From assembly GCF_001421165.1 (NCBI RefSeq), contig NZ_LMKB01000005.1, positions 1,259,709 through 1,323,708 on the forward strand: 64,000 nt of DNA, in the 5' to 3' direction. Below, piece after piece: positions 1 to 64,000 of the stretch. The translations under genes and the position numbers were made by a program. Source of the stretch: Frigoribacterium sp. Leaf8. Its GTDB lineage: Bacteria > Actinomycetota > Actinomycetes > Actinomycetales > Microbacteriaceae. How positions within the stretch are numbered: position 1 is the first letter of the stretch; every line of letters starts with the position of its first letter. The notes beneath the pieces were generated by a model. The model was not told the origin of the DNA. It searched no databases and was given only the letters and a program-made list of their open reading frames with translations.

Positions 1-10
1 CCCGACCGAC

Positions 11-76
11 ATCGCACCGCCGAATGGACGTCGCACCGCCGAAGTCGGCGGTGCGACGTTCATCCGGCGGTGCGAC
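11..76. repeat. 66-nt nested palindrome, copy 1
   Basis: An intergenic nested dyad downstream of the DeoR gene. The inner arms ACGTCGCACCGCCG (28-41) and CGGCGGTGCGACGT (46-59) pair perfectly. The outer arms TCGCACCGCCG (12-22) and CGGCGGTGCGA (65-75) also pair. Its length and layout match the copies at 12764, 44938 and 46348. No protein-coding content was seen in positions 1-118. Confidence 0.75.
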
Positions 77-118
77 ACGGGCGCCGGCGCGCCGACGGGC
101 GGCGCGCGGGCCAGCGGC

Positions 119-895
119 TCAGCCGGCGGGCGCGACGACCACGTCGACGCCGGCGGCGGCGAACTCGGCCAGCGCCTCGGTCGTGGCCGTGGCGTCGGTC
201 ACGAGCGTCCAGCCCTCAGGCAGCGCCGCGCGGGCGTGGAACGTCGCGCGACCGAGCTTCGACCCGTCGGCCAGCACGTAGACGCGTTCGGACTGCCGGC
301 ACATCAGCTCTTTGAGCCGGGTCTGCACGAGGTCGGCCTCGACCACGTGGCCCGAGGCGAGCACGCCGTCGGCGCCGAGGAACACCCGGTCGAAGGTCAG
401 GCGCTCGAGGGCGGCCTCGGCCAGCGGCCCGACGAAGCCCTGGCTGGCCGGGCGCAGCGTGCCGCCGAGGCACTCGAGGTGGATGCCGTCCGAGTCGGCG
501 AGCTGCTGGATCACGGCGATCGAGGTGGTGGCGACGGTCGCGACGAGACCCGAGCGCGCCTCCCGGGCGAGGGCCGCGACCGACGAGCCGGCGTCGAACA
601 GCAGCGTCTCGCCGTCGTGGACCAGCGTGCGGGCGTGCCGCGCGATCTCGGCCTTGGCCACCCCGGCCTCGAGGTTGCGCTGACGGAAGGTCGGCTCGGC
701 ACCGGGGGCGCCGAGCGGCATGGCCCCGCCGTAGGTGCGGGCGATCTCGCCGCGCCGGGTGAGTTCGGCGAGGTCGCGGCGGATGGTCGACGGGGTCACC
801 TCGAAGCGACGACTCAGCTCGTCGACGCTCGCGAGGCCGGTGGTGTGGGCCAGGTCGACGATGTCGCGGCGTCGCTCGCGTGCCGTGGTGCTCAT
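119..895 (-). CDS. DeoR/GlpR-family transcriptional regulator
   Basis: A 258-aa regulator. The N-terminal winged helix (about residues 5-60) contains VDELSRRFEVTPSTIRRDL, the DeoR-family HTH. The C-terminal DeoRC domain shows LLFDAGSSVAALA, FLGADGV and YVLADGSKLG, the sugar-phosphate-binding fold of the family. It is the third gene of a minus-strand run after the acid-sugar kinase and PdxA2-type dehydrogenase, so it probably represses that locus in response to a phosphorylated intermediate (inference). The ATG just upstream is followed by an in-frame TGA, which fixes the start. The candidate operator is the TGCGCG cluster at 3320-3357. Confidence 0.88.
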   Translation of the reverse strand: MSTTARERRRDIVDLAHTTGLASVDELSRRFEVTPSTIRRDLAELTRRGEIARTYGGAMPLGAPGAEPTFRQRNLEAGVAKAEIARHARTLVHDGETLLFDAGSSVAALAREARSGLVATVATTSIAVIQQLADSDGIHLECLGGTLRPASQGFVGPLAEAALERLTFDRVFLGADGVLASGHVVEADLVQTRLKELMCRQSERVYVLADGSKLGRATFHARAALPEGWTLVTDATATTEALAEFAAAGVDVVVAPAG

Positions 896-943
896 GCGGT
901 GGTGCTCATGCGATGGCCGTCCTGATCGGTGGGGCGGGCGGCG

Positions 944-1987
944 TCACGCCGACGACGCACCGACCCGGGCGGCGTCGGCCGGGCTGGGCGACATCTCGAC
1001 CGCCTGGCGCAACGCCTCGATCATGCTACCGACGGCCACGACCCCGGTGCCGGCGATGTCGAACGCGGTGCCGTGGTCGACCGAGGTGCGGATCACGGGC
1101 AGTCCGACGGTGATGTTGACCCCCGCCTCGATGCCGAGCACCTTCACCGGGCCGTGGCCCTGGTCGTGGTACATCGCCACGATGAGGTCGTAGTCGCCGC
1201 GGCCGCCGAGGAAGAACGCGGTGTCGGCCGGCAGCGGCCCGACGGCGCGGATGCCGTCGGCCTGGAGCACCTCGAGGGCCGGGGTGATCTTCTCGGCCTC
1301 CTCGCCGTAGCCGAAGAGCCCGTTCTCGCCGGCGTGCGGGTTGATCGCGCAGACGCCGATCCTGGGGTCGTCGACGCCGGCCCGGCGCAGCGCCTCCCAG
1401 CCGCGGCGCACGGTGCGCTCGACGAGGCCGGGCTCGATCTTCGCGATGGCGTCGATCAGCCCGATGTGGGTCGTCACGTGGATCACCTTGATCTTGGGGG
1501 TCGAGAGCATCATCGACACCTCGCCGACGCCCATGAAGTGCGCCAGCAGCTCGGTGTGGCCGGGGAACACGTGGCCGGCCTCGTGCAGCGCCGCCTTGTT
1601 CAGCGGTGCGGTGCAGATGCCCTGCACGAGACCGGCCATGCCGAGCTCGCACGCGATGCGGATGTACTCGTACGCCGCGTGGCCGGCCTCGGCCGAGACG
1701 GCGCCCCAGGGCAGGTCGGCCGAGAGCAGGTGCGGGTCGACGACGTTGATGCGTCCGGGGGTGAAGACGGCGTCGGCGGGCCCGTCGACCTCGACGATCT
1801 CGGCGTCGACCCCGAGCGCGGCGGCGCCGAGCCGCAGGCGGTGGGCGTCCCCGACGACGACCGGTCGCGCGTCGCGGTAGGCGGCCTCGTCGAGCAGTGC
1901 GCCGACGGTGACCTCGGGTCCGACGCCGGCGCCGTCGCCCATGGTGACGGCGATGAACGGCCGCGTGTCGGGGGTCGTCGTGGTCAT
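944..1987 (-). CDS. PdxA2-type 4-phospho-sugar-acid dehydrogenase
   Basis: A 347-aa PdxA-superfamily NAD-dependent oxidative decarboxylase. Visible motifs are TMGDGAGVGPE near the N-terminus, CTAPLNKAALHEAG, GHTELLAHF, INPHAGENG, YHDQGHGPVK and the C-terminal VDHGTAFDIAGTG. The conserved metal-binding histidines lie in HVTTH and YHDQGH. PdxA2 proteins beside a DUF1537 kinase oxidise 4-phospho-D-threonate or erythronate to dihydroxyacetone phosphate. The start overlaps the kinase stop by 4 nt (ATGA), so the two are translationally coupled. This context favours acid-sugar catabolism over pyridoxine synthesis; exact substrate stereochemistry cannot be read from sequence. Confidence 0.85.
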   Translation of the reverse strand: MTTTTPDTRPFIAVTMGDGAGVGPEVTVGALLDEAAYRDARPVVVGDAHRLRLGAAALGVDAEIVEVDGPADAVFTPGRINVVDPHLLSADLPWGAVSAEAGHAAYEYIRIACELGMAGLVQGICTAPLNKAALHEAGHVFPGHTELLAHFMGVGEVSMMLSTPKIKVIHVTTHIGLIDAIAKIEPGLVERTVRRGWEALRRAGVDDPRIGVCAINPHAGENGLFGYGEEAEKITPALEVLQADGIRAVGPLPADTAFFLGGRGDYDLIVAMYHDQGHGPVKVLGIEAGVNITVGLPVIRTSVDHGTAFDIAGTGVVAVGSMIEALRQAVEMSPSPADAARVGASSA

Positions 1988-3297
1988 GGGGTTCTCCGTT
2001 TCGTGGGGGCGCCGGACGCTGCCGACGCGGTGAGGTCGTGGGGGTCGGCGCCGGCGCGCGTGCGGCGCACCAGGTCGACGAGGTCGGCGAGCACGGTCGG
2101 GCCGCCGAAGCTGCCGGGCTTGGTGGCGACGAGCCGGTCGTCGCCCGCGGCCGCCCGCCCGTCGCCCGCGAGGCTGAGGACGGCGCCGTGCTCGAGTTGG
2201 GTGAGCGGCCGCAGGGTGGTCGTCGTGAGCCGGTCGAGCACCGCGCGGGCGGTCTCGCCACCGGTCAGCACGAGGTCGAGCTCGACGTCGGCGTCGATCC
2301 GGGCGACGACCTCGGCGAGGGCCGCCGATCCGACGAGCGGGTCGGGCAGGCGCCGGGCGGTGACCGTCAGCACGGCGACGGACGACCGGGACAAGGAGGC
2401 GCGGGTCGCCTCGACGAGGAGGCCGGCGTCGTCCGCCGGGTCGAGCACGTGCACGTCCGCACCGGTCGCGGCGAGCGCGTCGGCGTGGCCCCGGGCCACC
2501 TCGGCGGCCGAACCGACCACGACGAGCACGGGCCGCTCGGACCCGGCCCCGTCGCGGGGCCCGGCCTCGTCGCGGACCCCGGCCTCGTCCGACGCGTAAA
2601 GACCAGCCTCAGTGCTCGACGCCGGAGCGACCGCGTCGGCCAGGGCGGCGGCGAGCGCCGCGCTGCCCGCGAGGGCGACCGGCCGACGGACTCCGGGAGC
2701 GGCGACCAGCCGGAGGACGGCGTCGACCACGGCGGCGAGGTCGTCGTCGGTCTCGGCGTCGACCAGGAGCACCGCTCCCCCGGCGAGGGCCGCGTCGAGG
2801 TGCGCCGCGGACGCGTCCGGCCCCGAACGCACCACGTCGAGGCCGACGAGCACCGTCGGCCGGTCGACGAGTTCGGCCAGGGTCGCGGGGGCGCCGTGCG
2901 GTTCGAGATGCCAGAACGCCGTCTCGGCGAGGGGTCGCCCGTCCACCAGGGGCCGCCCGTGGACGACGGTGCGCCCGAGGGCGGGCAGCGCGCCGGCCAC
3001 GACGAGGTCGTACCCGCGGGCGGCCAGGGCCTCGAGCTCGGGTCCGACGTGGCCGCGCCACAGGGAGTCGGTCTTCTTGAGCACGAGGGCGCCGGCCGTC
3101 AGGGGCAGCGTGTCGATCGCGACCCGCGCCTCCTCGGCGGTGCCGGAGCGGGTGCCGACGTCGACGACCGTGACCGCCGCGGCGGGACCCGCCGGCACGC
3201 CGAGCGAGACCACGGTCTCGTGACCGCGCAGTCGGAACTGCTCGGCGGTCTCGGCGGCGCCGGAGAGGTCGTCGGCGATGACGGTGATCGGGCTCAT
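1984..3297 (-). CDS. Four-carbon acid sugar kinase (DUF1537 family)
   Basis: A 437-aa kinase expected to phosphorylate D-threonate, D-erythronate or a similar sugar acid at C4. The N-terminal half begins SPITVIADDLSGAAETAEQF and carries LKKTDSLWRGHVGPE, the family signature. The C-terminal nucleotide domain has LTGGETARAVLD and KPGSFGGPTVL. I chose the ATG at 3297 because the conserved first strand starts immediately after it and AGGATGG lies upstream; the reading frame stays open 26 codons further 5'. It is the first gene of the kinase-PdxA2-DeoR operon and is divergent from the ABC transporter operon. Confidence 0.85.
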   Translation of the reverse strand: MSPITVIADDLSGAAETAEQFRLRGHETVVSLGVPAGPAAAVTVVDVGTRSGTAEEARVAIDTLPLTAGALVLKKTDSLWRGHVGPELEALAARGYDLVVAGALPALGRTVVHGRPLVDGRPLAETAFWHLEPHGAPATLAELVDRPTVLVGLDVVRSGPDASAAHLDAALAGGAVLLVDAETDDDLAAVVDAVLRLVAAPGVRRPVALAGSAALAAALADAVAPASSTEAGLYASDEAGVRDEAGPRDGAGSERPVLVVVGSAAEVARGHADALAATGADVHVLDPADDAGLLVEATRASLSRSSVAVLTVTARRLPDPLVGSAALAEVVARIDADVELDLVLTGGETARAVLDRLTTTTLRPLTQLEHGAVLSLAGDGRAAAGDDRLVATKPGSFGGPTVLADLVDLVRRTRAGADPHDLTASAASGAPTKRRTP

Positions 3298-3319
3298 GAT
3301 GCCGCCATCCTGACACGAC

Positions 3320-3370
3320 TGCGCGTTATGCGCCACCGGTCTTGCGCGAAACGCGCAGCGGTGGCACAGT
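3320..3370. promoter_or_regulatory. Divergent promoter with TGCGCG-type operator
   Basis: A perfect dyad TGCGCG-AAA-CGCGCA (3343-3357) overlaps a plausible -35 (TTGCGC 3342-3347), with CACAGT at 3365-3370 as -10 after a 17-nt spacer, reading toward the transporter operon. A second pair of half sites, TGCGCGTTATGCGCC (3320-3334), lies on the kinase side. Clustered direct and inverted half sites are typical of DeoR-family operators. That the DeoR protein encoded at 119-895 binds here is inference. Confidence 0.5.
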
Positions 3371-3452
3371 GTCATCCAGCCCGGACGAGGGCGTCGCAGC
3401 GCTGCGGGACCGGGCGCCGTCGACCTCGTCGAACCCCTGGATCGAGAGGTCG

Positions 3453-5030
3453 ATGATGACCGTTCCGTTCGCGGACCACGAGATGTCTCGCCGCACCCTG
3501 CTCCGCTGGGGTGCCGCGGCCGGCCTCTTCGTGACCGCCACCAGCCTCGCCGGCTGCGCCGGACCGACCGGGTTGCCCGGACCCGGCACGCTGACCCTGG
3601 CCCTCAACCGCTCGCTGGTCAGCCTCGACAACAAGCTGAACCAGTTCGACGCGGCCGTCACGGTGCAGCGGGCGGTGCGCCAGGCCCTCACGCAGATCGG
3701 CCCCGACATCACGCCCGAGCTCGTGCTCGCCGAGAGCTTCGAGCCGACGAGCGACACACAGTGGACGGTCCGCCTGCGCGAGGGCGTTCGCTACTCGGAC
3801 GGGACGCCCGTCACGGTCGCCGACGTCGCCACCGCGCTGCAGATGTACGAGCAGGTGCAGGGCTCGTTCGTCGCCAGCTTCTTCCCCGAGTTCCCGACCG
3901 TGACCGCGATCGACGAGCGCACCTTCACGCTCGACTCGTCGCAGCCGATCCCGGTGCTCGACGCGTTGATGAGCAACATCCTGATCACCCCGGCCGCGGC
4001 GAACAAGCCGGAAGAGCTGCAGGACGGCGTGGGCAGCGGCCCGTTCGTCGTCACCCGGTTCAACCGCGGCGCCGGCACCTACAGCCTGAGCCGCAACGAG
4101 CAGTACTGGGGCGAGGCGCCGGGCGTCGACCGGGTCGAGGTGCGGTTCCTGCCCGAGGAGTCCAGCCGCGTGATCGCCCTGCGCAGCGGCGAGGTCGACG
4201 TGATCGACTCGATCACGCCCGACTCGGCGACCCAGTTGCAGGGCCTGCCCGGCATCGTCCTCGACGAGGCCTCGAGCCTGCGCATCAACCAGATCTTCTA
4301 CAACTTCCGCAAGCCCGAGGGGCACCCGCTGGCCGACGCCCGGGTGCGCGAGGCGCTGAGCCACGCGATCGACGGCCGGGCGCTCGTGCGCGACGTGCTG
4401 ACCGACTCGGTCACGCAGGCCGACGGCGTCGTCCCGCCGAGCCTCCTCGGCTACGCGAAGACCGGCGAGTACACCTACGACCCCGACCTCGCCCGCCGCA
4501 CGCTCGCCGGGCTCGGGGCGAGCGACCTCACGTTGCGCATCATCTGGGAGACCGGCGAGTTCGCCGGCGACACCTTCATCATGGAGGCGCTCGTCGAGAT
4601 GTTCGGCGCGATCGGCGTGCGGACCACGCTCCAGCAGTTCGAGCCCGGCGGTGACATCCTCCAGTGGCGCCAGGGCAAGGCCGGTGACTGGGACCTGCTC
4701 GGCAACGGCTTCTCGGCCCCCACCGGCCTCGCGCTGACCATCCTGCAGGGCATGTACGCGGGCACCGCCGAGAAGGAACAGACCCGCGACACGTACCAGG
4801 GCTACGTGCAGCCCGACGTGGCCGAGGCGATCGCCCGGGCGTCGACCGAGCCGGACGCGACCCTGCGCCAGCAACGGCTCGCCGAGGCGCAGCAGGCGGC
4901 CTGGGACACCTGGCCCTGCGCCTGGGCCTTCGTGCCCAAGTCGGTGCTCGCCCGTCGCGAGCGGGTCGAGCGCCTCGCCCTCGCGTCGTCCAACACGTAT
5001 CCGCTCGCCGACGTCCGACTGGGGGCCTGA
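3453..5030 (+). CDS. ABC transporter solute-binding lipoprotein (SBP family 5)
   Basis: A 525-aa DppA/OppA-type binding protein. The N-terminus has SRRTLLRWG (Tat-like) followed by a hydrophobic stretch and the lipobox LAGC, so it is an exported lipoprotein. GVRYSDGTPVTVADV and GSGPFVVTRFNRG fit the SBP_bac_5 fold. Start: tandem ATGs at 3453/3456, 6-9 nt after GAGAGG. It is the first gene of an operon with two permeases and two ATPases. Family 5 proteins bind peptides but also nickel, glycosides and oligosaccharides; the downstream aldolase and sialidase-like genes suggest a sugar-derived ligand (inference). Confidence 0.9.
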   Translation: MMTVPFADHEMSRRTLLRWGAAAGLFVTATSLAGCAGPTGLPGPGTLTLALNRSLVSLDNKLNQFDAAVTVQRAVRQALTQIGPDITPELVLAESFEPTSDTQWTVRLREGVRYSDGTPVTVADVATALQMYEQVQGSFVASFFPEFPTVTAIDERTFTLDSSQPIPVLDALMSNILITPAAANKPEELQDGVGSGPFVVTRFNRGAGTYSLSRNEQYWGEAPGVDRVEVRFLPEESSRVIALRSGEVDVIDSITPDSATQLQGLPGIVLDEASSLRINQIFYNFRKPEGHPLADARVREALSHAIDGRALVRDVLTDSVTQADGVVPPSLLGYAKTGEYTYDPDLARRTLAGLGASDLTLRIIWETGEFAGDTFIMEALVEMFGAIGVRTTLQQFEPGGDILQWRQGKAGDWDLLGNGFSAPTGLALTILQGMYAGTAEKEQTRDTYQGYVQPDVAEAIARASTEPDATLRQQRLAEAQQAAWDTWPCAWAFVPKSVLARRERVERLALASSNTYPLADVRLGA

Positions 5031-5032
5031 CC

Positions 5033-5968
5033 ATGGCGACCTACATCCTCAAGCGCCTCGGCCAGGGCCTGCTCACCGTGTTCCTCACGGTGTCGACGGT
5101 CTTCGTGCTGATCCGCCTCGCCCCCGGCGACCCGGCCGTGGCCTACGCCGGGCCGCTCGCGACCAACGAGCAACTCGCCGCCGTGCGCGAGCAGTTCGGC
5201 CTGGACGACCCGCTGCTCCAGCAGTACGGCGTGTTCCTGCAGCAGTTGTTCACGGGCAACCTGGGCACCTCGTACTCGTTCCAGGCACCGGCCGTGCAGG
5301 TCGTGCTCGAACGGCTGCCGTACACGCTGACCCTGTCGTTCGCGGCGATCCTGTTGGCGGCGGTCGTGTCGATCCCGCTCGGCGTCTGGATGGCCCGTCG
5401 CACCGACACCCGCAGCGAGACCGGCGTCAACGTCGTCGCCATCGCGGGCCAGTCGATGCCCGACTTCTGGACCGGCATCCTGCTGCTCAGCGCCTTCGCC
5501 GTCGTGATCCCGATCTTCCCGGCCTCGGGCTTCGCCACCTGGGGCGGCCTCGTGCTGCCGACGGTGACGATCGCCATCCTGCAGGTGGCCCTGATCTCCC
5601 GGCTCGTGCGCCGCGAGATGGCGACCAACTTCTCGGCGCCCTACCTGACCGTGGCCCGGTCGCGCGGCGTCTCGGAGCGCGCCCTGACCTGGCGCTACGC
5701 CATGGGCAACTCGGCGATCCCCGTCTTCACGGCCCTCGGCACGCGCTTCGCGGCGATGCTCAACGGCGTCGTCGTGGTCGAGGTCGTGTTCGCCTGGCCC
5801 GGCGTCGGGTCGCTCATCGTGCGGGCGCTCGAGACCCGCGACTACCCCCTCATCCAGGCGACCGTGCTGGTCACGTCGCTGCTCGCCGTCGGCGTCCAGC
5901 TGCTGATCGACCTCGCCTACCCCCTGCTCGATCCGCGCGTGCGGCTCGGAAAGGCGAGTGCCGCATGA
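5033..5968 (+). CDS. ABC transporter permease, DppB type
   Basis: A 311-aa inner-membrane permease with about six hydrophobic segments. The first helix follows MATYILKRLGQGLLTVFLTV and contains LIRLAPGDPA, characteristic of DppB/OppB. The cytoplasmic EAA-type loop is near APYLTVARSRGVSERALTWRYAMGN. The start is 2 nt after the binding-protein stop, and its own stop overlaps the next permease start. It should pair with the DppC-type permease to form the translocation channel. Confidence 0.92.
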   Translation: MATYILKRLGQGLLTVFLTVSTVFVLIRLAPGDPAVAYAGPLATNEQLAAVREQFGLDDPLLQQYGVFLQQLFTGNLGTSYSFQAPAVQVVLERLPYTLTLSFAAILLAAVVSIPLGVWMARRTDTRSETGVNVVAIAGQSMPDFWTGILLLSAFAVVIPIFPASGFATWGGLVLPTVTIAILQVALISRLVRREMATNFSAPYLTVARSRGVSERALTWRYAMGNSAIPVFTALGTRFAAMLNGVVVVEVVFAWPGVGSLIVRALETRDYPLIQATVLVTSLLAVGVQLLIDLAYPLLDPRVRLGKASAA

Positions 5969-7023
5969 CCCGCACCGAGACCACCGGACAGCCGTCCGGC
6001 ACGTCGACCGCCGGCGCGGCCGGTCGCACCCCCGAGGAGGCGCGACGCACCGCGGTCACGCCCCGCCTGCTGAAGAGGTCCGAGGCGGCCCGGCGGACCT
6101 CCGCCGCACGGGTGAAGCTCTGGGTCGGCGCGATCTGCGCCCTCGTGGTGATCATCCCGATCGTGCTGGCCCAGGCCCTCCCGCTGCCCGACGCGAACGG
6201 CCAGGACCTCGGCAACCGCCTCGCGCCTCCGTTCACCGCCGGCCACCTGTTCGGCACCGACCAGCTCGGTCGCGACCTGCTCTCGCGGGTGCTGCACGGC
6301 GGTCAGGTCTCGCTCGCGATCGGCGTGCTGGCGGTCATCGTCTCGGGCGCCATCGGCGTCGTCCTGGGCTCGATCGCCGGGTTCTACGGGCGCTGGGCCG
6401 ACACGCTGATCAGCCGCCTGCTCGAGGCCCAGATGTCGCTGCCGCTGCTGATGATGCTGCTGCTCGTCGTCGCCCTCTTCGGCCCGTCGATCCCGGTGAT
6501 CACCTTCGTCATCGCGATCGCGCAATGGCCGGAGGTGGCCCGCCTGACCCGGTCGCTCGTGCTCGTCGAACGCGAGAAGCCGTACGTCTCGTCGGCCCGC
6601 ACGCTCGGCCTGAACCGCTTCACGATCCTGCTGCGCCACGTCGTCCCGAACGTCATCAAGCAGGCGACGCTCGTCGTGCTGCTGCTGCTCGCGCAGGCCG
6701 TGCTGCTCGAGAGCGCCCTGAGCTTCCTCGGGGCCGGCCCGCAGCGACCGTTCGCGACCTGGGGCCGCATCATCTCGGACGGCCAGGACTACGTCACGAC
6801 CGCCTGGTGGATGGTGACGATCCCGGGTCTGTTCATCGTGCTGCTCGTCGTCGGGGTCAACCTGCTGGGCGACGCCCTGCGGGACCGGCCGCGCCGGTCG
6901 ACGGCCTCGCGCCTCCGTCGGTTCGTCGGGCTGCGCCCGTCGACCCCGGCCTCGACCCCGGCCTCGGCATCGACCCCGGCCCCGACCCCGACCCCGACCC
7001 CGCAGAAGGGAACGATCGCATGA
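5965..7023 (+). CDS. ABC transporter permease, DppC type
   Basis: A 352-aa permease. About 50 N-terminal cytoplasmic residues precede the first helix. GTDQLGRDLLSRVLHGGQVSL is the conserved DppC/OppC motif, and the EAA loop is at PYVSSARTLGLNRFTILLRHV. The last 30 or so residues form a low-complexity Ser/Thr/Ala/Pro tail encoded by hexanucleotide repeats (about 6946-7005), absent from typical DppC and probably dispensable. It overlaps both neighbours by 4 nt (ATGA). Confidence 0.92.
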   Translation: MTRTETTGQPSGTSTAGAAGRTPEEARRTAVTPRLLKRSEAARRTSAARVKLWVGAICALVVIIPIVLAQALPLPDANGQDLGNRLAPPFTAGHLFGTDQLGRDLLSRVLHGGQVSLAIGVLAVIVSGAIGVVLGSIAGFYGRWADTLISRLLEAQMSLPLLMMLLLVVALFGPSIPVITFVIAIAQWPEVARLTRSLVLVEREKPYVSSARTLGLNRFTILLRHVVPNVIKQATLVVLLLLAQAVLLESALSFLGAGPQRPFATWGRIISDGQDYVTTAWWMVTIPGLFIVLLVVGVNLLGDALRDRPRRSTASRLRRFVGLRPSTPASTPASASTPAPTPTPTPQKGTIA

Positions 7024-7904
7024 CCTCCGTGACCGACGACACCGTCGACCCCGACCTGCTCCTCGAGGTGCGTGACCTGCAGATCGAGCTCATGACGACC
7101 AACGGGATCGTGCGCGCCGTCGACGGCGTCTCGTTCCACATCGCCCGGGGCGAGACCGTCACGATCATCGGCGAGTCGGGGTCGGGCAAGTCGACCACCG
7201 CCATGGGCGTGCTGCAGCTGCTGCCCGCCGACCTCGCCGTCGTCTCGGGCCACGTGCGCATCACCGGACTCGACGTGCTCGCCTCGGCCTCGGCCGTGCG
7301 CAAGGTGCGCGGTCGGGCCGTCGCCCTGATCCCCCAGGACCCCATGACGGCGCTCAGCCCGGTGCGGTCGATCGGCTCGCAGCTCGGCGAGGCCATCCGC
7401 ATCGCCGGGGCCGCCAGCGGTCGGGCCGCCGTCACCGCCCGGGCCGTGCGCCTCCTCGAGCAGGTGCACATCCCCGACCCTGCGGCCCAGCTGGGGAAGT
7501 TCCCGCACCAACTCTCGGGTGGCATGCTGCAACGCGTGCTGATCGCCATCGCGTTGGCCTGCGAGCCGCAGCTGATCGTGGCCGACGAGCCCACCAGCGC
7601 CCTCGACGTCACGGTGCAGGCCGGCATCCTCGACCTGTTGCTCGAGCTGCAGGAACAGCGCGGCATCGGCCTGCTGATGATCACCCACGACCTCGGCGTC
7701 GCCCGGCTCGTGTCCGACCGCATCCACGTCATGAAGGCCGGCGTGTTCGTCGAGTCCGGCGACGTGCGGCAGATCGTCGAGCACCCCGCCGAGCCCTACA
7801 CGCAGGGGCTGCTCGCCGCGGTGCCCACCCTGGGCGCCTGGGACGAGACGCCGTCCACGCCCGCCACGACCAGCACCGACCGACCGGAGGCCACCCGTGT
7901 CTGA
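7020..7904 (+). CDS. ABC transporter ATP-binding protein, DppD type
   Basis: A 294-aa ATPase. Walker A is GESGSGKST (about residues 48-56), the signature is LSGGMLQRV, Walker B is LIVADEPTSALD and the switch His lies in ITHDLGVA. The C-terminal oligopeptide/dipeptide-type extension includes EHPAEPYTQGLLAAVPTLG. The ATG at 7020 overlaps the permease stop. It probably acts as a heterodimer with the following ATPase. The Gln-to-Met change in LSGGMLQ is also common in DppD proteins. Confidence 0.92.
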   Translation: MTSVTDDTVDPDLLLEVRDLQIELMTTNGIVRAVDGVSFHIARGETVTIIGESGSGKSTTAMGVLQLLPADLAVVSGHVRITGLDVLASASAVRKVRGRAVALIPQDPMTALSPVRSIGSQLGEAIRIAGAASGRAAVTARAVRLLEQVHIPDPAAQLGKFPHQLSGGMLQRVLIAIALACEPQLIVADEPTSALDVTVQAGILDLLLELQEQRGIGLLMITHDLGVARLVSDRIHVMKAGVFVESGDVRQIVEHPAEPYTQGLLAAVPTLGAWDETPSTPATTSTDRPEATRV

Positions 7905-8727
7905 CACCATCCTCGAGGTCGACGACCTGGTCGTCGACTACGGCAGCGGCTCGAGTGCCCACCGCGCCGTCGACCACGTGTCGTTCTCGGTGCGCCGCGG
8001 CAGCACCTTCGCCATCGTGGGCGAGTCGGGCTGCGGCAAGTCGACGATCGCCAAGGCGGTCATGCGGTTGCTGCAGCCGACCAGCGGGCGCATCGTGCTC
8101 GACGGCACCGACCTGGCGACCCTGTCGGAGGCGCGGTTGCGGCCCCTGAGGCACCGCTTCCAGATGGTCTTCCAGGACCCGTACGGCTCGCTCGACCCGC
8201 ACCTGAGCGCCCGCGACATCGTCGCCGAGCCGCTCCGGCTGAAGGGCGTGCGGTCGGCCCAGGACCGGGCGACCGAGGCGGCGCGCCTGATCGACCGCGT
8301 CGGCCTGCCGTCGACGGCGCTCGACCGTCGCCCGCACGAGTTCTCCGGCGGCCAGCGCCAACGCATCGGCATCGCCCGGGCGCTCGCCTCGAGCCCCGAC
8401 CTGTTGATCTGCGACGAGGCGACGAGCGCGCTCGACGTGTCGGTGCAGGCGCAGGTGCTCGACCTGCTGCGCGAGATCCAGGTCGACACCGGCATCACCT
8501 ACGTCGTCATCTCGCACAACCTCGGCGTCGTGCAGCAGATCAGCGAGAGCGTCCTCGTCATGAAGCAGGGCGCCGTCGTCGAGCAGGGCGCCACGGCGCA
8601 GGTGCTCACGTCGCCCGCCGAGGACTACACGCGGCGGCTGCGCCGGGCCGCCCTCGACCCCGCGACGATGACCGGCGTGAAGCCTCGCCACGTCGTCCGC
8701 AGCCTCTCGTTGGGAGCCACCACATGA
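7897..8727 (+). CDS. ABC transporter ATP-binding protein, DppF type
   Basis: A 276-aa ATPase with Walker A GESGCGKST, Q-loop QMVFQDPYGSLDP (the DppF hallmark), signature FSGGQRQRI, Walker B LLICDEATSALD and H-loop ISHNLG. It starts with GTG inside the end of the DppD-type gene (8-nt overlap) and carries GGAGG upstream. It completes a five-component Dpp-type importer. Confidence 0.92.
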   Translation: MSDTILEVDDLVVDYGSGSSAHRAVDHVSFSVRRGSTFAIVGESGCGKSTIAKAVMRLLQPTSGRIVLDGTDLATLSEARLRPLRHRFQMVFQDPYGSLDPHLSARDIVAEPLRLKGVRSAQDRATEAARLIDRVGLPSTALDRRPHEFSGGQRQRIGIARALASSPDLLICDEATSALDVSVQAQVLDLLREIQVDTGITYVVISHNLGVVQQISESVLVMKQGAVVEQGATAQVLTSPAEDYTRRLRRAALDPATMTGVKPRHVVRSLSLGATT

Positions 8728-9764
8728 CCCGGACCGACACCGCCCGGACCGACGCCAACCCGCTCGACCCCACCGCGCTCGACGCCGCGGACACGGTGGC
8801 CGAGGCGGCCACGCGCCCCGCGCCTCCTCGGCTCGTGCTCGGCACGATGACCTTCGGCGACACCGTCGACGAGGCCACCGCCGCCCGCATGCTCGACACC
8901 GCGCGCGACGCAGGCATCACCTGGATCGACACGGCCAACGCCTACGTCGGCGGCACGACCGAGACGATGCTCGGCCGCCTGCTCGCCGGGCGGCGCGACG
9001 AGGTCGTGCTCGGCTCGAAGGCGGGCATGCCGCACGCCGACGCGGGCGGACTGCCGCCGCTCTCGGCCGTGGCCCTCCGCGCGAGCGTCGAGGCGAGCCT
9101 GCGCCGCCTCGGCACCGACCGTCTCGACCTGTTCTACCTGCACCAGCCCGACCGGGCGACCCCGCTCGACGAGACCCTTTCGACCGTCGCCGCCCTGGTC
9201 GCCGAGGGCAAGGTGCTCTCGCTCGGCGTCTCGAACTACGCCGCCTGGCAGATCGGCGACGTCGAGCGCGTCGCCGACGCCGTCGGCGCACCCCGGCCGG
9301 TCGTCGCCCAGCAGCTGTGCAACCTCGTGGCCCGCCGCCTCGACGACGAGTACCTCGAGTTCGCGAGCGTCCACGGGCTCGAGACGATGGTCTACAACCC
9401 GCTCGGCGGCGGCCTCCTGACCGGTCGGCACCGCTTCGACGAGACGCCGGCCGACGGGCGCTTCGGCGACTCGGCCCTCGCCGAGATGTACACGAAGCGC
9501 TACTGGGACGCCGACCTGTTCGCCGCGATCGACCGCCTGTCGGGCGTCGCCGCCGAGGCCGGCGTGACGCTCGTCGAGCTCGCCCTGCGCTGGGTGGCGT
9601 ACCGGCCCGAGGTCGGGTCGGTGCTGCTCGGCGGCTCCCGGCCCGAACAGCTGACGGCCAACGTCGCCGCCGTCGCCGCCGGGCCGCTGCCCGACGAGGT
9701 GGTGGCGGCCTGCGACGAGGTCGGGCGTCAGCTGCGGGGGCCGATGCCTCCGTACGCGCGCTGA
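8724..9764 (+). CDS. Aldo/keto reductase
   Basis: A 346-aa NADPH-dependent TIM-barrel oxidoreductase. About 30 variable residues precede LVLGTMTFGD. The catalytic Asp and Tyr lie in WIDTANAYVGG, the Lys in LGSKAG and the His in DLFYLHQPDRATP. The NADP-binding C-terminus contains VLLGGSRPEQL. It belongs to the YghZ/Kv-beta-like AKR group acting on sugar-derived carbonyls. It overlaps the ATPase by 4 nt and so is part of the transporter operon, suggesting a role on the imported substrate (inference). Confidence 0.88.
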   Translation: MTRTDTARTDANPLDPTALDAADTVAEAATRPAPPRLVLGTMTFGDTVDEATAARMLDTARDAGITWIDTANAYVGGTTETMLGRLLAGRRDEVVLGSKAGMPHADAGGLPPLSAVALRASVEASLRRLGTDRLDLFYLHQPDRATPLDETLSTVAALVAEGKVLSLGVSNYAAWQIGDVERVADAVGAPRPVVAQQLCNLVARRLDDEYLEFASVHGLETMVYNPLGGGLLTGRHRFDETPADGRFGDSALAEMYTKRYWDADLFAAIDRLSGVAAEAGVTLVELALRWVAYRPEVGSVLLGGSRPEQLTANVAAVAAGPLPDEVVAACDEVGRQLRGPMPPYAR

Positions 9765-9854
9765 GCCGCGCCTCCCGACCCTCCGCACCGCGCCGCACGC
9801 CCCCGAACCGCACCGCACCGCACCGACCGCACGCCCCGCACGAGAGAGAGCACC

Positions 9855-10655
9855 ATGAGCACCGCCAGCGACTTCGCCCGTACGATCCGCCGCCGCGAGA
9901 GGGCGGTCGGCTACTGGATCACCCTCGACGCCCCGCCGGCGACCGAGCGCATCGCTCGGCTCGGCTACGACTACGTCTGCCTCGACGCGCAGCACGGCCT
10001 CTTCGGCTACCAGGGCATGATGACCGGCCTGCTCGCCATCGACGCGGGGCAGACCTCGGCCGGGCTCGTGCGGGTCGAGGCGAACGACATCACGCCGATC
10101 GGCAAGGCCCTCGACGCCGGGGCGGCCGGCGTCATCGTGCCGCTCGTCGACACGGCCGAGGACGCCGCCTCCGCCGTGCGCAGCGCGAAGTACCCGCCCC
10201 ACGGCCGCCGCTCGTACGGCCCCATGCGGTCGAGCCTGCGCATCGGCCCCGTGCCGGCGGACGCGAACGACACGACGATCGTGCTCGCCATGATCGAGAC
10301 GCCCGACGGGCTCGCGAACGTCGAGGCGATCGCCGCGACGCCGGGACTCGACGGCCTCTACGTCGGGCCGAGCGACCTGTGCATCGCGGTCGGCGGGGCC
10401 TACCCGGGCGACCCGGCCGTGCAGGAGGCCTTCGACGCCGCCCTCGTCCGCGTCGCGGCCGCGGCCGAGGCCGCTGGCATCGCCGCGGGCATCCACACGC
10501 CGCACGGCGACGTCGCCCGACAGCGGCTCGCCGCGGGTTACACGTTCGCCACGGTCGCCGGCGACCTCAACCACCTCGAGGCCGCCGCCCGCGACCACCT
10601 GCAGCGGGCCACCGCGACGGACGACCCCGACGCGACCGCCGGAGGCGCGGCGTGA
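9855..10655 (+). CDS. HpcH/HpaI-family class II aldolase
   Basis: A 266-aa (beta/alpha)8 aldolase for 2-keto-3-deoxy or 4-hydroxy-2-oxo acids, releasing pyruvate. Family motifs are CLDAQHGLFGYQ (catalytic His), GVIVPLVDTAEDA, MIETPDGLANVEAI (metal-binding Glu) and YVGPSDLCIAVGG (metal-binding Asp). A 90-nt gap of CCGCA-rich sequence separates it from the reductase, with GAGAGAGA before the ATG. With the acid-sugar kinase and PdxA2 genes across the divergent promoter it implies sugar-acid breakdown. Confidence 0.87.
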   Translation: MSTASDFARTIRRRERAVGYWITLDAPPATERIARLGYDYVCLDAQHGLFGYQGMMTGLLAIDAGQTSAGLVRVEANDITPIGKALDAGAAGVIVPLVDTAEDAASAVRSAKYPPHGRRSYGPMRSSLRIGPVPADANDTTIVLAMIETPDGLANVEAIAATPGLDGLYVGPSDLCIAVGGAYPGDPAVQEAFDAALVRVAAAAEAAGIAAGIHTPHGDVARQRLAAGYTFATVAGDLNHLEAAARDHLQRATATDDPDATAGGAA

Positions 10656-11908
10656 GCAGGCAGGACGCGGGCGCCGACGGCGTGGTCGCGGACGACGTGG
10701 TCGCCGACGGACGACTGCGGCCCGACGCGGCCGGTCGCGCCTGGGCGTACCTGCCGACGGCCACGGTGCAGTCGCACGCGGCGAACCTCGCTGAGCTGCC
10801 CGACGGGCGCCTGGCCTGCGTCTGGTTCGGCGGCACGCAGGAGGGCGTCTCGGACATCCACGTCTGGTGCTCGGTCCTCGACGACGAGGTGTGGTCCGAA
10901 CCGGTGCGCCTCAGCGACGACCCCGCACGCTCCGAGCAGAACCCGGTGCTCTTCACGGCCCCCTCGGGCGACGTCTGGTTGCTCTACACGGCGCAACGGG
11001 CCGGGAACCAGGACTCGGCCGAGGTGCGCCGCCGCATCTCCACCGACGGCGGCGCCACCTGGGCCGAGCCCGCGACCCTCTTCGCGGCCGACGAGACGGG
11101 TGGCGTCTTCGTCCGGCAACCGCCGGTCGTCACCCGCGCGGGCGACCTGCTCGTGCCGGTCTTCCGCTGCGTGACGACCCCCGGGCAGGCGTGGGTGGGC
11201 GACCACGACACGAGCTCGGTCATGATCTCCCGGGACGGCGGCTCCACGTGGGGTGAGGTCGCCGTCCCGGGGAGCACCGGAGCCGTCCACATGAACGTGC
11301 GCGAGCTGCCCGACGGATCGCTGCTCGCGCTCTTCCGCAGCCGCTGGGCCGACGCCGTCCACGAGTCGCGCTCGACCGACGGCGGACTCCACTGGTCGGC
11401 ACCGGTGCCGACCGAGCTGCCCAACAACAACTCCTCGGTGCAGTGGGTTCCGCTCGCCAACGGGCGCCTCGCGATCGTCTACAACCACCGCCGCGCCGAC
11501 GCCACCACCCCGCGCCGCCTCGGGCTCTACGACGAGATCGACGAATCCGGCATCGTCGAGCAGGCCGTGCTACCCGGCGCGGACGCGGACCTCGACCAGG
11601 AGGCGCGGGCCGGGTCGCCTGCGGAGGACGGCCGGATGGCGTTCTGGGGCACGCCCCGGGCTCCGATGTCGCTGGCGGTGTCGACGGACGGCGGCCGCAG
11701 CTGGCCGCACCGCGTCGACCTCGAGGACGGCGACGGGTGGTGCCTCTCGAACAACTCGCGCGACGGGCTGAACCGCGAGCTGTCGTACCCGAGCATCACG
11801 CAGACCGGCGACGGCGCCGTGCACGTGGCGTACACCTGGCACCGCCGGGCGATCCGCCACGTGCGACTGTCGGCCGCCGATCTGCCCGGACCCGACGTCG
11901 AGGGCTGA
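10652..11908 (+). CDS. BNR-repeat sialidase-like protein
   Basis: A 418-aa six-bladed propeller protein. It carries four Asp-box-like motifs of the S-x-D-G-G-x-x-W type (STDGGATW, SRDGGSTW, STDGGLHW, STDGGRSW). WFGGTQEG and YNHRRAD resemble the BNR_2/exo-alpha-sialidase-like family. There is no signal peptide, so it should act in the cytoplasm, consistent with cleavage or lyase action on an imported ligand. The GTG start overlaps the aldolase stop (GTGA) and follows GGAGG, which here is part of the dispersed GGAGGCGCG motif. True sialidase activity is unproven. Confidence 0.8.
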   Translation: MSRQDAGADGVVADDVVADGRLRPDAAGRAWAYLPTATVQSHAANLAELPDGRLACVWFGGTQEGVSDIHVWCSVLDDEVWSEPVRLSDDPARSEQNPVLFTAPSGDVWLLYTAQRAGNQDSAEVRRRISTDGGATWAEPATLFAADETGGVFVRQPPVVTRAGDLLVPVFRCVTTPGQAWVGDHDTSSVMISRDGGSTWGEVAVPGSTGAVHMNVRELPDGSLLALFRSRWADAVHESRSTDGGLHWSAPVPTELPNNNSSVQWVPLANGRLAIVYNHRRADATTPRRLGLYDEIDESGIVEQAVLPGADADLDQEARAGSPAEDGRMAFWGTPRAPMSLAVSTDGGRSWPHRVDLEDGDGWCLSNNSRDGLNRELSYPSITQTGDGAVHVAYTWHRRAIRHVRLSAADLPGPDVEG

Positions 11909-11911
11909 GCC

Positions 11912-12664
11912 GTGTCGGACGACGGGACGGCTGACGCCGACCGGGCAGGTCGCGGTGCTGGCACCGAGCGGGCGGGTGGCGGTGCCGGCACCGACCGGCA
12001 CGCCGTGGTGACGGGCTGCAGCTCGGGCATCGGGCGGGCGATCGCCGAGTTCCTGCTGGCCGACGGGTGGCGGGTGACCGGTCTCAGCCGACGCGCGGTC
12101 GACCTGGGCGACGGGTTCTCGTGGCTCGGCTGCGACCTCTCCGTGACCGCCGACGTCGCGCGAGCGGTCGCCGACGTCGGGTCGGTCGACGCGATCGTCC
12201 ACGCGGCCGGCTACCAGGTCGCCGCCCCGCTCGGACGGCTCGACCCCGCCGCCCTCGAGGGCATGTTCGCCGTGCACGTCGGGGCCGCCGCCGCGCTCGT
12301 CGACGCACTCGTCGACCGGCTGTCCGACGGCGGTCGCATCGTGCTCATCGGCAGCCGCACCGCCGTCGGCGTCGCGGGCAAGAGCCAGTACGCGGCGACG
12401 AAGGCGGCCCAGGTCGCACTGGCCCGGAGCTGGGCGGCGGAACTGGCGCCGCGCGGCGTGACCGCCAACGTCGTGGCGCCGGGGCCCACCGACACGCCGA
12501 TGCTCGCCGACCCGGCCCGCGCCTCCTCGGCTCCGGTCGTGCCGCCGCTGGGCGCGCTCGTCGACCCGGTGGACGTGGCGGCCCTCGTCGCGTTCGTGCT
12601 CGGGCCGCACGGACGGAGCATCACCGGGCAGGCGCTCGTCGTGTGCGGCGGCGCCTCGCTCTGA
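11912..12664 (+). CDS. Short-chain dehydrogenase/reductase
   Basis: A 250-aa SDR. After about 28 low-complexity residues the Rossmann motif VTGCSSGIGRA appears, then IVHAAG, catalytic Ser in LIGSRTA and YAATKAAQVALAR (Tyr-x3-Lys), ending in the classical GQALVVCGGASL. The GTG start is 3 nt after the sialidase-like gene, making it the last gene of the transporter operon. A role as substrate or intermediate dehydrogenase is inferred from position only. Confidence 0.87.
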   Translation: MSDDGTADADRAGRGAGTERAGGGAGTDRHAVVTGCSSGIGRAIAEFLLADGWRVTGLSRRAVDLGDGFSWLGCDLSVTADVARAVADVGSVDAIVHAAGYQVAAPLGRLDPAALEGMFAVHVGAAAALVDALVDRLSDGGRIVLIGSRTAVGVAGKSQYAATKAAQVALARSWAAELAPRGVTANVVAPGPTDTPMLADPARASSAPVVPPLGALVDPVDVAALVAFVLGPHGRSITGQALVVCGGASL

Positions 12665-12763
12665 CGTCGCACCGGGTCGAGGTCGCGGCGGGTCGAGGGC
12701 TCGGCGGGTCGAGGTCGCGGCGGGTCGAGGTCACAGCGGCTGCGAGGTCACAACGGCTGCGAG

Positions 12764-12829
12764 GACGCACCACCATCGCGTCGTCGAACCATCCGCGGGC
12801 CTGGTTCGACGACGCGGGCGTGGTGCGGC
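12764..12829. repeat. 66-nt nested palindrome, copy 2
   Basis: An intergenic dyad of the same length as those at 44938 and 46348. Outer arms begin GCACCACC and end GGTGC-type; inner arms are TCGTCGAACCA and TGGTTCGACGA. It sits between the SDR stop and the promoter of the small repetitive protein. Upstream of it, 12680-12765 is a run of imperfect GGTCGAGG/GGTCAC-type repeats. Confidence 0.75.
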
Positions 12830-12862
12830 CTGTCCCGAAAGCGACGATCGGGGCCCCCATTG

Positions 12863-12892
12863 TTTTGATTCATTCAAAAGAAGGCGTATGGT
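12863..12892 (+). promoter_or_regulatory. Promoter with TTTTGA-N5-TCAAAA dyad
   Basis: An unusually AT-rich stretch. -35 is TTGATT (12865-12870) and -10 is TATGGT (12887-12892), with a 16-nt spacer. A perfect dyad TTTTGA-TTCAT-TCAAAA (12863-12879) overlaps the -35 and is a likely operator. It reads toward the small gene at 13029 through a leader of roughly 130 nt. Confidence 0.6.
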
Positions 12893-13028
12893 GGTGTCAA
12901 CGCCGACGGAGGCCAGGGCCACCGTCGAGCACCTCGGCGCCGCCCTCCTCACCTCCGCTGGCCGCCCGCTCGATCCCCCGATCGCGGGCCCCCGACCAGC
13001 ACGACCCGCCCAGCCCCGAGGAGTCACC

Positions 13029-13301
13029 GTGAACACCACCGCCACGACCGCCCGCACCGCCGCCACCCCGCTCGGCGGCCGCTACGTCAGCAGCACCGCC
13101 GCCTCGACGGTCGGCAGCTACGTCGGTTCGCTCGCCGCCGACGTCGCGCCCGGCTCGTACGTGAGCACCTCGGCACGCCGCGACCTGTCGATCGGTCGCT
13201 ACACCGCCAGCGCACGGCGTCGCCTCTCGGCCGCCACGGCGTCCGTCCGGACGGCCACGGGCTCGATCCACACCGCCACCGGCTCGATCCGCACCGCGTA
13301 G
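13029..13301 (+). CDS. Small Ser/Thr/Ala-rich repetitive protein
   Basis: A 90-aa protein I do not recognise. It contains four spaced GRYV/GSYV-type motifs (GRYVSS, GSYVGS, GSYVST, GRYTAS) followed by an Arg/Ser/Thr-rich tail ending TGSIHTATGSIRTA. It is basic, with no clear signal peptide or membrane helix. Start: GTG preceded by GAGGAG; the frame is open further upstream, but the region there lies close to the promoter and has no ribosome site. It is monocistronic, with its own promoter and a strong terminator, which supports a real gene. Confidence 0.6.
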   Translation: MNTTATTARTAATPLGGRYVSSTAASTVGSYVGSLAADVAPGSYVSTSARRDLSIGRYTASARRRLSAATASVRTATGSIHTATGSIRTA

Positions 13302-13360
13302 TCGGCGCCGGTCGGGGTCACCCCACCCCGACCGACCCGGACGGGCCGCCCCACCAGACC

Positions 13361-13399
13361 CGGGCCCGCCGCGCGACCTGAATCCGCGCGGCGGGCCCG
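13361..13399 (+). terminator. Terminator hairpin after the small repetitive gene
   Basis: Perfect 15-bp arms CGGGCCCGCCGCGCG (13361-13375) and its complement (13385-13399) with a 9-nt loop, followed by TTCCTCT. It lies about 60 nt after the stop of the 90-aa gene. Confidence 0.8.
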
Positions 13400-13446
13400 T
13401 TCCTCTGGGCGATGTCACGACCTACCCGGTCCGCCCACCTCGCCCA

Positions 13447-13498
13447 GGAGACACGACGTGCCGCTCACCCCCGAAGGTGAGCGGCACGTCGTGTCTCC
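13447..13498. terminator. 23-bp perfect hairpin between convergent genes
   Basis: Arms 13447-13469 and 13476-13498 are perfectly complementary over 23 bp with a 6-nt loop (CCCGAA). It lies between the small gene (+) and the Gfo/Idh gene (-) and is probably a bidirectional terminator. It lacks a U-tract, as is common in actinobacteria. Confidence 0.75.
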
Positions 13499-13530
13499 GG
13501 GACGACCGGGCCCGAGCCCGGCACGTCGGA

Positions 13531-14658
13531 CTAGAGGGTCGCGGCGGAAGGGTCCCAGCTCTCGTCGAGCGGCACCGGCTGCTGCACGGCGGACTCGACG
13601 GAGACCGGCGCACCCTGCTCGGCGGCCGACGAGATCGCCAGCAGGACGTCGAGAACGTGCGAGGCCACGGCCCCGCTGGCACGCTCGGCGTCGCCACCGC
13701 GGATGGCCCGCGCCAGGTCGAGCACGCCCGAACCGCGTCCGTAGGTCGAGCCCGCGGCGGTGAGCGTCTCGGGCTCGTCCCGGCCGAACCGCCAGAGGCT
13801 CGAGTCGCCCTCGAAGGTGTTGGGGTCGGGCAGCACGAGGGTGCCCTCGGTGCCGCTGATCTCGACGAAGCCCATGCGGGGCAGCGCGTTCTGGAACGAG
13901 AACGTCGACTGGGCCGACTGCCCGCCCGCGAACTCGATGAGCGCCGCGTGGTGCGTCGGTACCTCGACCGGGAAGGTCTCGCCGGCCCGGGGACCGCTGC
14001 CGATGGTCCGGGTGTCGAACGACTTCGACGAGACCGCGCTGACGCGGCTGGCCGAGCCGAAGGCGTGCACGAGGGTCGTCACGTAGTACGGCCCCATGTC
14101 GAAGAGCGGACCGGCCCCGAGCGCGAACAGGAAGTCGGGGTTCGGGTGCCACGACTCGGGCCCGGGCACGTGGAACATCGTGGTCGCCGTGAGGGGCTGA
14201 CCGATGTCGCCCCGGGCGATGGCGCGCATGGCGGTCTGGATGCCGGCGCCGAGCACGGTGTCGGGGGCACACGCGACGCGGACGCCGGCCGCCTCGGCTG
14301 CGGCGAGCAGGTCTCGGGCCGACTCGTGGTCGAGCGCGAGGGGCTTCTCGCTCCAGACGTTCTTGCCGGCGGCGATGATCTGACGGCCGACCTCGGCGTG
14401 TACGGCCGGGATCGTGAGGTTGACGACGATCTCGATCTCGTCGATCGCGAGCAGCTCGTCGACCGTGCCGTGACCCGGGACGCCGTACGCCTCGGCCTGC
14501 GCCTGGGCGCGGTCGAGGTCGAGGTCGGCGACGAAGAGCACCTCGAGGTCGGCGAACTGCGTCATGTTCTCGAGGTAGGTGCCGCTGATGACGCCCGCGC
14601 CGATGACGCCGACGCCCACGCGTCCCGTGCGGCCGGCGGTCGTGTCGACGCCGCTCAC
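13531..14658 (-). CDS. Gfo/Idh/MocA-family oxidoreductase
   Basis: A 375-aa NAD(P)-dependent sugar or cyclitol oxidoreductase. The N-terminal Rossmann motif is VGVIGAGVISGTYLENM. SEKPLALD contains the conserved EKP catalytic Lys, and the C-terminal domain has GPLFDMGPYYVTTLVHAFG with the active-site Asp region. The start overlaps the isomerase stop by 4 nt. Pairing with a TIM-barrel isomerase and a divergent sugar transporter suggests a small sugar or glycoside oxidation pathway; the substrate is unknown. Confidence 0.88.
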   Translation of the reverse strand: MSGVDTTAGRTGRVGVGVIGAGVISGTYLENMTQFADLEVLFVADLDLDRAQAQAEAYGVPGHGTVDELLAIDEIEIVVNLTIPAVHAEVGRQIIAAGKNVWSEKPLALDHESARDLLAAAEAAGVRVACAPDTVLGAGIQTAMRAIARGDIGQPLTATTMFHVPGPESWHPNPDFLFALGAGPLFDMGPYYVTTLVHAFGSASRVSAVSSKSFDTRTIGSGPRAGETFPVEVPTHHAALIEFAGGQSAQSTFSFQNALPRMGFVEISGTEGTLVLPDPNTFEGDSSLWRFGRDEPETLTAAGSTYGRGSGVLDLARAIRGGDAERASGAVASHVLDVLLAISSAAEQGAPVSVESAVQQPVPLDESWDPSAATL

Positions 14659-15458
14659 TTGTCGTTCTCCTGCAGCCAGGCGAAGGACTCGGCAACTCCG
14701 TCGAAGACGTCCTTCGCGTAGTCGTCGAACTCGACGACGCGCAGCGCGTGCGGCGCGGCGGCGAGGACGGCGGCGACGTCCACGTCGCCCTGACCGGCCG
14801 GGGTCTGGTTCTTGAAGGCGGCGGCCAGCGCGTCGGGCACCTCGAGGGCGCTCTCGCTGCTGGGCAGGGCGGTCGCGATGTCGCCGGAGATCTTGCCGTC
14901 CTTGACGTGCAGGAACTGCACGCGGTCACCCAGCGAGCGCAGCAGCGCCGGGGTGTCCATGCCGCCGACGGTCGACCAGAAGGTGTCGATCTCGAGGACG
15001 ACGTCGTCGTTCAGTCGCTCGAGGAAGAAGTCGTAGACGGGGCGGCCGTCGACCTTGTTCGCGAACTCCCACTGGTGGTTGTGGTAGCCGAACTTCAGGC
15101 CCGACGCGGCGGCCAGCACCTGCAGTTCGTTGACGCGGTCGGCGATCTTCGCGGCGTCGTCGGCGGTCTGCCAGCGGTCGCTCGGGATGAACGGGTCGAT
15201 CACGGTGCCGATGCCGAGCTGGGCGGCGGCGGCGAAGGCGCGCTCGGGCTCGTCGGAGTCGATGACCGGGGCGTGGCCCGAAGGCGCGGTGACGCCGGAG
15301 GCGGCGAAGGCCTTCTCGAACTCGTCGGCACGCTCGACGAACGAGTAGGGCTCGACCTTGGTGAAGCCGATCTCGGCGATGCGGGCGACGGCGCCCTGCA
15401 GGTCGGCCGAGACGGCGTCTCGGACCGTGTAGAGCTGCACGGAGGGTGACGAGGTCAT
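14655..15458 (-). CDS. Sugar phosphate isomerase/epimerase (xylose-isomerase-like TIM barrel)
   Basis: A 267-aa AP_endonuc_2-fold protein. Metal-binding and catalytic landmarks are TKVEPYSF, YHNHQWEF, VLEIDTFWS and FLHVKDGK. These proteins act as sugar isomerases, epimerases or 3-keto-glycoside hydrolases, typically beside Gfo/Idh oxidoreductases. It is the first gene of a two-gene minus-strand operon divergent from the MFS gene. Confidence 0.87.
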   Translation of the reverse strand: MTSSPSVQLYTVRDAVSADLQGAVARIAEIGFTKVEPYSFVERADEFEKAFAASGVTAPSGHAPVIDSDEPERAFAAAAQLGIGTVIDPFIPSDRWQTADDAAKIADRVNELQVLAAASGLKFGYHNHQWEFANKVDGRPVYDFFLERLNDDVVLEIDTFWSTVGGMDTPALLRSLGDRVQFLHVKDGKISGDIATALPSSESALEVPDALAAAFKNQTPAGQGDVDVAAVLAAAPHALRVVEFDDYAKDVFDGVAESFAWLQENDK

Positions 15459-15559
15459 GGGAGTGACTCCTTTGTCGTGAGGGGTTCAGGTGGTCTGGGC
15501 CCAACTCTGCCACTTATGTCGACCGATGACAAAAGTTCGTCCCGAATCGACGCATTCTC

Positions 15560-15611
15560 TTGCCCGGACGACACCCGCTGTGTATTCTGCGAACACCTAG
15601 CGCGACTAGGT
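15560..15611 (+). promoter_or_regulatory. MFS promoter with ACCTAG-N5-CTAGGT operator
   Basis: -35 TTGCCC (15560-15565), 17-nt spacer, -10 TATTCT (15583-15588). Immediately downstream, at the expected transcription start, lies a perfect dyad ACCTAG-CGCGA-CTAGGT (15595-15611). The layout is typical of a repressor operator. No candidate regulator gene adjoins it. A looser TGTC-N7-GACA dyad (15517-15531) lies on the isomerase side. Confidence 0.6.
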
Positions 15612-15630
15612 TTTGACTCGAGGAGGCGTC

Positions 15631-16911
15631 ATGGCCAACCCAGGCCCCATCGGCACGCAGGGCGTGCTCACCCAACCCATCAGCACCGTGCGGGTGTCGC
15701 GGGGCTACATGATCGCGCTGGGGCTCGCCCAGTTCGGTCTGTTCGCGGCCCTGCTCTCGCCGGTCTACGTGAGCATGCAGCTCAAGGCGCAGCAGTTGAA
15801 CCCCGACGACCCGGCGAGCATCATCGGGCTGGTCCTGCCCTTCGGTGCGTTCGGAGCGCTCCTCGCCAACCCGCTCGTCGGCGCGCTGAGCGACCGGACC
15901 CGCACGCGGTGGGGCCGTCGTCGGCCCTACCTGGTGGGCGGCATCGTCGTGTTCACCCTCGCCCTCGCCTGGCTCGCCTTCGCCCCCACCGTGCTGCAGC
16001 TCGGCATCGCCTGGGTCGTCGCGCAGATCGCGGCCAACGCCGTGCTCGCCGCCCTGACCGCGAGCTTCGCCGACAACGTGCCGCAGTTCCAACGTGGCAA
16101 GGCCTCGAGCGTCATCGCCCTTGCTCAGAACATCGCCGTCCTCGCCGGCACCTACCTCGCCGTCCTGTTCGTCGCGAACCTGCCGGTGCTCTTCATCGCG
16201 CCGGGCGTCCTCGCCGTCGTGCTCATCCTCGTCTACGCGGTCGTCGCCCGCGACGACCTGCCCGAGTACGAACTCAAGCCCTTCACGTTCGTCAACCTGG
16301 TCAGCTCGTTCTGGACGAACCCCCTGAAGCACCGCGACTTCGCCTTCGCCTGGTGGTCGCGGTTCCTGATCATCCTCGCGACGTTCATGTTCACGACCTA
16401 CCGGCTGCTCTACATGCAGGAGCACCTCGGCATCGCGGACGTCGCCGACGCCACGGCCGCGGTCGCCTTCGGCGTCCTGCTCTACACGATCGCGTTGATG
16501 GCGAGCGCCGCGCTCTCGGGCTGGCTGAGCGACAAGCTGAAGATGCGCAAGGTCTTCGTCGGGGGCTCCACCGCCCTCTTCGCGGTCGGCCTGATCCTGC
16601 TGGCCCACGCCGAGACGGTCACCGGCTTCTACGTCGCCGAGGTCGTCATGGGCTTCGCCTACGGCATCTACGCCGCCGTCGACACGGCGCTCGTCGTCGA
16701 CGTCCTGCCGAACGCCGACCGTCCCGGCAAGGACCTCGGCGTCATCAACATCGCCAACGCCCTGCCCCAGTCGCTCGCCCCGGCGATCGCCCTGTTCTTC
16801 CTCGGCGTCGGCAACGCCGGTTCGGGCAACTACACGCTGATGCTCTGGGCCGCCGGCGTCGCGGCGATCCTCGGCGCCCTGGCCGTCATCCCCATCAAGC
16901 GCGTGCGCTGA
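15631..16911 (+). CDS. MFS transporter (sugar/glycoside-type)
   Basis: A 426-aa major facilitator protein with 12 predicted hydrophobic segments. Loop 2-3 carries GALSDRTRTRWGRRRPYLVGG, typical of GPH/SLC45-like sugar symporters; a second such loop is GWLSDKLKMRKVFVGG. GAGGAGG lies upstream of the ATG at 15631. It is divergent from the isomerase/oxidoreductase pair and probably supplies their substrate. Confidence 0.87.
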   Translation: MANPGPIGTQGVLTQPISTVRVSRGYMIALGLAQFGLFAALLSPVYVSMQLKAQQLNPDDPASIIGLVLPFGAFGALLANPLVGALSDRTRTRWGRRRPYLVGGIVVFTLALAWLAFAPTVLQLGIAWVVAQIAANAVLAALTASFADNVPQFQRGKASSVIALAQNIAVLAGTYLAVLFVANLPVLFIAPGVLAVVLILVYAVVARDDLPEYELKPFTFVNLVSSFWTNPLKHRDFAFAWWSRFLIILATFMFTTYRLLYMQEHLGIADVADATAAVAFGVLLYTIALMASAALSGWLSDKLKMRKVFVGGSTALFAVGLILLAHAETVTGFYVAEVVMGFAYGIYAAVDTALVVDVLPNADRPGKDLGVINIANALPQSLAPAIALFFLGVGNAGSGNYTLMLWAAGVAAILGALAVIPIKRVR

Positions 16912-16923
16912 ACCGGGCGGAGG

Positions 16924-16951
16924 CGTGTGCGACGGCCTACCGTCGCACACG
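16924..16951. terminator. Hairpin between MFS and EEP genes
   Basis: Perfect 12-bp arms CGTGTGCGACGG (16924-16935) and CCGTCGCACACG (16940-16951) with a 4-nt loop, 12 nt after the MFS stop. It ends 2 nt before the next ATG, so it could also affect initiation there. Confidence 0.65.
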
Positions 16952-16953
16952 TC

Positions 16954-17961
16954 ATGACGCCCCCGACCGACCCCGCACCCGCCCCCGCCGCCGCCACCGG
17001 TCCGGGTGCCGACCGGGTCGTGCCCACGGTCGGGCCGGTCATCGCACCCCACCTGCACCTCATGACCTACAACGTCCGTCGCCGCATGCCGCAGGTGCTG
17101 ACCACCCGTCACGCGCTGGCCGACCGGTGGTCGACCCGGCTGCCGGCACTGCGCCTCCTGCTCGAGGCCGAGCGACCCTCGGTGCTGGGCATCCAGGAGG
17201 CGCTGCCCGACCAGTCCGCGCAGCTCGCGGACGCCCTCGGTGCCGACTACGCCTCGGTCGGCACGGGTCGCGACCGCGACCGCGGCGGCGAGCGCGTCGA
17301 ACTGCACGTCGACACCACCCGGTTGCGGATCGTCCGCCACGAGGCGCTCTGGCTCTCGGCCACCCCCACGGTGCCGGGGTCGCGCTCGTACGGCAACATG
17401 ATCCCCCGTACGGCCGTCCACGCCGAGCTCGACGACCTCGTGACCGGGGCCCGACTGCACGTCGTCGTCACGCACTTCGACCACCTCTCGGCCCGCTCGC
17501 GGCGGCACTCCGCCGTGCAGCTGCGCACCTTCACCGACGCCCTCGACGGACCCGTCGTCGTGATGGGCGACTTCAACGCCGTGGTCGACTCCCCCGCGCA
17601 CCGCGAGCTGACCCGCGGCAGGCTGGTCGACAGCCGCGTGGTGGCCGACGCGCGGCTCGACCCGGGCTGGGGCTCGTTCTCGAACTACGGCCCGCCCCGC
17701 ACCGGCGGCCGCCGCCTGGACTGGCTGCTCGTCGACGCCAGGGCCCACGTCGAGCGGGCCGGCGTCGGCGGGGTCCGTCCCGGCGGCGTCGCCCCCTCCG
17801 ACCACGACCCCGTGCACGCCGTCGTGCGCTGGCCGTCCGGGCACGCCGCCCCGCGTCCGCCCGAAGACCCCACCGCCGAGCACGGCCCCGTCGAGCACCG
17901 CACCACCGAGCACGGCCCCGCCGAGCACCGCACCACCGAACACCGCCCCGAGGAGTCCTGA
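16954..17961 (+). CDS. Endonuclease/exonuclease/phosphatase-family hydrolase
   Basis: A 335-aa metal-dependent EEP-fold phosphoesterase. Motifs in order are LHLMTYNVRR, VLGIQEALPDQ (catalytic Glu), VVVTHFDH, VMGDFNAVVDSPAH (Asp/Asn) and PSDHDPVHAVV (catalytic Asp-His). About 30 Pro/Ala-rich residues precede the domain. The C-terminus is a run of EH(R/G)-x-EH repeats encoded by 15-nt units at 17878-17952. No signal peptide is evident. Substrate unknown. Confidence 0.85.
   Translation: MTPPTDPAPAPAAATGPGADRVVPTVGPVIAPHLHLMTYNVRRRMPQVLTTRHALADRWSTRLPALRLLLEAERPSVLGIQEALPDQSAQLADALGADYASVGTGRDRDRGGERVELHVDTTRLRIVRHEALWLSATPTVPGSRSYGNMIPRTAVHAELDDLVTGARLHVVVTHFDHLSARSRRHSAVQLRTFTDALDGPVVVMGDFNAVVDSPAHRELTRGRLVDSRVVADARLDPGWGSFSNYGPPRTGGRRLDWLLVDARAHVERAGVGGVRPGGVAPSDHDPVHAVVRWPSGHAAPRPPEDPTAEHGPVEHRTTEHGPAEHRTTEHRPEES
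17878..17952 (+). repeat. 15-nt tandem repeats at the EEP gene 3' end
   Basis: Five alternating copies of GAGCACGGCCCCGNC and GAGCACCGCACCACC encode the repetitive Glu-His tail of the EEP hydrolase. Confidence 0.8.
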
Positions 17962-17962
17962 G

Positions 17963-18673
17963 ATGTCCACCGTCGCCGAGACCTTCCTCCGCCGCCCGCA
18001 CGGGGTGCTCGAGTACGTCGCCGACGCGGTGCGCGTGGTCGCGGCCCTGAGCGTCGTCGTCGCGGGCATCGGCTGGGGCGTGGTCGAGATCGCCGTGCTG
18101 ATGCTGGCGCTGCTCGGCACCCTCGTGCCCCGCATGCTCGGCCTCCGGGCGAGCGTCGACCTGATGGTCGGCGTCGCCGCCCTGGGCGCCGCCTGGAGCA
18201 GCGTCTTCGAGCTCTACACCCGGGTCACGGGCTACGACACGGTGGTGCACTTCCTGCTCAACGGCCTGCTGGCCGCGGTGTTCGTGGTCCTCGCCCGGCG
18301 GGCCGGCTGGATCGCCTCGGCGGGCGAGACCGGTGGACGAGGAGGCGCGGGTCGCTCGGCCCGCGTCGGCTCAGTCCTGACGACGGTCGCGTTCGGCCTG
18401 GCGGCCGGCACCCTGTGGGAGATGGGCGAGTGGGCGGGCCACACCCTCGTCGACTCGGCGATCTTCGTCGGTTACGACGACACGATCGGCGACCTCGCCG
18501 CGGGAGGCCTCGGCTCGCTGCTGGCCGGGCTGGCGCTGCCGTTCCTCGTGGGGGGCGACGTCCGCGGCCGAGCCGCGCGCGCCTCCTCGTCCGGAGCCGA
18601 TGCCGGTGCCGGTGCCGACGGACCCGGGGTCGACGCCGTCGGCCACGGCCGCCCGCGCGTCCACCACCGCTGA
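17963..18673 (+). CDS. DUF2238-like (YjdF-type) membrane protein
   Basis: A 236-aa multi-pass membrane protein. VVHFLLNGLLAAV, TLWEMGEWAGH and GYDDTIGDLAAGGLGSLLAG match the YjdF/DUF2238 pattern (WE-x2-EW and GYDDTI-x-D). The start is 1 nt after the EEP stop. The last 40 or so residues are low complexity and are antisense to the conserved end of the glycosyltransferase gene: the two convergent genes overlap by 303 bp, so this tail is probably read-through. Function unknown. Confidence 0.75.
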   Translation: MSTVAETFLRRPHGVLEYVADAVRVVAALSVVVAGIGWGVVEIAVLMLALLGTLVPRMLGLRASVDLMVGVAALGAAWSSVFELYTRVTGYDTVVHFLLNGLLAAVFVVLARRAGWIASAGETGGRGGAGRSARVGSVLTTVAFGLAAGTLWEMGEWAGHTLVDSAIFVGYDDTIGDLAAGGLGSLLAGLALPFLVGGDVRGRAARASSSGADAGAGADGPGVDAVGHGRPRVHHR

Positions 18674-19471
18674 CGGCGTCCAGCCGAGCCGCGTGAAGAC
18701 GCCGGCCGGGTCGGCGCGCAACCAGCGCGACCACGGCAGGCCGTCGGTGCCGTGCACCGTGAACGAGTGCAGCGCCCGGTACGTCCGCAACCAGGGGGCG
18801 TTGCCCGGGTCGAGCGGCCGGGCCGAGATGCCCGTGACGACGTCCCGGCGGTAGGCGATGCGGCCCCGCCCGGCGAGTTGGCGGTCGCCGAGGTGCAGGG
18901 CGAGGTCCATGTCGTCGTGCAGCAGGGTCTCGTGCCGGTGCACCTCGTCGCGCACGTCGAGCCAGGCGGTGCGGCGCATCATCATCGTCGAGCCGAACAG
19001 CGGCCAGTGCGCCAGCGCGGCCCCGATCACGAGGTGGTACGCGCCCACGTAGAGGGCGGAGAGCAGGCGCTCGACGCCGACGGGCGCGTCGTAGAAGCGG
19101 GCGTTCGTGCTGACGGCGAGCACGTCCGGATCGTCGACGAGGGTGCCGACCAGGTCGGCGACCCAGGTGCGGGGCAGGACGCTGTCGGCGTCGACCCGAC
19201 CGATGAGGTCGACGGGTGCGGCGGCGCCCGGTCCGGCACCCATGCCGGCGGCGGCGTCGTACCCCGTGCTCGCGGCCGCGGCGATGCCGACCTCGGCCTC
19301 GGTCACCACCCGGGCACCGTGTCGCAGGGCCACCTCGACGGTGTCGTCGGTGCTGCCGTTGTCGACGACGATCACCTCGTCGGGCACCCGGGTCTGCCGC
19401 GCGAGCGAGCGGAGGCAGGCGTCGAGCAGGGCTCCGTCGTCGCGGACGGGGACGACGACACAGACACGCAC
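18371..19471 (-). CDS. Glycosyltransferase family 2
   Basis: A 366-aa GT-A enzyme. VCVVVPVRDDGALLDACLRSL opens the nucleotide-binding fold, VIVVDNGSTDDT and GRVDADSVLPRTW (the DxD site) follow, and LLHDDMDLALHLG resembles the catalytic ED motif. Start: I prefer GTG at 19471, immediately before the first strand; an in-frame TTG lies at 19483. The roughly 80 C-terminal residues are low complexity and antisense to the conserved part of the DUF2238-like gene, so the native 3' end appears lost. Confidence 0.78.
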   Translation of the reverse strand: MRVCVVVPVRDDGALLDACLRSLARQTRVPDEVIVVDNGSTDDTVEVALRHGARVVTEAEVGIAAAASTGYDAAAGMGAGPGAAAPVDLIGRVDADSVLPRTWVADLVGTLVDDPDVLAVSTNARFYDAPVGVERLLSALYVGAYHLVIGAALAHWPLFGSTMMMRRTAWLDVRDEVHRHETLLHDDMDLALHLGDRQLAGRGRIAYRRDVVTGISARPLDPGNAPWLRTYRALHSFTVHGTDGLPWSRWLRADPAGVFTRLGWTPSAVVDARAAVADGVDPGSVGTGTGIGSGRGGARGSAADVAPHEERQRQPGQQRAEASRGEVADRVVVTDEDRRVDEGVARPLAHLPQGAGRQAERDRRQD

Positions 19472-19527
19472 TCGCCCATCCAACCCGGTCGGGGCGGGTC
19501 ACGTCGAGCGTTCACACCCGAGGACGT

Positions 19528-19563
19528 CGCCGAGACCCGTCGGCGCGCACGGGGGTCTCGGCG
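19528..19563. promoter_or_regulatory. Dyad between divergent glycosyltransferase and ligase genes
   Basis: Arms CGCCGAGACCC (19528-19538) and GGGTCTCGGCG (19553-19563). The flanking genes are divergent, so this is not a terminator in the obvious sense; it may be an operator or part of the dispersed palindromes. Confidence 0.4.
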
Positions 19564-19613
19564 GTTTCGCGGGGTCTGGCCGCACGCCCGCCCGTCGAGA
19601 GCAGACTCGGCGC

Positions 19614-20753
19614 ATGATCCCGACCGCCGCCGAACCGATCGTCCCCATGCTCGCGAAGGCCGTGGCCGACGTGCCCGAGCCCGACTCCGTCGAGGGCGGA
19701 CTCGTCTACGAACCCAAGTGGGACGGGTTCCGCGGCATCGTCTACGCGGAACGCGCCGACTCCGACGCCGACGACCCCGACGCCCCGCTCACCGTCGAGA
19801 TCGGCAGCCGCGGGTCGAAGATGCTGACCCGCTACTTCCCCGAGCTGGTCGAGGCCCTCGGCCGCCTCCTGCCGGGGCCCTGCGTGCTCGACGGCGAGAT
19901 CGTCGTGCGCACCGGCGACCCCGGCCACGAGCGGCTCGACTGGGACGCGCTCGGCCAGCGCATCCACCCGGCCGCCTCGCGCGTCGCGAAGCTCAGCGCC
20001 GAGACCCCCGCGATGTTCGTCGCGTTCGACCTGCTCGCCCTCGGCGGGCGCGACCTGCTCGACACCCCGTTCGCCGAACGCCGCGCGCTGCTGCTCGAGA
20101 CGCTCGGCCCCGAGGGAGGCGTCGAGGGAGGCCCCGACGAAGGCGCCGACGGCACGGCAGGAGGCGCGGACCGCCCCCTGCACGTCAGCCGGGCCACCGA
20201 CGACGTCGCGACCGCCCGCCGGTGGCTGACCGAGTTCGAGGGCGCAGGGCTCGACGGGGTCGTGGCCAAGCCGGCCCGCGCCTCCTACGCTCCCGGCAAA
20301 CGCACCATGCTCAAGGTCAAGCACCACCGCACCGCGGACGTGGTGGTGCTCGGCTACCGCGTCCACAAGAGCGGTTCGGGCGTGGGGTCGCTGTTGCTCG
20401 GGCTGTACGACGCCGACGGCGAGCTGACGAACGTCGGAGGCGCGTCCGCGTTCTCGGACGCCCGTCGCCTCGAGCTCGTCGACGAGTTGGCACCGTTCGT
20501 CGACCGCGACGACGACGGCGAGGTGCGGCACGCCGAGACCGAGCGCAGCCGCTTCTCGTCGGGCAAGGACGTGTCGTTCGTCCCGCTGCGCCCCGAGCGC
20601 GTGGTCGAGGTGCGGTACGACCAGATGGAGGGCTCCCGCTTCCGCCACACCGTGCAGGTCGAGCGGTGGCGCGACGACCGCGAGGCGCGCTCGTGTGGTT
20701 TCGACCAGCTCGAGGTCCCGGCGGCGTACGACCTGGGCGAGGTGCTCGCCTAG
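19614..20753 (+). CDS. ATP-dependent DNA ligase (LigC-like)
   Basis: A 379-aa ligase. The adenylated Lys is in YEPKWDGFRGIVY (motif I), CVLDGEIVV is motif III, FVAFDLLAL is motif IIIa, GLDGVVAKPARASY is motif IV and RTMLKVKHHRTAD is motif V. A C-terminal OB-fold ends EVRYDQMEGSRFRHTVQVERWRDD. It resembles mycobacterial LigC enzymes used in gap repair. It converges on a LigD-type polymerase-domain gene; no Ku gene is visible nearby. Confidence 0.9.
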   Translation: MIPTAAEPIVPMLAKAVADVPEPDSVEGGLVYEPKWDGFRGIVYAERADSDADDPDAPLTVEIGSRGSKMLTRYFPELVEALGRLLPGPCVLDGEIVVRTGDPGHERLDWDALGQRIHPAASRVAKLSAETPAMFVAFDLLALGGRDLLDTPFAERRALLLETLGPEGGVEGGPDEGADGTAGGADRPLHVSRATDDVATARRWLTEFEGAGLDGVVAKPARASYAPGKRTMLKVKHHRTADVVVLGYRVHKSGSGVGSLLLGLYDADGELTNVGGASAFSDARRLELVDELAPFVDRDDDGEVRHAETERSRFSSGKDVSFVPLRPERVVEVRYDQMEGSRFRHTVQVERWRDDREARSCGFDQLEVPAAYDLGEVLA

Positions 20754-20778
20754 GCGACGAGCGCTTCCTCGGGCACAG

Positions 20779-20821
20779 GGCACCGCGTTTCGGGCATCGC
20801 ACACCGACGAGACGCGGTGCC
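20779..20821. terminator. Bidirectional hairpin between ligase and polymerase genes
   Basis: Arms GGCACCGCGT (20779-20788) and ACGCGGTGCC (20812-20821), lying between two convergent stops. Confidence 0.6.
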
Positions 20822-20846
20822 GTGCACGAAAAGGGTGTGGTGCGGG

Positions 20847-21863
20847 TCAGTCGGCGGCGGGCTTCCGCGCGCGGCTGGGCTGCACGCGGGGCGGCTCGCC
20901 GGGCATCTTCGGGAAATCCGGCGGGAAGGGCAGTTCGCCGAGGCCGTCGGCGACGTCGCGCTCCCACCAGGCGAGCAACGTGTCGATGCGCCCCGGCGAC
21001 TCGTGCATCGAGGCCCACGGGTCGCCGTGGGTCTGCAGCCGCTCGGGCACCGTCAGCACGGTGTGCTCGGCAGGGTCGATGCCGGGCAGGTCGTCCCACG
21101 TGACCGGCAGGGACACGGAGGCGCGGGGCAGCGCCCGGGGAGACCAGGCTCCCGCCATGGTGCGGTCGCGATTGGCCTGGTTGTAGTCGACGAAGAGACG
21201 GTCGCCGCGTTCCTCCTTCCACCACGCGGTGGTGACGCGGTCGGGGGTGCGGCGTTCGAGTTCGCGGGCGGCGGCGATCACGGCGTGCCGCACCTCCAGG
21301 AACTCGTGCGTCGGCTCGATCGGCGCGAAGACGTGCAGACCCCGGTTGCCGCTCGTCTTGACGAACGCGGTGAGACCGGCCTCGTCGAGCACGGCCCGGA
21401 GGTCGAGCGCGGCCGTCACGGCGTCGGCGAAGCTCGTGCCCGGCTGCGGGTCGAGGTCGATGCGCAGCTGGTCGGGCAGGTCGGGCTCCTCGGCGCGCGA
21501 GGCCCACGGGTGGAAGACCAGGGTGTTCATCTGGGCCGCCCAGACGGCGGCGGCGGGCTCGTCGATCACGAGCTGCGGGTGCACGCGGCCGCTCGGGTAG
21601 GTGACGTCGACGGCTCGCACGTAGTCGGGCGTGCCGCGGGGCGGGTTCTTCGAGAAGTACTGGTCGCCGTCGACGTCGCCGCCGAACCGCTGCAGCGAGA
21701 TCGGACGGTCGCCGTTCGCCGCGACGAAGGGCGTGCCGACCTCGACCAGGTAGCGCGCCAGGTCGAGCTTGGTCACGCCGAGGTCGGGCCAGAGCACGCG
21801 GGACGGACTGCTGATGCGGACGTCGCGGTCGCCCACCCGCAGGGTCGTCGCCTCGGATGCCAT
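20847..21863 (-). CDS. LigD-type polymerase/primase domain protein
   Basis: A 338-aa stand-alone archaeo-eukaryotic primase-like polymerase domain of the LigD PolDom or PrimPol-C type. VLWPDLGVTKLDLARYL and QYFSKNPPRGTPDYV are N-terminal signatures. RIDLDPQPG carries the two catalytic Asp residues, and SGNRGLHVFAPI the conserved Ser/His nucleotide-binding motif. It lacks the LigD ligase and phosphoesterase domains; the convergent LigC-like ligase may partner with it in ribonucleotide-tolerant gap repair (inference). Confidence 0.88.
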   Translation of the reverse strand: MASEATTLRVGDRDVRISSPSRVLWPDLGVTKLDLARYLVEVGTPFVAANGDRPISLQRFGGDVDGDQYFSKNPPRGTPDYVRAVDVTYPSGRVHPQLVIDEPAAAVWAAQMNTLVFHPWASRAEEPDLPDQLRIDLDPQPGTSFADAVTAALDLRAVLDEAGLTAFVKTSGNRGLHVFAPIEPTHEFLEVRHAVIAAARELERRTPDRVTTAWWKEERGDRLFVDYNQANRDRTMAGAWSPRALPRASVSLPVTWDDLPGIDPAEHTVLTVPERLQTHGDPWASMHESPGRIDTLLAWWERDVADGLGELPFPPDFPKMPGEPPRVQPSRARKPAAD

Positions 21864-21910
21864 GTGCGTGACGCTAGTCCCGTCGCGCCGCCGGGGTACG
21901 AGGTGCCGGC

Positions 21911-21932
21911 GTTCACGGGGCGTTCACCCGGG
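21911..21932 (+). promoter_or_regulatory. PHO-box-like direct repeats (PhoP)
   Basis: Two adjacent 11-nt units, GTTCACGGGGC and GTTCACCCGGG, match the actinobacterial PhoP direct-repeat consensus (GTTCACC core, 11-nt period). They lie 54 nt before the ATG of the lamin-tail/phytase-like protein, the position expected for an activator overlapping the -35. The same layout recurs at 49089-49110. Confidence 0.6.
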
Positions 21933-21985
21933 CGTCGCTTCCGTCCGAGATGGTTCGGTCCACACCCGACGAAACGGACACCCGA

Positions 21986-24583
21986 ATGCGCACGCCCCTG
22001 CTCCGCCTCGGCGCCCTGACCCTGGCCGGCTCGATCGCCGCCGCCGGGCTCGTGGCCACGAGCGCCCTGCCCGCCCTCGCGGCCGACGCCGACGTCGTCG
22101 TCAACGAGATCGACACGACCGACGACTGGGTCGAACTGCTCAACACCGGCCAGACCCCGACCGACGTGTCGGGCTTCGTGCTGCGGGACGACAAGGACAC
22201 GCGGACGCTCGCGCTGCCCGCGGGCACGGTCCTCGCCGCCGGCGAGCGCGTGGTCGTCGACGTCGCCGACGACGCCGTGTGGGGCGCCGCCGCCTACGGG
22301 CTCGGACGCGCCGACGCCGTCCGCCTCTACGCCGCCGACGGCACGACCCTGCTCGACTCGTACGCCTGGACGCAGTTCCCGACGACGACCTACGGCCGCT
22401 GCGCCGACGGCACCGGCGCGTTCGCGACGACGGCCGCCGGGACGCGAGGCACCGCCAACGAGTGCGCGACGACACCGGCTCCGACCGACCCGACGGACCC
22501 CGCCCCGACCGACCCGACGACCCCCGCCGTGCCCGCGACGACCGACGTCGTGATCAACGAGGTCGAGTCGAACGGCGACGACACCGACTGGGTCGAACTG
22601 ACGAACGTCGGGACGGTGCCCGTCGACGTCTCGGGCTACACCTTCCGCGACGAGGACGACGTGCGCACGCCCTTCACCCTGCCCACCGGTTCGGTCGTGC
22701 AGCCCGGCGCCTTCTTCGTGATCGACCAGGCCTCGGGCTCGAACCCGGTCGGCTTCGACTTCGGACTCGGCCAGCCCGACTCGGCACGCCTGTTCGACAC
22801 CGCGGGCACGCTCGTCGCCTCGTACGCCTGGAGCGTCCACAGCACCGTCAGCTACGGCCGCTGCCCCGACGGCACCGGCGAGCTGACGACGACGACCGCG
22901 ACCACGAAGGGCGCGGCGAACGACTGCTCGTCGCCCGTGCGCATCAACGAGGTCGAGAGCCAGGGAGGCGCGCCCGGCCACTGGGTCGAGCTCACGACCG
23001 TGAGCACCTCGTCGGTCGACCTCGGCGGCTACGTGCTGACCGACTCCGACCCGACGCATCGCTACGTCGTCCCCGCCGGGACCGTCGTCGCCCCCGGCGG
23101 CTTCGTCGTCCTCGACGAGCAGACCCCGACCTCGGCCGGCTTCGACTTCGGACTGGGCGGTGCCGACTCGGTGCGCCTGCTGCTGCCGGACGGCACGACG
23201 GCGGCCGACGGTTCGACCCTCGCCGACGAGTACTCGTGGACCTCGCACGCCGCCACCACCTACGGCCGCGGACCCGACGGCACGGGCGACTTCGCCGTCA
23301 CGTCGACCTCGACCAAGGGCTCGGCCAACACCTTCGCCGGCGTCTCCGTGCCGACGGCCTGGCCCGGCGGACCCGACGAGGTCCCCCTGGACGACGAGGG
23401 CACCTTCACCGGTGACCTGAGCGGTCTCGACTACGAGCCGACCGGCACCGCGACCCCCGGCACGCTCTGGGCGGTGCAGAACGGCGACGGCCTGCTCTAC
23501 CGGATCGTCCCGGACGGCGCCGGCGGGTGGGCCCCGCAGACGACCGACGGCTGGGCTGCCGGCAAGAAGCTGCTGTACCCGAGCGGGGTCGCGACCGACA
23601 TCGTGGACGCCGAGGGCGTCACGGTCGCCGACGACTCGTCCGCGGGCGGCGTCTACGTGTCGACGGAGCGCAACAACGCCTCGGGCTCGGTCAGCCGCCC
23701 CTCGGTGCTGCGCTACGACGCCGCGACCGCGAGCCCGGCCACGACCCTGGTCGCCACCGACGAGTGGAACCTCGCCGCGGACTTCCCCGGCCTGGGGGCC
23801 AACGCGGGCCTCGAGGGCATCACCTGGGTGCCCGACGCCTGGCTGACCGAGGCGGGGTTCGTCGACGAGGCGACCGGCGCCTCCTACGACCCCGCGACGT
23901 ACGCCGGCCACGGTGACGGGCTCTTCTTCGTCGGCGTCGAGGGCACCGCGAGCGTCTACGCCTACGCCCTGATGGACGACGGTTCGTTCGAGCGCGTCGC
24001 CACCATCGCGACGTCGTTCGCCCTGGTCGCCGACCTGCAGTTCGACGCCGACCTCGACGCGCTCTGGGTCGTCTGCGACGAGGCCTGCTCGGGCCGCACG
24101 GCGCTGTTCTCGGTCGACGAGTCGGGGGCGTTCGCCGAGGACGTCGTCCACGAGGCACCGGCGAACGCCGACCGCGGGCTCGCCAACGAAGGCTTCGCGA
24201 TCGCCCCGGCGGCGACGAGCGTCGACGGGTTCCGCCAGACGTTCTACGCGGACGACAACGACACCGACGGGTTCTCGCTGCGCGCCGGGACGTTCCCCGG
24301 CGTGGCGGCCGAGCCCGGGACGCCCGGCGACCCCGGCACCTCCGGGACGCCCGGCACCCCCGGGACGCCCGGCACCCCCGGCACGCCCGGCGACCCCGCT
24401 GCCCCCGCCGATCCCGGCACGGGCGTGACGCCGATCGGTCAGGGCTCGGGCCCGGCGACGGTCGACGGGCAGCTCGCCTTCACCGGTTCGGACGCCCGAT
24501 GGGCAGCGGCCGCGGCCCTGCTGCTCGTGCTCGCCGGGGCGGGCACCCTGATCGCCCGCCGGCGTCGACTCACCCGCGACTGA
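21986..24583 (+). CDS. Sortase-anchored lamin-tail/phytase-like surface protein
   Basis: An 865-aa exported protein. The signal peptide ends near ALPALAADA. Three lamin-tail domains follow, opening VVVNEIDTTDDWVELLN, VVINEVESNGDDTDWVEL and VRINEVESQGGAPGHWVEL. From about residue 470 a propeller resembles the esterase-like phytase domain (NAGLEGITWVPD, LANEGFAIAP). A Gly/Pro/Thr stalk (PGTPGTPGTPG) leads to LAFTG, a hydrophobic helix and RRRR, a class E (LAxTG) sortase signal. Start chosen at MRTPLLRLG. PHO-box-like repeats upstream suggest induction by phosphate starvation. No sortase gene is in the window. Confidence 0.85.
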   Translation: MRTPLLRLGALTLAGSIAAAGLVATSALPALAADADVVVNEIDTTDDWVELLNTGQTPTDVSGFVLRDDKDTRTLALPAGTVLAAGERVVVDVADDAVWGAAAYGLGRADAVRLYAADGTTLLDSYAWTQFPTTTYGRCADGTGAFATTAAGTRGTANECATTPAPTDPTDPAPTDPTTPAVPATTDVVINEVESNGDDTDWVELTNVGTVPVDVSGYTFRDEDDVRTPFTLPTGSVVQPGAFFVIDQASGSNPVGFDFGLGQPDSARLFDTAGTLVASYAWSVHSTVSYGRCPDGTGELTTTTATTKGAANDCSSPVRINEVESQGGAPGHWVELTTVSTSSVDLGGYVLTDSDPTHRYVVPAGTVVAPGGFVVLDEQTPTSAGFDFGLGGADSVRLLLPDGTTAADGSTLADEYSWTSHAATTYGRGPDGTGDFAVTSTSTKGSANTFAGVSVPTAWPGGPDEVPLDDEGTFTGDLSGLDYEPTGTATPGTLWAVQNGDGLLYRIVPDGAGGWAPQTTDGWAAGKKLLYPSGVATDIVDAEGVTVADDSSAGGVYVSTERNNASGSVSRPSVLRYDAATASPATTLVATDEWNLAADFPGLGANAGLEGITWVPDAWLTEAGFVDEATGASYDPATYAGHGDGLFFVGVEGTASVYAYALMDDGSFERVATIATSFALVADLQFDADLDALWVVCDEACSGRTALFSVDESGAFAEDVVHEAPANADRGLANEGFAIAPAATSVDGFRQTFYADDNDTDGFSLRAGTFPGVAAEPGTPGDPGTSGTPGTPGTPGTPGTPGDPAAPADPGTGVTPIGQGSGPATVDGQLAFTGSDARWAAAAALLLVLAGAGTLIARRRRLTRD

Positions 24584-24600
24584 GGCACGACGCCCCACGA

Positions 24601-24654
24601 CCCCGTGTCGAGCGATGCACCCGGAAGCGTCCGGGCGCGTCGCTCGACACGGGG
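24601..24654. terminator. Bidirectional hairpin after the surface-protein gene
   Basis: Outer arms CCCCGTGTCGAGCGA (24601-24615) and its complement (24640-24654), with an inner stem CCCGGA/TCCGGG, between convergent genes. It is followed by GGGGTTCATCGTCGTG (24651-24666), a 16-mer repeated at 58035-58050. Confidence 0.75.
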
Positions 24655-24699
24655 TTCATCGTCGTGCGGCGTCCGTGCGACGGCCGGAGAGGCCGACGG

Positions 24700-24731
24700 G
24701 TCAGCGGGTCAGCGGGTCAGCGGGTCAGCGG
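24700..24731. repeat. 8-bp tandem repeat GTCAGCGG x4 across the phzF stop
   Basis: Four perfect tandem copies. The stop codon of the PhzF-family gene lies inside the array (24717-24719). Slippage here would change the C-terminus by only a few residues because each unit carries an antisense TGA. Confidence 0.85.
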
Positions 24732-25658
24732 CGTCGCCGTGCCGGTGACCGTGACGCCGCCGACGACCGGGACGTCGACTACGAGGCGGCTCGGACGCCC
24801 GACGTGCCGCCCCTGCCTCACCACGACGCGGGCAGGAGGCGCGATCAGGTCGAGCGCGCGGAGGTAGCCGCCCAGCGACGCGGCCGCCGACCCCGTCGCC
24901 GGGTCCTCGGTGAGGGAGCCGACGGGGAACAGGTTGCGTGCCTCGACCACGGTCGCCCCGGACGCGTCGACACCCTGGGCGTGGATCACCGTGATCGTGC
25001 CCGCCCAGCCCTGTTCGTCCATGAGGGTCCGCACGGCGACCGGGTCGAACCCGAAGGCGTCGAAGACCCGCTGGTCGCGGACCGCCACCACGGGGTGCCG
25101 GTTGCCCGCGAAGGACTCCCGCAGCGGACGACGCTCGTCGAGGTCGGCGTGCGTGAGGCCGAGCACCGCCAGCAACCGGTCGGCGACGGTCGGGTCCAGG
25201 TCGCGCACGACGGGGTCGACGCTCGTGAACGACGCCGTCACCGGGCCCGCGACGGCGTCGGCACCCCCACGCGAGGTCTCGATCACGACCGGCCCGACCG
25301 CCGTCTCGAGCGTGAACGCTCCGACCCCGCGACGCTCGGCCAGGGCGACGGCGGTGGCGATCGTCGCGTGCCCGCAGAACGGGACCTCGGCCCCGGGCGA
25401 GAAGTAGCGCACGGCCACGTGCCGGTCGTCGCCGGCGCGGGACGGATCGACCACGAACGCGGTCTCGGCGTACCCCACCTCGGCGGCGATCCGCCGCATG
25501 TCGGCGGCCGAGAGGGCCGACGCGTCGAGCACGACGCCGGCCGGGTTGCCGCCGCCCGGTCCGTCGGCGAAGGCCGTGAGGTGCAGCACCTCGACGGTCG
25601 GGGCGGACGGCGAGGGAGCGGCGGGGCCGACGGGAGGCGAGGGTCTGCGGTCGGTCAC
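24717..25658 (-). CDS. PhzF-family isomerase-like protein
   Basis: A 313-aa diaminopimelate-epimerase-fold protein. Landmarks are TAFADGPGGGNPAGVVLD, GYAETAFVV (conserved catalytic Glu), FSPGAEVPFCGHATIATA and GSLTEDPATGSAAASLGGYL. Function is generally unknown outside phenazine synthesis; no other phz gene is present. Start: GTG at 25658, the first initiation codon before the conserved domain. Confidence 0.87.
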   Translation of the reverse strand: MTDRRPSPPVGPAAPSPSAPTVEVLHLTAFADGPGGGNPAGVVLDASALSAADMRRIAAEVGYAETAFVVDPSRAGDDRHVAVRYFSPGAEVPFCGHATIATAVALAERRGVGAFTLETAVGPVVIETSRGGADAVAGPVTASFTSVDPVVRDLDPTVADRLLAVLGLTHADLDERRPLRESFAGNRHPVVAVRDQRVFDAFGFDPVAVRTLMDEQGWAGTITVIHAQGVDASGATVVEARNLFPVGSLTEDPATGSAAASLGGYLRALDLIAPPARVVVRQGRHVGRPSRLVVDVPVVGGVTVTGTATPLTR

Positions 25659-25765
25659 GACGCCACTGTGCCGCACCGCGCCTCCTCGTCGCCAGCGCCA
25701 CCTCGGGCCGGGTGGCCCGCCCGGCCCTCGAGACCGTGCCGGACCGTGTCGGACCCCGAGCCGCC

Positions 25766-26413
<648 letters not shown>

Positions 26414-26426
26414 GCCGTCAGCCTAG

Positions 26427-26456
26427 TTGATAAGCGTTCTCATTCTCAGCTACGGT
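26427..26456. promoter_or_regulatory. Zur-like box in overlapping divergent azt promoters
   Basis: TGATAAGCGTTCTCA (26428-26442) is a near-palindrome of the form TGAnAA-N3-TTnTCA, the Zur/Fur pattern. It overlaps -35 TTGATA (26427-26432); after an 18-nt spacer -10 is TACGGT (26451-26456), just 8 nt before the aztB GTG. On the other strand TGAGAA, 17 nt, TAGGCT serves aztA. One repressor dimer could shut off both units when zinc is sufficient (inference). Confidence 0.65.
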
Positions 26457-26464
26457 CGTGTCTC

Positions 26465-27364
26465 GTGCCCTTCCTCTCCACCGCCGTCCTCGAGCCGTTC
26501 TCGCTCGACTTCGTCCAGCGCGCCCTCGTCGGCGGCGGCCTCGTCGCGATCCTCTGCGGCGTCGTCGGCACCTGGGTCGTGGTGCGCGGCATGGCCTTCC
26601 TCGGCGAGGCGCTCGCGCACGGCATGCTGCCCGGCGTCGCCCTCGCGACCGTGCTCGGTGCGCCCGTCCTCGTCGGCGGGGCCCTCAGCGCCGTCGTCAT
26701 GAGCCTCGGCGTGGCGGCGCTGCAACGACGCGGTCGCCTGTCGTACGACACGAGCATCGGCCTCCTCTTCGTCGCGATGCTCGCCCTCGGCGTCGTCGTC
26801 ATCTCGCACTCGGGCAGCTTCGCCACCGACGCCACGTCGATCCTGTTCGGCGACGTCCTCGCGATCACGACGGCGGACCTCGGCCTGCTCGCCGGCGCGA
26901 CGATCGTCGGCGTCGGCCTCGCGGCCGCCTTCCACCGCCCCCTGCTGGCCCTCGCCCTCGACCCGCGCCTGGCCGCCGTGCTGGGGCTCGGTCCGCGCTC
27001 GGCCCAGGCCGTGCTCGTGGGCCTGGTCACGCTCGCCGTCGTCGCCTCGTACCAGGCCGTCGGGTCGTTGCTCGTCGTCGGACTGCTGCTCGCACCGGCC
27101 GTCGCCGCGGGCCACTGGACGACGCGCCTGCCCACGCGGATGGTCCTCGCCTCGGTCGTCGGCGTGCTCGCCGTCGCCGTCGGCCTGCTCGTCTCGTGGC
27201 ACGCCGCGACGGCCGCCGGCGCCTCGATCGCGGCGACGGCCATCGCGTTCGCCGGCCTCTCGGGGGCCGGCCACGCCGCCCTCGGCCGTCGGCGGGCACG
27301 TCGGGTCGACACCGCCGCCCCGGGTCGCACGGGTACGGCGCCCGTCGCGACCCCCGCCTCCTGA
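26465..27364 (+). CDS. aztB: Zinc ABC transporter permease AztB
   Basis: A 299-aa ABC-3-family permease with about eight hydrophobic segments. FVQRALVGGGLVAILCGVVGTWVVVRGMAFLGEALAHGMLPG is the conserved family opening; GLLFVAMLALGVVVISHSGSF and LLVVGLLLAPAVAA follow. It starts with GTG close behind its -10, so it is probably leaderless. It is the first gene of the aztB-aztD-aztC-aztD2 operon. Confidence 0.85.
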   Translation: MPFLSTAVLEPFSLDFVQRALVGGGLVAILCGVVGTWVVVRGMAFLGEALAHGMLPGVALATVLGAPVLVGGALSAVVMSLGVAALQRRGRLSYDTSIGLLFVAMLALGVVVISHSGSFATDATSILFGDVLAITTADLGLLAGATIVGVGLAAAFHRPLLALALDPRLAAVLGLGPRSAQAVLVGLVTLAVVASYQAVGSLLVVGLLLAPAVAAGHWTTRLPTRMVLASVVGVLAVAVGLLVSWHAATAAGASIAATAIAFAGLSGAGHAALGRRRARRVDTAAPGRTGTAPVATPAS

Positions 27365-27440
27365 CCCGCCCGCACGACCCCACGTCCGCACTCCCCCGCC
27401 CGTCTCCCCGACCCACCCCACGCCCACCCGGAAGGACCGC

Positions 27441-28706
27441 ATGCGATCCCCCCTCCTCACGACCTGCCTGCTCGGCACGCTCGCCCTCGGGCTGACCGCC
27501 TGCTCGACCGACACCTCGCCGGGCGGCGACCCCGCCGCCGGGACGACGGCCGACGAGACCGGCGCCAGCGGCGAGGGCCACGGCGCCGTCGCGGGCGCCG
27601 AGGAACTCGCCGAGCCCCGTCTCGGCCTCACCACGATCGACCCGTCGGGCACGGTCGCCCACCTCGACCTGCTCGACGAGGGCGTCGTCGAGCTCGGGTC
27701 GGTCGACGCCCCCACCGCCGTGGAGACCGACGGGCGGTACCTGTTCGCCGAGACCACCGGCGGCCTCGAGGTCGTCGACAGCGGGGTCTGGACGTGGGAC
27801 CACGGGGACCACTTCCACTACTACCGGGCCGACCCGCGCCTCCTCGGCACCGTCGAGGGCGACGGCGCGGCGACCGTCGCGACCACGAACCTGTCGACCT
27901 CGGGTTCGACCGGCGTGCACTTCGCCGGCTCGGGCGACGCCGTGCTGCTCGACACCGAGGCGCTGTCGCGGGGCGAGCTGCGGGAGCGGTTCCGACTCGA
28001 CGGCGAACCGGGCACCGGCATGGTCGTCCCCGTGGGCTCGTACGCCCTGGTGACCGAGGGGCGCGGCGAGGCGACGACGCTCGTCGGACGGACCGCCGAC
28101 GGTGACGAGACGGGCCTGCGCGAGGCCTGCCCGGACGCCTCGGGCACGATCACGACCCGCGTCGGGGCGGTCGTCGGCTGCTCGGACGGCGCCCTGCTCG
28201 CGACCGTCGCCGACGACGAGCTCGTCGTCGAACGCATCCCCTACCCGGCCGGCTCGACCCCGTCGTCGGGCGGCACGGCGGCCCCGGCCACCTCGTTCGA
28301 CAACCGGGAGGGGCGACCCACCGTGGCCGGGCTCGCCGGCTCCGCGGGCGTCTGGCTGCTCGACACCCGGGCCCGGGCCTGGACGCTGCTGCCGGCACCG
28401 ACCCCGCTGGTCACGGTGACCGCCGTGGACGACGCCGACCAGCGCCTCCTCGCCCTCGCCCGGGACGGCCGCGTGCTCGTCCTCGACGGCGCCACCGGCC
28501 AGGTCGTCGCCGAGACCGCGCCGCTCGTCGCGGACTCGCTCGCCGCGGGCCGGACGCCGACGCTGATCGCCGACCAGCAGCGCGCGTACCTCTCGGCCCC
28601 GGTCGAAGGGCGGCTGTACGAGATCGACGCCGCCGACGGCGCGCGGATCGCCCGCAGCTTCGAGACGGCGGGCGAGCCGGCCTTCGTCGCGGAGACGGGT
28701 CGATGA
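27441..28706 (+). CDS. aztD: AztD-like zinc chaperone lipoprotein, paralogue 1
   Basis: A 421-aa exported protein with lipobox LTAC and a Gly/Ala/Asp linker. The remainder looks like a beta-propeller of short GxVxVLDxxTG-like strands. VWTWDHGDHFHYYRADPRLLG contains a His/Asp cluster like the zinc site of AztD chaperones. C-terminal RVLVLDGATGQVVAETAPL completes the propeller. It is followed by aztC with a 4-nt overlap. AztD proteins hand zinc to AztC in the extracytoplasmic space. Confidence 0.75.
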   Translation: MRSPLLTTCLLGTLALGLTACSTDTSPGGDPAAGTTADETGASGEGHGAVAGAEELAEPRLGLTTIDPSGTVAHLDLLDEGVVELGSVDAPTAVETDGRYLFAETTGGLEVVDSGVWTWDHGDHFHYYRADPRLLGTVEGDGAATVATTNLSTSGSTGVHFAGSGDAVLLDTEALSRGELRERFRLDGEPGTGMVVPVGSYALVTEGRGEATTLVGRTADGDETGLREACPDASGTITTRVGAVVGCSDGALLATVADDELVVERIPYPAGSTPSSGGTAAPATSFDNREGRPTVAGLAGSAGVWLLDTRARAWTLLPAPTPLVTVTAVDDADQRLLALARDGRVLVLDGATGQVVAETAPLVADSLAAGRTPTLIADQQRAYLSAPVEGRLYEIDAADGARIARSFETAGEPAFVAETGR

Positions 28707-29665
28707 GGGCGCCGTCGACGGCCCGCCGCCGGGCCGGGCTCGCCACCGCCAGCCGCAGCACCGCCGCCCGCGTCGCCGCTGTCGCCGTCGCGGCCGCGCT
28801 GGCCCTGACCGGCTGCGCACCCGCCGGCGACGACCGTCCGGTCGTGTTCGTGTCGACGAACATCCTCGGCGACGTCGTCGACGAACTGGTCGGCGACCAG
28901 GCCGAGGTCGTCACCCTGATGAAGCCGGACGCCGACCCGCACTCGTTCGAGATCTCGGCGCAACAGGCGGCACGGATGCGGGCGGCCGACCTCGTCGTCT
29001 CGAACGGCCTCGGCCTCGAGGAGGGGCTGCAGCAGCACCTCGACGCGGCGGTCGACTCCGGCGTGGCCTCGTTCGTCGCCGCGGACGCGATCGACGTCCT
29101 CGACTACCGCGACGGGGACGCCGCCGGCACCCCCGACCCGCACTTCTGGACCGACCCGGGCCGCATGCTCGACGTCGTCGACGCCCTCGGGCCCGTGCTC
29201 GCCGAGGTCGACGGCGTCGACGCCGCGGGGCTCACCGCGCGCACCACCGACTACCGGGCCGACCTCGAGCGACTCGACGCCGACATGGTCGACGCCTTCG
29301 CCGCGATCCCCGCCGAACGGCGCGCACTCGTGACGAACCACCACGTCTTCGGCTACCTCGCCGACCGGTTCGACTTCGACGTCGTCGGGGCCGTGATCCC
29401 CGGCGGCACGACGCTCGCGGCGCCGTCGGCATCCGACCTCGCCGACCTGGTCGACGCCGTCGAGACGACGGGCGTCCCGACCGTGTTCGCCGAGTCGTCC
29501 TCGCCCGACCGACTCGTGCAGGCCCTGGCGAGCGAGGCGGACGTCCACGTCGACGTGGTCGAGCTCTTCACCGAGTCGCTCACCGCGGCCGACGGGGACG
29601 CCCCCGACTACCTGACCATGATGCGCGTCGACACCGAGCGCATCGCCACCGGACTCTCCCCGTGA
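28703..29665 (+). CDS. aztC: Zinc-binding lipoprotein AztC
   Basis: A 320-aa cluster A-I metal-binding protein with lipobox LTGC. MKPDADPHSFEISAQQAARM contributes the first His ligand, DPHFWTDPGRM the second, LVTNHHVFGYLADRF the third, and an acidic residue near VFAESSSPDRLVQALASEA the fourth. Lacks the long His-rich loop of ZnuA, as do many AztC proteins. It sits between two AztD-like genes. Confidence 0.85.
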   Translation: MRAPSTARRRAGLATASRSTAARVAAVAVAAALALTGCAPAGDDRPVVFVSTNILGDVVDELVGDQAEVVTLMKPDADPHSFEISAQQAARMRAADLVVSNGLGLEEGLQQHLDAAVDSGVASFVAADAIDVLDYRDGDAAGTPDPHFWTDPGRMLDVVDALGPVLAEVDGVDAAGLTARTTDYRADLERLDADMVDAFAAIPAERRALVTNHHVFGYLADRFDFDVVGAVIPGGTTLAAPSASDLADLVDAVETTGVPTVFAESSSPDRLVQALASEADVHVDVVELFTESLTAADGDAPDYLTMMRVDTERIATGLSP

Positions 29666-29694
29666 GCGTCCGACCACCAGAAAGAGGAACACCC

Positions 29695-30924
29695 ATGCGC
29701 ACCACCCACCTGCGACGGACCGGCGGCACGCTGCTCGCCCTCGGCGTCGCCGCGACCCTCGTCGCCTGCTCGACCGGCGGACCCGGCTCCGCGTCCGACG
29801 CGACGGGCGGCGCCGCCGCGACCGGCGCCTCCTCGTCCGGCCCCCGCCTCGCCGTCTCGTCCGAGGGCCGCGTCACCGTGCTCGACGGCGAGACCCTCGA
29901 GACCGTCGGCGCGTTCGACTCCGAGGAGTTCACCCGCCTCAACCCGGCCGGCGACGGCCGACACGTCATGGTCACGACGAGCGGAGGGTTCCAGGTGCTC
30001 GACACGGCGGCCGGCAGCTCGTCCGAGCCCGCCCTGACCGACCTCGTGTTCGACGCCGACACCGCGGGCCACGTCGTCCGGCACGGCGGCAAGACGATCC
30101 TCTACGCCGACGGCACGAGCGACACCACGGTGTTCGAGTCCGCCGACCTGACCGACGCCGTCACCGACGGCGAGCTGCCCGCGGTCGAGACGATCGAGGG
30201 CGTCGAGGCCCACCACGGCGTCTCGGTCGTGCTCGAGGACGGCACCTTCCTCACGACGGTCGGCGACTCCGACGGCCGCACGGGCATCCAGGTGCGCGAC
30301 GCCGACGGTGCGGTCGTCGCGCAGAGCGACGAGTGCCCGGGCGTCCACGGCGAGGGCACCGCGGCCGACGAGGCCGTCGTCCTCGGCTGCGAGGACGGAG
30401 CGCTCGTCTACCACGACGGGACGATCACCAAGCTCGCCTCGCCCTCGCAGCCCTACGGCCGCATGGGCAACGCGTACGTCAGCGAGACCAGCCCGCTCGT
30501 CGTCGGCGACCACAAGGACGACCCCGACGCCGAGGGCTACCTGCTGCACGCGGTCACCCTGATCGACACGGCCGCCGACACCCTCGACGTCGTCGACCTG
30601 CCCGAGGGCGTCGAGTACACCTTCCGGGGCGTCGCCCGCGGCCCGGGCGACCTCGCGTACCTGATCGGCACCGACGGCGCCGTGCACGTGCTCGACCCCG
30701 CGACCGGCGAACTCACGGCGTCGTGGCCCGTGATCGGCGCCTGGGAGGGCCCGGCCGAGTGGCAGGACGCCCACCCCGCGATCGTCGTCGCGGGTGACGT
30801 CGGCTACGTCACCGAGCCGGCGACGGACAGCGTGCACGCGGTCGACCTGACCACGGGCGAGGTGCTGTCGTCGCGCGAGCTCGACGTCACGCCCAACGAG
30901 GTCGCGGTGGCCACGGCCGACTGA
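29695..30924 (+). CDS. AztD-like zinc chaperone lipoprotein, paralogue 2
   Basis: A 409-aa lipoprotein (lipobox LVAC) with a Gly/Ser/Ala linker and an AztD-like beta-propeller: GHVVRHGGKTILYADG, EAHHGVSVVLEDG, CPGVHGEG, CEDGALVYHDGTI and VHVLDPATGELTASWPV. It lacks the HGDHFHYY cluster of paralogue 1, so its metal site must differ. Start: ATG at 29695 after AAAGAGGA. It is last in the azt operon and is followed by a strong hairpin. Confidence 0.78.
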   Translation: MRTTHLRRTGGTLLALGVAATLVACSTGGPGSASDATGGAAATGASSSGPRLAVSSEGRVTVLDGETLETVGAFDSEEFTRLNPAGDGRHVMVTTSGGFQVLDTAAGSSSEPALTDLVFDADTAGHVVRHGGKTILYADGTSDTTVFESADLTDAVTDGELPAVETIEGVEAHHGVSVVLEDGTFLTTVGDSDGRTGIQVRDADGAVVAQSDECPGVHGEGTAADEAVVLGCEDGALVYHDGTITKLASPSQPYGRMGNAYVSETSPLVVGDHKDDPDAEGYLLHAVTLIDTAADTLDVVDLPEGVEYTFRGVARGPGDLAYLIGTDGAVHVLDPATGELTASWPVIGAWEGPAEWQDAHPAIVVAGDVGYVTEPATDSVHAVDLTTGEVLSSRELDVTPNEVAVATAD

Positions 30925-30943
30925 CGCGACCACCCCCGGGACG

Positions 30944-30975
30944 AGGAGGCGCGGTGCGAGGGCACCGCGCCTCCT
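30944..30975 (+). terminator. azt operon terminator (conserved stem family)
   Basis: Stem AGGAGGCGCGGTGC (30944-30957) with GCACCGCGCCTCCT (30962-30975), 20 nt after the stop. The 17-nt left arm AGGAGGCGCGGTGCGAG is identical to those at 41928, 62021 and 63172. The remaining gap to 31231 is GC-rich (CCGGCC-type) with no gene seen. Confidence 0.8.
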
Positions 30976-31143
30976 TCGTGGTCGGGGGCTGCGCACGGCT
31001 CGTCCGGCCGGCCCGGCGCGCTCGGCCGACCCGGCCGGCCCCACCCCGCCGGCCCGGCCCGCCCGCCGGTCGCCGACCCGTCCTCTGGGGGTACCTCGAG
31101 CCCCGTCCCCGCGTCCCGCGGCACCGAAGACCGGGAGAGTCCG

Positions 31144-31153
31144 ACGAATTCGT
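31144..31153. promoter_or_regulatory. ACGAATTCGT dyad before the AraC-family gene
   Basis: A perfect 10-bp AT-containing palindrome about 80 nt before the start codon, standing out in an otherwise GC-rich gap. A possible operator; no clear -35/-10 assigned. Confidence 0.35.
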
Positions 31154-31231
31154 GACGTTTCGCCCTCGGGCCACGTCTCCATCGTGTGCCGCCCACGGCG
31201 GCGCCGCAGGACCACGGATCGAGAGGACCCC

Positions 31232-32281
31232 ATGCCGAGCTTCTACGTCAGCGCGCCCGACGGAGAACCGGAACCCACCGGCGGGGTCTCCGCGCACCCC
31301 GTCGACCTCGCGGGCGGCGGCGGCGACGACGGGGGCGGGTCGACCTACCGGCGCGTCCAGGACGGCGGCACCGACCTCCGCGAGGCGACCCGCCGCCTCG
31401 AGACGCACTACCGGGGCCGACGGTTCCGGTCCCAGTCGGGAGGCAGCCCGTTCGAGTACTCGTACGTGCTCGCCGGCGACGACCGCCTCGTCATGCAGAC
31501 CTCGTCGTTCAGTGCACCGATGCAGGGCGAGATCCCCTTCCCGGGGCAGTACATCGTCGCGTGGAACCGCAGCGGACGCACCACCCTGCACCAGCGCGGC
31601 CACACGTTCACGAGCGAGGGCTCCACGCCGTTCCTCATGCCGGCCGAGGAGGCCTTCTCGTTCGAGTCGACCCCGCGGAGGAACGGCATGGTGCAGGTCG
31701 GCAGCGACTTCCTCGAACGGACCGCCGCCGAGCGCCACGGCGGGCCGTCACAGCGCGTCGTGTTCGACTACGCGGTCACCCCTCGCCCCGAGGCGGTCGC
31801 GGCCTGGCGGACCGCCGTCGGGTCGAGCGCCGCGGCCGTCGTGGCCGAGCAGGCGTCACCGCTCGTGCGACTCGAGGCCCAGCTCACCCTCGCCCGGGCC
31901 ATGCTCGACCTGTTCCCGTGGCGCGCCGTCGACGTGCCCGTCGGCCTGCGCACGCAGGAGGCCGCCCGCGTCCGGCACGCGGTCGAGTACATCCACGCCC
32001 ACGCGGCCGAGCCGCTCACCCCGGCCGACATCGCCGAGGCGTCGGGCATGCACACCCGCACCCTGCAGACGTCGATGAAGGAACACCTCGGCACGTCGCC
32101 GGCGGCGTACCTGCGCCAGGTGCGCCTCGACCGCGTCCACGACGAACTGCTCGCGGCGGCCCCGAACGAGACCCGCGTCTCGGACGTCGCCCGACGCTGG
32201 GGCTTCGGCAACTTCGGCCGGTTCGCGGGGTCGTACGCCGCGCGCTTCGACGAGTACCCCCGCGACACGCTCGCCCGCTAG
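31232..32281 (+). CDS. AraC-family transcriptional regulator
   Basis: A 349-aa regulator. Residues about 45-215 form an AraC-binding-like domain (ETHYRGRRFRSQSGG, YVLAGDDRLVMQTSSFSAPM). The last 100 residues form the HTH_18 domain: HAVEYIHAHAAEPLTPADIAEASGMHTRTLQTSMKEHLGTSPAAYLRQVRLDRVHDEL, then WGFGNFGRFAGSYAARFDEYP. Start at 31232 after GAGAGGA. Neighbours do not indicate a target; it may be autoregulatory. Confidence 0.87.
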   Translation: MPSFYVSAPDGEPEPTGGVSAHPVDLAGGGGDDGGGSTYRRVQDGGTDLREATRRLETHYRGRRFRSQSGGSPFEYSYVLAGDDRLVMQTSSFSAPMQGEIPFPGQYIVAWNRSGRTTLHQRGHTFTSEGSTPFLMPAEEAFSFESTPRRNGMVQVGSDFLERTAAERHGGPSQRVVFDYAVTPRPEAVAAWRTAVGSSAAAVVAEQASPLVRLEAQLTLARAMLDLFPWRAVDVPVGLRTQEAARVRHAVEYIHAHAAEPLTPADIAEASGMHTRTLQTSMKEHLGTSPAAYLRQVRLDRVHDELLAAAPNETRVSDVARRWGFGNFGRFAGSYAARFDEYPRDTLAR

Positions 32282-32328
32282 CGACGCCCCGCGCGGCCCC
32301 GCCCCGCCCCGCCCCGAGGAGGCGGTGG

Positions 32329-32386
32329 TCGAGTGGGCAGAAATCGTCCTTCCCGGTCGCACGAAGGACATTTTCTGCCCACTCGA
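32329..32386. terminator. Long bidirectional hairpin between AraC and VOC genes
   Basis: Outer arms TCGAGTGGGCAGAAA (32329-32343) and its complement (32372-32386), inner pairing GTCCTT/AAGGAC. It lies between two convergent stops and carries an AT-containing stem unlike the surrounding DNA. Confidence 0.75.
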
Positions 32387-32389
32387 TCG

Positions 32390-32827
32390 TCAGTCGCCCT
32401 GCTGCTGGGCGTAGGCCTCGGGGCCCTGTTCAGCCGCCGACGGGTCCATCCAGCCGAACTCGAGGATGTTGCCGTCCGGGTCGGTCAGCTGGCGCTGGTA
32501 CATGAAGCCGTAGTCCGACGCGGGGCGCGCCTCCGTGCCTCCGGCGCCGAGGCCGGCGGTGACCGTCGTGTCGACCTCGTCACGGGAGTCGAGCATGACG
32601 GCGGTGGCGACCGAGGGGGCCGTGGTGGGATCACCGATGGGCAGGTCGGTGAAGGTCTGGAAGTACTCACGCCGGAGGATCATGAACGCGCTGTGGTCCT
32701 CCTCCACGATCACGCACGCGGCGTTCTCGTCCGTGAAGAGCGGGTTGATGGTGAACCCGAGGGCCGCGTAGAACGACTTCGCCCGGTCGAGGTCGGTCAC
32801 GGGCAGGTTGACGAACATCATGGCCAC
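32390..32827 (-). CDS. VOC-family (glyoxalase-like) protein
   Basis: A 145-aa vicinal-oxygen-chelate protein with two beta-alpha-beta-beta-beta modules: MMFVNLPVTDLDRAKSFYAALGFTINPLFTDENAACVIVEED and the second ending LTDPDGNILEFGWMDPSA. It resembles the VOC group often annotated as lactoylglutathione lyase-like or resistance-like, but no enzymatic role can be assigned. Start: GTG at 32827, 6 nt after AAGGAG. Confidence 0.82.
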   Translation of the reverse strand: MAMMFVNLPVTDLDRAKSFYAALGFTINPLFTDENAACVIVEEDHSAFMILRREYFQTFTDLPIGDPTTAPSVATAVMLDSRDEVDTTVTAGLGAGGTEARPASDYGFMYQRQLTDPDGNILEFGWMDPSAAEQGPEAYAQQQGD

Positions 32828-32909
32828 GGGGTTCTCCTTCGAACGGTCCACGGGTGGTGACGCACAGCGTGGCCCCGCCCGTGTCGGCCGTCAAGACCTC
32901 GGCGGCAGC

Positions 32910-33209
32910 TCAGAAGTCGAGCAGGCGCACCGTGACGCCCACGGTGTCGCCGACGCCGAGGCCCTCGGCGTCGCGCACGGCCCGCTTCACGGGCAGGGCG
33001 TAGGCGTTCTCGTCGCCGAGGGGGAAGACCGACGTGGTGAACGTCGACGAGCCGACCCGCGCCTCCACGCGGACGGAACCCCAGCCGCGCAGCAGGTCGC
33101 CGGCCACCATCAGGACGTGGTCCTCGACGTCGGGCGGCAGGCTGACGAAGGTGTAGAAGGCTCGCCGGCTCTCCCACCGCCACAGGTCGGCGTCGAAGTG
33201 GAATTCCAT
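32910..33209 (-). CDS. DUF1905 family protein
   Basis: A 99-aa protein matching DUF1905: begins MEFHFDADLWRWESRRAFYTFVSLPPD, contains GWGSVRVEARVGSSTFTTSVFP and ALPVKRAVRDAEGLGVGDTVGVTVRL. Family function unknown. It lies 9 nt from the histidine-kinase stop on the same strand and may be read with that operon. Confidence 0.8.
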   Translation of the reverse strand: MEFHFDADLWRWESRRAFYTFVSLPPDVEDHVLMVAGDLLRGWGSVRVEARVGSSTFTTSVFPLGDENAYALPVKRAVRDAEGLGVGDTVGVTVRLLDF

Positions 33210-33218
33210 CCGGCCTGT

Positions 33219-34325
33219 CTACTCCCGACCCATGCGGCCCGACGCCCGCGGCAGCGTGACCTCGATCGTCGTGCCCGCGCCCGACGTCGTCACGACCCGG
33301 ACCTCGCCGCCGTGGCGGTGGGCGATCTCGCGGACGAGGGCGAGACCGATGCCGAAGCTCGGACGCACCGGGGCCGAGGTCTGGCCCGACGGCGACTCGG
33401 CCCGGGCGAAGCGGTCGAAGACGCGCGCGGGGTCGATCCCGATGATGCCGAGCCCCTGGTCGGCGACCGTGATCACCACGCTCGCCGCCTCGCCCCGGCC
33501 CTCGACCCGGACGGTCGTCACGACCACCGACCCCACGGGCGCATGGCCGAGGGCGTTGTCGACCAGGGCGAGGACCGACCGTCGCAGGCTCGTCCGCGGC
33601 ACTGCGACCCGCGCCTCCTCGCCGCCGGGGACCAGCTCGAGACGGACGTCACGCTGGTCGGCCAGCACGGCCAGGGACGAGAGGACCTCGGCCACCACGG
33701 CGTCCACGCCGACGGCCCCGAGGACGTCCCCGGGGTGGTCCTCGCCCCCGGCGGCCTCCAGCAGGTCGCCGACGATGTCGATCAGGGCCCGGGAGTCGTC
33801 CCGGAGGTGCGCGACGTCCGACGCGACCTTCTCGTCCGCCGACACCGCGCCTCCGGAGATCCCGCGTTCGAGGGCCTGGAGGCGCGCGTCGAGGACGGCC
33901 AGCGGGGTGCGCAACTCGTGGCTCGCGTCGGCGACGAACCGACGCTGCAGGCGCAGGGCGTCGCCGAGCGGTCGGACGGCCCGCCGCGCGATGACGACGC
34001 TCACGACCCCGGCGAAGACGACACCGGCGAGCCCGAGCACGACCAGGCCGGCCACCACGTCGGTGGCGCTCACGAAGACCTCGCCGCGCCGCGCCGCCGC
34101 GACCTGCTCGAGTCGCTCGGTCGGCACCGTCTGGTGCAGTACCCACGCGATCGTCAGCGTGAGAGCGGCCACGACCACCACGGCGGAGACGAGCACGATC
34201 TGACGACCGACCGACCGAGCCGCCGCCTGGAGCGCCACCGCGTCGGGGTCCGGCCGCCGCACGCTCGGGGTGGCGCCGGGGCGACGTCGACCGCGCCCCG
34301 CTGCTCGGCGGGATCGCGCGGTCAC
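33219..34325 (-). CDS. Sensor histidine kinase (OmpR-partner type)
   Basis: A 368-aa membrane kinase. Two hydrophobic segments (about 42-62 and 88-110) flank a short extracytoplasmic loop of about 25 residues, so it may sense within the membrane. The H-box is RFVADASHELRTPLAVLD, the N-box LALVDNALGHAP, the G-box ITVADQGLGI and the G2/F region FGIGLALVREIAHRHGG. Its start overlaps the response-regulator stop (ATGA). Co-transcribed with pap2 and dedA, it may monitor lipid carrier or envelope stress (inference). Confidence 0.9.
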   Translation of the reverse strand: MTARSRRAAGRGRRRPGATPSVRRPDPDAVALQAAARSVGRQIVLVSAVVVVAALTLTIAWVLHQTVPTERLEQVAAARRGEVFVSATDVVAGLVVLGLAGVVFAGVVSVVIARRAVRPLGDALRLQRRFVADASHELRTPLAVLDARLQALERGISGGAVSADEKVASDVAHLRDDSRALIDIVGDLLEAAGGEDHPGDVLGAVGVDAVVAEVLSSLAVLADQRDVRLELVPGGEEARVAVPRTSLRRSVLALVDNALGHAPVGSVVVTTVRVEGRGEAASVVITVADQGLGIIGIDPARVFDRFARAESPSGQTSAPVRPSFGIGLALVREIAHRHGGEVRVVTTSGAGTTIEVTLPRASGRMGRE

Positions 34326-34993
34326 AGCGCCCCGATCCGGTAACCGCGCCCGCGCACGGTCAACACGACGTCGCGATCGATCTTGCGCCGGAGGTAGCTG
34401 ACGTAGGTGTCGACGGTGCCGAGCTGTTCACCGCGGGGGAAGACCGCCGCCAACAGCTCGGACCGGTCGAAGGTGTGGTCGGGCCGCTCGGCGAGCGCGG
34501 CCAGCAGGCCGGCCTCGCGGTCGCTCAGCACCACCCGGCTCGACCACGGCGTGACCACGATGCGGCTCTCGGGGAAGAACCGGCCGGCACCGACGTCGAG
34601 CCACGCCTCGTGGGCGGCGAAGGACCGGGTGAGGGCGCGCAGCCGCGCGAACAGCTCGTCGAACTCGAACGGCTTCACGAGGTAGTCGTCGGCTCCGAGG
34701 TCGAGGCCCTCGACCCGGTCGGCCGTCGAGCCGAGCGCGGTGAGCATCAGCACGGGCGTGGTGACGTGTTCGCGACGCAGGGCCGCGACGAGCGCGGTGC
34801 CGTCGAGTCCGGGCAGGCGTCGGTCGACGACCAGCACGGCGTGGACGCCGGTGCGGGCCGCGTCGAGCCCCCGACGACCGTCGGCGACGAGGTCGACTCG
34901 CCACGCCTCGGCGAGCACGTCGGCGACGATCGGCCCCAGCGCGGGGTCGTCCTCGACCAGCAGGAGGCGCGGGCGCGGATCAGGATCGGTCAC
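34322..34993 (-). CDS. OmpR/PhoB-family response regulator
   Basis: A 223-aa two-domain regulator. The receiver has RLLLVEDDPALG (acidic pocket), VLVVDRRLPGLDG (phospho-acceptor Asp), MLTAL and YLVKPFEFDELFARL (Lys). The C-terminal winged helix includes LSDREAGLLAALAERPDHTFDRSELLAAVFP and VDTYVSYLRRKI. The start lies within the end of dedA (14-nt overlap), coupling the two-component system to the upstream membrane genes. Confidence 0.92.
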   Translation of the reverse strand: MTDPDPRPRLLLVEDDPALGPIVADVLAEAWRVDLVADGRRGLDAARTGVHAVLVVDRRLPGLDGTALVAALRREHVTTPVLMLTALGSTADRVEGLDLGADDYLVKPFEFDELFARLRALTRSFAAHEAWLDVGAGRFFPESRIVVTPWSSRVVLSDREAGLLAALAERPDHTFDRSELLAAVFPRGEQLGTVDTYVSYLRRKIDRDVVLTVRGRGYRIGAL

Positions 34994-35609
34994 CCAGGGC
35001 CTCCTTCCGCCGTCGTGTCCCCGCCGATCGTCGCACAGCGGTGAGCACGAGGGGCAGCACCGACACCGCGACGAGCGCGATCGCGAGCAGGTCGATGTGG
35101 TCGGCGACGAACGGCAGGCCGCCGAGGAGCGAGCCGAGCACGGTCATGCCCGCGGCCCAGAGGAACGCCCCGGCGAGGTTCCACACGACGAAGCGGCGGT
35201 ACGGGTAGCCGCTGGTCCCGGCCGCGAGCGGCACGAACGTGCGCACCACCGGGACGAAGCGGCCGAGCACGAGCGCCGGGCCGCCGTGCCGCGCGAAGAA
35301 CGCCTCGGCCCGCTCGAGGTGTGCCGTCTTGAGCACCCGCGCGTCGGGCCGGAACCACCGTCGACCGAAGCGGTGACCGAGGAAGAACCCGACCTGGTCA
35401 CCCGCCGCGGCGGCCACGAAGGCGCAGAGGGCGATCACCGCGACGCTCAGCCCGAGGCCCTGGTGCAGCAGCCCCGCCGTGACGAGCAGGGAGTCGCCGG
35501 GCAGGAAGGGGAAGAGCAGGCCGGACTCGACGAACACCATGAGGGACAGCCCGCCCAGGGCCCAGGGGCCGAGGGCGGTGAGCAGCGTCTGCGGGTCGAA
35601 GAGGGTCAT
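34980..35609 (-). CDS. DedA-family membrane protein
   Basis: A 209-aa DedA (VTT/SNARE-associated) protein: FVESGLLFPFLPGDSLLVTAGLL, GDQVGFFLGHRFGRRWF and ARHGGPALVLGRFVPVVRTFVPLAAGTSGYPYRRFVVWNLAGAFLW contain the conserved family motifs, including the essential Arg residues. DedA proteins recycle undecaprenyl phosphate across the membrane. It overlaps pap2 by 4 nt and the response regulator by 14 nt. Confidence 0.9.
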   Translation of the reverse strand: MTLFDPQTLLTALGPWALGGLSLMVFVESGLLFPFLPGDSLLVTAGLLHQGLGLSVAVIALCAFVAAAAGDQVGFFLGHRFGRRWFRPDARVLKTAHLERAEAFFARHGGPALVLGRFVPVVRTFVPLAAGTSGYPYRRFVVWNLAGAFLWAAGMTVLGSLLGGLPFVADHIDLLAIALVAVSVLPLVLTAVRRSAGTRRRKEALGDRS

Positions 35610-36415
35610 GGGGCGTTCCGTTCGGTGTCGGGTGCCGTCAGGGCACCGGGTGGTGTGGTGGCAGGTCGGTCGAGTCGGTCGAGTCGGTCGAGTCGGTCGA
35701 CGATCCGTCGCCAGAGGGGCAGGGCGAGGGCGACGACCGAGCAGCCGAGCACCACCGACGCGATCGTGTCGGTGGGGTAGTGCACGCCGATCCAGACGCG
35801 GGAGGCCGCCACCAGGACGACGCCGAGCGCGGCCACGACGGCGACCGGCTGCCACCCCCGCCGTCCGTTCCGTCCTCTCACGACGAGCACGATCGCCAGG
35901 GCGAGGCCGGTCGCCAGCGCGGTGTGGCCGCTGGGGAACGAGAACGAGTGCGGTTCGACCAGCAGGGGGTCGACGAGGAGGCGCGGGTCGGGTCGGTCGC
36001 GTCCGACGACCAGCTTGACGGTCTCGGCCGCAGCCCACGGCAGCACCGAGACGCCGACGACGGTCAGCGCCTCCGCTGCCCGCCGGGTCGTCACCCCCAC
36101 GGCGACGGCCAACAGCAGGACGAGCGCCACCCCGAGCTGCGGCCCGAGCAGCCGGTCGATCAGCAGCGCCGCCCCGTCGAGCAGGGGCGAGTGCATCCGG
36201 CCGACGCGCTCGACGACGTCGAGGTCGGCCGCCCCCACTCCCCCGGCGCCCGACGTGATGAGCAGACCTCCCAGGACGACCGCCACGACGCCCGCCCCAC
36301 CCGCCGCCGCGATCCCGACGTCGCGGCGGACCGGCCGACGGTCGGGACGAGGGTCAGGAGGCGCGGGTCGTCCACCCCGGGACGTCACCGGGGGCCTTCC
36401 GTCGAGTGCGGTCAT
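35606..36415 (-). CDS. PAP2-family phosphatase
   Basis: A 269-aa membrane phosphatase with about six helices. The three catalytic motifs are KLVVGRDRPDPR, FPSGHTALA and SRVWIGVHYPTD. Such enzymes dephosphorylate undecaprenyl pyrophosphate or phosphatidic-acid-type lipids. The C-terminus has a DRLDRLDRL run from the 9-nt repeat at 35666-35701. Start: ATG at 36415; earlier in-frame codons lie in the intergenic hairpin. First gene of the four-gene operon. Confidence 0.88.
   Translation of the reverse strand: MTALDGRPPVTSRGGRPAPPDPRPDRRPVRRDVGIAAAGGAGVVAVVLGGLLITSGAGGVGAADLDVVERVGRMHSPLLDGAALLIDRLLGPQLGVALVLLLAVAVGVTTRRAAEALTVVGVSVLPWAAAETVKLVVGRDRPDPRLLVDPLLVEPHSFSFPSGHTALATGLALAIVLVVRGRNGRRGWQPVAVVAALGVVLVAASRVWIGVHYPTDTIASVVLGCSVVALALPLWRRIVDRLDRLDRLDRPATTPPGALTAPDTERNAP
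35666..35701. repeat. 9-bp tandem repeat in pap2
   Basis: Four near-perfect copies of TCGGTCGAG, encoding Asp-Arg-Leu repeats after the last membrane helix. In-frame and potentially variable in copy number. Confidence 0.85.
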
Positions 36416-36437
36416 GGTCCGAGGGTCGCCGCATCCC

Positions 36438-36511
36438 TCCCAGAAACCGCCCAGCGGCGGGTTCGAGCCGACCCGCGCCTCCTCGATCGGGCGTCTGGGC
36501 GGTTTCTGGGA
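36438..36511. other. 17-bp long-loop palindrome in a divergent promoter region
   Basis: TCCCAGAAACCGCCCAG (36438-36454) pairs perfectly with 36495-36511; the 40-nt loop contains CGCGCCTCC. It lies between the divergent starts of pap2 and the DUF347 gene, ending 23 nt before the latter's ATG, so it is not an ordinary terminator. It may form a leader structure or belong to the dispersed palindromes. Confidence 0.6.
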
Positions 36512-36534
36512 CAGACCCCGCGAGGGTCTCCTCC

Positions 36535-37338
36535 ATGACGACACGAGCCGAACGCACCGAGCCGGCGATCCGCCGACCCGCGTCGCTGCTGAACAAGGTC
36601 CCCGAGGTCACCACGGCCTTCTGGGTGGTCAAGGTGCTCTGCACCACGGTGGGCGAGACGTTCGCCGACTTCCTGAACGACGGTCTCGGCCTCGGCCTCA
36701 CGGTCACCAGCGTGGTCATGACGGCGCTGCTCGTCGTCGCGCTCGTGCTGCAGGTGCGGAGGCGGCGGTACGTGCCCTGGGTCTACTGGCTCACGGTGGT
36801 GCTCATCAGCGTCGTGGGGACGCTGCTGACCGACACCCTGACCGACTCGCTCGGGGTGAGCCTCTGGACCTCGACCATCGTCTTCTCCGTCGCGCTCGCC
36901 GTGCTGTTCGGCGTCTGGTACTCGGTCGAGCGGACGCTGTCGGTGCACGACATCACGACTCGTCGCCGGGAAGGCTTCTACTGGGCGACCATCCTGGTCA
37001 CCTTCGCGCTCGGAACCGCCGTCGGCGACCTCCTGGGCGAGCAGCTCGCCCTCGGGTACCTGCCGTCGGTGTTCGTCTTCGCGGGGGTCATCGCCCTCGT
37101 CGCCCTGGCCCACCGTTTCCTCGGCCTCGGCGCGGTCGTCGCCTTCTGGTCGGCCTACGTGCTCACCCGGCCGTTGGGCGCGTCCCTCGGCGACCTCCTC
37201 TCGCAAGACCGGTCCGACGGAGGACTCGGGCTGGGTCCGACGGCGACGAGCCTCGTCTTCCTCGTGGCGATCGCCGGGGTGGTGGGAGCGATGACCGTGT
37301 CGGCCCGGCGCGAGGTCTCGACCGCACGCCACGCCTGA
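36535..37338 (+). CDS. DUF347/COG4705-type membrane protein
   Basis: A 267-aa membrane protein with about eight helices and internal repeats. NKVPEVTTAFWVVKVLCTTVGETFADFLNDGLGLGL is the family hallmark; FYWATILVTFALGTAVGDLLGEQLALGY and FWSAYVLTRPLGASLGDLL are the related repeats with G-x-GD/E-x2-D/L motifs. Function unknown. It is transcribed away from the pap2 operon; the next gene follows after 47 nt. Confidence 0.85.
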   Translation: MTTRAERTEPAIRRPASLLNKVPEVTTAFWVVKVLCTTVGETFADFLNDGLGLGLTVTSVVMTALLVVALVLQVRRRRYVPWVYWLTVVLISVVGTLLTDTLTDSLGVSLWTSTIVFSVALAVLFGVWYSVERTLSVHDITTRRREGFYWATILVTFALGTAVGDLLGEQLALGYLPSVFVFAGVIALVALAHRFLGLGAVVAFWSAYVLTRPLGASLGDLLSQDRSDGGLGLGPTATSLVFLVAIAGVVGAMTVSARREVSTARHA

Positions 37339-37385
37339 CCCCTCACCTACCCCACCCGCACCGACCCGACCAGAAGAGAGACGCC

Positions 37386-37883
37386 ATGGACTGGCAACTG
37401 AACGGACTCCCCCTCCACCCGCTGATCGTTCACCTCGTCACGGTCGCCTTCCCGACGGCCTCGCTGCTGATCGTGGCCGGTGCCGTGTCGTCGCGGCTGC
37501 GCCGACGACTGGGCGTCATCACACCGCTCGTCGCCCTCCTGTCGCTCGTCGCGGTGCCACTCGCGACATCGTCGGGCGAATCGCTCGAGGCGAGGGTCGG
37601 GCACAGCGCCCTGCTCGAGGCGCACACGCAGCTCGGCGACACGCTGTTGCCTTGGGCGATCGCGGTGTTCGTCGCCGCCGTGGCGCAGTGGGCGTGGCAG
37701 CACTACGTGCTGACCCCGGACGCCAAGCGACCGCATCCCACCCTGAAGAAGGGCACGCGCACGATCGTCGGGGTCGCGCTCACCGTGGCGGTCGCCGTCG
37801 CCGCGATCGGCGGCATCGTCACGACGGTGCGCATCGGCGATTCGGGCGCGAAGGCGGTCTGGTCGGATTCGAGCGAGGGCTGA
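37386..37883 (+). CDS. DUF2231 membrane protein
   Basis: A 165-aa protein with four hydrophobic segments. LNGLPLHPLIVHLVTVAFPTASLL matches the DUF2231 opening (LHP-x-IVH), followed by HSALLEAHTQLGDTLLPWA. The conserved His residues suggest heme or redox membrane association in the family, unproven. It is followed 1 nt later by a rhodanese gene. Confidence 0.85.
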   Translation: MDWQLNGLPLHPLIVHLVTVAFPTASLLIVAGAVSSRLRRRLGVITPLVALLSLVAVPLATSSGESLEARVGHSALLEAHTQLGDTLLPWAIAVFVAAVAQWAWQHYVLTPDAKRPHPTLKKGTRTIVGVALTVAVAVAAIGGIVTTVRIGDSGAKAVWSDSSEG

Positions 37884-37884
37884 G

Positions 37885-38184
37885 ATGGAGCAGATCACCG
37901 TCGACCGGTTGGCCGCCCTCACGACACCGCTGGTGATCGATGTGAGAGCCGCCGACCGCTTCGCCGAGGGCCACGTCCCCGGGGCGCTCAACCTCCACCC
38001 CTCGCAACTGGCGGATCGACTCGACGAGATGCCGCACGAGACCGCCGTCTACCTGATCTGCCAGAGCGGCGCACGGAGCGCCCGGGCGGCCGAGGCCCTG
38101 TCAGCTCGAGGGATCACCGACGTCGACGTGATCGGCGGCACCGCGGCCTGGGTCGCGGCAGGGCTGCCGCTCGTTCAGTCCTGA
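37885..38184 (+). CDS. Single-domain rhodanese
   Basis: A 99-aa sulfurtransferase domain: VIDVRAADRFAEGHVPGALNL, YLICQSGARSARAAEAL and GGTAAWVAAGLPL. The active-site Cys is in CQSGARS, whose loop matches persulfide- or thiosulfate-handling rhodaneses. Its 3' end overlaps the convergent CDF gene by 10 nt. Confidence 0.9.
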   Translation: MEQITVDRLAALTTPLVIDVRAADRFAEGHVPGALNLHPSQLADRLDEMPHETAVYLICQSGARSARAAEALSARGITDVDVIGGTAAWVAAGLPLVQS

Positions 38185-39269
38185 GGGGCGAGCCGGGCGA
38201 CCGGCGCCGGGGTGATCGTGAAGGCGTCGAGGTTCGGGAGCGCACCGCGGACGCGCAGGCCCGCTTGGTCGGCGATCCGCAACGCGTCGATCAGGTCGTG
38301 CGTGTCGACCTGGACGGTCGCCGACCCCGTCAGCCGGTGGCCGATCCACCGCAGGCGGAGGTCGCGCACGGCGACGACCCCCTCGGTGTGTTCGAGTGCG
38401 TGCTCGGCCCGGTCGAGCAGGTCGGGGTCGACGGCGTCCATCAGGCGGGCCCCGACGGACTTCATGGTGCCCCACAGCAGGACCATGATCGACACAGCGA
38501 TCAGCAGGCCGATGATCGGGTCCGCGAGGGGGAAGCCGAGCAGCACCCCGACGGCGCCCAGCACGACCGACAGCGATGTGAACCCGTCGAGACGAGCGTG
38601 CACCCCGTCTGCCACCAGGGCGGCCGAGCCGATCCGGCGACCGACTCGGATGCGGTAGATCGCGACCACCTCGTTGCCGGCGAAACCGACGAGGCCGGCC
38701 AGGACGAGCAACCAGGGCGCCTGGACGGGCTGCGGGTGGACGAGACGGTCGATCGCCTCCCACCCGGCGACCACGGCCGAGAGGGCCACGACGATGACGA
38801 TGAACAGACCGGCGAGGTCCTCGGCGCGTCCGAAGCCGAAGGTGTGACGGCGGGTGGCGACCCGCCGGCCGAGGACGAACGCGATCCAGAGAGGCACCGC
38901 TGTCAGCGCGTCGGCGAAGTTGTGGATCGTGTCGGCCAGCAGGGCGACCGACCCGGTGGCCACGACGAGGACGGCCTGCACCACCGTCGTCGCGAGCAGG
39001 ACGAACAAGCTGATCTTGACCGCCCGGACACCCGCCGTCGACGCCTCGAGGGCGTCGTCGACGGAATCGGCGGAGTCGTGCGTGTGCGGGACGAACAGGT
39101 CGTAGAGCCAGGCCTTCACCCGGCCGTTCGGGTGCCCGTGCTCGTACCCGGGCTCGTGCCCGTGCCCGTGCCCGCGCCCGCGCCCGTACCCGTGCTCGTG
39201 CTCGTGCTCGTGCTCGCGGTCGCGGTCGCGGTCGCGGTCGTGGTCGTGGTCGTGCCCGTACCCGACCAC
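38175..39269 (-). CDS. CDF-family metal efflux transporter (DmeF/CdfX-like)
   Basis: A 364-aa cation diffusion facilitator with six helices. The N-terminal 50 residues are a His/Asp/Arg/Glu/Gly repeat tract (HDHDHD, HEHEHEHG, HGHGHEPG) encoded by 6-nt repeats. VALLADTIHNFADALTAVP carries the D-x3-D metal site in TM2, and LVADGVHARLDGFTSLSVV the matching TM5 site. The 1-nt gap to the KmtR-like gene implies co-transcription, suggesting Ni/Co (or Zn) export. Confidence 0.85.
   Translation of the reverse strand: MVGYGHDHDHDRDRDRDREHEHEHEHGYGRGRGHGHGHEPGYEHGHPNGRVKAWLYDLFVPHTHDSADSVDDALEASTAGVRAVKISLFVLLATTVVQAVLVVATGSVALLADTIHNFADALTAVPLWIAFVLGRRVATRRHTFGFGRAEDLAGLFIVIVVALSAVVAGWEAIDRLVHPQPVQAPWLLVLAGLVGFAGNEVVAIYRIRVGRRIGSAALVADGVHARLDGFTSLSVVLGAVGVLLGFPLADPIIGLLIAVSIMVLLWGTMKSVGARLMDAVDPDLLDRAEHALEHTEGVVAVRDLRLRWIGHRLTGSATVQVDTHDLIDALRIADQAGLRVRGALPNLDAFTITPAPVARLAPQD
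39121..39258. repeat. Hexanucleotide repeats in the CDF His-rich N-terminus
   Basis: Runs of GTGCTC, GGTCGC, GGTCGT and GTGCCC units encode the metal-binding tail. Prone to slippage, in-frame in steps of two residues. Confidence 0.8.
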
Positions 39270-39270
39270 C

Positions 39271-39624
39271 TCACTGCCCCCCTGCGTGGTGCGGTGCGTT
39301 GCCGACGACGTGCTCTGCCTGCCTCACGGCGTCGCTGACGAGCGCGGACGCGTGCTCGTCGGTCAGACGGTAGAAGGCGGTCGTCCCCTCACGGCGCGGC
39401 TGCACCATGCGGGCGAGGCGAAGCTTGGCCAGGTGTTGCGACACCGCCGCCGGGCTCTTGTCGACGATGTCGGCGAGGTGGTTCACCGACAGCTCTTCGG
39501 CGTTCCGAAGCGCCAGGATGATGCGGATGCGGGTCGCGTCGGCGAGCATCGAGAACACCTCGACGGCGAGTTCGACGTACTCGGAATCCGGGTCGAGTCC
39601 GCAAACCTTCTTATCTACGTGCAT
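39271..39624 (-). CDS. kmtR: ArsR-family metal sensor, KmtR-like
   Basis: A 117-aa repressor. VEVFSMLADATRIRIILAL and LSVNHLADIVDKSPAAVSQHLAKLRLARMVQPRREGTTAFYRLTDEH form the winged helix. The C-terminal pattern EH...AVRQAEH...PHH reproduces the His/Glu ligands reported for mycobacterial KmtR (Ni/Co). It precedes a CDF exporter. A dyad overlaps its start codon, indicating autoregulation. The gene name rests on remembered similarity, not on a search. Confidence 0.75.
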   Translation of the reverse strand: MHVDKKVCGLDPDSEYVELAVEVFSMLADATRIRIILALRNAEELSVNHLADIVDKSPAAVSQHLAKLRLARMVQPRREGTTAFYRLTDEHASALVSDAVRQAEHVVGNAPHHAGGQ

Positions 39625-39633
39625 GCGCAGATA
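39612..39633. promoter_or_regulatory. ArsR-type operator over the kmtR start
   Basis: TATCT-N12-AGATA with additional CG pairs inside forms a 22-bp imperfect dyad covering the ATG (39622-39624). It fits the AT-flanked inverted repeats bound by ArsR metal sensors. The mRNA would be nearly leaderless. Confidence 0.5.
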
Positions 39634-39677
39634 CTAGTACGACGTCGACCGGTTCCGTCGTCTGGCAGGATCTCCTG

Positions 39678-40274
39678 ATGCCCACCAAGCGGACCCCCCG
39701 CCGACCCGACGTCACGACCACCGAGATCGTGGGCGGCGCCGAGGCCGTCCACGTCTCGTTGCACGAGTACGACGAGCGCTGGCCTGCCGCGTTCGCCGAG
39801 CACCGACGCCGCATCGTCGAGGCCCTGGCGCCGTCGGGCATCGCCGTCGAGGTCGAGCACATCGGCTCGACGTCGGTGCCAGGCCTCGCGGCGAAGCCGA
39901 TCGTCGACGTCGTGGTCGCGGTGCCCGACATCACCGCGGAAGAGGACTACCTCGGCCCGTTGCTCGCCGCGGGCTACGAGCTGCGGGTGCGCGAGCCGGG
40001 GCACCGACTCGTGCGGACGCCGGAGCGCAGCGTCCACGTGCACGTCTACGAGCAGGGTGCCGACGCGATCGCCGGGTACCTGCTGCTGCGCGACCACCTG
40101 CGCACCGACGCCGCCGACCGCGAGCTGTACGCCGGCGTCAAGCGGGCCCTGCTCGACCGCCGCTGGGACGACATGAACGACTACGCCGACGCCAAGACCG
40201 AGGTCGTCACGGCCATCAACGCGCGGGCTCGCGCCGCCCGGGACGCAGCCGGCGAGGCAGCCCGCGAGGGCTGA
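39678..40274 (+). CDS. GrpB/UPF0157 family protein
   Basis: A 198-aa nucleotidyltransferase-fold protein. VSLHEYDERWPAAFAEHRRRI, VEHIGSTSVPGLAAKPIVDVVVAV and VHVHVYEQGAD are the family signatures; YADAKTEVVTAINARA lies in the C-terminal helix. Some members act in CoA or nucleotide metabolism; the role here is unknown. Divergent from kmtR with a 53-nt gap. Confidence 0.87.
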   Translation: MPTKRTPRRPDVTTTEIVGGAEAVHVSLHEYDERWPAAFAEHRRRIVEALAPSGIAVEVEHIGSTSVPGLAAKPIVDVVVAVPDITAEEDYLGPLLAAGYELRVREPGHRLVRTPERSVHVHVYEQGADAIAGYLLLRDHLRTDAADRELYAGVKRALLDRRWDDMNDYADAKTEVVTAINARARAARDAAGEAAREG

Positions 40275-40291
40275 CCCGGGCGGGCACGGCC

Positions 40292-41134
40292 TCAGCCGGC
40301 CGAGGTCGCCGCCATCGACTGCAGCCCGGTGACGCGCAGCAGGTCGAGTCGCGCCTCGTCGTCGGACCCCGGCGCGACCGTGTAGACGACGATCCTCAGG
40401 TCGCCGGGCGCGGTCAGCACGTCGCAGTCGATCGCGATCGGGCCGACCGGGGTGCCCGTCACCGTCTTGCGACTGGCCCGGTGCTCGGCGACCTTGGCCT
40501 CGGCCCAGCGGCGTGCGAACTCGGGCGACGTCTCGAGCAGGCGCGACACGAGGTGGCCGAGCGAGGGGTCCGACGGATAGCGCCCCACCGCCGCCCGCAG
40601 GTCGGCGGCGAGGTCGCTCGCGAAGTCCTCCTCGTGCCGGGCGTCGAACTCGGTGCCCTCGTGGCCCGACGTGAAGTGACGCCAGACGAGGTTGCGCTCG
40701 AGCCCGACCAGGCGCGACGGGTCGCCGTTCACCGCGGCCCAGAGGGGGTTCCAGAGCAGGATGTCGTGGGTCGCCGAGAAGACGGCCAGCGGCACGTCCC
40801 CGAGCCGGTCGACGATGCGCTGCACGCCGGGCCCCACGTGGCGCGGGACGATCCCGGCCGACGGAGGCGCGGCGCCGGCCGAGCGGTAGAGGTGGTCGCG
40901 TTCGTCGTCGCTCAGGCGCAGGGCGACCGCCAGGGCGCGGAGCATCTGCGGGGACGGGTTGGTCGCCCGACCCTGCTCGAGGCGGACGACGTAGTCGACG
41001 CTCACCCCGGCGAGCGCCGCCAGCTCTTCGCGGCGGAGACCCGTCGTGCGGCGCCCCGCCCCGGCCGGCAGCCCCACGTCGGCCGGGCCGACCCGGTCAC
41101 GCCACGACCGCAACACGTCCGCGAACTCGCTCAT
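40292..41134 (-). CDS. XRE-family regulator with MmyB-like ligand domain
   Basis: A 280-aa regulator. The HTH is LRREELAALAGVSVDYVVRLEQGRATNPS (about residues 35-63). The C-terminal MmyB-like domain includes HDILLWNPLWAAVNGDPSRLVGLERNLVWRHF. These proteins usually repress a neighbouring divergent oxidoreductase, here the SDR starting about 100 nt away. Start: ATG at 41134. Confidence 0.88.
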   Translation of the reverse strand: MSEFADVLRSWRDRVGPADVGLPAGAGRRTTGLRREELAALAGVSVDYVVRLEQGRATNPSPQMLRALAVALRLSDDERDHLYRSAGAAPPSAGIVPRHVGPGVQRIVDRLGDVPLAVFSATHDILLWNPLWAAVNGDPSRLVGLERNLVWRHFTSGHEGTEFDARHEEDFASDLAADLRAAVGRYPSDPSLGHLVSRLLETSPEFARRWAEAKVAEHRASRKTVTGTPVGPIAIDCDVLTAPGDLRIVVYTVAPGSDDEARLDLLRVTGLQSMAATSAG

Positions 41135-41236
41135 GCAGCCATCCTCCCCCGGCCCGCGCGCCCGAGGGTGGTACCGACAGTCCTCCCGTCGTGCGGGGCC
41201 TGGGTGCCGAGGCGGGGCCGGGCGCAGCATGGACCC

Positions 41237-41917
41237 ATGACCACCACACTCATCACCGGGGCCAACAAGAGCCTCGGACTCGAGACCGCCCGCCGCCTGA
41301 TCGAGGCGGGCCACACCGTGTACGCCGGCATGCGCGACCTCGACTCGGGCGACGCCGTCCGGGCCCTGGGCGCCCACGCCGTGCAGCTCGACGTCACCGA
41401 CCAGGCCGGCGTCGACGCGGCGCTCGCCTCCCTGCCCGAGCTCGACGTCCTCGTCAACAACGCGGGCGTCCTCGGGTCGTCGTTCGGCGTCGACGACCTC
41501 ACCCCCGAGACGATGCAGGAGGTGCTCGACGTCAACGTCGTCGGGCTCGTCCGCGTCACCCAGGCCGCGATGCCCCTGCTGCGCCGCTCCGACCGTCCCG
41601 TGATCGTCAACGTCGCGTCGGGCGTCGGCTGGCCGCGCTGGCTGAGCACCGAGGGCCACGACGAGTACCCCGTCGCCGCGGTGCCCTACGCGTCCTCGAA
41701 GGCGGCCGTGATCGCCCTGACCGTGCAGTACGCCAAGAACCTGCCGACCTTCCGCGTGAACGTCAGCGACCCCGGCTACACCGCCACCGACTTCAACGGG
41801 CACGGCGGCCACCAGACGGTGACCGAGGGCACGGACGCCACCGTCGCCCTCGCCCTGCTCGGGCCCGACGGCCCGACCGGCGAGTTCCACGACCGCCGGG
41901 GCCGCATCGACTACTGA
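41237..41917 (+). CDS. Short-chain dehydrogenase/reductase
   Basis: A 226-aa SDR: LITGANKSLGLETARRL (cofactor loop, with Lys in place of the more common Arg/Gly), LDVTDQAG, VNNAG, catalytic Ser in NVASGVG and YASSKAAVIALTV (Tyr-x3-Lys). It ends GEFHDRRGRIDY, short for a classical SDR (no typical GG-x2 tail). Divergent from the MmyB-type regulator, its likely controller. Confidence 0.87.
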   Translation: MTTTLITGANKSLGLETARRLIEAGHTVYAGMRDLDSGDAVRALGAHAVQLDVTDQAGVDAALASLPELDVLVNNAGVLGSSFGVDDLTPETMQEVLDVNVVGLVRVTQAAMPLLRRSDRPVIVNVASGVGWPRWLSTEGHDEYPVAAVPYASSKAAVIALTVQYAKNLPTFRVNVSDPGYTATDFNGHGGHQTVTEGTDATVALALLGPDGPTGEFHDRRGRIDY

Positions 41918-41925
41918 GCGGCGAC

Positions 41926-41974
41926 CGCAGGAGGCGCGGTGCGAGTCCTCGGGACCGGCACCGCGCCTCCTGCG
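41926..41974 (+). terminator. SDR terminator (conserved stem family)
   Basis: Perfect 17-bp stem 41926-41942/41958-41974 with an inner GTCC/GGAC stem. It includes AGGAGGCGCGGTGCGAG at 41928-41944, the arm shared with three other hairpins. Its right half (41945-41975) is repeated exactly at 43097-43127. Confidence 0.82.
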
Positions 41975-41975
41975 C
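41945..41975. repeat. 31-bp direct repeat, left copy
   Basis: GTCCTCGGGACCGGCACCGC continuing through CGCGCCTCCTGCGC; identical to 43097-43127. The two copies bracket the CDF-cmtR pair. Confidence 0.9.
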
Positions 41976-41993
41976 GTCCGGTGGGCCGGCCGT

Positions 41994-42677
41994 TCAGCAG
42001 CAGTCGCAGGCCTCGGCTTCGCGTTCGCCCGTGAGGGCCGAGACGGGTGTCGTGCAGGCCTCGCCGCGCCAGGCCTCGACCCCCTCACGGACGGCGAAGA
42101 CGACGATGACGAGTCCTGCGACGGGGTCCGCCCAGGTCCATCCGAAGGCGAGGTTGAGCACCAGGCCGAGCAGGACGGCGGCCGAGAGGTAGCTGCAGAT
42201 GAGGGTCTGCTTGGAGTCGGCGACGGCGGAGGCCGAGCCGAGCTCGGTGCCGGTTCGTCGCTCGACGAGGCTGAGGAACGGCATGACCGCCAGGCTGACG
42301 GCGGCCAGCACGATGCCGACCGGGGAGTGGTCGGGTTCGCGGGCGCCGGTCAGGGCGAGGACCGCGTCCACGCCGACGTAGGCGGCGAGACCGAGGAACG
42401 AGACGGCGATCACGCGGAGGGCGAGCCGTTCGCGCCTCTCGGGGTCGGGGGCCGCGAACTGCCAGGCGACCGCCGCGGCCGAGAGCACCTCGACGACGGA
42501 GTCGAGGCCGAAGCCGATCAACGCGGTCGAGGACGCGATCGTGCCCGCGGCGATCGCGACGATCGCCTCGACCACGTTGTAGCCGATCGTGATCGCCACG
42601 ACGAGACGGATGCGCCGCTGCAGCAGGAGGCGACGGGCCGGGGCGATCGGCGCGGGCGACAGTGCGGCGGAGGTCAT
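41994..42677 (-). CDS. CDF-like cation transporter, short form
   Basis: A 227-aa membrane protein with about six helices and no C-terminal cytoplasmic CDF domain. YNVVEAIVAIAAGTIASSTALIGFGLDSVVEVLSAAAVAW holds the D-x3-E metal-site-like motif in TM2 and SAVADSKQTLICSYLSAAVL the TM5 counterpart. It ends in Cys-rich CDCC. Its start overlaps the cmtR stop by 4 nt; the pairing suggests export of soft metals such as Cd or Pb (inference). Confidence 0.83.
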   Translation of the reverse strand: MTSAALSPAPIAPARRLLLQRRIRLVVAITIGYNVVEAIVAIAAGTIASSTALIGFGLDSVVEVLSAAAVAWQFAAPDPERRERLALRVIAVSFLGLAAYVGVDAVLALTGAREPDHSPVGIVLAAVSLAVMPFLSLVERRTGTELGSASAVADSKQTLICSYLSAAVLLGLVLNLAFGWTWADPVAGLVIVVFAVREGVEAWRGEACTTPVSALTGEREAEACDCC

Positions 42678-43027
42678 GCACCGCCCCCGCAGCAGAACGG
42701 CACGTCGCACGAGTCGTCCGGACACGGCAGACCGTCGTCGACCGCGAGGGCCACCTCGACGAGGGCGGTCAGTGCTCGGGTCAGGTGGACGTCGGCGATC
42801 TCGTACCGGGTGGATCGCCCCTCGGGGGCGGCCACGACGAGACCGCACCCGCGGAGGCATGCGAGGTGGTTCGACACGTTCGACCTGGTCAGGCCGAGTT
42901 CCGTCGCGAGGACGCCGGGGTAGCCGGGGCCCTCGAGCAGGGTCAGCAGGATGCGTGAGCGGGTCGGGTCGGCCATCGCCCGCCCCAGGCGGTTCATCAC
43001 GTCGACGCGGGACGAAAGGGTCAGCAT
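42674..43027 (-). CDS. cmtR: Cd/Pb-sensing ArsR-family repressor CmtR
   Basis: A 117-aa repressor. MNRLGRAMADPTRSRILLTLLEGPGYPGVLATELGLTRSNVSNHLACLRGCGLVV closely follows M. tuberculosis CmtR, including both Cys in ACLRGCG. Further Cys lie in the tail (PCPDDSCDVPFCCGG), supplying the third ligand. Start: ATG at 43027, inside an 18-bp dyad. It forms a two-gene unit with the downstream CDF gene. Confidence 0.87.
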   Translation of the reverse strand: MLTLSSRVDVMNRLGRAMADPTRSRILLTLLEGPGYPGVLATELGLTRSNVSNHLACLRGCGLVVAAPEGRSTRYEIADVHLTRALTALVEVALAVDDGLPCPDDSCDVPFCCGGGA

Positions 43028-43060
43028 GTGCTGACCATACAGCAACCGCTGACCGGTCAG
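43019..43060. promoter_or_regulatory. cmtR operators
   Basis: GGTCAGCA-TG-TGCTGACC (43019-43036) is a perfect 8-bp-arm dyad covering the cmtR start codon. CTGACCGGTCAG (43049-43060) is a perfect 12-bp palindrome just upstream. They share the half site (C)TGACC. On the minus strand TATGGT lies about 7 nt from the ATG, consistent with a leaderless transcript. Two dyads suggest tight autorepression. Confidence 0.6.
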
Positions 43061-43096
43061 GGCGCCCGGGGCACACGTCCATCCCCCGCGGGTCCG

Positions 43097-43127
43097 GTCC
43101 TCGGGACCGGCACCGCGCCTCCTGCGC
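43097..43127. repeat. 31-bp direct repeat, right copy
   Basis: Identical to 41945-41975. It contains CGCGCCTCC (43114-43122) but lacks the left hairpin arm present at the other copy. Confidence 0.9.
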
Positions 43128-43150
43128 ACGGAAGGACTAGACACGTCCTC

Positions 43151-43891
43151 GTGCCCTCACCGCTCCTCCTCGCCTCTCTCGCCGGCCTGCTCTCGGGCCT
43201 CTCCCTGGTCGTCGGGGCGGCGGTGTCGTGGTTCGTCACCGTGCCCCGCGAGGTGGTCGCCCTGGTCATGGCGTTCGGTGCCGGCGTCCTGATCTCCGCG
43301 CTCTCGTTCGACCTCGTCGACGAGGCCACGAGCAGCGGCGGGCTGCTCCCGACCCTCGGCGGGTTCCTGGCGGGCGCCGTCGTCTACGTCGTCCTGGACC
43401 AGCTGCTCGAGCACGGCGGGTTCCGGCGCAAGCACCACCGTCGCGGGTCGGCCGGCTCGGGCACCGGCCTGGGCATCGCCCTCGGCGCCCTGCTCGACGG
43501 TGTCCCCGAAACCGCCGTCCAGGGCGTCAGCCTGACGGGCGGCGGGTCCCTCAGCATCGCCGTGCTGGTGGCCGTGGTGATCTCGAACTTCCCCGAGGGC
43601 ATGTCGAGCACGGCCGACCTCAAGTCGTCGGGCCGGTCGGCCGGGTACGTCTTCGGCCTCTGGTCGGGCATCGCCGTGGTGTGCGCCCTGTCCGCGCTCG
43701 GCGGGTACGCCCTGCTCGGCGGGGTGCCCGAGGGCGGACAGTCGTTCGTCATGGCGTTCGCCGCCGGGGCGATCCTCGCGATGATCTGCGACACGATGAT
43801 CCCCGAGGCCTTCCGCAAGACGCAGACGCTCACGGGACTCGTGACGGTGCTCGGCTTCGTCGCGAGCTACGTCGTGCACCAGGTCGCCTGA
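43151..43891 (+). CDS. ZIP-family metal transporter
   Basis: A 246-aa membrane protein with about eight helices. FGAGVLISALSFDLVDEA, GIALGALLDGVPETAVQGVSL (TM4 H/D/E metal-site region with His replaced by Asp) and VVISNFPEGMSSTADLK (TM5 site, N-x2-PEG) mark a ZIP transporter. The variable loop HGGFRRKHHRRG is His-rich. Start: GTG at 43151. It is divergent from cmtR and may be co-controlled. Confidence 0.83.
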   Translation: MPSPLLLASLAGLLSGLSLVVGAAVSWFVTVPREVVALVMAFGAGVLISALSFDLVDEATSSGGLLPTLGGFLAGAVVYVVLDQLLEHGGFRRKHHRRGSAGSGTGLGIALGALLDGVPETAVQGVSLTGGGSLSIAVLVAVVISNFPEGMSSTADLKSSGRSAGYVFGLWSGIAVVCALSALGGYALLGGVPEGGQSFVMAFAAGAILAMICDTMIPEAFRKTQTLTGLVTVLGFVASYVVHQVA

Positions 43892-43921
43892 GCGGGTGCC
43901 TGAGCGGGACGCCTGAGCGGG
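43886..43921. repeat. GCCTGAGCGGG x3 at the ZIP stop
   Basis: Three copies of an 11-nt unit spaced 1-2 nt apart, the first containing the ZIP stop codon. Confidence 0.8.
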
Positions 43922-43998
43922 TCGTCGCGCCCCGAACTGGGTCATCCGTTCTGCGCAACGGTGCCGACACCGGGGGCGATGCTCGGTACCCTGCTGTC

Positions 43999-44469
43999 GT
44001 GAGCCCCGACCTTCCCGCCACTCCGGAGAACCACCCGGAGTCCGTCCGGCGCCTCGCCGCGACGCTGCAGACCCTGGACGAGGCCCACCGCCGCTACCGA
44101 CTCCACGCCGCGAAGGTCTTCGGGATGGGCCACACCGAGCTGGCCGCCCTGCTCGCCGTCGCCGACGCCCCGGGGCTCACCCCGGGAGCACTCGCCCAAC
44201 AGCTGCTGCTGAGCACGGGGGCGACGACGGCCGTGGTCGACCGGCTCGAGAAGTCGGGGCAGGTCACGCGCAGCCGTCACCCGGGCGACCGCCGCAGCCT
44301 CTTCCTCCACCTGACCACGCAGGGCGAGGACACCACGACCACCCTGCGCGAGGCGTACCAGTACGTCCTCTCGACCACGGGCACGGACGAGACGATCGCC
44401 GAGGCCCTCCCCCAGCTCGACAGCATCGCCGCCGCGCTCGACGCCGCCGCCCGCGAATCCGCGTCCTGA
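43999..44469 (+). CDS. MarR-family transcriptional regulator
   Basis: A 156-aa regulator. FGMGHTELAALLAVADAPGLTPGALAQQLLLSTGATTAVVDRLEKSGQVTRSRHPGDRRSLFLHLTTQG is the MarR winged helix. GTG start at 43999. No obvious target beside it; the following 630 nt are repeat-rich non-coding DNA. Confidence 0.88.
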   Translation: MSPDLPATPENHPESVRRLAATLQTLDEAHRRYRLHAAKVFGMGHTELAALLAVADAPGLTPGALAQQLLLSTGATTAVVDRLEKSGQVTRSRHPGDRRSLFLHLTTQGEDTTTTLREAYQYVLSTTGTDETIAEALPQLDSIAAALDAAARESAS

Positions 44470-44508
44470 CCCGGGCCGGCCGGTGCCGGACTCGTGCGCC
44501 CGGTCGCA

Positions 44509-44630
44509 CCGCGCCTCCTCGCGCCGCGCCTCCTCGCCCGCCGCGCCGCGCCTCCTCGCCCGCTCTTGCCGCGCCTCCTCGCCCGCTCTTGCCGCGCCTC
44601 CTCGCCCGCTCTCGCCGCGCCTCCTCGCCC
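44509..44630. repeat. 23-nt tandem array, block A
   Basis: Six copies of CCGCGCCTCCTCG, the last ones spaced at a 23-nt period with CCCGCTCTTGC-type fillers. Each copy contains CGCGCCTCC. Non-coding. Confidence 0.85.
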
Positions 44631-44632
44631 GT

Positions 44633-44700
44633 GTCGCACCGCGAACTGAGCGTCGCACCGCCGATTTGCGCGGTGCGACGTCCAGTCGGCGGTGCCGCAC
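44633..44700. repeat. 68-nt palindromic element, copy A
   Basis: GTCGCACCGC at the left, inner GTCGCACCGCC paired with GCGGTGCGAC, and GGCGGTGCCGCAC at the right. It differs from 44820-44887 at only about five positions. It separates two blocks of the 23-nt array. Confidence 0.8.
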
Positions 44701-44818
44701 CTCCTCGCCCGCTCTCGCCGCACCTCCTCGCCCGCTCTCGCCGCGCCTCCTCGCCCGCTCTCGCCGCACCTCCTCGCCCGCTCTCGCCGCGCCTCCTCGC
44801 GCCGCGCCTCCTCGCCCG
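44697..44818. repeat. 23-nt tandem array, block B
   Basis: Six units, alternating CGCACCTCCTCG and CGCGCCTCCTCG with CCCGCTCTCGC fillers at a 23-nt period. Non-coding. Confidence 0.85.
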
Positions 44819-44819
44819 G

Positions 44820-44887
44820 GTCGCACCGCGTACTGAGCGTCGCACCGCCCATTTCGGCGGTGCGACGTCCAGTCGGCGGTGCCGCAC
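44820..44887. repeat. 68-nt palindromic element, copy B
   Basis: The second copy of the element at 44633. Its inner dyad is GTCGCACCGCC...GGCGGTGCGAC. It ends the array; a GAGGTC hexamer run follows at 44917-44940. Confidence 0.8.
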
Positions 44888-44937
44888 CGCCCCTGTCGAT
44901 GCAACGCCCCGCAGTCGAGGTCGAGGTCGAGGTCGAG

Positions 44938-45003
44938 GTCGCACCACCGTCGCGTCATCGCACCACCGTGTTGCGTGGTGCGACGACACGACGGTGGTGC
45001 GAC
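44938..45003. repeat. 66-nt nested palindrome, copy 3
   Basis: Outer arms GTCGCACCACCGTCG and CGACGGTGGTGCGAC, inner arms TCGCACCAC and GTGGTGCGA. At element position 24/43 it has C-G where copies 2 and 4 have A-T. It is followed by AGCCACG-type degenerate repeats (45041-45088) up to the methyltransferase start. Confidence 0.85.
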
Positions 45004-45103
45004 TCCGGCTCCGACTCCGATTCAGACCCCGACCCCGGCCGCGAGCCACGAGCCACAAGCCACGAGCCACGAGCCCCGAGCCACGACTCCTAGGCTGCGG
45101 GGC

Positions 45104-45742
45104 ATGACATCCGACGTCGGGGCTCGCTACGCCGCGCGGGCCCGCGAGTACGTCGACCACCTCGGCTCGATGTCGGCGGTGCACCCCGCTGACGAACACC
45201 TGGTCACGTCCTGGGCGACGACGGTAGAGGGTCCCGTGCTCGACGCGGGCTGCGGGCCGGGCCACTGGTCGGGGCACCTCGCCGCGCGGGGCGTCCACGT
45301 GCGTGGTCTCGACCGGGTCCCGGCCTTCGTCGAGCACGCGCGCCACACCCACCCGGACGTCTCGTTCGACCTCGGCAGCATCGATGCCCTGCCCTCCGAC
45401 GCCGACGAGTTCGCCGGAGTCCTCGCCTGGTACTCGCTGATCCACCACGACCCGGGCAGCATCCGGCGCCCCCTCCGCGAGTTCGCCCGCGTGCTCCGGC
45501 CGGGCGGCGGGCTGCTCGTCGGGTTCTTCACCGGGTCGACCGGGTCGACCGTCGAACCGTTCGACCACGCGATCACGACCGCGTGGCGCTGGGCGCCCGA
45601 CCTCCTCGCGGACGAGCTGCGCGCCTCCGGGTTCGACGTGCTCGAGACCCACACCCGCACGGGACCACCGTCCGGGCCGAGGCCCCATGGCGCGATCATC
45701 GCCCGTGTCGCTCAGGGTGAGACCGTCAGCCCAGCCCCTTGA
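45104..45742 (+). CDS. Class I SAM-dependent methyltransferase
   Basis: A 212-aa methyltransferase. Motif I is VLDAGCGPGHWSGHLA, motif II VRGLDRVPAFVEHAR, the post-II acidic motif FDLGSIDALP and motif III EFARVLRPGGGLLVGFF. The order fits the Methyltransf_11/25 fold; substrate unknown. The upstream gap is repetitive and shows no clear promoter. The 3' end overlaps the convergent hydrolase gene by 17 nt. Confidence 0.87.
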   Translation: MTSDVGARYAARAREYVDHLGSMSAVHPADEHLVTSWATTVEGPVLDAGCGPGHWSGHLAARGVHVRGLDRVPAFVEHARHTHPDVSFDLGSIDALPSDADEFAGVLAWYSLIHHDPGSIRRPLREFARVLRPGGGLLVGFFTGSTGSTVEPFDHAITTAWRWAPDLLADELRASGFDVLETHTRTGPPSGPRPHGAIIARVAQGETVSPAP

Positions 45743-46289
45743 TGTGGGTCTCGATGGCCGTGAGGACGGCGCGATGCGCGTCGAACGAAGTCGCCCAATC
45801 GTCGACGAGCAGGCCGTGGTCGGCGCCGTCGACCGTGACGAGGCCCGCATGCGTCTCGAGCCCCCGCGCCGGCTGCCACATCGAGTCGGCCCCTCCGCCC
45901 ACGGCGAGGTGTGACGAGGAGGCGCGGGTCAACGCATCGAGGACCACGGGCTCGGTGAGGACCGGCGTCAACCACACCCCTGCGACGCCGTGCTCGACGG
46001 CCCACGGCAACGCGAGGGTGCCGAACGACTTCGCGAGGACGAGGTCGACGCGACCGTCGACGGCCTCCGCGGCATCCTGCAGCCGGTCCTCGACGACGGG
46101 CCGCGAGTCGTCGGCCGTCAGATCTCGGGCATCCCACTCGACGGCCTCGACTCGCCAACCGAGCTGCCGCAGCATCAACGCAGGCCAGTAGAGCAGCGGC
46201 GCCTTGACCCCGTACCCGGTACCCGGGAGGAGCACCGCGACGGGACACGACGTTCCTGTCGACGGCCCGGACGAGGTGGGTGAGCTCAT
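45726..46289 (-). CDS. Small alpha/beta-hydrolase-like protein
   Basis: A 187-aa predicted hydrolase. VAVLLPGTGYGVKAPLLYWPALML opens the fold; the nucleophile elbow is probably LAKSFGTLAL (G-x-S replaced by K-S-F-G). A Gly-Ala-Asp segment (GGGADSMW) and DGADHGLLVDD provide the Asp and His. Lipase or esterase activity is not established. Divergent from the Nei gene. Confidence 0.75.
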   Translation of the reverse strand: MSSPTSSGPSTGTSCPVAVLLPGTGYGVKAPLLYWPALMLRQLGWRVEAVEWDARDLTADDSRPVVEDRLQDAAEAVDGRVDLVLAKSFGTLALPWAVEHGVAGVWLTPVLTEPVVLDALTRASSSHLAVGGGADSMWQPARGLETHAGLVTVDGADHGLLVDDWATSFDAHRAVLTAIETHIKGLG

Positions 46290-46347
46290 GGGCCGAGGCT
46301 AAGGCAGACGACCGATCGTGGTGATGCCAGCGTGTCCCCGTGTCGGG

Positions 46348-46413
46348 GTCGCACCACCGTCGGGTCGTCGAACCACGGGACACGGTGGTTCGACGACGCG
46401 TCGGCGGTGCGAC
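46348..46413. repeat. 66-nt nested palindrome, copy 4
   Basis: Outer arms begin GTCGCACCACCGTCG and end CGGCGGTGCGAC, inner arms GTCGTCGAACCAC and GTGGTTCGACGAC. It lies in the divergent gap between the hydrolase and Nei genes. Confidence 0.85.
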
Positions 46414-46455
46414 TCCCGCGTGACCGGCGCGGGGCACGCCGGGTAGCATCGCGGC

Positions 46456-47256
46456 ATGCCGGAGGGTGACAGCGTCCACCTGCTGGCCGCGCGCCTCCGT
46501 CCCTCGCTCGTCGGGCAGGTCGTCGTCGACGGCGAGCTGCGGTCGGGCGGCCGGGCGGGCGAGTCGCTCGCCGGTCGGCGCGTCGTCGAGGTCGACACCC
46601 ACGGCAAGCACCTGCTGACCCGCTTCGACGACGCCACCACCCTGCACACGCACCTGCGCATGCAGGGGTCGTGGACGCTCACGCGCCCCGGCCGCGTCCT
46701 GCCGTCCCGGCTGCAGCGGCAGGTGCGGGTGCGTGCCCGGCTCGACGACGGCCACACCCTCTGGGGCGTCGACCTGCCGGTCGTCGACCTGGTGCCGACC
46801 CGGGACGAGCACGCGCTGGTCGGCCACCTGGGCCCCGACCCGCTGCGCCCCGACTGGGACCCCGAGGAGGCGCGACGTCGCCTGGCCGCACTCCCCGACG
46901 TCACGGTCCGTGCCGCCCTGCTCGACCAACGTCCGATGGCCGGCCTCGGCAACCTCTGGGTCAACGAGGTGGGCTACCTGCGTGGCGTGCACCCGGCCTC
47001 CCCGATCGGCGAGGTCGACCTGGCGAAGCTCGTCGACGTGGCCGCGCGCGCCCTGCGCTTCTCGGTCTCGACGCCCGGCGCCTACCAGGTCACGACCGGC
47101 CGGACGCGCCGCGGCGAGACGCACTGGGTCGTCGGCCGGGCCGGACGCCCGTGCCTGCGCTGCGGCACCCGCGTCGAGGCGCGCGACGACCCTCCGACGC
47201 CGGACGGGCGCACGCGACGGGCCTGGTGGTGCCCGCGGTGCCAGCCCGCGGCGTGA
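46456..47256 (+). CDS. Fpg/Nei-family DNA glycosylase (endonuclease VIII-like)
   Basis: A 266-aa base-excision enzyme. It begins MPEGDSVHLLA with catalytic Pro2/Glu3 (the D at position 5 favours the Nei branch). HGKHLLTRF holds the conserved Lys, LLDQRPMAGLGNLWVNEVGYLRGVHP the H2TH motif, and CLRCGTRV...RRAWWCPRCQ the C-terminal zinc finger. It removes oxidised bases with AP-lyase activity. Confidence 0.9.
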   Translation: MPEGDSVHLLAARLRPSLVGQVVVDGELRSGGRAGESLAGRRVVEVDTHGKHLLTRFDDATTLHTHLRMQGSWTLTRPGRVLPSRLQRQVRVRARLDDGHTLWGVDLPVVDLVPTRDEHALVGHLGPDPLRPDWDPEEARRRLAALPDVTVRAALLDQRPMAGLGNLWVNEVGYLRGVHPASPIGEVDLAKLVDVAARALRFSVSTPGAYQVTTGRTRRGETHWVVGRAGRPCLRCGTRVEARDDPPTPDGRTRRAWWCPRCQPAA

Positions 47257-47305
47257 CGCGGGACGGGTCGCGACGACGTTCCCCCAGGAGTGGGCCGCGG
47301 CCGGC

Positions 47306-49000
47306 TCAGCGCACGCTGACGAAGATCGGGTTCGCGTACAGCCAGGTGTCGGCCCACGGGTCGGCCGGGCTCATCGGGAACGGCTGGGGTGCCCGCGGGT
47401 CGACGTCGGCTCCGAGCGGGCCGACGCCGTGCACCCGGCCGTCGCTGCCGCGCAGGCGCACGTAGCCGTCCTCGGTGGCGGGCTCGAGCGGCACGACGAC
47501 GCGGAACGGAGCGGCGGACCGGTCGGCGACGTCGAGCAGCTCGACGACCCGGGTGCCGGGCGCGCGCTGCTCGTCGCGGTCGGCCGCGGGTCCGGTGACG
47601 CGGCCGCGGATCACGTCCAGGTGGGCGAGCCGCGGGATCGTGCCCCGTGAGGTGGGCGTCGCCGTGGGCACGACGTCGACCACGAGCTCGAGGGCGGTGC
47701 CGCGCGGGACGGTGAGGGTCCCGCCCAGGGTGGCCTGCGCCTCCTGCCCGCCGGTGGCCCGGAGCACGACGGACAGCCCGGCGACCAGGTGCCCGTGGTC
47801 GACCCAGAGCCGACCGGCGCGTATCGCGTCGAGCAGCGCGGCGGACGACCGGTCGACGGCGCCGACGTGGTTCCGGCTGAACTCGCCCGGCCAGAAGTCG
47901 GCGCCGTTCTGGGGCGTGGCCGTCGCGACCGGGTCGGGGCGGCGGCCGGCACGGTCGAAGTTGCCGAGCGTCGCGCCGGACTCCCAGCCGGGCCCGGTCG
48001 GGAAGTCGCCGACGCGCGTGGCGTCGGACTCCTTGAGGTGGAGGTCGCTGTTCGAGGTGATCCACCAGCGCCGGCCCTCGCTGAGCAGCGAGTCCCACAC
48101 GCCGCCGACGACGGCCGTCGTCCAGTCGAAGCCGCCGTGGGTCAGGTAGGCCTCGGCGGGGTAGCCGGCGAACGAGAACTCGCTGGGGGCGTTCTCGTAC
48201 TCGCCCCGCCGCGAGCGCGCCGACGCGTTCGCGGCGACGGCACCCGCCTGGGCACCGGGGGCGCCCTCCATGCCGACGAACACCTCGGGGTCGGCGTCCT
48301 GCCAGGCCCGCAGCTCGCCGGGCGAGTCGATGCCGAGGCGGCTCGGGTGGTTCGCCAGGACGATCACGTCGTCGACGACGCCCGCGCTCTTCTGGGCGCC
48401 GAGCCAGGCGATCGCGTCGGTGGCGTGCACGAGCCACTCGGCGGCGTCGTCGGTGCCGGGGCGCGGCTTCTCCCAGCCGTTCAGCTTGCCGTCGTGGTCG
48501 AGCTCGAAGCGGCGCAGCACACGGGTCGTGGCGGGACCGGGTGCGACGAGCACGGTGGCGTGCTCGGCGCCGGGGATGTACCACTCGAGCCCCTGCAGCA
48601 CGAGCAGGTCGGGCCGGGCAGCCCGCGCGGTCTCGATCTCGCGGGCGGCGTTGAACACCCCGCCGACGTTGGCGTGGCCCTTGTTGCTGTGCTCGGTGAA
48701 GGCGATGGCGTCGACCCCGAACCTCTGCGCCTGATCGAGGATCGTCGTCATGGGGTACTTCGCGTCGTGCGAGTAGACCGAGTGCACGTGGTGGTCGAAG
48801 ACCAGCCACGAGAGGGCGGCCGGATCGACGACGGCGGGCACCGACGGCAGCGGCGCCGCCTGCGCGGGGTCCGCTCCCCGCAGCCCCTGGGCCGTCGTCC
48901 CCACGGCGACCGTCGCGGCGACGGAGGCCCCGAGGAAGGTCCGGCGCGAGAGGCCCGATCCGGTCGGCGCGGACTGCTCGGGGCGGGGGTCGAGGGACAT
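47306..49000 (-). CDS. Tat-exported PHP-domain phosphoesterase
   Basis: A 564-aa secreted protein. The N-terminal Tat signal is GLSRRTFLGASVAATVAVG with a cleavage region near AQAAPLP. WLVFDHHVHSVYSHDAKYPM supplies the HxH metal site of a PHP domain and AIAFTEHSNKGH the next ligands; HPSRLGIDSPGELRAW and ITSNSDLHLKESDATRVG continue the metal set. It probably hydrolyses an extracytoplasmic phosphate ester. Divergent from the LAFTG protein whose promoter carries PHO-box-like repeats. Confidence 0.83.
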   Translation of the reverse strand: MSLDPRPEQSAPTGSGLSRRTFLGASVAATVAVGTTAQGLRGADPAQAAPLPSVPAVVDPAALSWLVFDHHVHSVYSHDAKYPMTTILDQAQRFGVDAIAFTEHSNKGHANVGGVFNAAREIETARAARPDLLVLQGLEWYIPGAEHATVLVAPGPATTRVLRRFELDHDGKLNGWEKPRPGTDDAAEWLVHATDAIAWLGAQKSAGVVDDVIVLANHPSRLGIDSPGELRAWQDADPEVFVGMEGAPGAQAGAVAANASARSRRGEYENAPSEFSFAGYPAEAYLTHGGFDWTTAVVGGVWDSLLSEGRRWWITSNSDLHLKESDATRVGDFPTGPGWESGATLGNFDRAGRRPDPVATATPQNGADFWPGEFSRNHVGAVDRSSAALLDAIRAGRLWVDHGHLVAGLSVVLRATGGQEAQATLGGTLTVPRGTALELVVDVVPTATPTSRGTIPRLAHLDVIRGRVTGPAADRDEQRAPGTRVVELLDVADRSAAPFRVVVPLEPATEDGYVRLRGSDGRVHGVGPLGADVDPRAPQPFPMSPADPWADTWLYANPIFVSVR

Positions 49001-49088
49001 GGCTTCACTTTCGTCGGGCGGGCGTCCCGACCGTAGGGAGGGGGCCTGAACCGCAGGCCAACGGTCGGGGACGCGGACGACACCGGGC

Positions 49089-49110
49089 GTTCACGAACCG
49101 TTCCCCCGGG
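49089..49110 (+). promoter_or_regulatory. PHO-box-like direct repeats (PhoP), second site
   Basis: GTTCACGAACC (49089-49099) and GTTCCCCCGGG (49100-49110), 11-nt period, between the divergent PHP phosphoesterase and LAFTG genes, 68 nt before the latter's ATG. Same orientation and spacing as the site at 21911. Confidence 0.5.
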
Positions 49111-49177
49111 TGCGCGACAGTCCTGGCGTCGCCGCGCGCTCCCCGCCGCGCAGTCCACGCACCCACCGAAGGTCCCG

Positions 49178-50008
49178 ATGCTCCCCTCCGTTCCCGCCGT
49201 CCGTCGTCTCCCCTCGCGCGCCTCCGGACGGGGCCTGCTCGTCGCGGCGGCCCTCGCCGCCGGCGCGGTCGCCGGCCTGGCCGGCCCCGGTGCCGCCGTC
49301 GCCGCCGCGGCACCCGCACCCGCCGCCCCGGCACCCGCACCCGCCGACCCCGCGCCGCTCGTGCTGCGCGACGCCGCCGGCACCGCGATCGTGTCCGGCG
49401 ACGCACGCGCCGATCCCTCGTTCGCCTCGGCGCTGCTCGCCGCGGGCTGCCCGGCCGACGCGGACGACGCCGCCCGGCTCTCGGTGACGTCGGGAGGCGC
49501 GACCGTCGTCACGTCCCCGAGCGTCGCGGTGACCGCGGGGCAGCCGGTCGAGGTGCCGATGGCCATCTCGTTCGAGGAGGTGGTCGCCGCCGGCGTCGAG
49601 GAGGGCGGAGCCACGCTCTCGCTGGAGTGCCTCGTCGTCGAGTCCGGCATCCCGTCGACGGTCGTCGCCGCGGCGACGCTGCCCGTGACCTTCGCCGCGG
49701 GGACCTGGTCGGTGCCCGGCGCCGAGGTCGACCCGGCTCCGCCGACGGACGACCCGACCGCGCTGCCGACCGCCCCCGGCACGGCACCCTCCCCCGCACC
49801 CACCGACGGGGCCGGGGCCGGGGCCGGGACGGGCTCGACGCCGCGACCCTCGGCCACGGCCCGGCCCTCCGCCGACGGAGCCCTCGCCTTCACGGGCGGT
49901 CAGGTCGCCGGGGTCGGCGCGCTCGCCGCGGGGCTGCTCGCGGCGGGCACCGCCCTGGTGCTGCGGCGACGCCGGACCGCGCCCGTCGACGGGCCGCCCG
50001 CGGAGTAG
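49178..50008 (+). CDS. LAxTG sortase-anchored surface protein
   Basis: A 276-aa exported protein. The signal peptide has a long hydrophobic core (GLLVAAALAAGAVAGLAG). An Ala/Pro-rich linker leads to a domain of about 130 residues (VLRDAAGTAIVSGDARADPSF, GATVVTSPSVAVTAGQPVEVPM) that I do not recognise. After a Pro/Thr/Gly stalk come LAFTG, a hydrophobic segment and RRRR, matching class E sortase signals. No sortase is visible. Its stop is 2 nt from the convergent ABC-exporter stop. Confidence 0.82.
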   Translation: MLPSVPAVRRLPSRASGRGLLVAAALAAGAVAGLAGPGAAVAAAAPAPAAPAPAPADPAPLVLRDAAGTAIVSGDARADPSFASALLAAGCPADADDAARLSVTSGGATVVTSPSVAVTAGQPVEVPMAISFEEVVAAGVEEGGATLSLECLVVESGIPSTVVAAATLPVTFAAGTWSVPGAEVDPAPPTDDPTALPTAPGTAPSPAPTDGAGAGAGTGSTPRPSATARPSADGALAFTGGQVAGVGALAAGLLAAGTALVLRRRRTAPVDGPPAE

Positions 50009-50010
50009 GG

Positions 50011-51912
50011 CTACGACGCGCTCGGCGCCTGCTCGTCCGCGGCGACGTCCTTCTGCACGGCGAACTGCGTGCGGTGCAGTTCTTCGTAGCGGCCGGCCGC
50101 GGCCAGCAGTTCCTCGTGGGTGCCGCGCTCCACGATCGAGCCGTCCTCGACCACGAGGATCTGGTCCGCGCTGCGGATGGTGGACAGGCGGTGCGCGATG
50201 ACGAGGGCGGTCCGCCCCTCGAGCGCCTCGCTGAGGGCCGCCTGCACGGCGGCCTCGGACGTCGAGTCGAGAGCCGCGGTCGCCTCGTCGAGGATGACGA
50301 CGCGGGGCTGCGCCAGCAGGAGGCGCGCGATGGTCATGCGCTGACGCTCGCCTCCCGAGAGCCGGTAGCCGCGCTCCCCCACCATCGTGTCGAGCTGGTC
50401 CGGCAGCGACCGGATGAGGGGCTCGAGCCGCGCGCGGCGGACGGCGTCCCACACCTCGTCGTCGGTCGCGTCCGGCCTCGCGAGACGCAGGTTGCTGAGG
50501 ATCGTCTCGTGGAACAGGTGGCCGTCCTGGGTCACCATGCCCAGCGTGTGGCGCATCGAGGCGAAGGTCACGTCGCGGACGTCCGTCCCCGCGAGGCGCA
50601 CGGCGCCGCCGTCGACGTCGTACAGACGCGACATCAGCTGCGCGATCGTGGACTTCCCGGCACCCGACGTGCCCACGAGCGCGACGGTCTGCCCGGGCTC
50701 GATCCGGAAGGACACGCCGTGCAGCACCTCCTCGCCACCGCGGGTGTCGAGGGTGGAGACCTCCTCGAGGGAGGCGAGGGACACCTTGTCGGCGGACGGG
50801 TACGCGAAGCGGACGTCGTCGAACTCCACGCTCACCGGGCCCTCGGGGACGGAGGCGGCGGTGGGCTTCTCCTGGATCAGCGGTTCGAGGTCCAACACCT
50901 CGAAGACGCGCTCGAAGCTCACCACCGCGCTCATGATCTCGACCCGCGCGTTCGCGAGGCCGGTCAGCGGCACGTACAGGCGCGTGAGGAGGAGGGCCAG
51001 GGTGACGACCTCCCCGGTGTCGAGCTGGCCGGCGAGCGCGAGAGCGCCGCCCAGTCCGTACACGAGCGCGAGGGCGAGGGCGGAGACGAGCGTCAGCGCG
51101 GTGACGAAGACGAACTGCAGCAGCGCGGTGCGGACCCCGATGTCGCGGACCCGGGCGGCACGGACGCGGAACTCCTCCGCCTCCTCGTCGGGACGGCCGA
51201 ACAGCTTGACGAGGGTGGCCCCGGGCGCGGAGAAGCGCTCGGTCATCTGCGTGCTCATCGCGGAGTTGTGGTCGGCGGCCTCGCGGCGCAGCGCGGCCAG
51301 ACGGCTGCCCATGCGCCGCGCGGGGACCAGGAAGATCGGAAGCATGACCACGGCGAGGACCGTCACGAGCCAGGACGTGCTGAGCATCACGATCAGCGTG
51401 AGGACCAGGGCCACGACGTTCGTGACGACGCCCGACAGGGTGCCGCTGAAGGCCTGTTGGGCGCCGATCACGTCGTTGTTGAGGCGGCTCACGAGGGCGC
51501 CCGTGCGGGTGCGGGTGAAGAACGCGATCGGCATCTTCTGCACGTGGTCGAAGACGGCGGTGCGGAGGTCGAGGATCACGCCCTCGCCGATCCGGGCCGA
51601 GAACCAGCGCGTCACGAGCGAGACGCCGGCGTCGGCCAGTGCCACGACGGCGATCAGGACGGCGAGCCGCACGATGGTCGCGAGTTCGCCCCGCGCGACG
51701 ATGACGTCGACCACCCGGCCGGCCAGCACGGGCGTCGCGACCGCGAGGACGGCCCCCACCACGGACAGGGCGATGAAGACGACGAGCTTCGACCGGTAGG
51801 GCACCGCGAACGTCATGATCCGCCGGACGGACGCGCGCGAGATGCCGTGCCCGCCGTCCCGTGCGGACGAGATCTTGTAGAGCGAGCTCCAGGCCGCGCC
51901 TTCCATGCTCAT
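50011..51912 (-). CDS. ABC transporter, fused permease/ATPase (type I exporter)
   Basis: A 633-aa half-transporter. Six helices (about residues 55-345) are followed by an ATPase with Walker A GTSGAGKST, Q-loop VTQDGHLF, signature LSGGERQRM, Walker B VVILDEATAALD and H-loop IAHRLSTI. About 40 N-terminal residues precede TM1. It resembles MsbA/MdlB-like multidrug or lipid exporters; substrate unknown. Monocistronic; start at 51912 after AAGGAACC. Confidence 0.9.
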   Translation of the reverse strand: MSMEGAAWSSLYKISSARDGGHGISRASVRRIMTFAVPYRSKLVVFIALSVVGAVLAVATPVLAGRVVDVIVARGELATIVRLAVLIAVVALADAGVSLVTRWFSARIGEGVILDLRTAVFDHVQKMPIAFFTRTRTGALVSRLNNDVIGAQQAFSGTLSGVVTNVVALVLTLIVMLSTSWLVTVLAVVMLPIFLVPARRMGSRLAALRREAADHNSAMSTQMTERFSAPGATLVKLFGRPDEEAEEFRVRAARVRDIGVRTALLQFVFVTALTLVSALALALVYGLGGALALAGQLDTGEVVTLALLLTRLYVPLTGLANARVEIMSAVVSFERVFEVLDLEPLIQEKPTAASVPEGPVSVEFDDVRFAYPSADKVSLASLEEVSTLDTRGGEEVLHGVSFRIEPGQTVALVGTSGAGKSTIAQLMSRLYDVDGGAVRLAGTDVRDVTFASMRHTLGMVTQDGHLFHETILSNLRLARPDATDDEVWDAVRRARLEPLIRSLPDQLDTMVGERGYRLSGGERQRMTIARLLLAQPRVVILDEATAALDSTSEAAVQAALSEALEGRTALVIAHRLSTIRSADQILVVEDGSIVERGTHEELLAAAGRYEELHRTQFAVQKDVAADEQAPSAS

Positions 51913-52059
51913 GGTGGTTCCTTCCGTGGGGGCCTGGCCCAATGTAGACGGCGGATCGCCCCGGGCTCGCAGCAGCCGTGCCCGGGACGGTCCGACGTTG
52001 CCCGGGGACGGTCGGCAGGAATCCTCCCCGAGGCCGGGCGATGCACGAGGATCGACGCC

Positions 52060-52605
52060 ATGGACACGGACACCCTGGCGTCGACCCCCCGGCTGACACT
52101 CCGCCTGCATCGCGACGACGATCTGGAGCGACTCCTCGCGATCCACTCACGACCGGACGTCTCGCGGTACCTCCTGGAGGAGCCCTGGACGATCGAGTCC
52201 GGACGGGCACAGCTAGATCGGCGCCTGGGTCGGACGGACCTCGCCGAGCCCGTCGGAGCACTCGCCCTCGTCGTCCAACGGGAGGGACGGCTCATCGGCA
52301 CGGTGGCGCTGTGGCGCACCGAGTCCGAACCCCGCACGCTCGAGGTCGGATGGACGCTCGATCCCGACCACGGGGGCCAGGGCTTCGCGGGCGAGGCGGT
52401 CGCGGGCGCGCTGCGGCTCGCCTTCGCACGGGACGACGTCCATCGCGTGACCGCGCAGATGGACGGCCGCAACACGGCCTCCGCCCGACTCGCGGCCCGG
52501 GTCGGCATGCGGCAGGAGGCGCACCACCGGCAGGACTTCTGGAGCAAGGGCGAATGGACCGACACCCTCGTCTTCGCGATGCTCGCCGACGAGTTCCCCG
52601 GGTGA
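52060..52605 (+). CDS. GNAT-family acetyltransferase (RimJ/RimL-like)
   Basis: A 181-aa acetyltransferase: TPRLTLRLHRDDDLERLLAIHSRPDVSRYLLEEPW opens the RimJ/L fold; LEVGWTLDPDHGGQGFAGEAVAGALRLAF is the acetyl-CoA loop (Q/G-x-G-x-A variant) and NTASARLAARVGMRQEAHH the conserved alpha4 motif. Substrate unknown; could be ribosomal protein N-termini or a small molecule. ATG at 52060 after GAGGA. Confidence 0.87.
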   Translation: MDTDTLASTPRLTLRLHRDDDLERLLAIHSRPDVSRYLLEEPWTIESGRAQLDRRLGRTDLAEPVGALALVVQREGRLIGTVALWRTESEPRTLEVGWTLDPDHGGQGFAGEAVAGALRLAFARDDVHRVTAQMDGRNTASARLAARVGMRQEAHHRQDFWSKGEWTDTLVFAMLADEFPG

Positions 52606-52678
52606 CGCGTCGGCCCCGGGGGGACGTCGACGGGCAGACTCGTGCCGAGGAGTCCACCGCGACGGAACGGAGACGGGC

Positions 52679-52900
52679 GTGTTCATGAGGCGCGGCGGAT
52701 CGACCGAGGGATGGGCGCTCATCGGGTTCGGAGTCGTCGCCTGCCTGTTCTCGGCGCTCGCCCTGTCCGGCGCGTTCGGCTCGGTGCCGGACGGCGGTCG
52801 CGCGGGGACGTTGGCCTACCTGGGCATCCCCGTGGGCATCGCGGCGATCGTCGTCGGCATCGTCGGCCTCCGTCGCGACGACCATCGCGCCGGGGACTGA
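52679..52900 (+). CDS. Small two-helix membrane protein
   Basis: A 73-aa hypothetical protein with two hydrophobic segments (WALIGFGVVACLFSALALSG and LAYLGIPVGIAAIVVGIVGL) and a charged tail. GTG start after GGAGACGG. No recognised family. Confidence 0.6.
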   Translation: MFMRRGGSTEGWALIGFGVVACLFSALALSGAFGSVPDGGRAGTLAYLGIPVGIAAIVVGIVGLRRDDHRAGD

Positions 52901-53011
52901 CCCCGCGCCTCCGTCGGCGGGCGTTCCGGGACCGCCCGGGTTGCAGGTGCCGCAGCGTCATGTGGTCTGCTCGAAGCACGTCCCGTGTCGTCCCGCGTCG
53001 AAAGGCCCGCC

Positions 53012-53923
53012 ATGCATGCCATCCCGGTTCCGCCCCGTCAGGTCCTGATCGGCGACGCCGCGGCGTTCGTCGGCGTGACTCCCCGGGCGATCCGCCACTA
53101 CCACCAGATGGGCCTGCTCCCCGAGCGCGAGCGGGGCACCGACGGCCGACGGCGGTACGGCTACGCGGAGATCATCCGGCTGCTGTGGATCCGCCGGATG
53201 GCCGACGCCGGGATCGCCCTCGACGACATCCGTGACGCCTTCACCGGGGCCGCGCCGGGCGCGGACACCGGCGTGACCGAGACCACGGACGAGGTCGCCG
53301 GCGTCCTCGCCCGACTGGAGGACACCCTCGCCGCGCAGGAGGACGAGCTACGCCGGAAGAGGGAGTCGGTCCGGCGCATGCGGATGCTCGGCAGCCGCCT
53401 GGGGCTTCTCGACGAGATCGTCTCCACCCGGCTCGAGGCCGCGCCCGAGGGCTCGCTGCGGCAGGACGACCTCGACTCGCTGCTGGTCACCGAGCGCATC
53501 TTCGGCCCGTTGGGTGCCGTCCTCCAGGCGAGCCGATTCCTCGTGCTGGCCCTGCACCCCGAGCTGCGTGCCGAGTCCGACCGCGTCGACGCCGCCGAGG
53601 AGGCGCTCGACGACTCGGTCGCCGTCGACGACCCCCGGGTGGCACGGGTGGCGGCCGAACGGCACGCCTTCGACATCAGGCTGCTGGGCCTGATCGAGGA
53701 GTCGGGCCAGCGGGACGAGGACGACGCGATCTTCGACGCCTGGGACGATCGACACCCCACCGAGGGTGCCGAGGCGGCCCCGGCGCCCGAGACGGCGGCG
53801 AGCTCCCGCGCCAGGAGCGCGGCGGACGTCATCCGGAGCATGCCCTACGACTTCTCCCCCGCCCGCCTGCGCTGCATGGAACTGGCCCTCCACCTGGCGG
53901 TGGCCGAGACGCCCACGCCCTGA
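53012..53923 (+). CDS. MerR-family transcriptional regulator
   Basis: A 303-aa regulator. The MerR HTH and wing are LIGDAAAFVGVTPRAIRHYHQMGLLPERERGTDGRRRYGYAEIIRLLWIRRMADAGIALDDIR. A coiled-coil dimerisation helix follows (LARLEDTLAAQEDELRRKRESVRRMRML), then a long C-terminal domain of unknown ligand. Start chosen at 53012 after GAAAGG; the frame is open 9 codons further. The MerR stop is 17 nt before the padR -35. Confidence 0.85.
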   Translation: MHAIPVPPRQVLIGDAAAFVGVTPRAIRHYHQMGLLPERERGTDGRRRYGYAEIIRLLWIRRMADAGIALDDIRDAFTGAAPGADTGVTETTDEVAGVLARLEDTLAAQEDELRRKRESVRRMRMLGSRLGLLDEIVSTRLEAAPEGSLRQDDLDSLLVTERIFGPLGAVLQASRFLVLALHPELRAESDRVDAAEEALDDSVAVDDPRVARVAAERHAFDIRLLGLIEESGQRDEDDAIFDAWDDRHPTEGAEAAPAPETAASSRARSAADVIRSMPYDFSPARLRCMELALHLAVAETPTP

Positions 53924-53939
53924 GCGGTCCCGCGAGCCC

Positions 53940-53968
53940 TTGACCTGTCTTGCACCGCAAGGTAGCTT
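53940..53968 (+). promoter_or_regulatory. padR promoter with operator in the spacer
   Basis: -35 TTGACC (53940-53945), 17-nt spacer, -10 TAGCTT (53963-53968). A perfect dyad CTTGC-ACC-GCAAG (53949-53961) fills the spacer. The ATG is at 53976, 7 nt after the -10, so the transcript should be leaderless. Best-formed promoter in the window; probable autoregulation by PadR. Confidence 0.72.
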
Positions 53969-53975
53969 GTGACGC

Positions 53976-54311
53976 ATGACAGCGGACGTGGGGGCGCAAC
54001 TGCGCAAGGGGGTCGTCGAGTACTGCATCCTCGGACTGCTCGACCGTGAGCCCATGTACGGCTGGCAGCTCTCCGAGCAGCTCGTCGAGGCGGGTCTCGT
54101 CGCGAGCATCGGGACGCTCTACCCCATCCTCGGTCGCCTCCGGGCCCAAGGCCTGGCCACCGCCTTCGACCAGCCGTCCGCGACGGGGCCCGTCCGCAAG
54201 TACTACCGGCTCACACCCCTCGGGCGCGACCAGCTCGGCGCCTTCCGCCTCCAGTGGGCTCCGTTCACCGCCTCGGTACACCGACTCATCGGAGAAGACA
54301 CCCGTGACTGA
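53976..54311 (+). CDS. PadR-family transcriptional regulator
   Basis: A 111-aa regulator: LRKGVVEYCILGLLDREPMYGWQLSEQLVEAG, IGTLYPILGRLRAQGLATAF and RKYYRLTPLGRDQL are the PadR winged-helix signatures. It overlaps the downstream HAAS-type membrane gene by 8 nt, a standard PadR arrangement in which the regulator controls a membrane signalling partner. Confidence 0.9.
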   Translation: MTADVGAQLRKGVVEYCILGLLDREPMYGWQLSEQLVEAGLVASIGTLYPILGRLRAQGLATAFDQPSATGPVRKYYRLTPLGRDQLGAFRLQWAPFTASVHRLIGEDTRD

Positions 54312-54852
54312 CACCACACCCGAGATCACCACCGCCTACCTCGCGCAGCTCGACACCGAGCTCGACCAACTCCCGGCAGACCTGCACCGGGACATCGTCA
54401 CCGGCATCCGGGAGGAGCTCCAGGGTCTCGACGCCGAGGCCGCGGGCGCGCGCATCCGGCAACTCGGCGACCCGGCCTTCATCGCCGCCGGGGCGCGCGC
54501 CGAGACCGTCGGCGAGGCTCCTCCCACCAGCCCGGACGCGCCTCCTCCCGGTCGGACGTTCTCGATCGTCGCGGTCGTCGTCCTGATCGTCGGCTCGTTC
54601 CTGGTGCCGGTCGTCGGTGCGCTCGCCGGTCTCCTCTTCGTCAGCCAGGCGAGGGCCTGGAGCCGACGGGAGAAGGCGGCCTCGTGGCTCGCCGCCGTGG
54701 GTGTCGTCCTCCTCGCCCTCGCGGCCTCGACGGTGATGGCCTCGGCGGGTCTCGGCGGCACCCACCTCGTCGTCCTGGTCGCCTACCTCGTGTTCCCCGT
54801 CGTCGGCGTCGTGCTCGCCGTCCGCGCACGGGGACGGGGCTGGCACGCCTGA
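54304..54852 (+). CDS. HAAS-domain (DUF1700-like) membrane protein
   Basis: A 182-aa protein. The N-terminal HAAS-like helix bundle is YLAQLDTELDQLPADLHRDIVTGIREELQGLDA...IRQLGDPAFIAAGAR. After a Pro-rich linker come about three membrane helices (VAVVVLIVGSFLVPVVGALAGLLFV onward). HAAS proteins are coupled to PadR regulators. GTG start within padR. Confidence 0.82.
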   Translation: MTDTTPEITTAYLAQLDTELDQLPADLHRDIVTGIREELQGLDAEAAGARIRQLGDPAFIAAGARAETVGEAPPTSPDAPPPGRTFSIVAVVVLIVGSFLVPVVGALAGLLFVSQARAWSRREKAASWLAAVGVVLLALAASTVMASAGLGGTHLVVLVAYLVFPVVGVVLAVRARGRGWHA

Positions 54853-54910
54853 CGCGAGCTCCCGCCCGTCGCGGGACGACCTCCGAGCCGTGCGCCCGTC
54901 GGCCGATCCC

Positions 54911-55324
54911 CTACCGGGCGCGCGGGAGACGCTCGTCGAGCAGCGTCGCCAGCCGGTCGAGGTCACCACGCACGAGGCGGGCATCGGACTCGACGTCCGC
55001 TTCCGACATCCCGTCCCGGCGGAAGAGGGTGAAGACGGCTTCGCTCCCCTGGTCGTTGGCCACGACGCGGAAGGGGTTGCTCACGACCGTCCCGTCCGGC
55101 AGGGTCACGTCGTGATCGAGGATGCCGAGCTCCACCGGCCCGGTGAACGCGACCTCGACGACCCCCATGGGTGAGTCCGTGAGCCACCGCCCCCCTTCGT
55201 GACGGATGTCGGCACTCAGACCGGCCGCCCACGCGGGCAGGTTCTCCGGGTCGCCGGCGACGCTCGAGACGGCGGCGACGTCGTGGTCGAACGCGCGCGA
55301 GATGTGGACGGCGGGCCAGGTCAT
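54911..55324 (-). CDS. SRPBCC-family protein
   Basis: A 137-aa START-like lipid- or ligand-binding fold: begins VHISRAFDHDVAAVSSVAGDPENLPAWAAGLS, contains VEVAFTGPVELGILDHDVTLPDGTVVSNPFRVVANDQGSEAVFTLFRR and ends with a long helix (DARLVRGDLDRLATLLDERL). No activity assigned. Confidence 0.78.
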   Translation of the reverse strand: MTWPAVHISRAFDHDVAAVSSVAGDPENLPAWAAGLSADIRHEGGRWLTDSPMGVVEVAFTGPVELGILDHDVTLPDGTVVSNPFRVVANDQGSEAVFTLFRRDGMSEADVESDARLVRGDLDRLATLLDERLPRAR

Positions 55325-55375
55325 GCCGGGAAGCTAGCAGCGTTCCGCCCGACGAGCGACCCTCACGACGCCGCG

Positions 55376-55648
55376 TCAGCCCCGGCGGCGCGCACCTCGT
55401 CGGTAGCCGAGCCATGCCGCCAGGACGAGCAGGCCGACGACGAGGACGACCGCGCCCACGAGACTCGCGGTCGAGAACACGTGCACGCCGTCAGCGGTGA
55501 AGGTCGTGTCCGACAAGGGGGCGTACGCGAACCACCCGAAGGACACGGGTCGCGCCGACGCGACGACGAACACGACGACGCCCACGACGGACGCCGCCAG
55601 ACCGCCACCCAGGACGAGGCGGGAGACCAGGCCGGCACGTTGTGTCAT
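55376..55648 (-). CDS. Small two-helix membrane protein
   Basis: A 90-aa hypothetical protein with helices LVLGGGLAASVVGVVVFVVAS and LVGAVVLVVGLLVLAAWLGYRRGARRRG, separated by an extracytoplasmic segment with FGWFAYAPLSDTTF, a motif seen in small actinobacterial membrane proteins. Function unknown. Confidence 0.65.
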   Translation of the reverse strand: MTQRAGLVSRLVLGGGLAASVVGVVVFVVASARPVSFGWFAYAPLSDTTFTADGVHVFSTASLVGAVVLVVGLLVLAAWLGYRRGARRRG

Positions 55649-55770
55649 GCCCGGACCATAGCGTGCGCGGTAGGCGGTCGCCAGCGCTCCGATCGAGGCG
55701 TAGCCTGCCCCCTGGACCTCGGAGACCCGACCGCCTGGTGACCGGCGTCGCGCCGGTCCCTGCGCACCCT

Positions 55771-55822
55771 CCAGACGTGGAGCCCCGCGGGCTAGGCCAG
55801 ACGTGGAGCCCCGCGGGCTAGG
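55771..55822. repeat. 26-bp perfect tandem duplication
   Basis: CCAGACGTGGAGCCCCGCGG plus GCTAGG occurs twice head to tail (55771-55796, 55797-55822). The second copy contains the stop codon (CTA, 55818-55820) of the following minus-strand gene. It looks like a recent slippage or duplication event. Confidence 0.92.
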
Positions 55823-56225
55823 CGCGACTCGGCGGTCTCGCCGCCCTCGTCCTCGACGGCTCGGGACGGTCGGTGGCCCAGTCGACGTGCGTGCCGGTCA
55901 CGCCGGGCAGGTGGGTCGCCGGGTCGTGATCGGGCTCTGCCTCGGGGTAGAGGCCCCGGCCCGACGACGCACTGGCGTAGAGCGCCGCGAGCCAGGTGGG
56001 GTTGATCTCGACCGTGCGGCTGCCGGCGAACTTGAACCGGAGGCTGATCTGGGGCGAGAGCCAGACGGTCGACCGGCCGTCGCCGGTCTCGATCGGTTCC
56101 TTCCACGAGAACATGAACGACTCGTTCTGGCGGAACTTGTTCACGATGACGATCTGGAGGTGGGCGAGGAGACGGTCCTCGACCTTGAACTCGAGGACGT
56201 CGCCGTCGTAGACGATGTATCCCAT
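55818..56225 (-). CDS. Conserved small actinobacterial protein (DUF7882-like)
   Basis: A 135-aa protein. MGYIVYDGDVLEFKVEDRLLAHLQIVIVNKFRQNESFMFSWKEP, GRSTVWLSPQISLRFKFAGSR and INPTWLAALYASASS match a small family common in Microbacteriaceae and often mislabelled ATP-dependent DNA ligase; no ligase motif is present. The last 35 residues are variable and the stop lies in a tandem duplication. Function unknown. Confidence 0.7.
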   Translation of the reverse strand: MGYIVYDGDVLEFKVEDRLLAHLQIVIVNKFRQNESFMFSWKEPIETGDGRSTVWLSPQISLRFKFAGSRTVEINPTWLAALYASASSGRGLYPEAEPDHDPATHLPGVTGTHVDWATDRPEPSRTRAARPPSRA

Positions 56226-56740
56226 GGCTACTCCGAGACGGAGAACGCCCGACGGTGCTGACAGCAGGGTCTGGGCTGTGGTGGTGTGCGGATCTCACTG
56301 CGCACTGCGCCGGCCGTCTTCGCGGCGCCACACGTGGTGACGAGACCACATCGGTGATGCGTCCGCTCGGCTCTCCTCGAGACCTGACACTAGACCGCCG
56401 ACGAGGAAAGGCGACAGGGTCCCGACCCGAACGGGACCCTGTCGCCGGCAGCTCGCACCGGACCCGGCCGGTGCCAACGCACGCCTTGAGGACCTGAACC
56501 ACCCTCAAGACAGGCCCAGCCTGCGCCTGCGCCCGCGATGCCCGACAGATCTGGACTTAAGCCGAACGCTTTGATACCAGCGGGCGCGGTGGGCGTTGCG
56601 GCAGCGTCGACGTCCCCGAGCACGACGCCGGGCACGAGGGATCTCCTCGAGAGCCTGGCCGCCCGCGCCTCCTGACCCCGGGTGATCCAGGAGCGGCGTC
56701 ACACGGAGTCCGCTTCGTCTCTACTGTTCATCCCGAGGAC
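56226..56740. other. Gene-free interval of about 515 nt
   Basis: No convincing coding region, tRNA or insertion sequence was recognised. Short open frames on both strands lack ribosome sites and show no actinobacterial codon bias. It contains the perfect hairpin at 56410-56446 and a somewhat AT-richer stretch around 56560-56580. It could carry a small RNA or a decayed gene. Confidence 0.4.
56410..56446. terminator. Perfect 15-bp hairpin
   Basis: GGCGACAGGGTCCCG (56410-56424), 7-nt loop, CGGGACCCTGTCGCC (56432-56446). It does not directly follow an annotated stop on either strand, so it may terminate an unrecognised transcript. Confidence 0.55.
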
Positions 56741-56744
56741 GAGA

Positions 56745-56767
56745 CTCGTTCCCGCGAAAGGAACGAG
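56745..56767 (+). promoter_or_regulatory. Hairpin over the FNT ribosome-binding site
   Basis: CTCGTTCC (56745-56752) pairs with GGAACGAG (56760-56767). The right arm holds the GGA of the ribosome site AAAGGAA, 2 nt before the ATG at 56770. Pairing would mask initiation. Confidence 0.5.
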
Positions 56768-56769
56768 CG

Positions 56770-57579
56770 ATGAGCGAACGACGTCGGCGAGAACTGGGCG
56801 AGTCGGACGAACCCCTCGAGGACGAACTCGACGAATCGTTCGACGCGACGGTGGAAGAAGGCGCCGAACGCCTGCACCGCACGCTCCGCACCACGCTCAT
56901 CACGGGCTTCTTCGGAGGACTCGAGGTCGGCCTGGGGATCATGGCGATGCTCGCCGTGCTGACCGAGACGGGCAGCCACCTGCTCGCGGGCCTGGCGTTC
57001 AGCATCGGGTTCCTCGCCCTGCTCCTGGCGCACTCGGAGCTCTTCACCGAGAACTTCCTCCTGCCGATCGCCGCACTCGCGGCGAAGGAGGGCACGTTCC
57101 TGCAACTCCTCAAGCTCTGGGGCGCCACGTTGGTCGCCAACCTCGCCGGCGGGTGGATCTTCATGTGGCTCGTCGTCCAGGCCTTCCCCGAATGGCACAC
57201 GACCCTCGACGAGTCGGCTCACCACTTCGTGGATGCTCCGTTCTCCCTGCAGACCGTGATCCTGGCCGTCCTGGGTGGCAGCACGATCACGCTGATGACC
57301 CGCATGCAGCACGGAACCACCTCCGACCCTGCGAAGATCGCGGCGGCCGTCGCCGGGGCGTTCCTCCTGGCCGGTCTGCAGCTGTTCCACTCGATCCTCG
57401 ACTCGCTCCTCATCTTCGGGGCCATCCAGGCGGGCAGCGACATCAGCTACGCCCAATGGGCGGGGTGGTTCGGCTACACGCTGCTCTTCAACATCCTCGG
57501 CGGGCTCGTCCTCGTCACCTCCCTGCGGCTGCTCCGCACGAAGGAGCTCTTCTCGAAGGCGCGGGACGAGAACGAGTAG
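56770..57579 (+). CDS. Formate/nitrite transporter-family (YfdC-like) channel
   Basis: A 269-aa FNT protein with six helices. After an acidic N-terminus of about 35 residues: TTLITGFFGGLEVGLGIMAML, FLALLLAHSELFTENFLLP (the SELFT motif) and LFGAIQAGSDISYAQWAGWF. YfdC-like FNT members transport formate, nitrite or hydrosulfide-like anions; the substrate cannot be assigned. Its start lies behind a possible RBS-masking hairpin. Confidence 0.87.
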   Translation: MSERRRRELGESDEPLEDELDESFDATVEEGAERLHRTLRTTLITGFFGGLEVGLGIMAMLAVLTETGSHLLAGLAFSIGFLALLLAHSELFTENFLLPIAALAAKEGTFLQLLKLWGATLVANLAGGWIFMWLVVQAFPEWHTTLDESAHHFVDAPFSLQTVILAVLGGSTITLMTRMQHGTTSDPAKIAAAVAGAFLLAGLQLFHSILDSLLIFGAIQAGSDISYAQWAGWFGYTLLFNILGGLVLVTSLRLLRTKELFSKARDENE

Positions 57580-57661
57580 GAGGCGCGGGAGCGGTTGCCC
57601 CCGGCCGAACCTGGTCATCGCGCCAGACCGTGACGGCACACTCGACCGTCGCCGCACCTCC

Positions 57662-57690
57662 TTGATCCCTCTCGGCACTCGACGTACGGT
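57662..57690 (+). promoter_or_regulatory. Promoter of the 93-aa membrane gene
   Basis: -35 TTGATC (57662-57667), 17-nt spacer, -10 TACGGT (57685-57690), 30 nt before the ATG. The flanking inverted arms CGGCACT (57673-57679) and AGTGCCG (57694-57700) bracket the -10. Confidence 0.6.
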
Positions 57691-57720
57691 GAAAGTGCCG
57701 ATGACGTCGAGGGAGCGAGC

Positions 57721-58002
57721 ATGGACGAGGACACGGAACAGCCGAGAGGTCGGCTCCGACTGCAGCGGCCGACGTTTCGAGGGTCCTCCGTCGGCTGGGG
57801 CATCGGAGCCTTTTTCTGGCTCGTCTGCGCGGTCCAGGCCCTGGTCCGGGTGGTGCAGGACGGAGGCACGTCCGTCGTCGGCGCCCTGGTCCTGGTCGGG
57901 CTTACCGCCCTGGCGGTGGTCTGCGTCATCGGCACGGTGGCGACGATCCGGCATCCCCGTCCGGCGCCTCCCGCCACGGACGACGCCCGAGTCGGCCGAT
58001 GA
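57721..58002 (+). CDS. Small two-helix membrane protein
   Basis: A 93-aa hypothetical protein with hydrophobic segments GIGAFFWLVCAVQALVRVV and VVGALVLVGLTALAVVCVIGTVATI. GAGGGAG lies before the ATG. Its stop codon is inside the left arm of a long hairpin. No family recognised. Confidence 0.65.
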   Translation: MDEDTEQPRGRLRLQRPTFRGSSVGWGIGAFFWLVCAVQALVRVVQDGGTSVVGALVLVGLTALAVVCVIGTVATIRHPRPAPPATDDARVGR

Positions 58003-58065
58003 ACCCCGTTTGCGACGATGAACCCCGGTCTTCCGGGGTTCATCGTCGTGAACGGGGTTCATCGG
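57996..58065. terminator. Long hairpin overlapping a stop codon
   Basis: Outer 15-bp arms CCGATGAACCCCGTT (57996-58010) and 58051-58065; inner 15-bp arms GACGATGAACCCCGG (58014-58028) and 58033-58047; 4-nt loop TCTT. Only 3 nt on each side fail to pair. The TGA of the 93-aa gene is at 58000-58002. GGGGTTCATCGTCGTG (58035-58050) recurs at 24651. Confidence 0.8.
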
Positions 58066-58103
58066 GCCGCCGGCGAGCGGCGCACCGGGCGCCGCCGCAC
58101 CGG

Positions 58104-59501
58104 TCAGCGCGCGGCGAGCGCCTCGACCGGGGTGACCGACGTGGCACGGCGGGCCGGGACGAGGGCGGCGACCCCGGCCAGCACGGCGGCCGTCACGGCC
58201 AGGCCGAGCAGCAACGGGACGGGCAGCGTCGGCGCGATCAGCAGACCCTGGTTCGCCGAACCGAGCAGCGCCTGGGCTCCGGCCCAGCCGTAGACGACGC
58301 CGAGCACGACCCCGACGACGATCGCCGTCAGCGCCATCTGCGTCGCCTCGAGCAGGATCATGCGGCGCACCTGACCCGCGGTCGAGCCGATCGCGCGCAG
58401 CAGACCCAGCTCGCGCCTCCGTTGCAGGACGCTCAGCGACATGTCGTTGACCATGCCGACGGCGGCGATCACGGCCGAGAAGCCGACGAGGGCGGCGACG
58501 ATCAGCAGCGTCGTGGTGAACACCTGGTCGAGCTCGGCGGCGTACGACGGGTCCTGTTCGATCGAGTAGATGAAGCTGCGCAGCGTCTCGAGCGCGACCG
58601 ACAGGGTCGTGACCAGGGTCACGCCGATCACGATGCCGATCGTGGCGCGCGTGCTGCGCTCGGGCTGACGCACCGCGTTCTCGGCGGCGAGGCGGGCCAC
58701 CTGGCTCGTGCCGAAGGTCCGGCCGACGGCGCTCAGCACGGCGGGCATCAGCGCGTGGGCGCCGACGACGACCCCGGTGAACGACAGCACGCCACCGAAG
58801 AACGCGATCAGCACGCCCATCGCGTCGACCAGCCCGACCACGACCCCGCCGACGAGCAGCAGACCACCGCCGACGACGAGGAGGGCGGCGACGACCGTCC
58901 GCACGATGCGACGGCTCCGGCCCGCGACGGGGGCGTCCTGCGCGGCGTCGGTCGCCTGCAGCGGCGTCACCTGCAGCACGCGACGCGAGCCGACCCAGGC
59001 CGCGGCGACCGTGGTCAGCACGACGGCGACGGCCGGGACGAGACCGCCCACCGAGGAGTACGAGTACGCGAGGTCGGGCAACTGTCCGCGACCGACGAGC
59101 ACCCGCACGGCGACGACGACGAGGGCGAGCCCCACGAGCGTCCCGAGCACGGCCCCGGCGACCCCGACCACGAGACCCTCGCGGGCGACGGCCCGACGCT
59201 GGTCCCGCGCGGACGAGCCGAGCAGGCGCATCAGGGCGATCGTCGGCGTCCGGCCGGCGACCACGGTGGCGAAGGTGTTGGCCGTGACGATCGCCCCGAC
59301 GTAGAGCGCGAGGCCGACGAAGACCGCGGCGACGAAGCCGAGCATCGTCGAGACCGTGCCGCTCGCGGCGACCGCGGCGTCGGAGGCGACGATCTGCTCG
59401 AGCACGTGGGTGACGCCGAGCAGGCCGACGCCGAAGGTCGTGCCGAGAGCGGCCACGAGGATGCTCGGACGGTGCTCGAGCAGCTGGTCGCGGGCGCTCA
59501 C
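58104..59501 (-). CDS. ABC transporter permease (FtsX/MacB-like)
   Basis: A 465-aa permease with two FtsX-type domains of four helices each: N-terminal LGFVAAVFVGLALYVGAIVTANTFATVVAGRTPTIALMRLLGSS and C-terminal AVGMVNDMSLSVLQRRRELGLLRAIGSTAGQVRRMILLEA, the hallmark loop. It lacks the large MacB periplasmic domain, so it may be a mechanotransmission or antimicrobial-resistance type permease. Start overlaps the ATPase stop by 4 nt. Confidence 0.87.
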   Translation of the reverse strand: MSARDQLLEHRPSILVAALGTTFGVGLLGVTHVLEQIVASDAAVAASGTVSTMLGFVAAVFVGLALYVGAIVTANTFATVVAGRTPTIALMRLLGSSARDQRRAVAREGLVVGVAGAVLGTLVGLALVVVAVRVLVGRGQLPDLAYSYSSVGGLVPAVAVVLTTVAAAWVGSRRVLQVTPLQATDAAQDAPVAGRSRRIVRTVVAALLVVGGGLLLVGGVVVGLVDAMGVLIAFFGGVLSFTGVVVGAHALMPAVLSAVGRTFGTSQVARLAAENAVRQPERSTRATIGIVIGVTLVTTLSVALETLRSFIYSIEQDPSYAAELDQVFTTTLLIVAALVGFSAVIAAVGMVNDMSLSVLQRRRELGLLRAIGSTAGQVRRMILLEATQMALTAIVVGVVLGVVYGWAGAQALLGSANQGLLIAPTLPVPLLLGLAVTAAVLAGVAALVPARRATSVTPVEALAAR

Positions 59502-60304
59502 GCGACACGCTCCAGGTCGAGCATGACGCCCGAGATCTCGGCCGCGCTGCTGCGGTCGATCTCGTGCACGATGCGGCCGTCGGCGAGGAACACCACGCGG
59601 TCGGCGTAGCTGGCCGCGACCGGGTCGTGGGTGACCATCGCGATGCTCTGGCCGTGGTCCGTCGACGCGGTGCGCAGCACGTCGAGCACGTCGCGGCCGG
59701 CCTTCGAGTCGAGGTTGCCGGTGGGCTCGTCGGCGAAGATCAGGTCGGGCCGGGTCGCCAGGGCCCGGGCGATCGCGACGCGCTGCTGCTGCCCGCCCGA
59801 CAGCTGGTGGGGCCGGTGGGTCAGCCGGGCCCCGAGGCCGAGCGTGGCGACGAGCCAGTCGATCCAGGCGCGCTCGTCGGCCGTGGCCCGACGCCCGTCG
59901 AGACGGAACGGCAACTCGATGTTGGCCGACACGTCGAGGGTGGGCACGAGGTTGAACGCCTGGAAGACGAAGCCGATGCGGCGACGACGCAGCAGCGTCA
60001 GCTCGGTGTCGTCGAGGCCGGTGATGTCGGTGTCGCCGAGCAGCACCCGGCCCGAGGTGGCCGAGTCGAGGCCGGCGGTGATGTGCATCAGGGTCGACTT
60101 GCCCGAGCCGCTCGGGCCCATGACGGCCGTGAACCGGCCGGCCGGCAGGTCGAGCGAGACGTCGCGCAGCGCGTCGACGCGGCCGTCGCCCTGGCCGAAG
60201 GACTTCGTGACGTTCCGGACGCGGGCGACGGGGACCGCGCCTCCTCGGGTCGGGTCGTCCGTACGGGGAGACGGGACGGGCTGGGGCTGGGGAGTGGGGG
60301 TCAT
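59498..60304 (-). CDS. ABC transporter ATP-binding protein (MacB/LolD-like)
   Basis: A 268-aa ATPase with Walker A GPSGSGKST, Q-loop FVFQAFNLVPTLDV, signature LSGGQQQRVAIARAL, Walker B LIFADEPTGNLDSK and H-loop VTHDP. A Pro-rich N-terminus of about 28 residues includes the GGAGGCGCG motif in the antisense strand. It forms an operon with the FtsX permease; a lipoprotein gene lies 37 nt upstream. Confidence 0.9.
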   Translation of the reverse strand: MTPTPQPQPVPSPRTDDPTRGGAVPVARVRNVTKSFGQGDGRVDALRDVSLDLPAGRFTAVMGPSGSGKSTLMHITAGLDSATSGRVLLGDTDITGLDDTELTLLRRRRIGFVFQAFNLVPTLDVSANIELPFRLDGRRATADERAWIDWLVATLGLGARLTHRPHQLSGGQQQRVAIARALATRPDLIFADEPTGNLDSKAGRDVLDVLRTASTDHGQSIAMVTHDPVAASYADRVVFLADGRIVHEIDRSSAAEISGVMLDLERVA

Positions 60305-60341
60305 CGTGATCTTCCTGTGCGGGTCGTGGTCGGTGGTGAGG

Positions 60342-60887
60342 TCAGTGGCGCAGCGTCGAGTTGACGTCGTCGCCGGGCACCGCGTCGACGGTGGTCCAGC
60401 TGGCCCAACGCCCGTCGACCTCGGCGACGACGCGGCCGTCGCCACAGCTGACGAGACCCGAGGTCGGCAACGGCTCGGGCAGCGTCGCGGGGTCGAGGGC
60501 CGGGCCGCCGAGGTCGCCGTCGACGGGGGTGCAGGCGGCGAGGTCGGGGCCGGTCTCGGAGGTGAACGAGAGTTCGTAGCCGGGCTCCTGCGTGTCGAGG
60601 CGCACGTCGACGTCGCGGGCGTCGCTCGGCACCCAGGCCGGCAGGAACCAGGCGACGTCGGTCGAGTCGGCCGTGCTCGGGGCGTCGGCGGCGGTGTCGA
60701 AGTGGCGCTGCTGCACCTGCTCCGCGCCAAGTGCGCTCTTCGCCGCGTCGACGGTCCCCGAGCACCCCGTGAGCGTGACGACGGCGAGCGCGGCGACGCC
60801 GAGACCGGCCGCGAGGGCGCCGCGGCGGAGGGTGGTGGGGGACGAGGAGGCGCGGGTCGCGATGGTCGCGGAGGTCGTGTCGTTCAT
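60342..60887 (-). CDS. Predicted lipoprotein upstream of the ABC system
   Basis: A 181-aa exported protein. A charged N-terminus, hydrophobic stretch GALAAGLGVAALAVVTL and lipobox LTGC predict a lipoprotein. A domain with WFLPAWVPSDARDVDVRLDTQEPGYELSF and two Cys (AACTPVDG, LVSCGDGR) may form a disulfide. No family recognised; co-transcription with the ABC genes suggests an extracytoplasmic partner. Confidence 0.72.
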   Translation of the reverse strand: MNDTTSATIATRASSSPTTLRRGALAAGLGVAALAVVTLTGCSGTVDAAKSALGAEQVQQRHFDTAADAPSTADSTDVAWFLPAWVPSDARDVDVRLDTQEPGYELSFTSETGPDLAACTPVDGDLGGPALDPATLPEPLPTSGLVSCGDGRVVAEVDGRWASWTTVDAVPGDDVNSTLRH

Positions 60888-61095
60888 GTCTACGATCCTC
60901 GCCGCGGGGCCCGGTACCGGAACATCACGTGCACCCACGGACCCGCGCGGGGGTTATCCCCCGGTGGCCCCCACTCCGTCCACAGCGGGAGTCGGTCGTA
61001 CCGGTCGGTGTCGTAGGGTCGAGAGCAGGTCCGGCACGCAGACGTCCGGACGGACGACGGACGGGGCACTCCCCTCCGGGAACGAGGGGGACATC

Positions 61096-61575
61096 GTGAC
61101 CGACCACCGAGGCCTCGGCCAGGGCGACACCGGCGCGGGGGCGACCTCGGTCGAACCACGGATCGCCCTCACGGCGACGCCGTTCGTCACCGCGATCGCC
61201 CTCTCGCCGATCATCGCGATGGGCCTCGTGGTGGTGACCATGCGGCGCGCCCTCGAACTGGCCGTCCCGGGCCGGACGGGCGTCGACGCCGGTGACCTGG
61301 GCGTCGTGCAGATCGCCTCGTTCGTGCTCTGGATCGGCATCGTGTTGCTCGCCTGGCTCGACCACCGTACGCTGCGCTCCCGCGGACTGGAGCGACCCTT
61401 CTCCTGGGCGTGGGCCCTGCTCGGCCCGCTCGTCTACCTGATCGGCCGCAGCGTCGTCGTGCGCCGCCGGGTCGGTGGCAGCGCCGCTCCGCTCTGGCTC
61501 TACCTCGGGCTGACCGTTCTCGGCTCCATCATCGCCGTGATCGTCGTCGTCTCGTCCGGGGTGCCGACGCCGTGA
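61096..61575 (+). CDS. Multi-pass membrane protein of unknown function
   Basis: A 159-aa protein with about four hydrophobic segments (VTAIALSPIIAMGLVVV, VVQIASFVLWIGIVLLAWL, WALLGPLVYLIGRSVVV and LYLGLTVLGSIIAVIVVV). WALLGPLVYLIGR resembles small actinobacterial membrane proteins with phage-shock-like layouts, but no family is assigned. GTG start after GAGGGGG. It overlaps the next small gene by 4 nt. Confidence 0.7.
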   Translation: MTDHRGLGQGDTGAGATSVEPRIALTATPFVTAIALSPIIAMGLVVVTMRRALELAVPGRTGVDAGDLGVVQIASFVLWIGIVLLAWLDHRTLRSRGLERPFSWAWALLGPLVYLIGRSVVVRRRVGGSAAPLWLYLGLTVLGSIIAVIVVVSSGVPTP

Positions 61576-61811
61576 GCGTCGTGGAGGTCAGCACCGTCGT
61601 CGTCGTCGGCCTGATCGTCGCCGTCGGCGTCGTGGCCGCCGTCGGCGTCGTCCGGCGCGGACGACGTGACCGGGCGATCGCCGCCCGCCTCGACGCCACC
61701 GACCCCGGGGCCGGGGTCCGTGCCCAGGCCGAGGCGGAACGCCGACACGAGGCCCCTCGAGGCGAGGCGGGCGGCATGTCCCGTTCGGCCGGCGGCAAGA
61801 ACTCGGCCTGA
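61572..61811 (+). CDS. Small single-helix membrane protein
   Basis: A 79-aa protein: one hydrophobic N-terminal helix (VVVVGLIVAVGVVAAVGVV) followed by a charged, probably cytoplasmic tail. GTG start in a GTGA overlap with the previous gene, so translation is coupled. Function unknown. Confidence 0.65.
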   Translation: MSVVEVSTVVVVGLIVAVGVVAAVGVVRRGRRDRAIAARLDATDPGAGVRAQAEAERRHEAPRGEAGGMSRSAGGKNSA

Positions 61812-62019
61812 CCCGCGTCGAGCTGGGAACACGATCGCCGACGGACGCGTACTGTCACACGGGTCGAAGGCGTTTTCTTGCGTCTTCATTGGCCGGTGTT
61901 GCTTGCATCCCTGCCCGTGAAGCTCATGCGACAACATCGGCATCTGGGGCACGGCTACGGACTCTTCCGCGGCCGTGCCCCTCTCTCGTGCCCGGGCGGG
62001 CCGCAGGTGCGGCCGACGC
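61812..62019. other. Gene-free, comparatively AT-rich interval
   Basis: No gene seen. The stretch 61865-61945 (around GGCGTTTTCTTGCGTCTTC) is noticeably less GC-rich than its surroundings and precedes a strong hairpin at 62020, a layout compatible with a small RNA. No known riboswitch or 6C RNA could be matched. Confidence 0.35.
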
Positions 62020-62060
62020 AAGGAGGCGCGGTGCGAGCCCCCTTCGCACCGCGCCTCCTT
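62020..62060 (+). terminator. Hairpin of the conserved stem family
   Basis: Perfect 17-bp stem AAGGAGGCGCGGTGCGA (62020-62036)/62044-62060 with a 7-nt C-rich loop. The arm AGGAGGCGCGGTGCGAG (62021-62037) is shared with 30944, 41928 and 63172. Confidence 0.8.
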
Positions 62061-62162
62061 CATGGGCGCTTCATCGGAGGCGCAGGGCCGGCGCATCGGG
62101 ACGGGCTCCAGGATGACGGTGATCCCATCCGAGGCGACCAGCCCCGAGCCGAGAGCGTGACC

Positions 62163-63146
62163 ATGAGCGACCCCCGCCCGACCCGCATCCCCGAACCCGA
62201 CCGCACGCCCGAGGGCCCTGCCTACGAGGGCCGACTGCTCGACCGCGTCGACGACGAGGTCGTCGACCAGGGCGTCGCCTTCGACCTGCGGACGCTCGTC
62301 TCGCGCCGCAGCGTGCTGGGCCTGATCGGGCTCGGGGCGGGCAGCGTCGTGCTCGCCGCCTGCACGTCGGCCACGGGGGCGGGCGGGACCGGCGCCTCCT
62401 CGACCGCCACGGCGTCGCCGAGCCCGAGCGCCTCCGCGGGCGCGGCCACCACGCTGCCGGCGGGCGAGATCCCCGACGAGACCGCCGGGCCCTACCCTGG
62501 CGACGGCTCGAACGGAGCCGACGTGCTCGAGCGGTCGGGCATCGTGCGCAGCGACATCCGGTCGAGCCTCGACGGTGGCACCACCGCGGCGGGGGTGCCG
62601 ATCACGCTGAGCATGACGGTGCTCGACATGGCGAACGGCGACGTGCCGTTCGCCGACGTCGCCGTCTACGTCTGGCACTGCGACGCGGCCGGCGGGTACT
62701 CGATGTACTCGGACGGCATCACGGGCGAGACCTACCTGCGCGGCGTGCAGGTCGCCGACGCCTCCGGCACCGTGACCTTCTCGTCGGTCTTCCCGGCCTG
62801 CTACTCGGGGCGATGGCCGCACGTCCACTTCGAGGTCTACCCCGACGTGGGGTCGATCACCGATTCGACGAACGCGATCGCGACGTCCCAGCTCGCCCTG
62901 CCCGAGGACGCGTGCCGCGCCGTCTACGCGCTCTCGGACTACGACGGTTCGACGGCCAACCTCGGGCGGGTCAGCCTCGCCGACGACAACGTCTTCAGCG
63001 ACGACAGCGGGGCACTCCAGCTGCCGTCGGTGACGGGCGACGCGACGTCGGGCTACGCACTGGCGCTGACCGTCCGCGTCGACACGGGGACGACGCCCAC
63101 CGCCGGCACCGCACCCGGTGGCGGTGGCGCCCCCGGCTCGCGCTGA
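62163..63146 (+). CDS. Intradiol-dioxygenase-like exported protein
   Basis: A 327-aa protein. About 50 acidic N-terminal residues precede SRRSVLGLIGLGAGSVVLAAC, a Tat-like motif plus lipobox. The catalytic domain shows DETAGPYPGDGSN, VPITLSMTVLDM, VYVWHCDAAGGYSMYS and RWPHVHFEVYPD, the Tyr/His iron-site context of intradiol ring-cleavage dioxygenases. A surface-anchored version may open catechol-type rings outside the cell. The C-terminal PTAGTAPGGGG tail is low complexity. Confidence 0.82.
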   Translation: MSDPRPTRIPEPDRTPEGPAYEGRLLDRVDDEVVDQGVAFDLRTLVSRRSVLGLIGLGAGSVVLAACTSATGAGGTGASSTATASPSPSASAGAATTLPAGEIPDETAGPYPGDGSNGADVLERSGIVRSDIRSSLDGGTTAAGVPITLSMTVLDMANGDVPFADVAVYVWHCDAAGGYSMYSDGITGETYLRGVQVADASGTVTFSSVFPACYSGRWPHVHFEVYPDVGSITDSTNAIATSQLALPEDACRAVYALSDYDGSTANLGRVSLADDNVFSDDSGALQLPSVTGDATSGYALALTVRVDTGTTPTAGTAPGGGGAPGSR

Positions 63147-63171
63147 GCCGCTGAGACCTCATGGCGACGGA

Positions 63172-63210
63172 AGGAGGCGCGGTGCGAGACCTCCTCGCAC
63201 CGCGCCTCCT
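63172..63210. terminator. Terminator of the conserved stem family
   Basis: Perfect 17-bp stem AGGAGGCGCGGTGCGAG (63172-63188)/63194-63210 with a 5-nt loop, between the convergent dioxygenase and GH16 stops. Confidence 0.85.
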
Positions 63211-63221
63211 CGGGTCGTCGC

Positions 63222-64000
63222 CTACCGGTACACGCGCACGTAGTCGACCTTCATCTGCTGCGGCAGCGGTGTGCTGCCGTCGGGGTAGCCGGGCCAGGCA
63301 CCTCCGACCGCGACGTTGAGGATGATGAAGAAGGGCTTGTCGAAGACCCACGGGTCGCCGCCCGTGCTGGCCGGCGTGACCTGGTGGTAGACCTGCCCGT
63401 CGACCGACCAGGTGATCGAGCCGGGTGCCCAGTCGACCGCGAAGGTGTGGAAGTCGTCGGCGATCGACCACCCCTGCGGGTGCTGCCACGTGCTGGTCAG
63501 GCCCTCACCGCCCGAGTAGCCGGGGCCGTGCACGGTGCCGTGCACGCGGTGCGGCTCGAAGCCGACGTTCTCCATGATGTCGATCTCGCCCGCGCTCGGC
63601 CACGCGTTCGTGGGCAGGTCGGCCCCGAGCATCCAGAAGGCCGGCCAGATGCCCTGGCCGCGCGGGATCTGGATGCGCGCCTCGACCCGGCCGTACTGCG
63701 CCGTGTACTTGTTCTGCGTGGTCAGCCGGGCCGAGGTGTACGACCCGTCGCCCTCGCGCTTCGCGGTGATCACGAGGTTGCCGTTGCCGTCCAGGGCCGA
63801 GTTCGACCGCGAGTTCGTGTAGTTCTGCAGCTCGCCGTTGCCCCAGCCGCCCCCACCGGTCTCGAGGTTCCAGACCGAGGGGTCGGGGGCGCTGCCCGCG
63901 CCGCCGTCGAACTCCTGGGACCAGACGATCGCCTGCTGGGCGGAGGTCGCGGCCGAGGCCGGGGCGGGCGTGGCGGCGACCGTGGTCGCGGCGAGCGCCG
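63222..64000 (-). CDS. GH16 endo-beta-glucanase, 5' end beyond the window
   Basis: A partial gene (about 259 codons visible; the start lies past 64000). The visible N-terminus still contains signal-peptide-like ALAATTVAATPAPASA, then IVWSQEFDGGAGSAPDPSVWNLE. GQGIWPAFWML and WPSAGEIDIMENVG carry the GH16 catalytic motif E-x-D-x-x-E; the domain ends KPFFIILNVAVGGAWPGYPDGSTPLPQQMKVDYVRVYR. Secreted laminarinase-type (beta-1,3-glucanase) activity is likely. Internal Met codons near 63773 are not the start because homologous sequence continues upstream. Confidence 0.88.
   Translation of the reverse strand, partial: ALAATTVAATPAPASAATSAQQAIVWSQEFDGGAGSAPDPSVWNLETGGGGWGNGELQNYTNSRSNSALDGNGNLVITAKREGDGSYTSARLTTQNKYTAQYGRVEARIQIPRGQGIWPAFWMLGADLPTNAWPSAGEIDIMENVGFEPHRVHGTVHGPGYSGGEGLTSTWQHPQGWSIADDFHTFAVDWAPGSITWSVDGQVYHQVTPASTGGDPWVFDKPFFIILNVAVGGAWPGYPDGSTPLPQQMKVDYVRVYR

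What the first reader, a model, noticed from the sequence alone, without database searches (positions are those of the whole stretch)
555..63209. Genome-scale 9-mer GGAGGCGCG, about 60 copies in and between genes
By eye I count 27 copies of GGAGGCGCG and about 36 of CGCGCCTCC. Plus-orientation examples: 2395, 6036, 8127, 18341, 35977, 45918, 60846. Reverse-orientation examples: 555, 8819, 12518, 27835, 33610, 36474, 60236. From base composition alone (assuming about 72% GC) roughly five are expected on both strands. Many copies extend to CGAGGAGGCGCGGGTCG. Inside genes the motif adds Glu-Glu-Ala-Arg or Arg-Ala-Ser-Ser, often in linkers. This fits a selected DNA word (Chi-like, chromosome-architecture or restriction/methylation-related) or a spreading micro-element.
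Basis: partly seen in the sequence, partly recalled or inferred. Interest (0 to 1): 0.85.

Follow-up and report, generated by a model that had tools for sequence, protein, structure and literature searches.

The report
Genus-wide conserved DNA word in Frigoribacterium
A nine-letter DNA word is repeated about two thousand times, in genes and in hairpins between them, across the genome of a Frigoribacterium, and it is kept so faithfully between species that something in the cell probably reads it, perhaps as other bacteria read a password when they take up DNA.

Summary
Confirmed and extended. GGAGGCGCG occurs 65 times in the window (6.7 expected) and 2,180 times in the 3.33-Mb genome (reversed word 112). 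The genus is Frigoribacterium. AGGAGGCGCGG has 383-1,239 copies in the 15 Frigoribacterium genomes and 0-26 in the 45 others. It is not codon usage: synonymous shuffling gives 38.5 coding copies against 187. Copies are orientation-blind (153/155), 3.6-fold denser between genes, and often paired into hairpins. Over four Frigoribacterium genome pairs it is the most conserved of 2,504 9-mers tested (137/167, class mean 0.28). So it is a selectively maintained recognition word, most like a DNA uptake sequence. I do not file it as one: three genomes in one clade lack the type IV pilus, and the one pair tested there still conserves the word (62/85 against 0.213). RecBCD-Chi, replication-polar words and an inserting micro-element are not supported. 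The reader protein is unknown. Similar-looking words in other genera were not shown to be the same system; one candidate was withdrawn.

The parts
555..63209 (.). The whole set: 65 copies of GGAGGCGCG, 27 plus and 38 minus
   Evidence: one search lists every position
30945..30974 (.). Inward pair of words in a gap between co-directional genes; predicted hairpin, -32.1 kcal/mol
41930..41970 (.). Inward pair of words between convergent genes; predicted hairpin, -38.2 kcal/mol
62022..62058 (.). Inward pair of words in a gap between co-directional genes; predicted hairpin, -35.2 kcal/mol
63173..63209 (.). Inward pair of words between convergent genes; predicted hairpin, -38.0 kcal/mol
44504..44888 (-). 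Tandem array (units of 23 and 46 bp among others) with nine copies of the word at 44510-44811, all minus; two of the nine are gapped in the same-species genome G060
18341..18349 (+). Single intergenic copy in the form CGAGGAGGCGCGGGTCG
36357..36365 (+). Single intergenic copy, followed by GGTCG; one substitution in G009
6036..6044 (+). Copy inside a called gene (5965-7023, plus)
33610..33618 (-). Copy inside a called gene (33219-34196, minus)
22964..22972 (+). Copy without the preferred A in front; changed by one substitution in G060 and in G011

Best explanation
GGAGGCGCG (optimum AGGAGGCGCGG) is a genus-specific recognition word of Frigoribacterium, kept by selection or by biased recombination and read in either orientation by an unidentified sequence-specific protein. 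Its most likely use is to mark self DNA for exchange: fragments that carry the word are taken up or recombined preferentially, and that keeps it at about one copy per 1.5 kb, as DNA uptake sequences are kept in Neisseriaceae. Intergenic inverted pairs would double as transcription terminators. Shown: abundance, genus restriction, sharp core, orientation symmetry, intergenic and hairpin enrichment, conservation between species. Inferred: that a protein reads it, the uptake or exchange role, and terminator activity.
For: 2,180 copies in 3.33 Mb. Restricted to the 15 Frigoribacterium among 60 genomes. Single-base variants of the 11-mer at positions 2-6 and 9 occur 0-3 times each against 155 perfect copies. 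No strand polarity: 153/155, heterogeneity p 0.88. 3.6-fold denser between genes, 6.4-fold for the 11-mer. Inward pairs 23, outward 8, same strand 10; 19 of 21 intergenic inward pairs lie in co-directional or convergent gaps. Conserved at aligned sites: 27/29, 35/38, 17/18, 62/85, 13/15 against controls 0.458, 0.348, 0.700, 0.213, 0.276; first of 2,504 9-mers. ComEC in 15/15, comEA next to comEC in this genome, a type IVa pilus locus in this genome. Neisserial DUS show the same density, strict conservation and pairs in terminators (PMC2397512, sections read).
Against: The three Frigoribacterium genomes without pilins or PilC (G002, G003, G006) form one clade and keep 945, 1,152 and 879 11-mers, more than several pilus-bearing species (383-634); in G002 against G003 the word is still conserved, 62/85 against 0.213. 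ComEC is also in nearly all relatives without the word (39 of 40 genomes). Five other-family genomes with type IV pilins showed no comparable word in 60 kb each. Flp pilins (PF04964) found in 0 of 15. One small pair shows little excess conservation (G012 against G001, 3/6 against 0.422), and within the species the excess is small (60/65 against 0.889). No uptake or competence data exist here; no paper on competence in the genus was found.
Confidence: 0.38

Rival explanations
1. HIP-like word: a site whose copies are created or protected by a sequence-dependent process inside the cell, such as methylation linked to mismatch repair, without DNA uptake.
For: The word persists and is conserved without the type IV pilus. 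In cyanobacteria an abundant conserved word goes with matching orphan methyltransferases, and alternative words replace it in some lineages (PMC4390886, abstract and outline seen).
Against: HIP words are palindromic and this one is not. No methylation data; methyltransferases were not searched. Inward hairpin pairs are not a feature I know of HIP words (recalled).
Confidence: 0.3
2. Binding site of a chromosome-organising or other DNA-binding protein, spread through the chromosome.
For: Orientation-blind, genome-wide, slightly more even spacing than random (CV 0.80-0.90), conserved.
Against: Such proteins with a strict site are known to me with far fewer sites (recalled); no candidate protein identified.
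Confidence: 0.15
3. Chi-like word that regulates a recombination nuclease.
For: GC-rich, short, over-represented, with the word differing between genera.
Against: No strand polarity. RecC absent from 15 of 15 Frigoribacterium genomes and found in 3 of 30 genomes searched. AddAB and AdnAB not tested.
Confidence: 0.06
4. Primarily a transcription terminator or REP-like hairpin element, with coding copies secondary.
For: 21 intergenic inward pairs with stable predicted stems; 38 of 44 outer flanks begin with T.
Against: 187 of 308 copies are coding, most copies are unpaired, and there is no long T run (T fraction 0.26). Coding copies alone are five times the codon-shuffled number.
Confidence: 0.05
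5. A mobile micro-element that inserts copies.
For: A tandem array and paired hairpins exist.
Against: Information falls off outside about 11 bp. Non-conserved aligned sites are substitutions/gapped: G060 3/2, G005 2/0, G011 3/0, G009 1/0, G002-G003 19/4. Unaligned sites could hide insertions.
Confidence: 0.03
6. An artefact of base composition or codon usage.
For: The window is about 73% G+C and shuffled genes already give 38.5 coding copies.
Against: 187 coding copies observed; 11-mer 71 against 6.8; other high-GC genera lack it; site-level conservation.
Confidence: 0.01

Closest known systems
DNA uptake sequences of Neisseriaceae (DUS) and uptake signal sequences of Pasteurellaceae (USS)
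   Same: Hundreds to thousands of copies, one per 1-1.5 kb; both orientations; stringent conservation at aligned sites; inverted pairs in terminator positions. In Neisseria about 1,900 copies in 2.2 Mb, mean spacing about 1,150 nt, 97 percent identity against about 85 (PMC2397512).
   Different: Gram-positive actinobacterium; uptake not shown; the word is kept in a clade without the type IV pilus; 61 percent of copies are in genes (187/308) against 34-42 percent in Neisseria; no dialect in another genus established.
Highly iterated palindrome HIP1 of cyanobacteria
   Same: Abundant short GC-rich word; related genomes can use other words (PMC4390886 abstract).
   Different: HIP1 is palindromic and goes with known methyltransferases; this word is not palindromic and no methyltransferase was tested.
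Chi sites and FtsK-orienting (KOPS) words
   Same: Short, over-represented, genome-wide (recalled).
   Different: Those are skewed with replication (recalled); this word is 153/155 with no regional skew, and RecC is absent.

Membership tests
DUS/USS | Hundreds to thousands of near-identical short copies | tested here: met
   2,180 9-mers, 1,106 11-mers in this genome
DUS/USS | Conserved at orthologous positions beyond the surroundings | tested here: met
   weak in G012-G001 (3/6) and within the species
DUS/USS | Frequent inverted pairs at gene ends forming terminator-like hairpins | tested here: met
   21 intergenic inward pairs, 19 in co-directional or convergent gaps; termination itself not tested
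DUS/USS | Maintained together with the uptake pilus | tested here: not met
   pilus-lacking clade keeps the word; one pair tested
DUS/USS | Related dialects in sister genera | tested here: inconclusive
   GGATGCCG is abundant elsewhere but hardly conserved in Microbacterium; Curtobacterium candidate withdrawn
DUS/USS | Raises uptake or transformation of DNA that carries it | not testable with these tools
   needs a bench assay
HIP | Palindromic word | tested here: not met
   GGAGGCGCG differs from its reverse complement CGCGCCTCC
HIP | Matching methyltransferase | not tested
   no methylation data; no methyltransferase search made
Chi | Strand bias with replication | tested here: not met
   153/155, heterogeneity p 0.88 over 20 stretches with copies
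Chi (RecBCD) | RecBCD present | tested here: not met
   RecC 0 of 15; AddAB and AdnAB not tested
KOPS | Strong replication polarity | tested here: not met
Mobile repeat (REP/MITE) | A longer constant unit present or absent as an insertion | tested here: not met
   unaligned sites not covered

The most novel reading that the evidence does not exclude
Frigoribacterium has the first DNA uptake or self-recognition sequence in a Gram-positive lineage, read by a receptor that does not need the type IV pilus.
Probability: 0.25. Interest if true: 0.87.

Novelty: new variant of a known kind. Interest (0 to 1): 0.62.

Why it matters
Uptake words that let a cell tell self DNA from foreign are described for Pasteurellaceae and Neisseriaceae (PMC7811141, abstract in listing). 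A word of the same density and conservation in a Gram-positive genus makes it testable whether such words arise only with pilus-driven uptake; the clade that lacks the pilus and keeps the word is a natural control. My searches of an open-access library (listings only) showed no report of it.

Tried and rejected
Rejected: codon or composition artefact. Replication-polar word. RecBCD-Chi. Type IV pilus as the factor that explains the word: no link inside the genus, and in 60-kb samples (one of 40 kb) of twelve genomes of other families the only strong word was in G053, which has no pilin hit. Flp pili: PF04964 in 0 of 15 Frigoribacterium genomes; other pilin families were not searched.

Withdrawn: a Curtobacterium 'dialect'. 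CGGGAGGCCC looked abundant and conserved in 5 loci, but those are loci around the same gene, so shared copies were counted repeatedly; in 199 family genomes the highest count is 87 against 34 reversed (which handles are Curtobacterium is not shown). The Leifsonia and Janibacter words rest on the same kind of loci and are not claimed. GGATGCCG in Microbacterium is conserved 302/996 against 0.226, while another word, CGATGCCG, reached 199/528 = 0.377.

Led nowhere: one hairpin against phages (6 records, none covering 80 percent), a window stretch against plasmids (none), viral contigs (100 and 75 stretches, each listed one with a single match; of 175 loci held, the densest above 4 kb has 3 copies in 4.25 kb), position along genes (roughly flat, 24 of 176 in the first tenth). 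Coding copies are more often antisense (114) than sense (75), unexplained. One search timed out and one search had a syntax error; both were rerun in corrected form.

Full report
GGAGGCGCG occurs 65 times in the window, 27 plus and 38 minus, against 6.7 in dinucleotide shuffles. Nine copies lie in one tandem array. The window is part of a 3,328,572-base genome of 12 contigs with 1,102 forward and 1,078 reverse copies; the reversed word has 68 and 44. That is one copy per 1.5 kb. The 14-mer GGAGGCGCGGGTCG alone has 328 copies, its reversed control 1.

Organism. A DNA ligase of the window matches Frigoribacterium sp. VKM Ac-2836 at 89 percent and the other 79 loci kept at 70 percent or less. G011, same genus by the tool, has a contig of exactly the length of that record's contig. 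So the genus is Frigoribacterium.

Genus restriction. In the 60 genomes, AGGAGGCGCGG has 383 to 1,239 copies in all 15 Frigoribacterium genomes, where the reversed control has at most 27. In the 45 others it has 0 to 26, about like the control (0 to 60).

Shape of the word. In 451,662 bases (the window and 20 spread stretches) the 11-mer occurs 155 times against 1.3 under a third-order Markov model. Single-base variants at positions 2 to 6 and 9 occur 0 to 3 times each, near chance; positions 7 and 8 keep a few (up to 9 and 5), and positions 1, 10 and 11 are soft (up to 31). The recognised unit is thus about 8 strict bases with preferred neighbours. In G007 the base in front is G (0.43) more often than A (0.26).

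Not codon usage. Shuffling synonymous codons within each called gene gives 38.5 coding copies (sd 6.8, maximum 56) against 187 observed; for the 11-mer 6.8 against 71. The reversed word goes the other way, 12 observed against 32.7. Genes were called with my own simple codon-usage script, so coding fractions are approximate. Coding copies fall in all six frame and strand classes, 3 to 59 each.

Where it sits. Of 308 copies 187 are coding, 119 intergenic, 2 partial. Density between genes is 3.6 times that in genes, 6.4 times for the 11-mer. Neighbours within 70 nt are inward pairs 23 times, outward 8, same-strand 10 (inward against outward p 0.011). Twenty-one inward pairs lie in intergenic gaps, 12 co-directional, 7 convergent, 2 divergent, with predicted stems of -24.8 to -54.6 kcal/mol; the outer word is fixed and the inner stem differs from pair to pair. 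The base outside the stem is T in 38 of 44 flanks, but the T fraction over 10 nt is only 0.26.

No polarity. Forward and reverse are 153 and 155 and no sampled stretch departs from balance (p 0.88), unlike what is recalled for Chi and FtsK-orienting words.

Conservation. At aligned sites the 9-mer is unchanged in 60/65 against the same-species genome G060 (control 9-mers with one A/T: 0.889), 27/29 against G005 (0.458), 35/38 against G011 (0.348) and 17/18 against G009 (0.700); 0, 36, 27 and 47 of the 65 sites did not align. Conservation peaks on the word. In the comEC region G000 against G014 gives 13/15 against 0.276 and G012 against G001 only 3/6 against 0.422. Over four genome pairs pooled (window-G011, window-G005, G002-G003, G000-G014) it is the most conserved of 2,504 9-mers seen at least 20 times (137/167, class mean 0.28), and its 8-mer the most conserved of 3,757. 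Changes are mostly substitutions.

Uptake machinery. ComEC is found in 15/15 Frigoribacterium genomes and in 39 of the 40 genomes searched, so it does not explain the genus restriction. In the window's genome a ComEA-like gene precedes comEC. A type IVa pilus locus holds PilM- and PilT-family proteins above their curated cut-offs, strong PilB and PilC matches below theirs, and prepilin-type proteins; PilN, PilO and a prepilin peptidase are my reading of their position and sequence. Pilins are found in 12 of 15 Frigoribacterium genomes, PilC in 13 of 16. The three without, G002, G003 and G006, form one clade with support 1.000 in a tree of 14,112 columns. They keep 945, 1,152 and 879 11-mers. 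In G002 against G003, 180 kb each, 62 of 85 aligned sites are conserved against 0.213, and 60 of 82 against 0.208 the other way; G006 was not in that test. The pilus is thus not what maintains the word there. This is the main result against a standard uptake sequence.

Other words. GGATGCCG reaches 2,906 and 2,931 copies in G015 and G023 (reversed 145 and 217). It is not enriched between genes there (ratios 1.1 and 0.2), and in Microbacterium is hardly more conserved than controls. G053, of another family, has GTATGCCG 36 times against 1.8 in 60 kb. These are leads, not evidence of one system.

Verdict. That this is a selectively maintained, genus-specific recognition word is well supported (about 0.95, my estimate). 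That it marks self DNA for uptake or exchange is the best single reading (0.38), because density, symmetry, hairpin pairs and strict conservation match uptake sequences (PMC2397512, sections 7 and 8 read; PMC3630211, abstract and section 6 read; PMC2346458, abstract only). The pilus result keeps me from filing it there. A methylation- or repair-linked word is next at 0.3 (PMC4390886, abstract and outline).

Noticed in passing
genomes G015, G020, G022, G023, G036: The word GGATGCCG has 1,604-2,931 copies in these other genera of the family against 83-217 for the reversed word; not enriched between genes in the samples of G015, G020 and G023.
   Followed up: partly
L182-L184 (genome G053, another family): GTATGCCG occurs 36 times in 60 kb against 1.8 expected, 2.3-fold denser between genes.
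   Followed up: no
L195 (Microbacterium phage Efeko, 17,491 bases): 13 copies of GGATGCCG (reversed word 1), while three other phages of 39-46 kb have 5, 6 and 5.
   Followed up: no
L132:8699-12184: The comEC reading frame (1,161 aa) also carries a DNA polymerase III delta C-terminal domain (PF21694) at its end: a fusion, or two genes run together in one frame.
   Followed up: no
window 27441-30924: AztC-like and AztD-like zinc-transport proteins, with a second, divergent AztD-like protein in front.
   Followed up: no
window 21986-24583: Large protein with Lamin Tail Domain matches and a weak LAVTG sortase-type end.
   Followed up: no
window 44914-44941 and 45038-45086: Two further short tandem arrays, units GTCGAG and GCCACGA, beside the word's own array.
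   Followed up: no
L030 (Frigoribacterium sp. VKM Ac-2836): In this 21-kb locus GGTACGTACC and GATCCGGTAC occur 8 times each, a separate local repeat.
   Followed up: no
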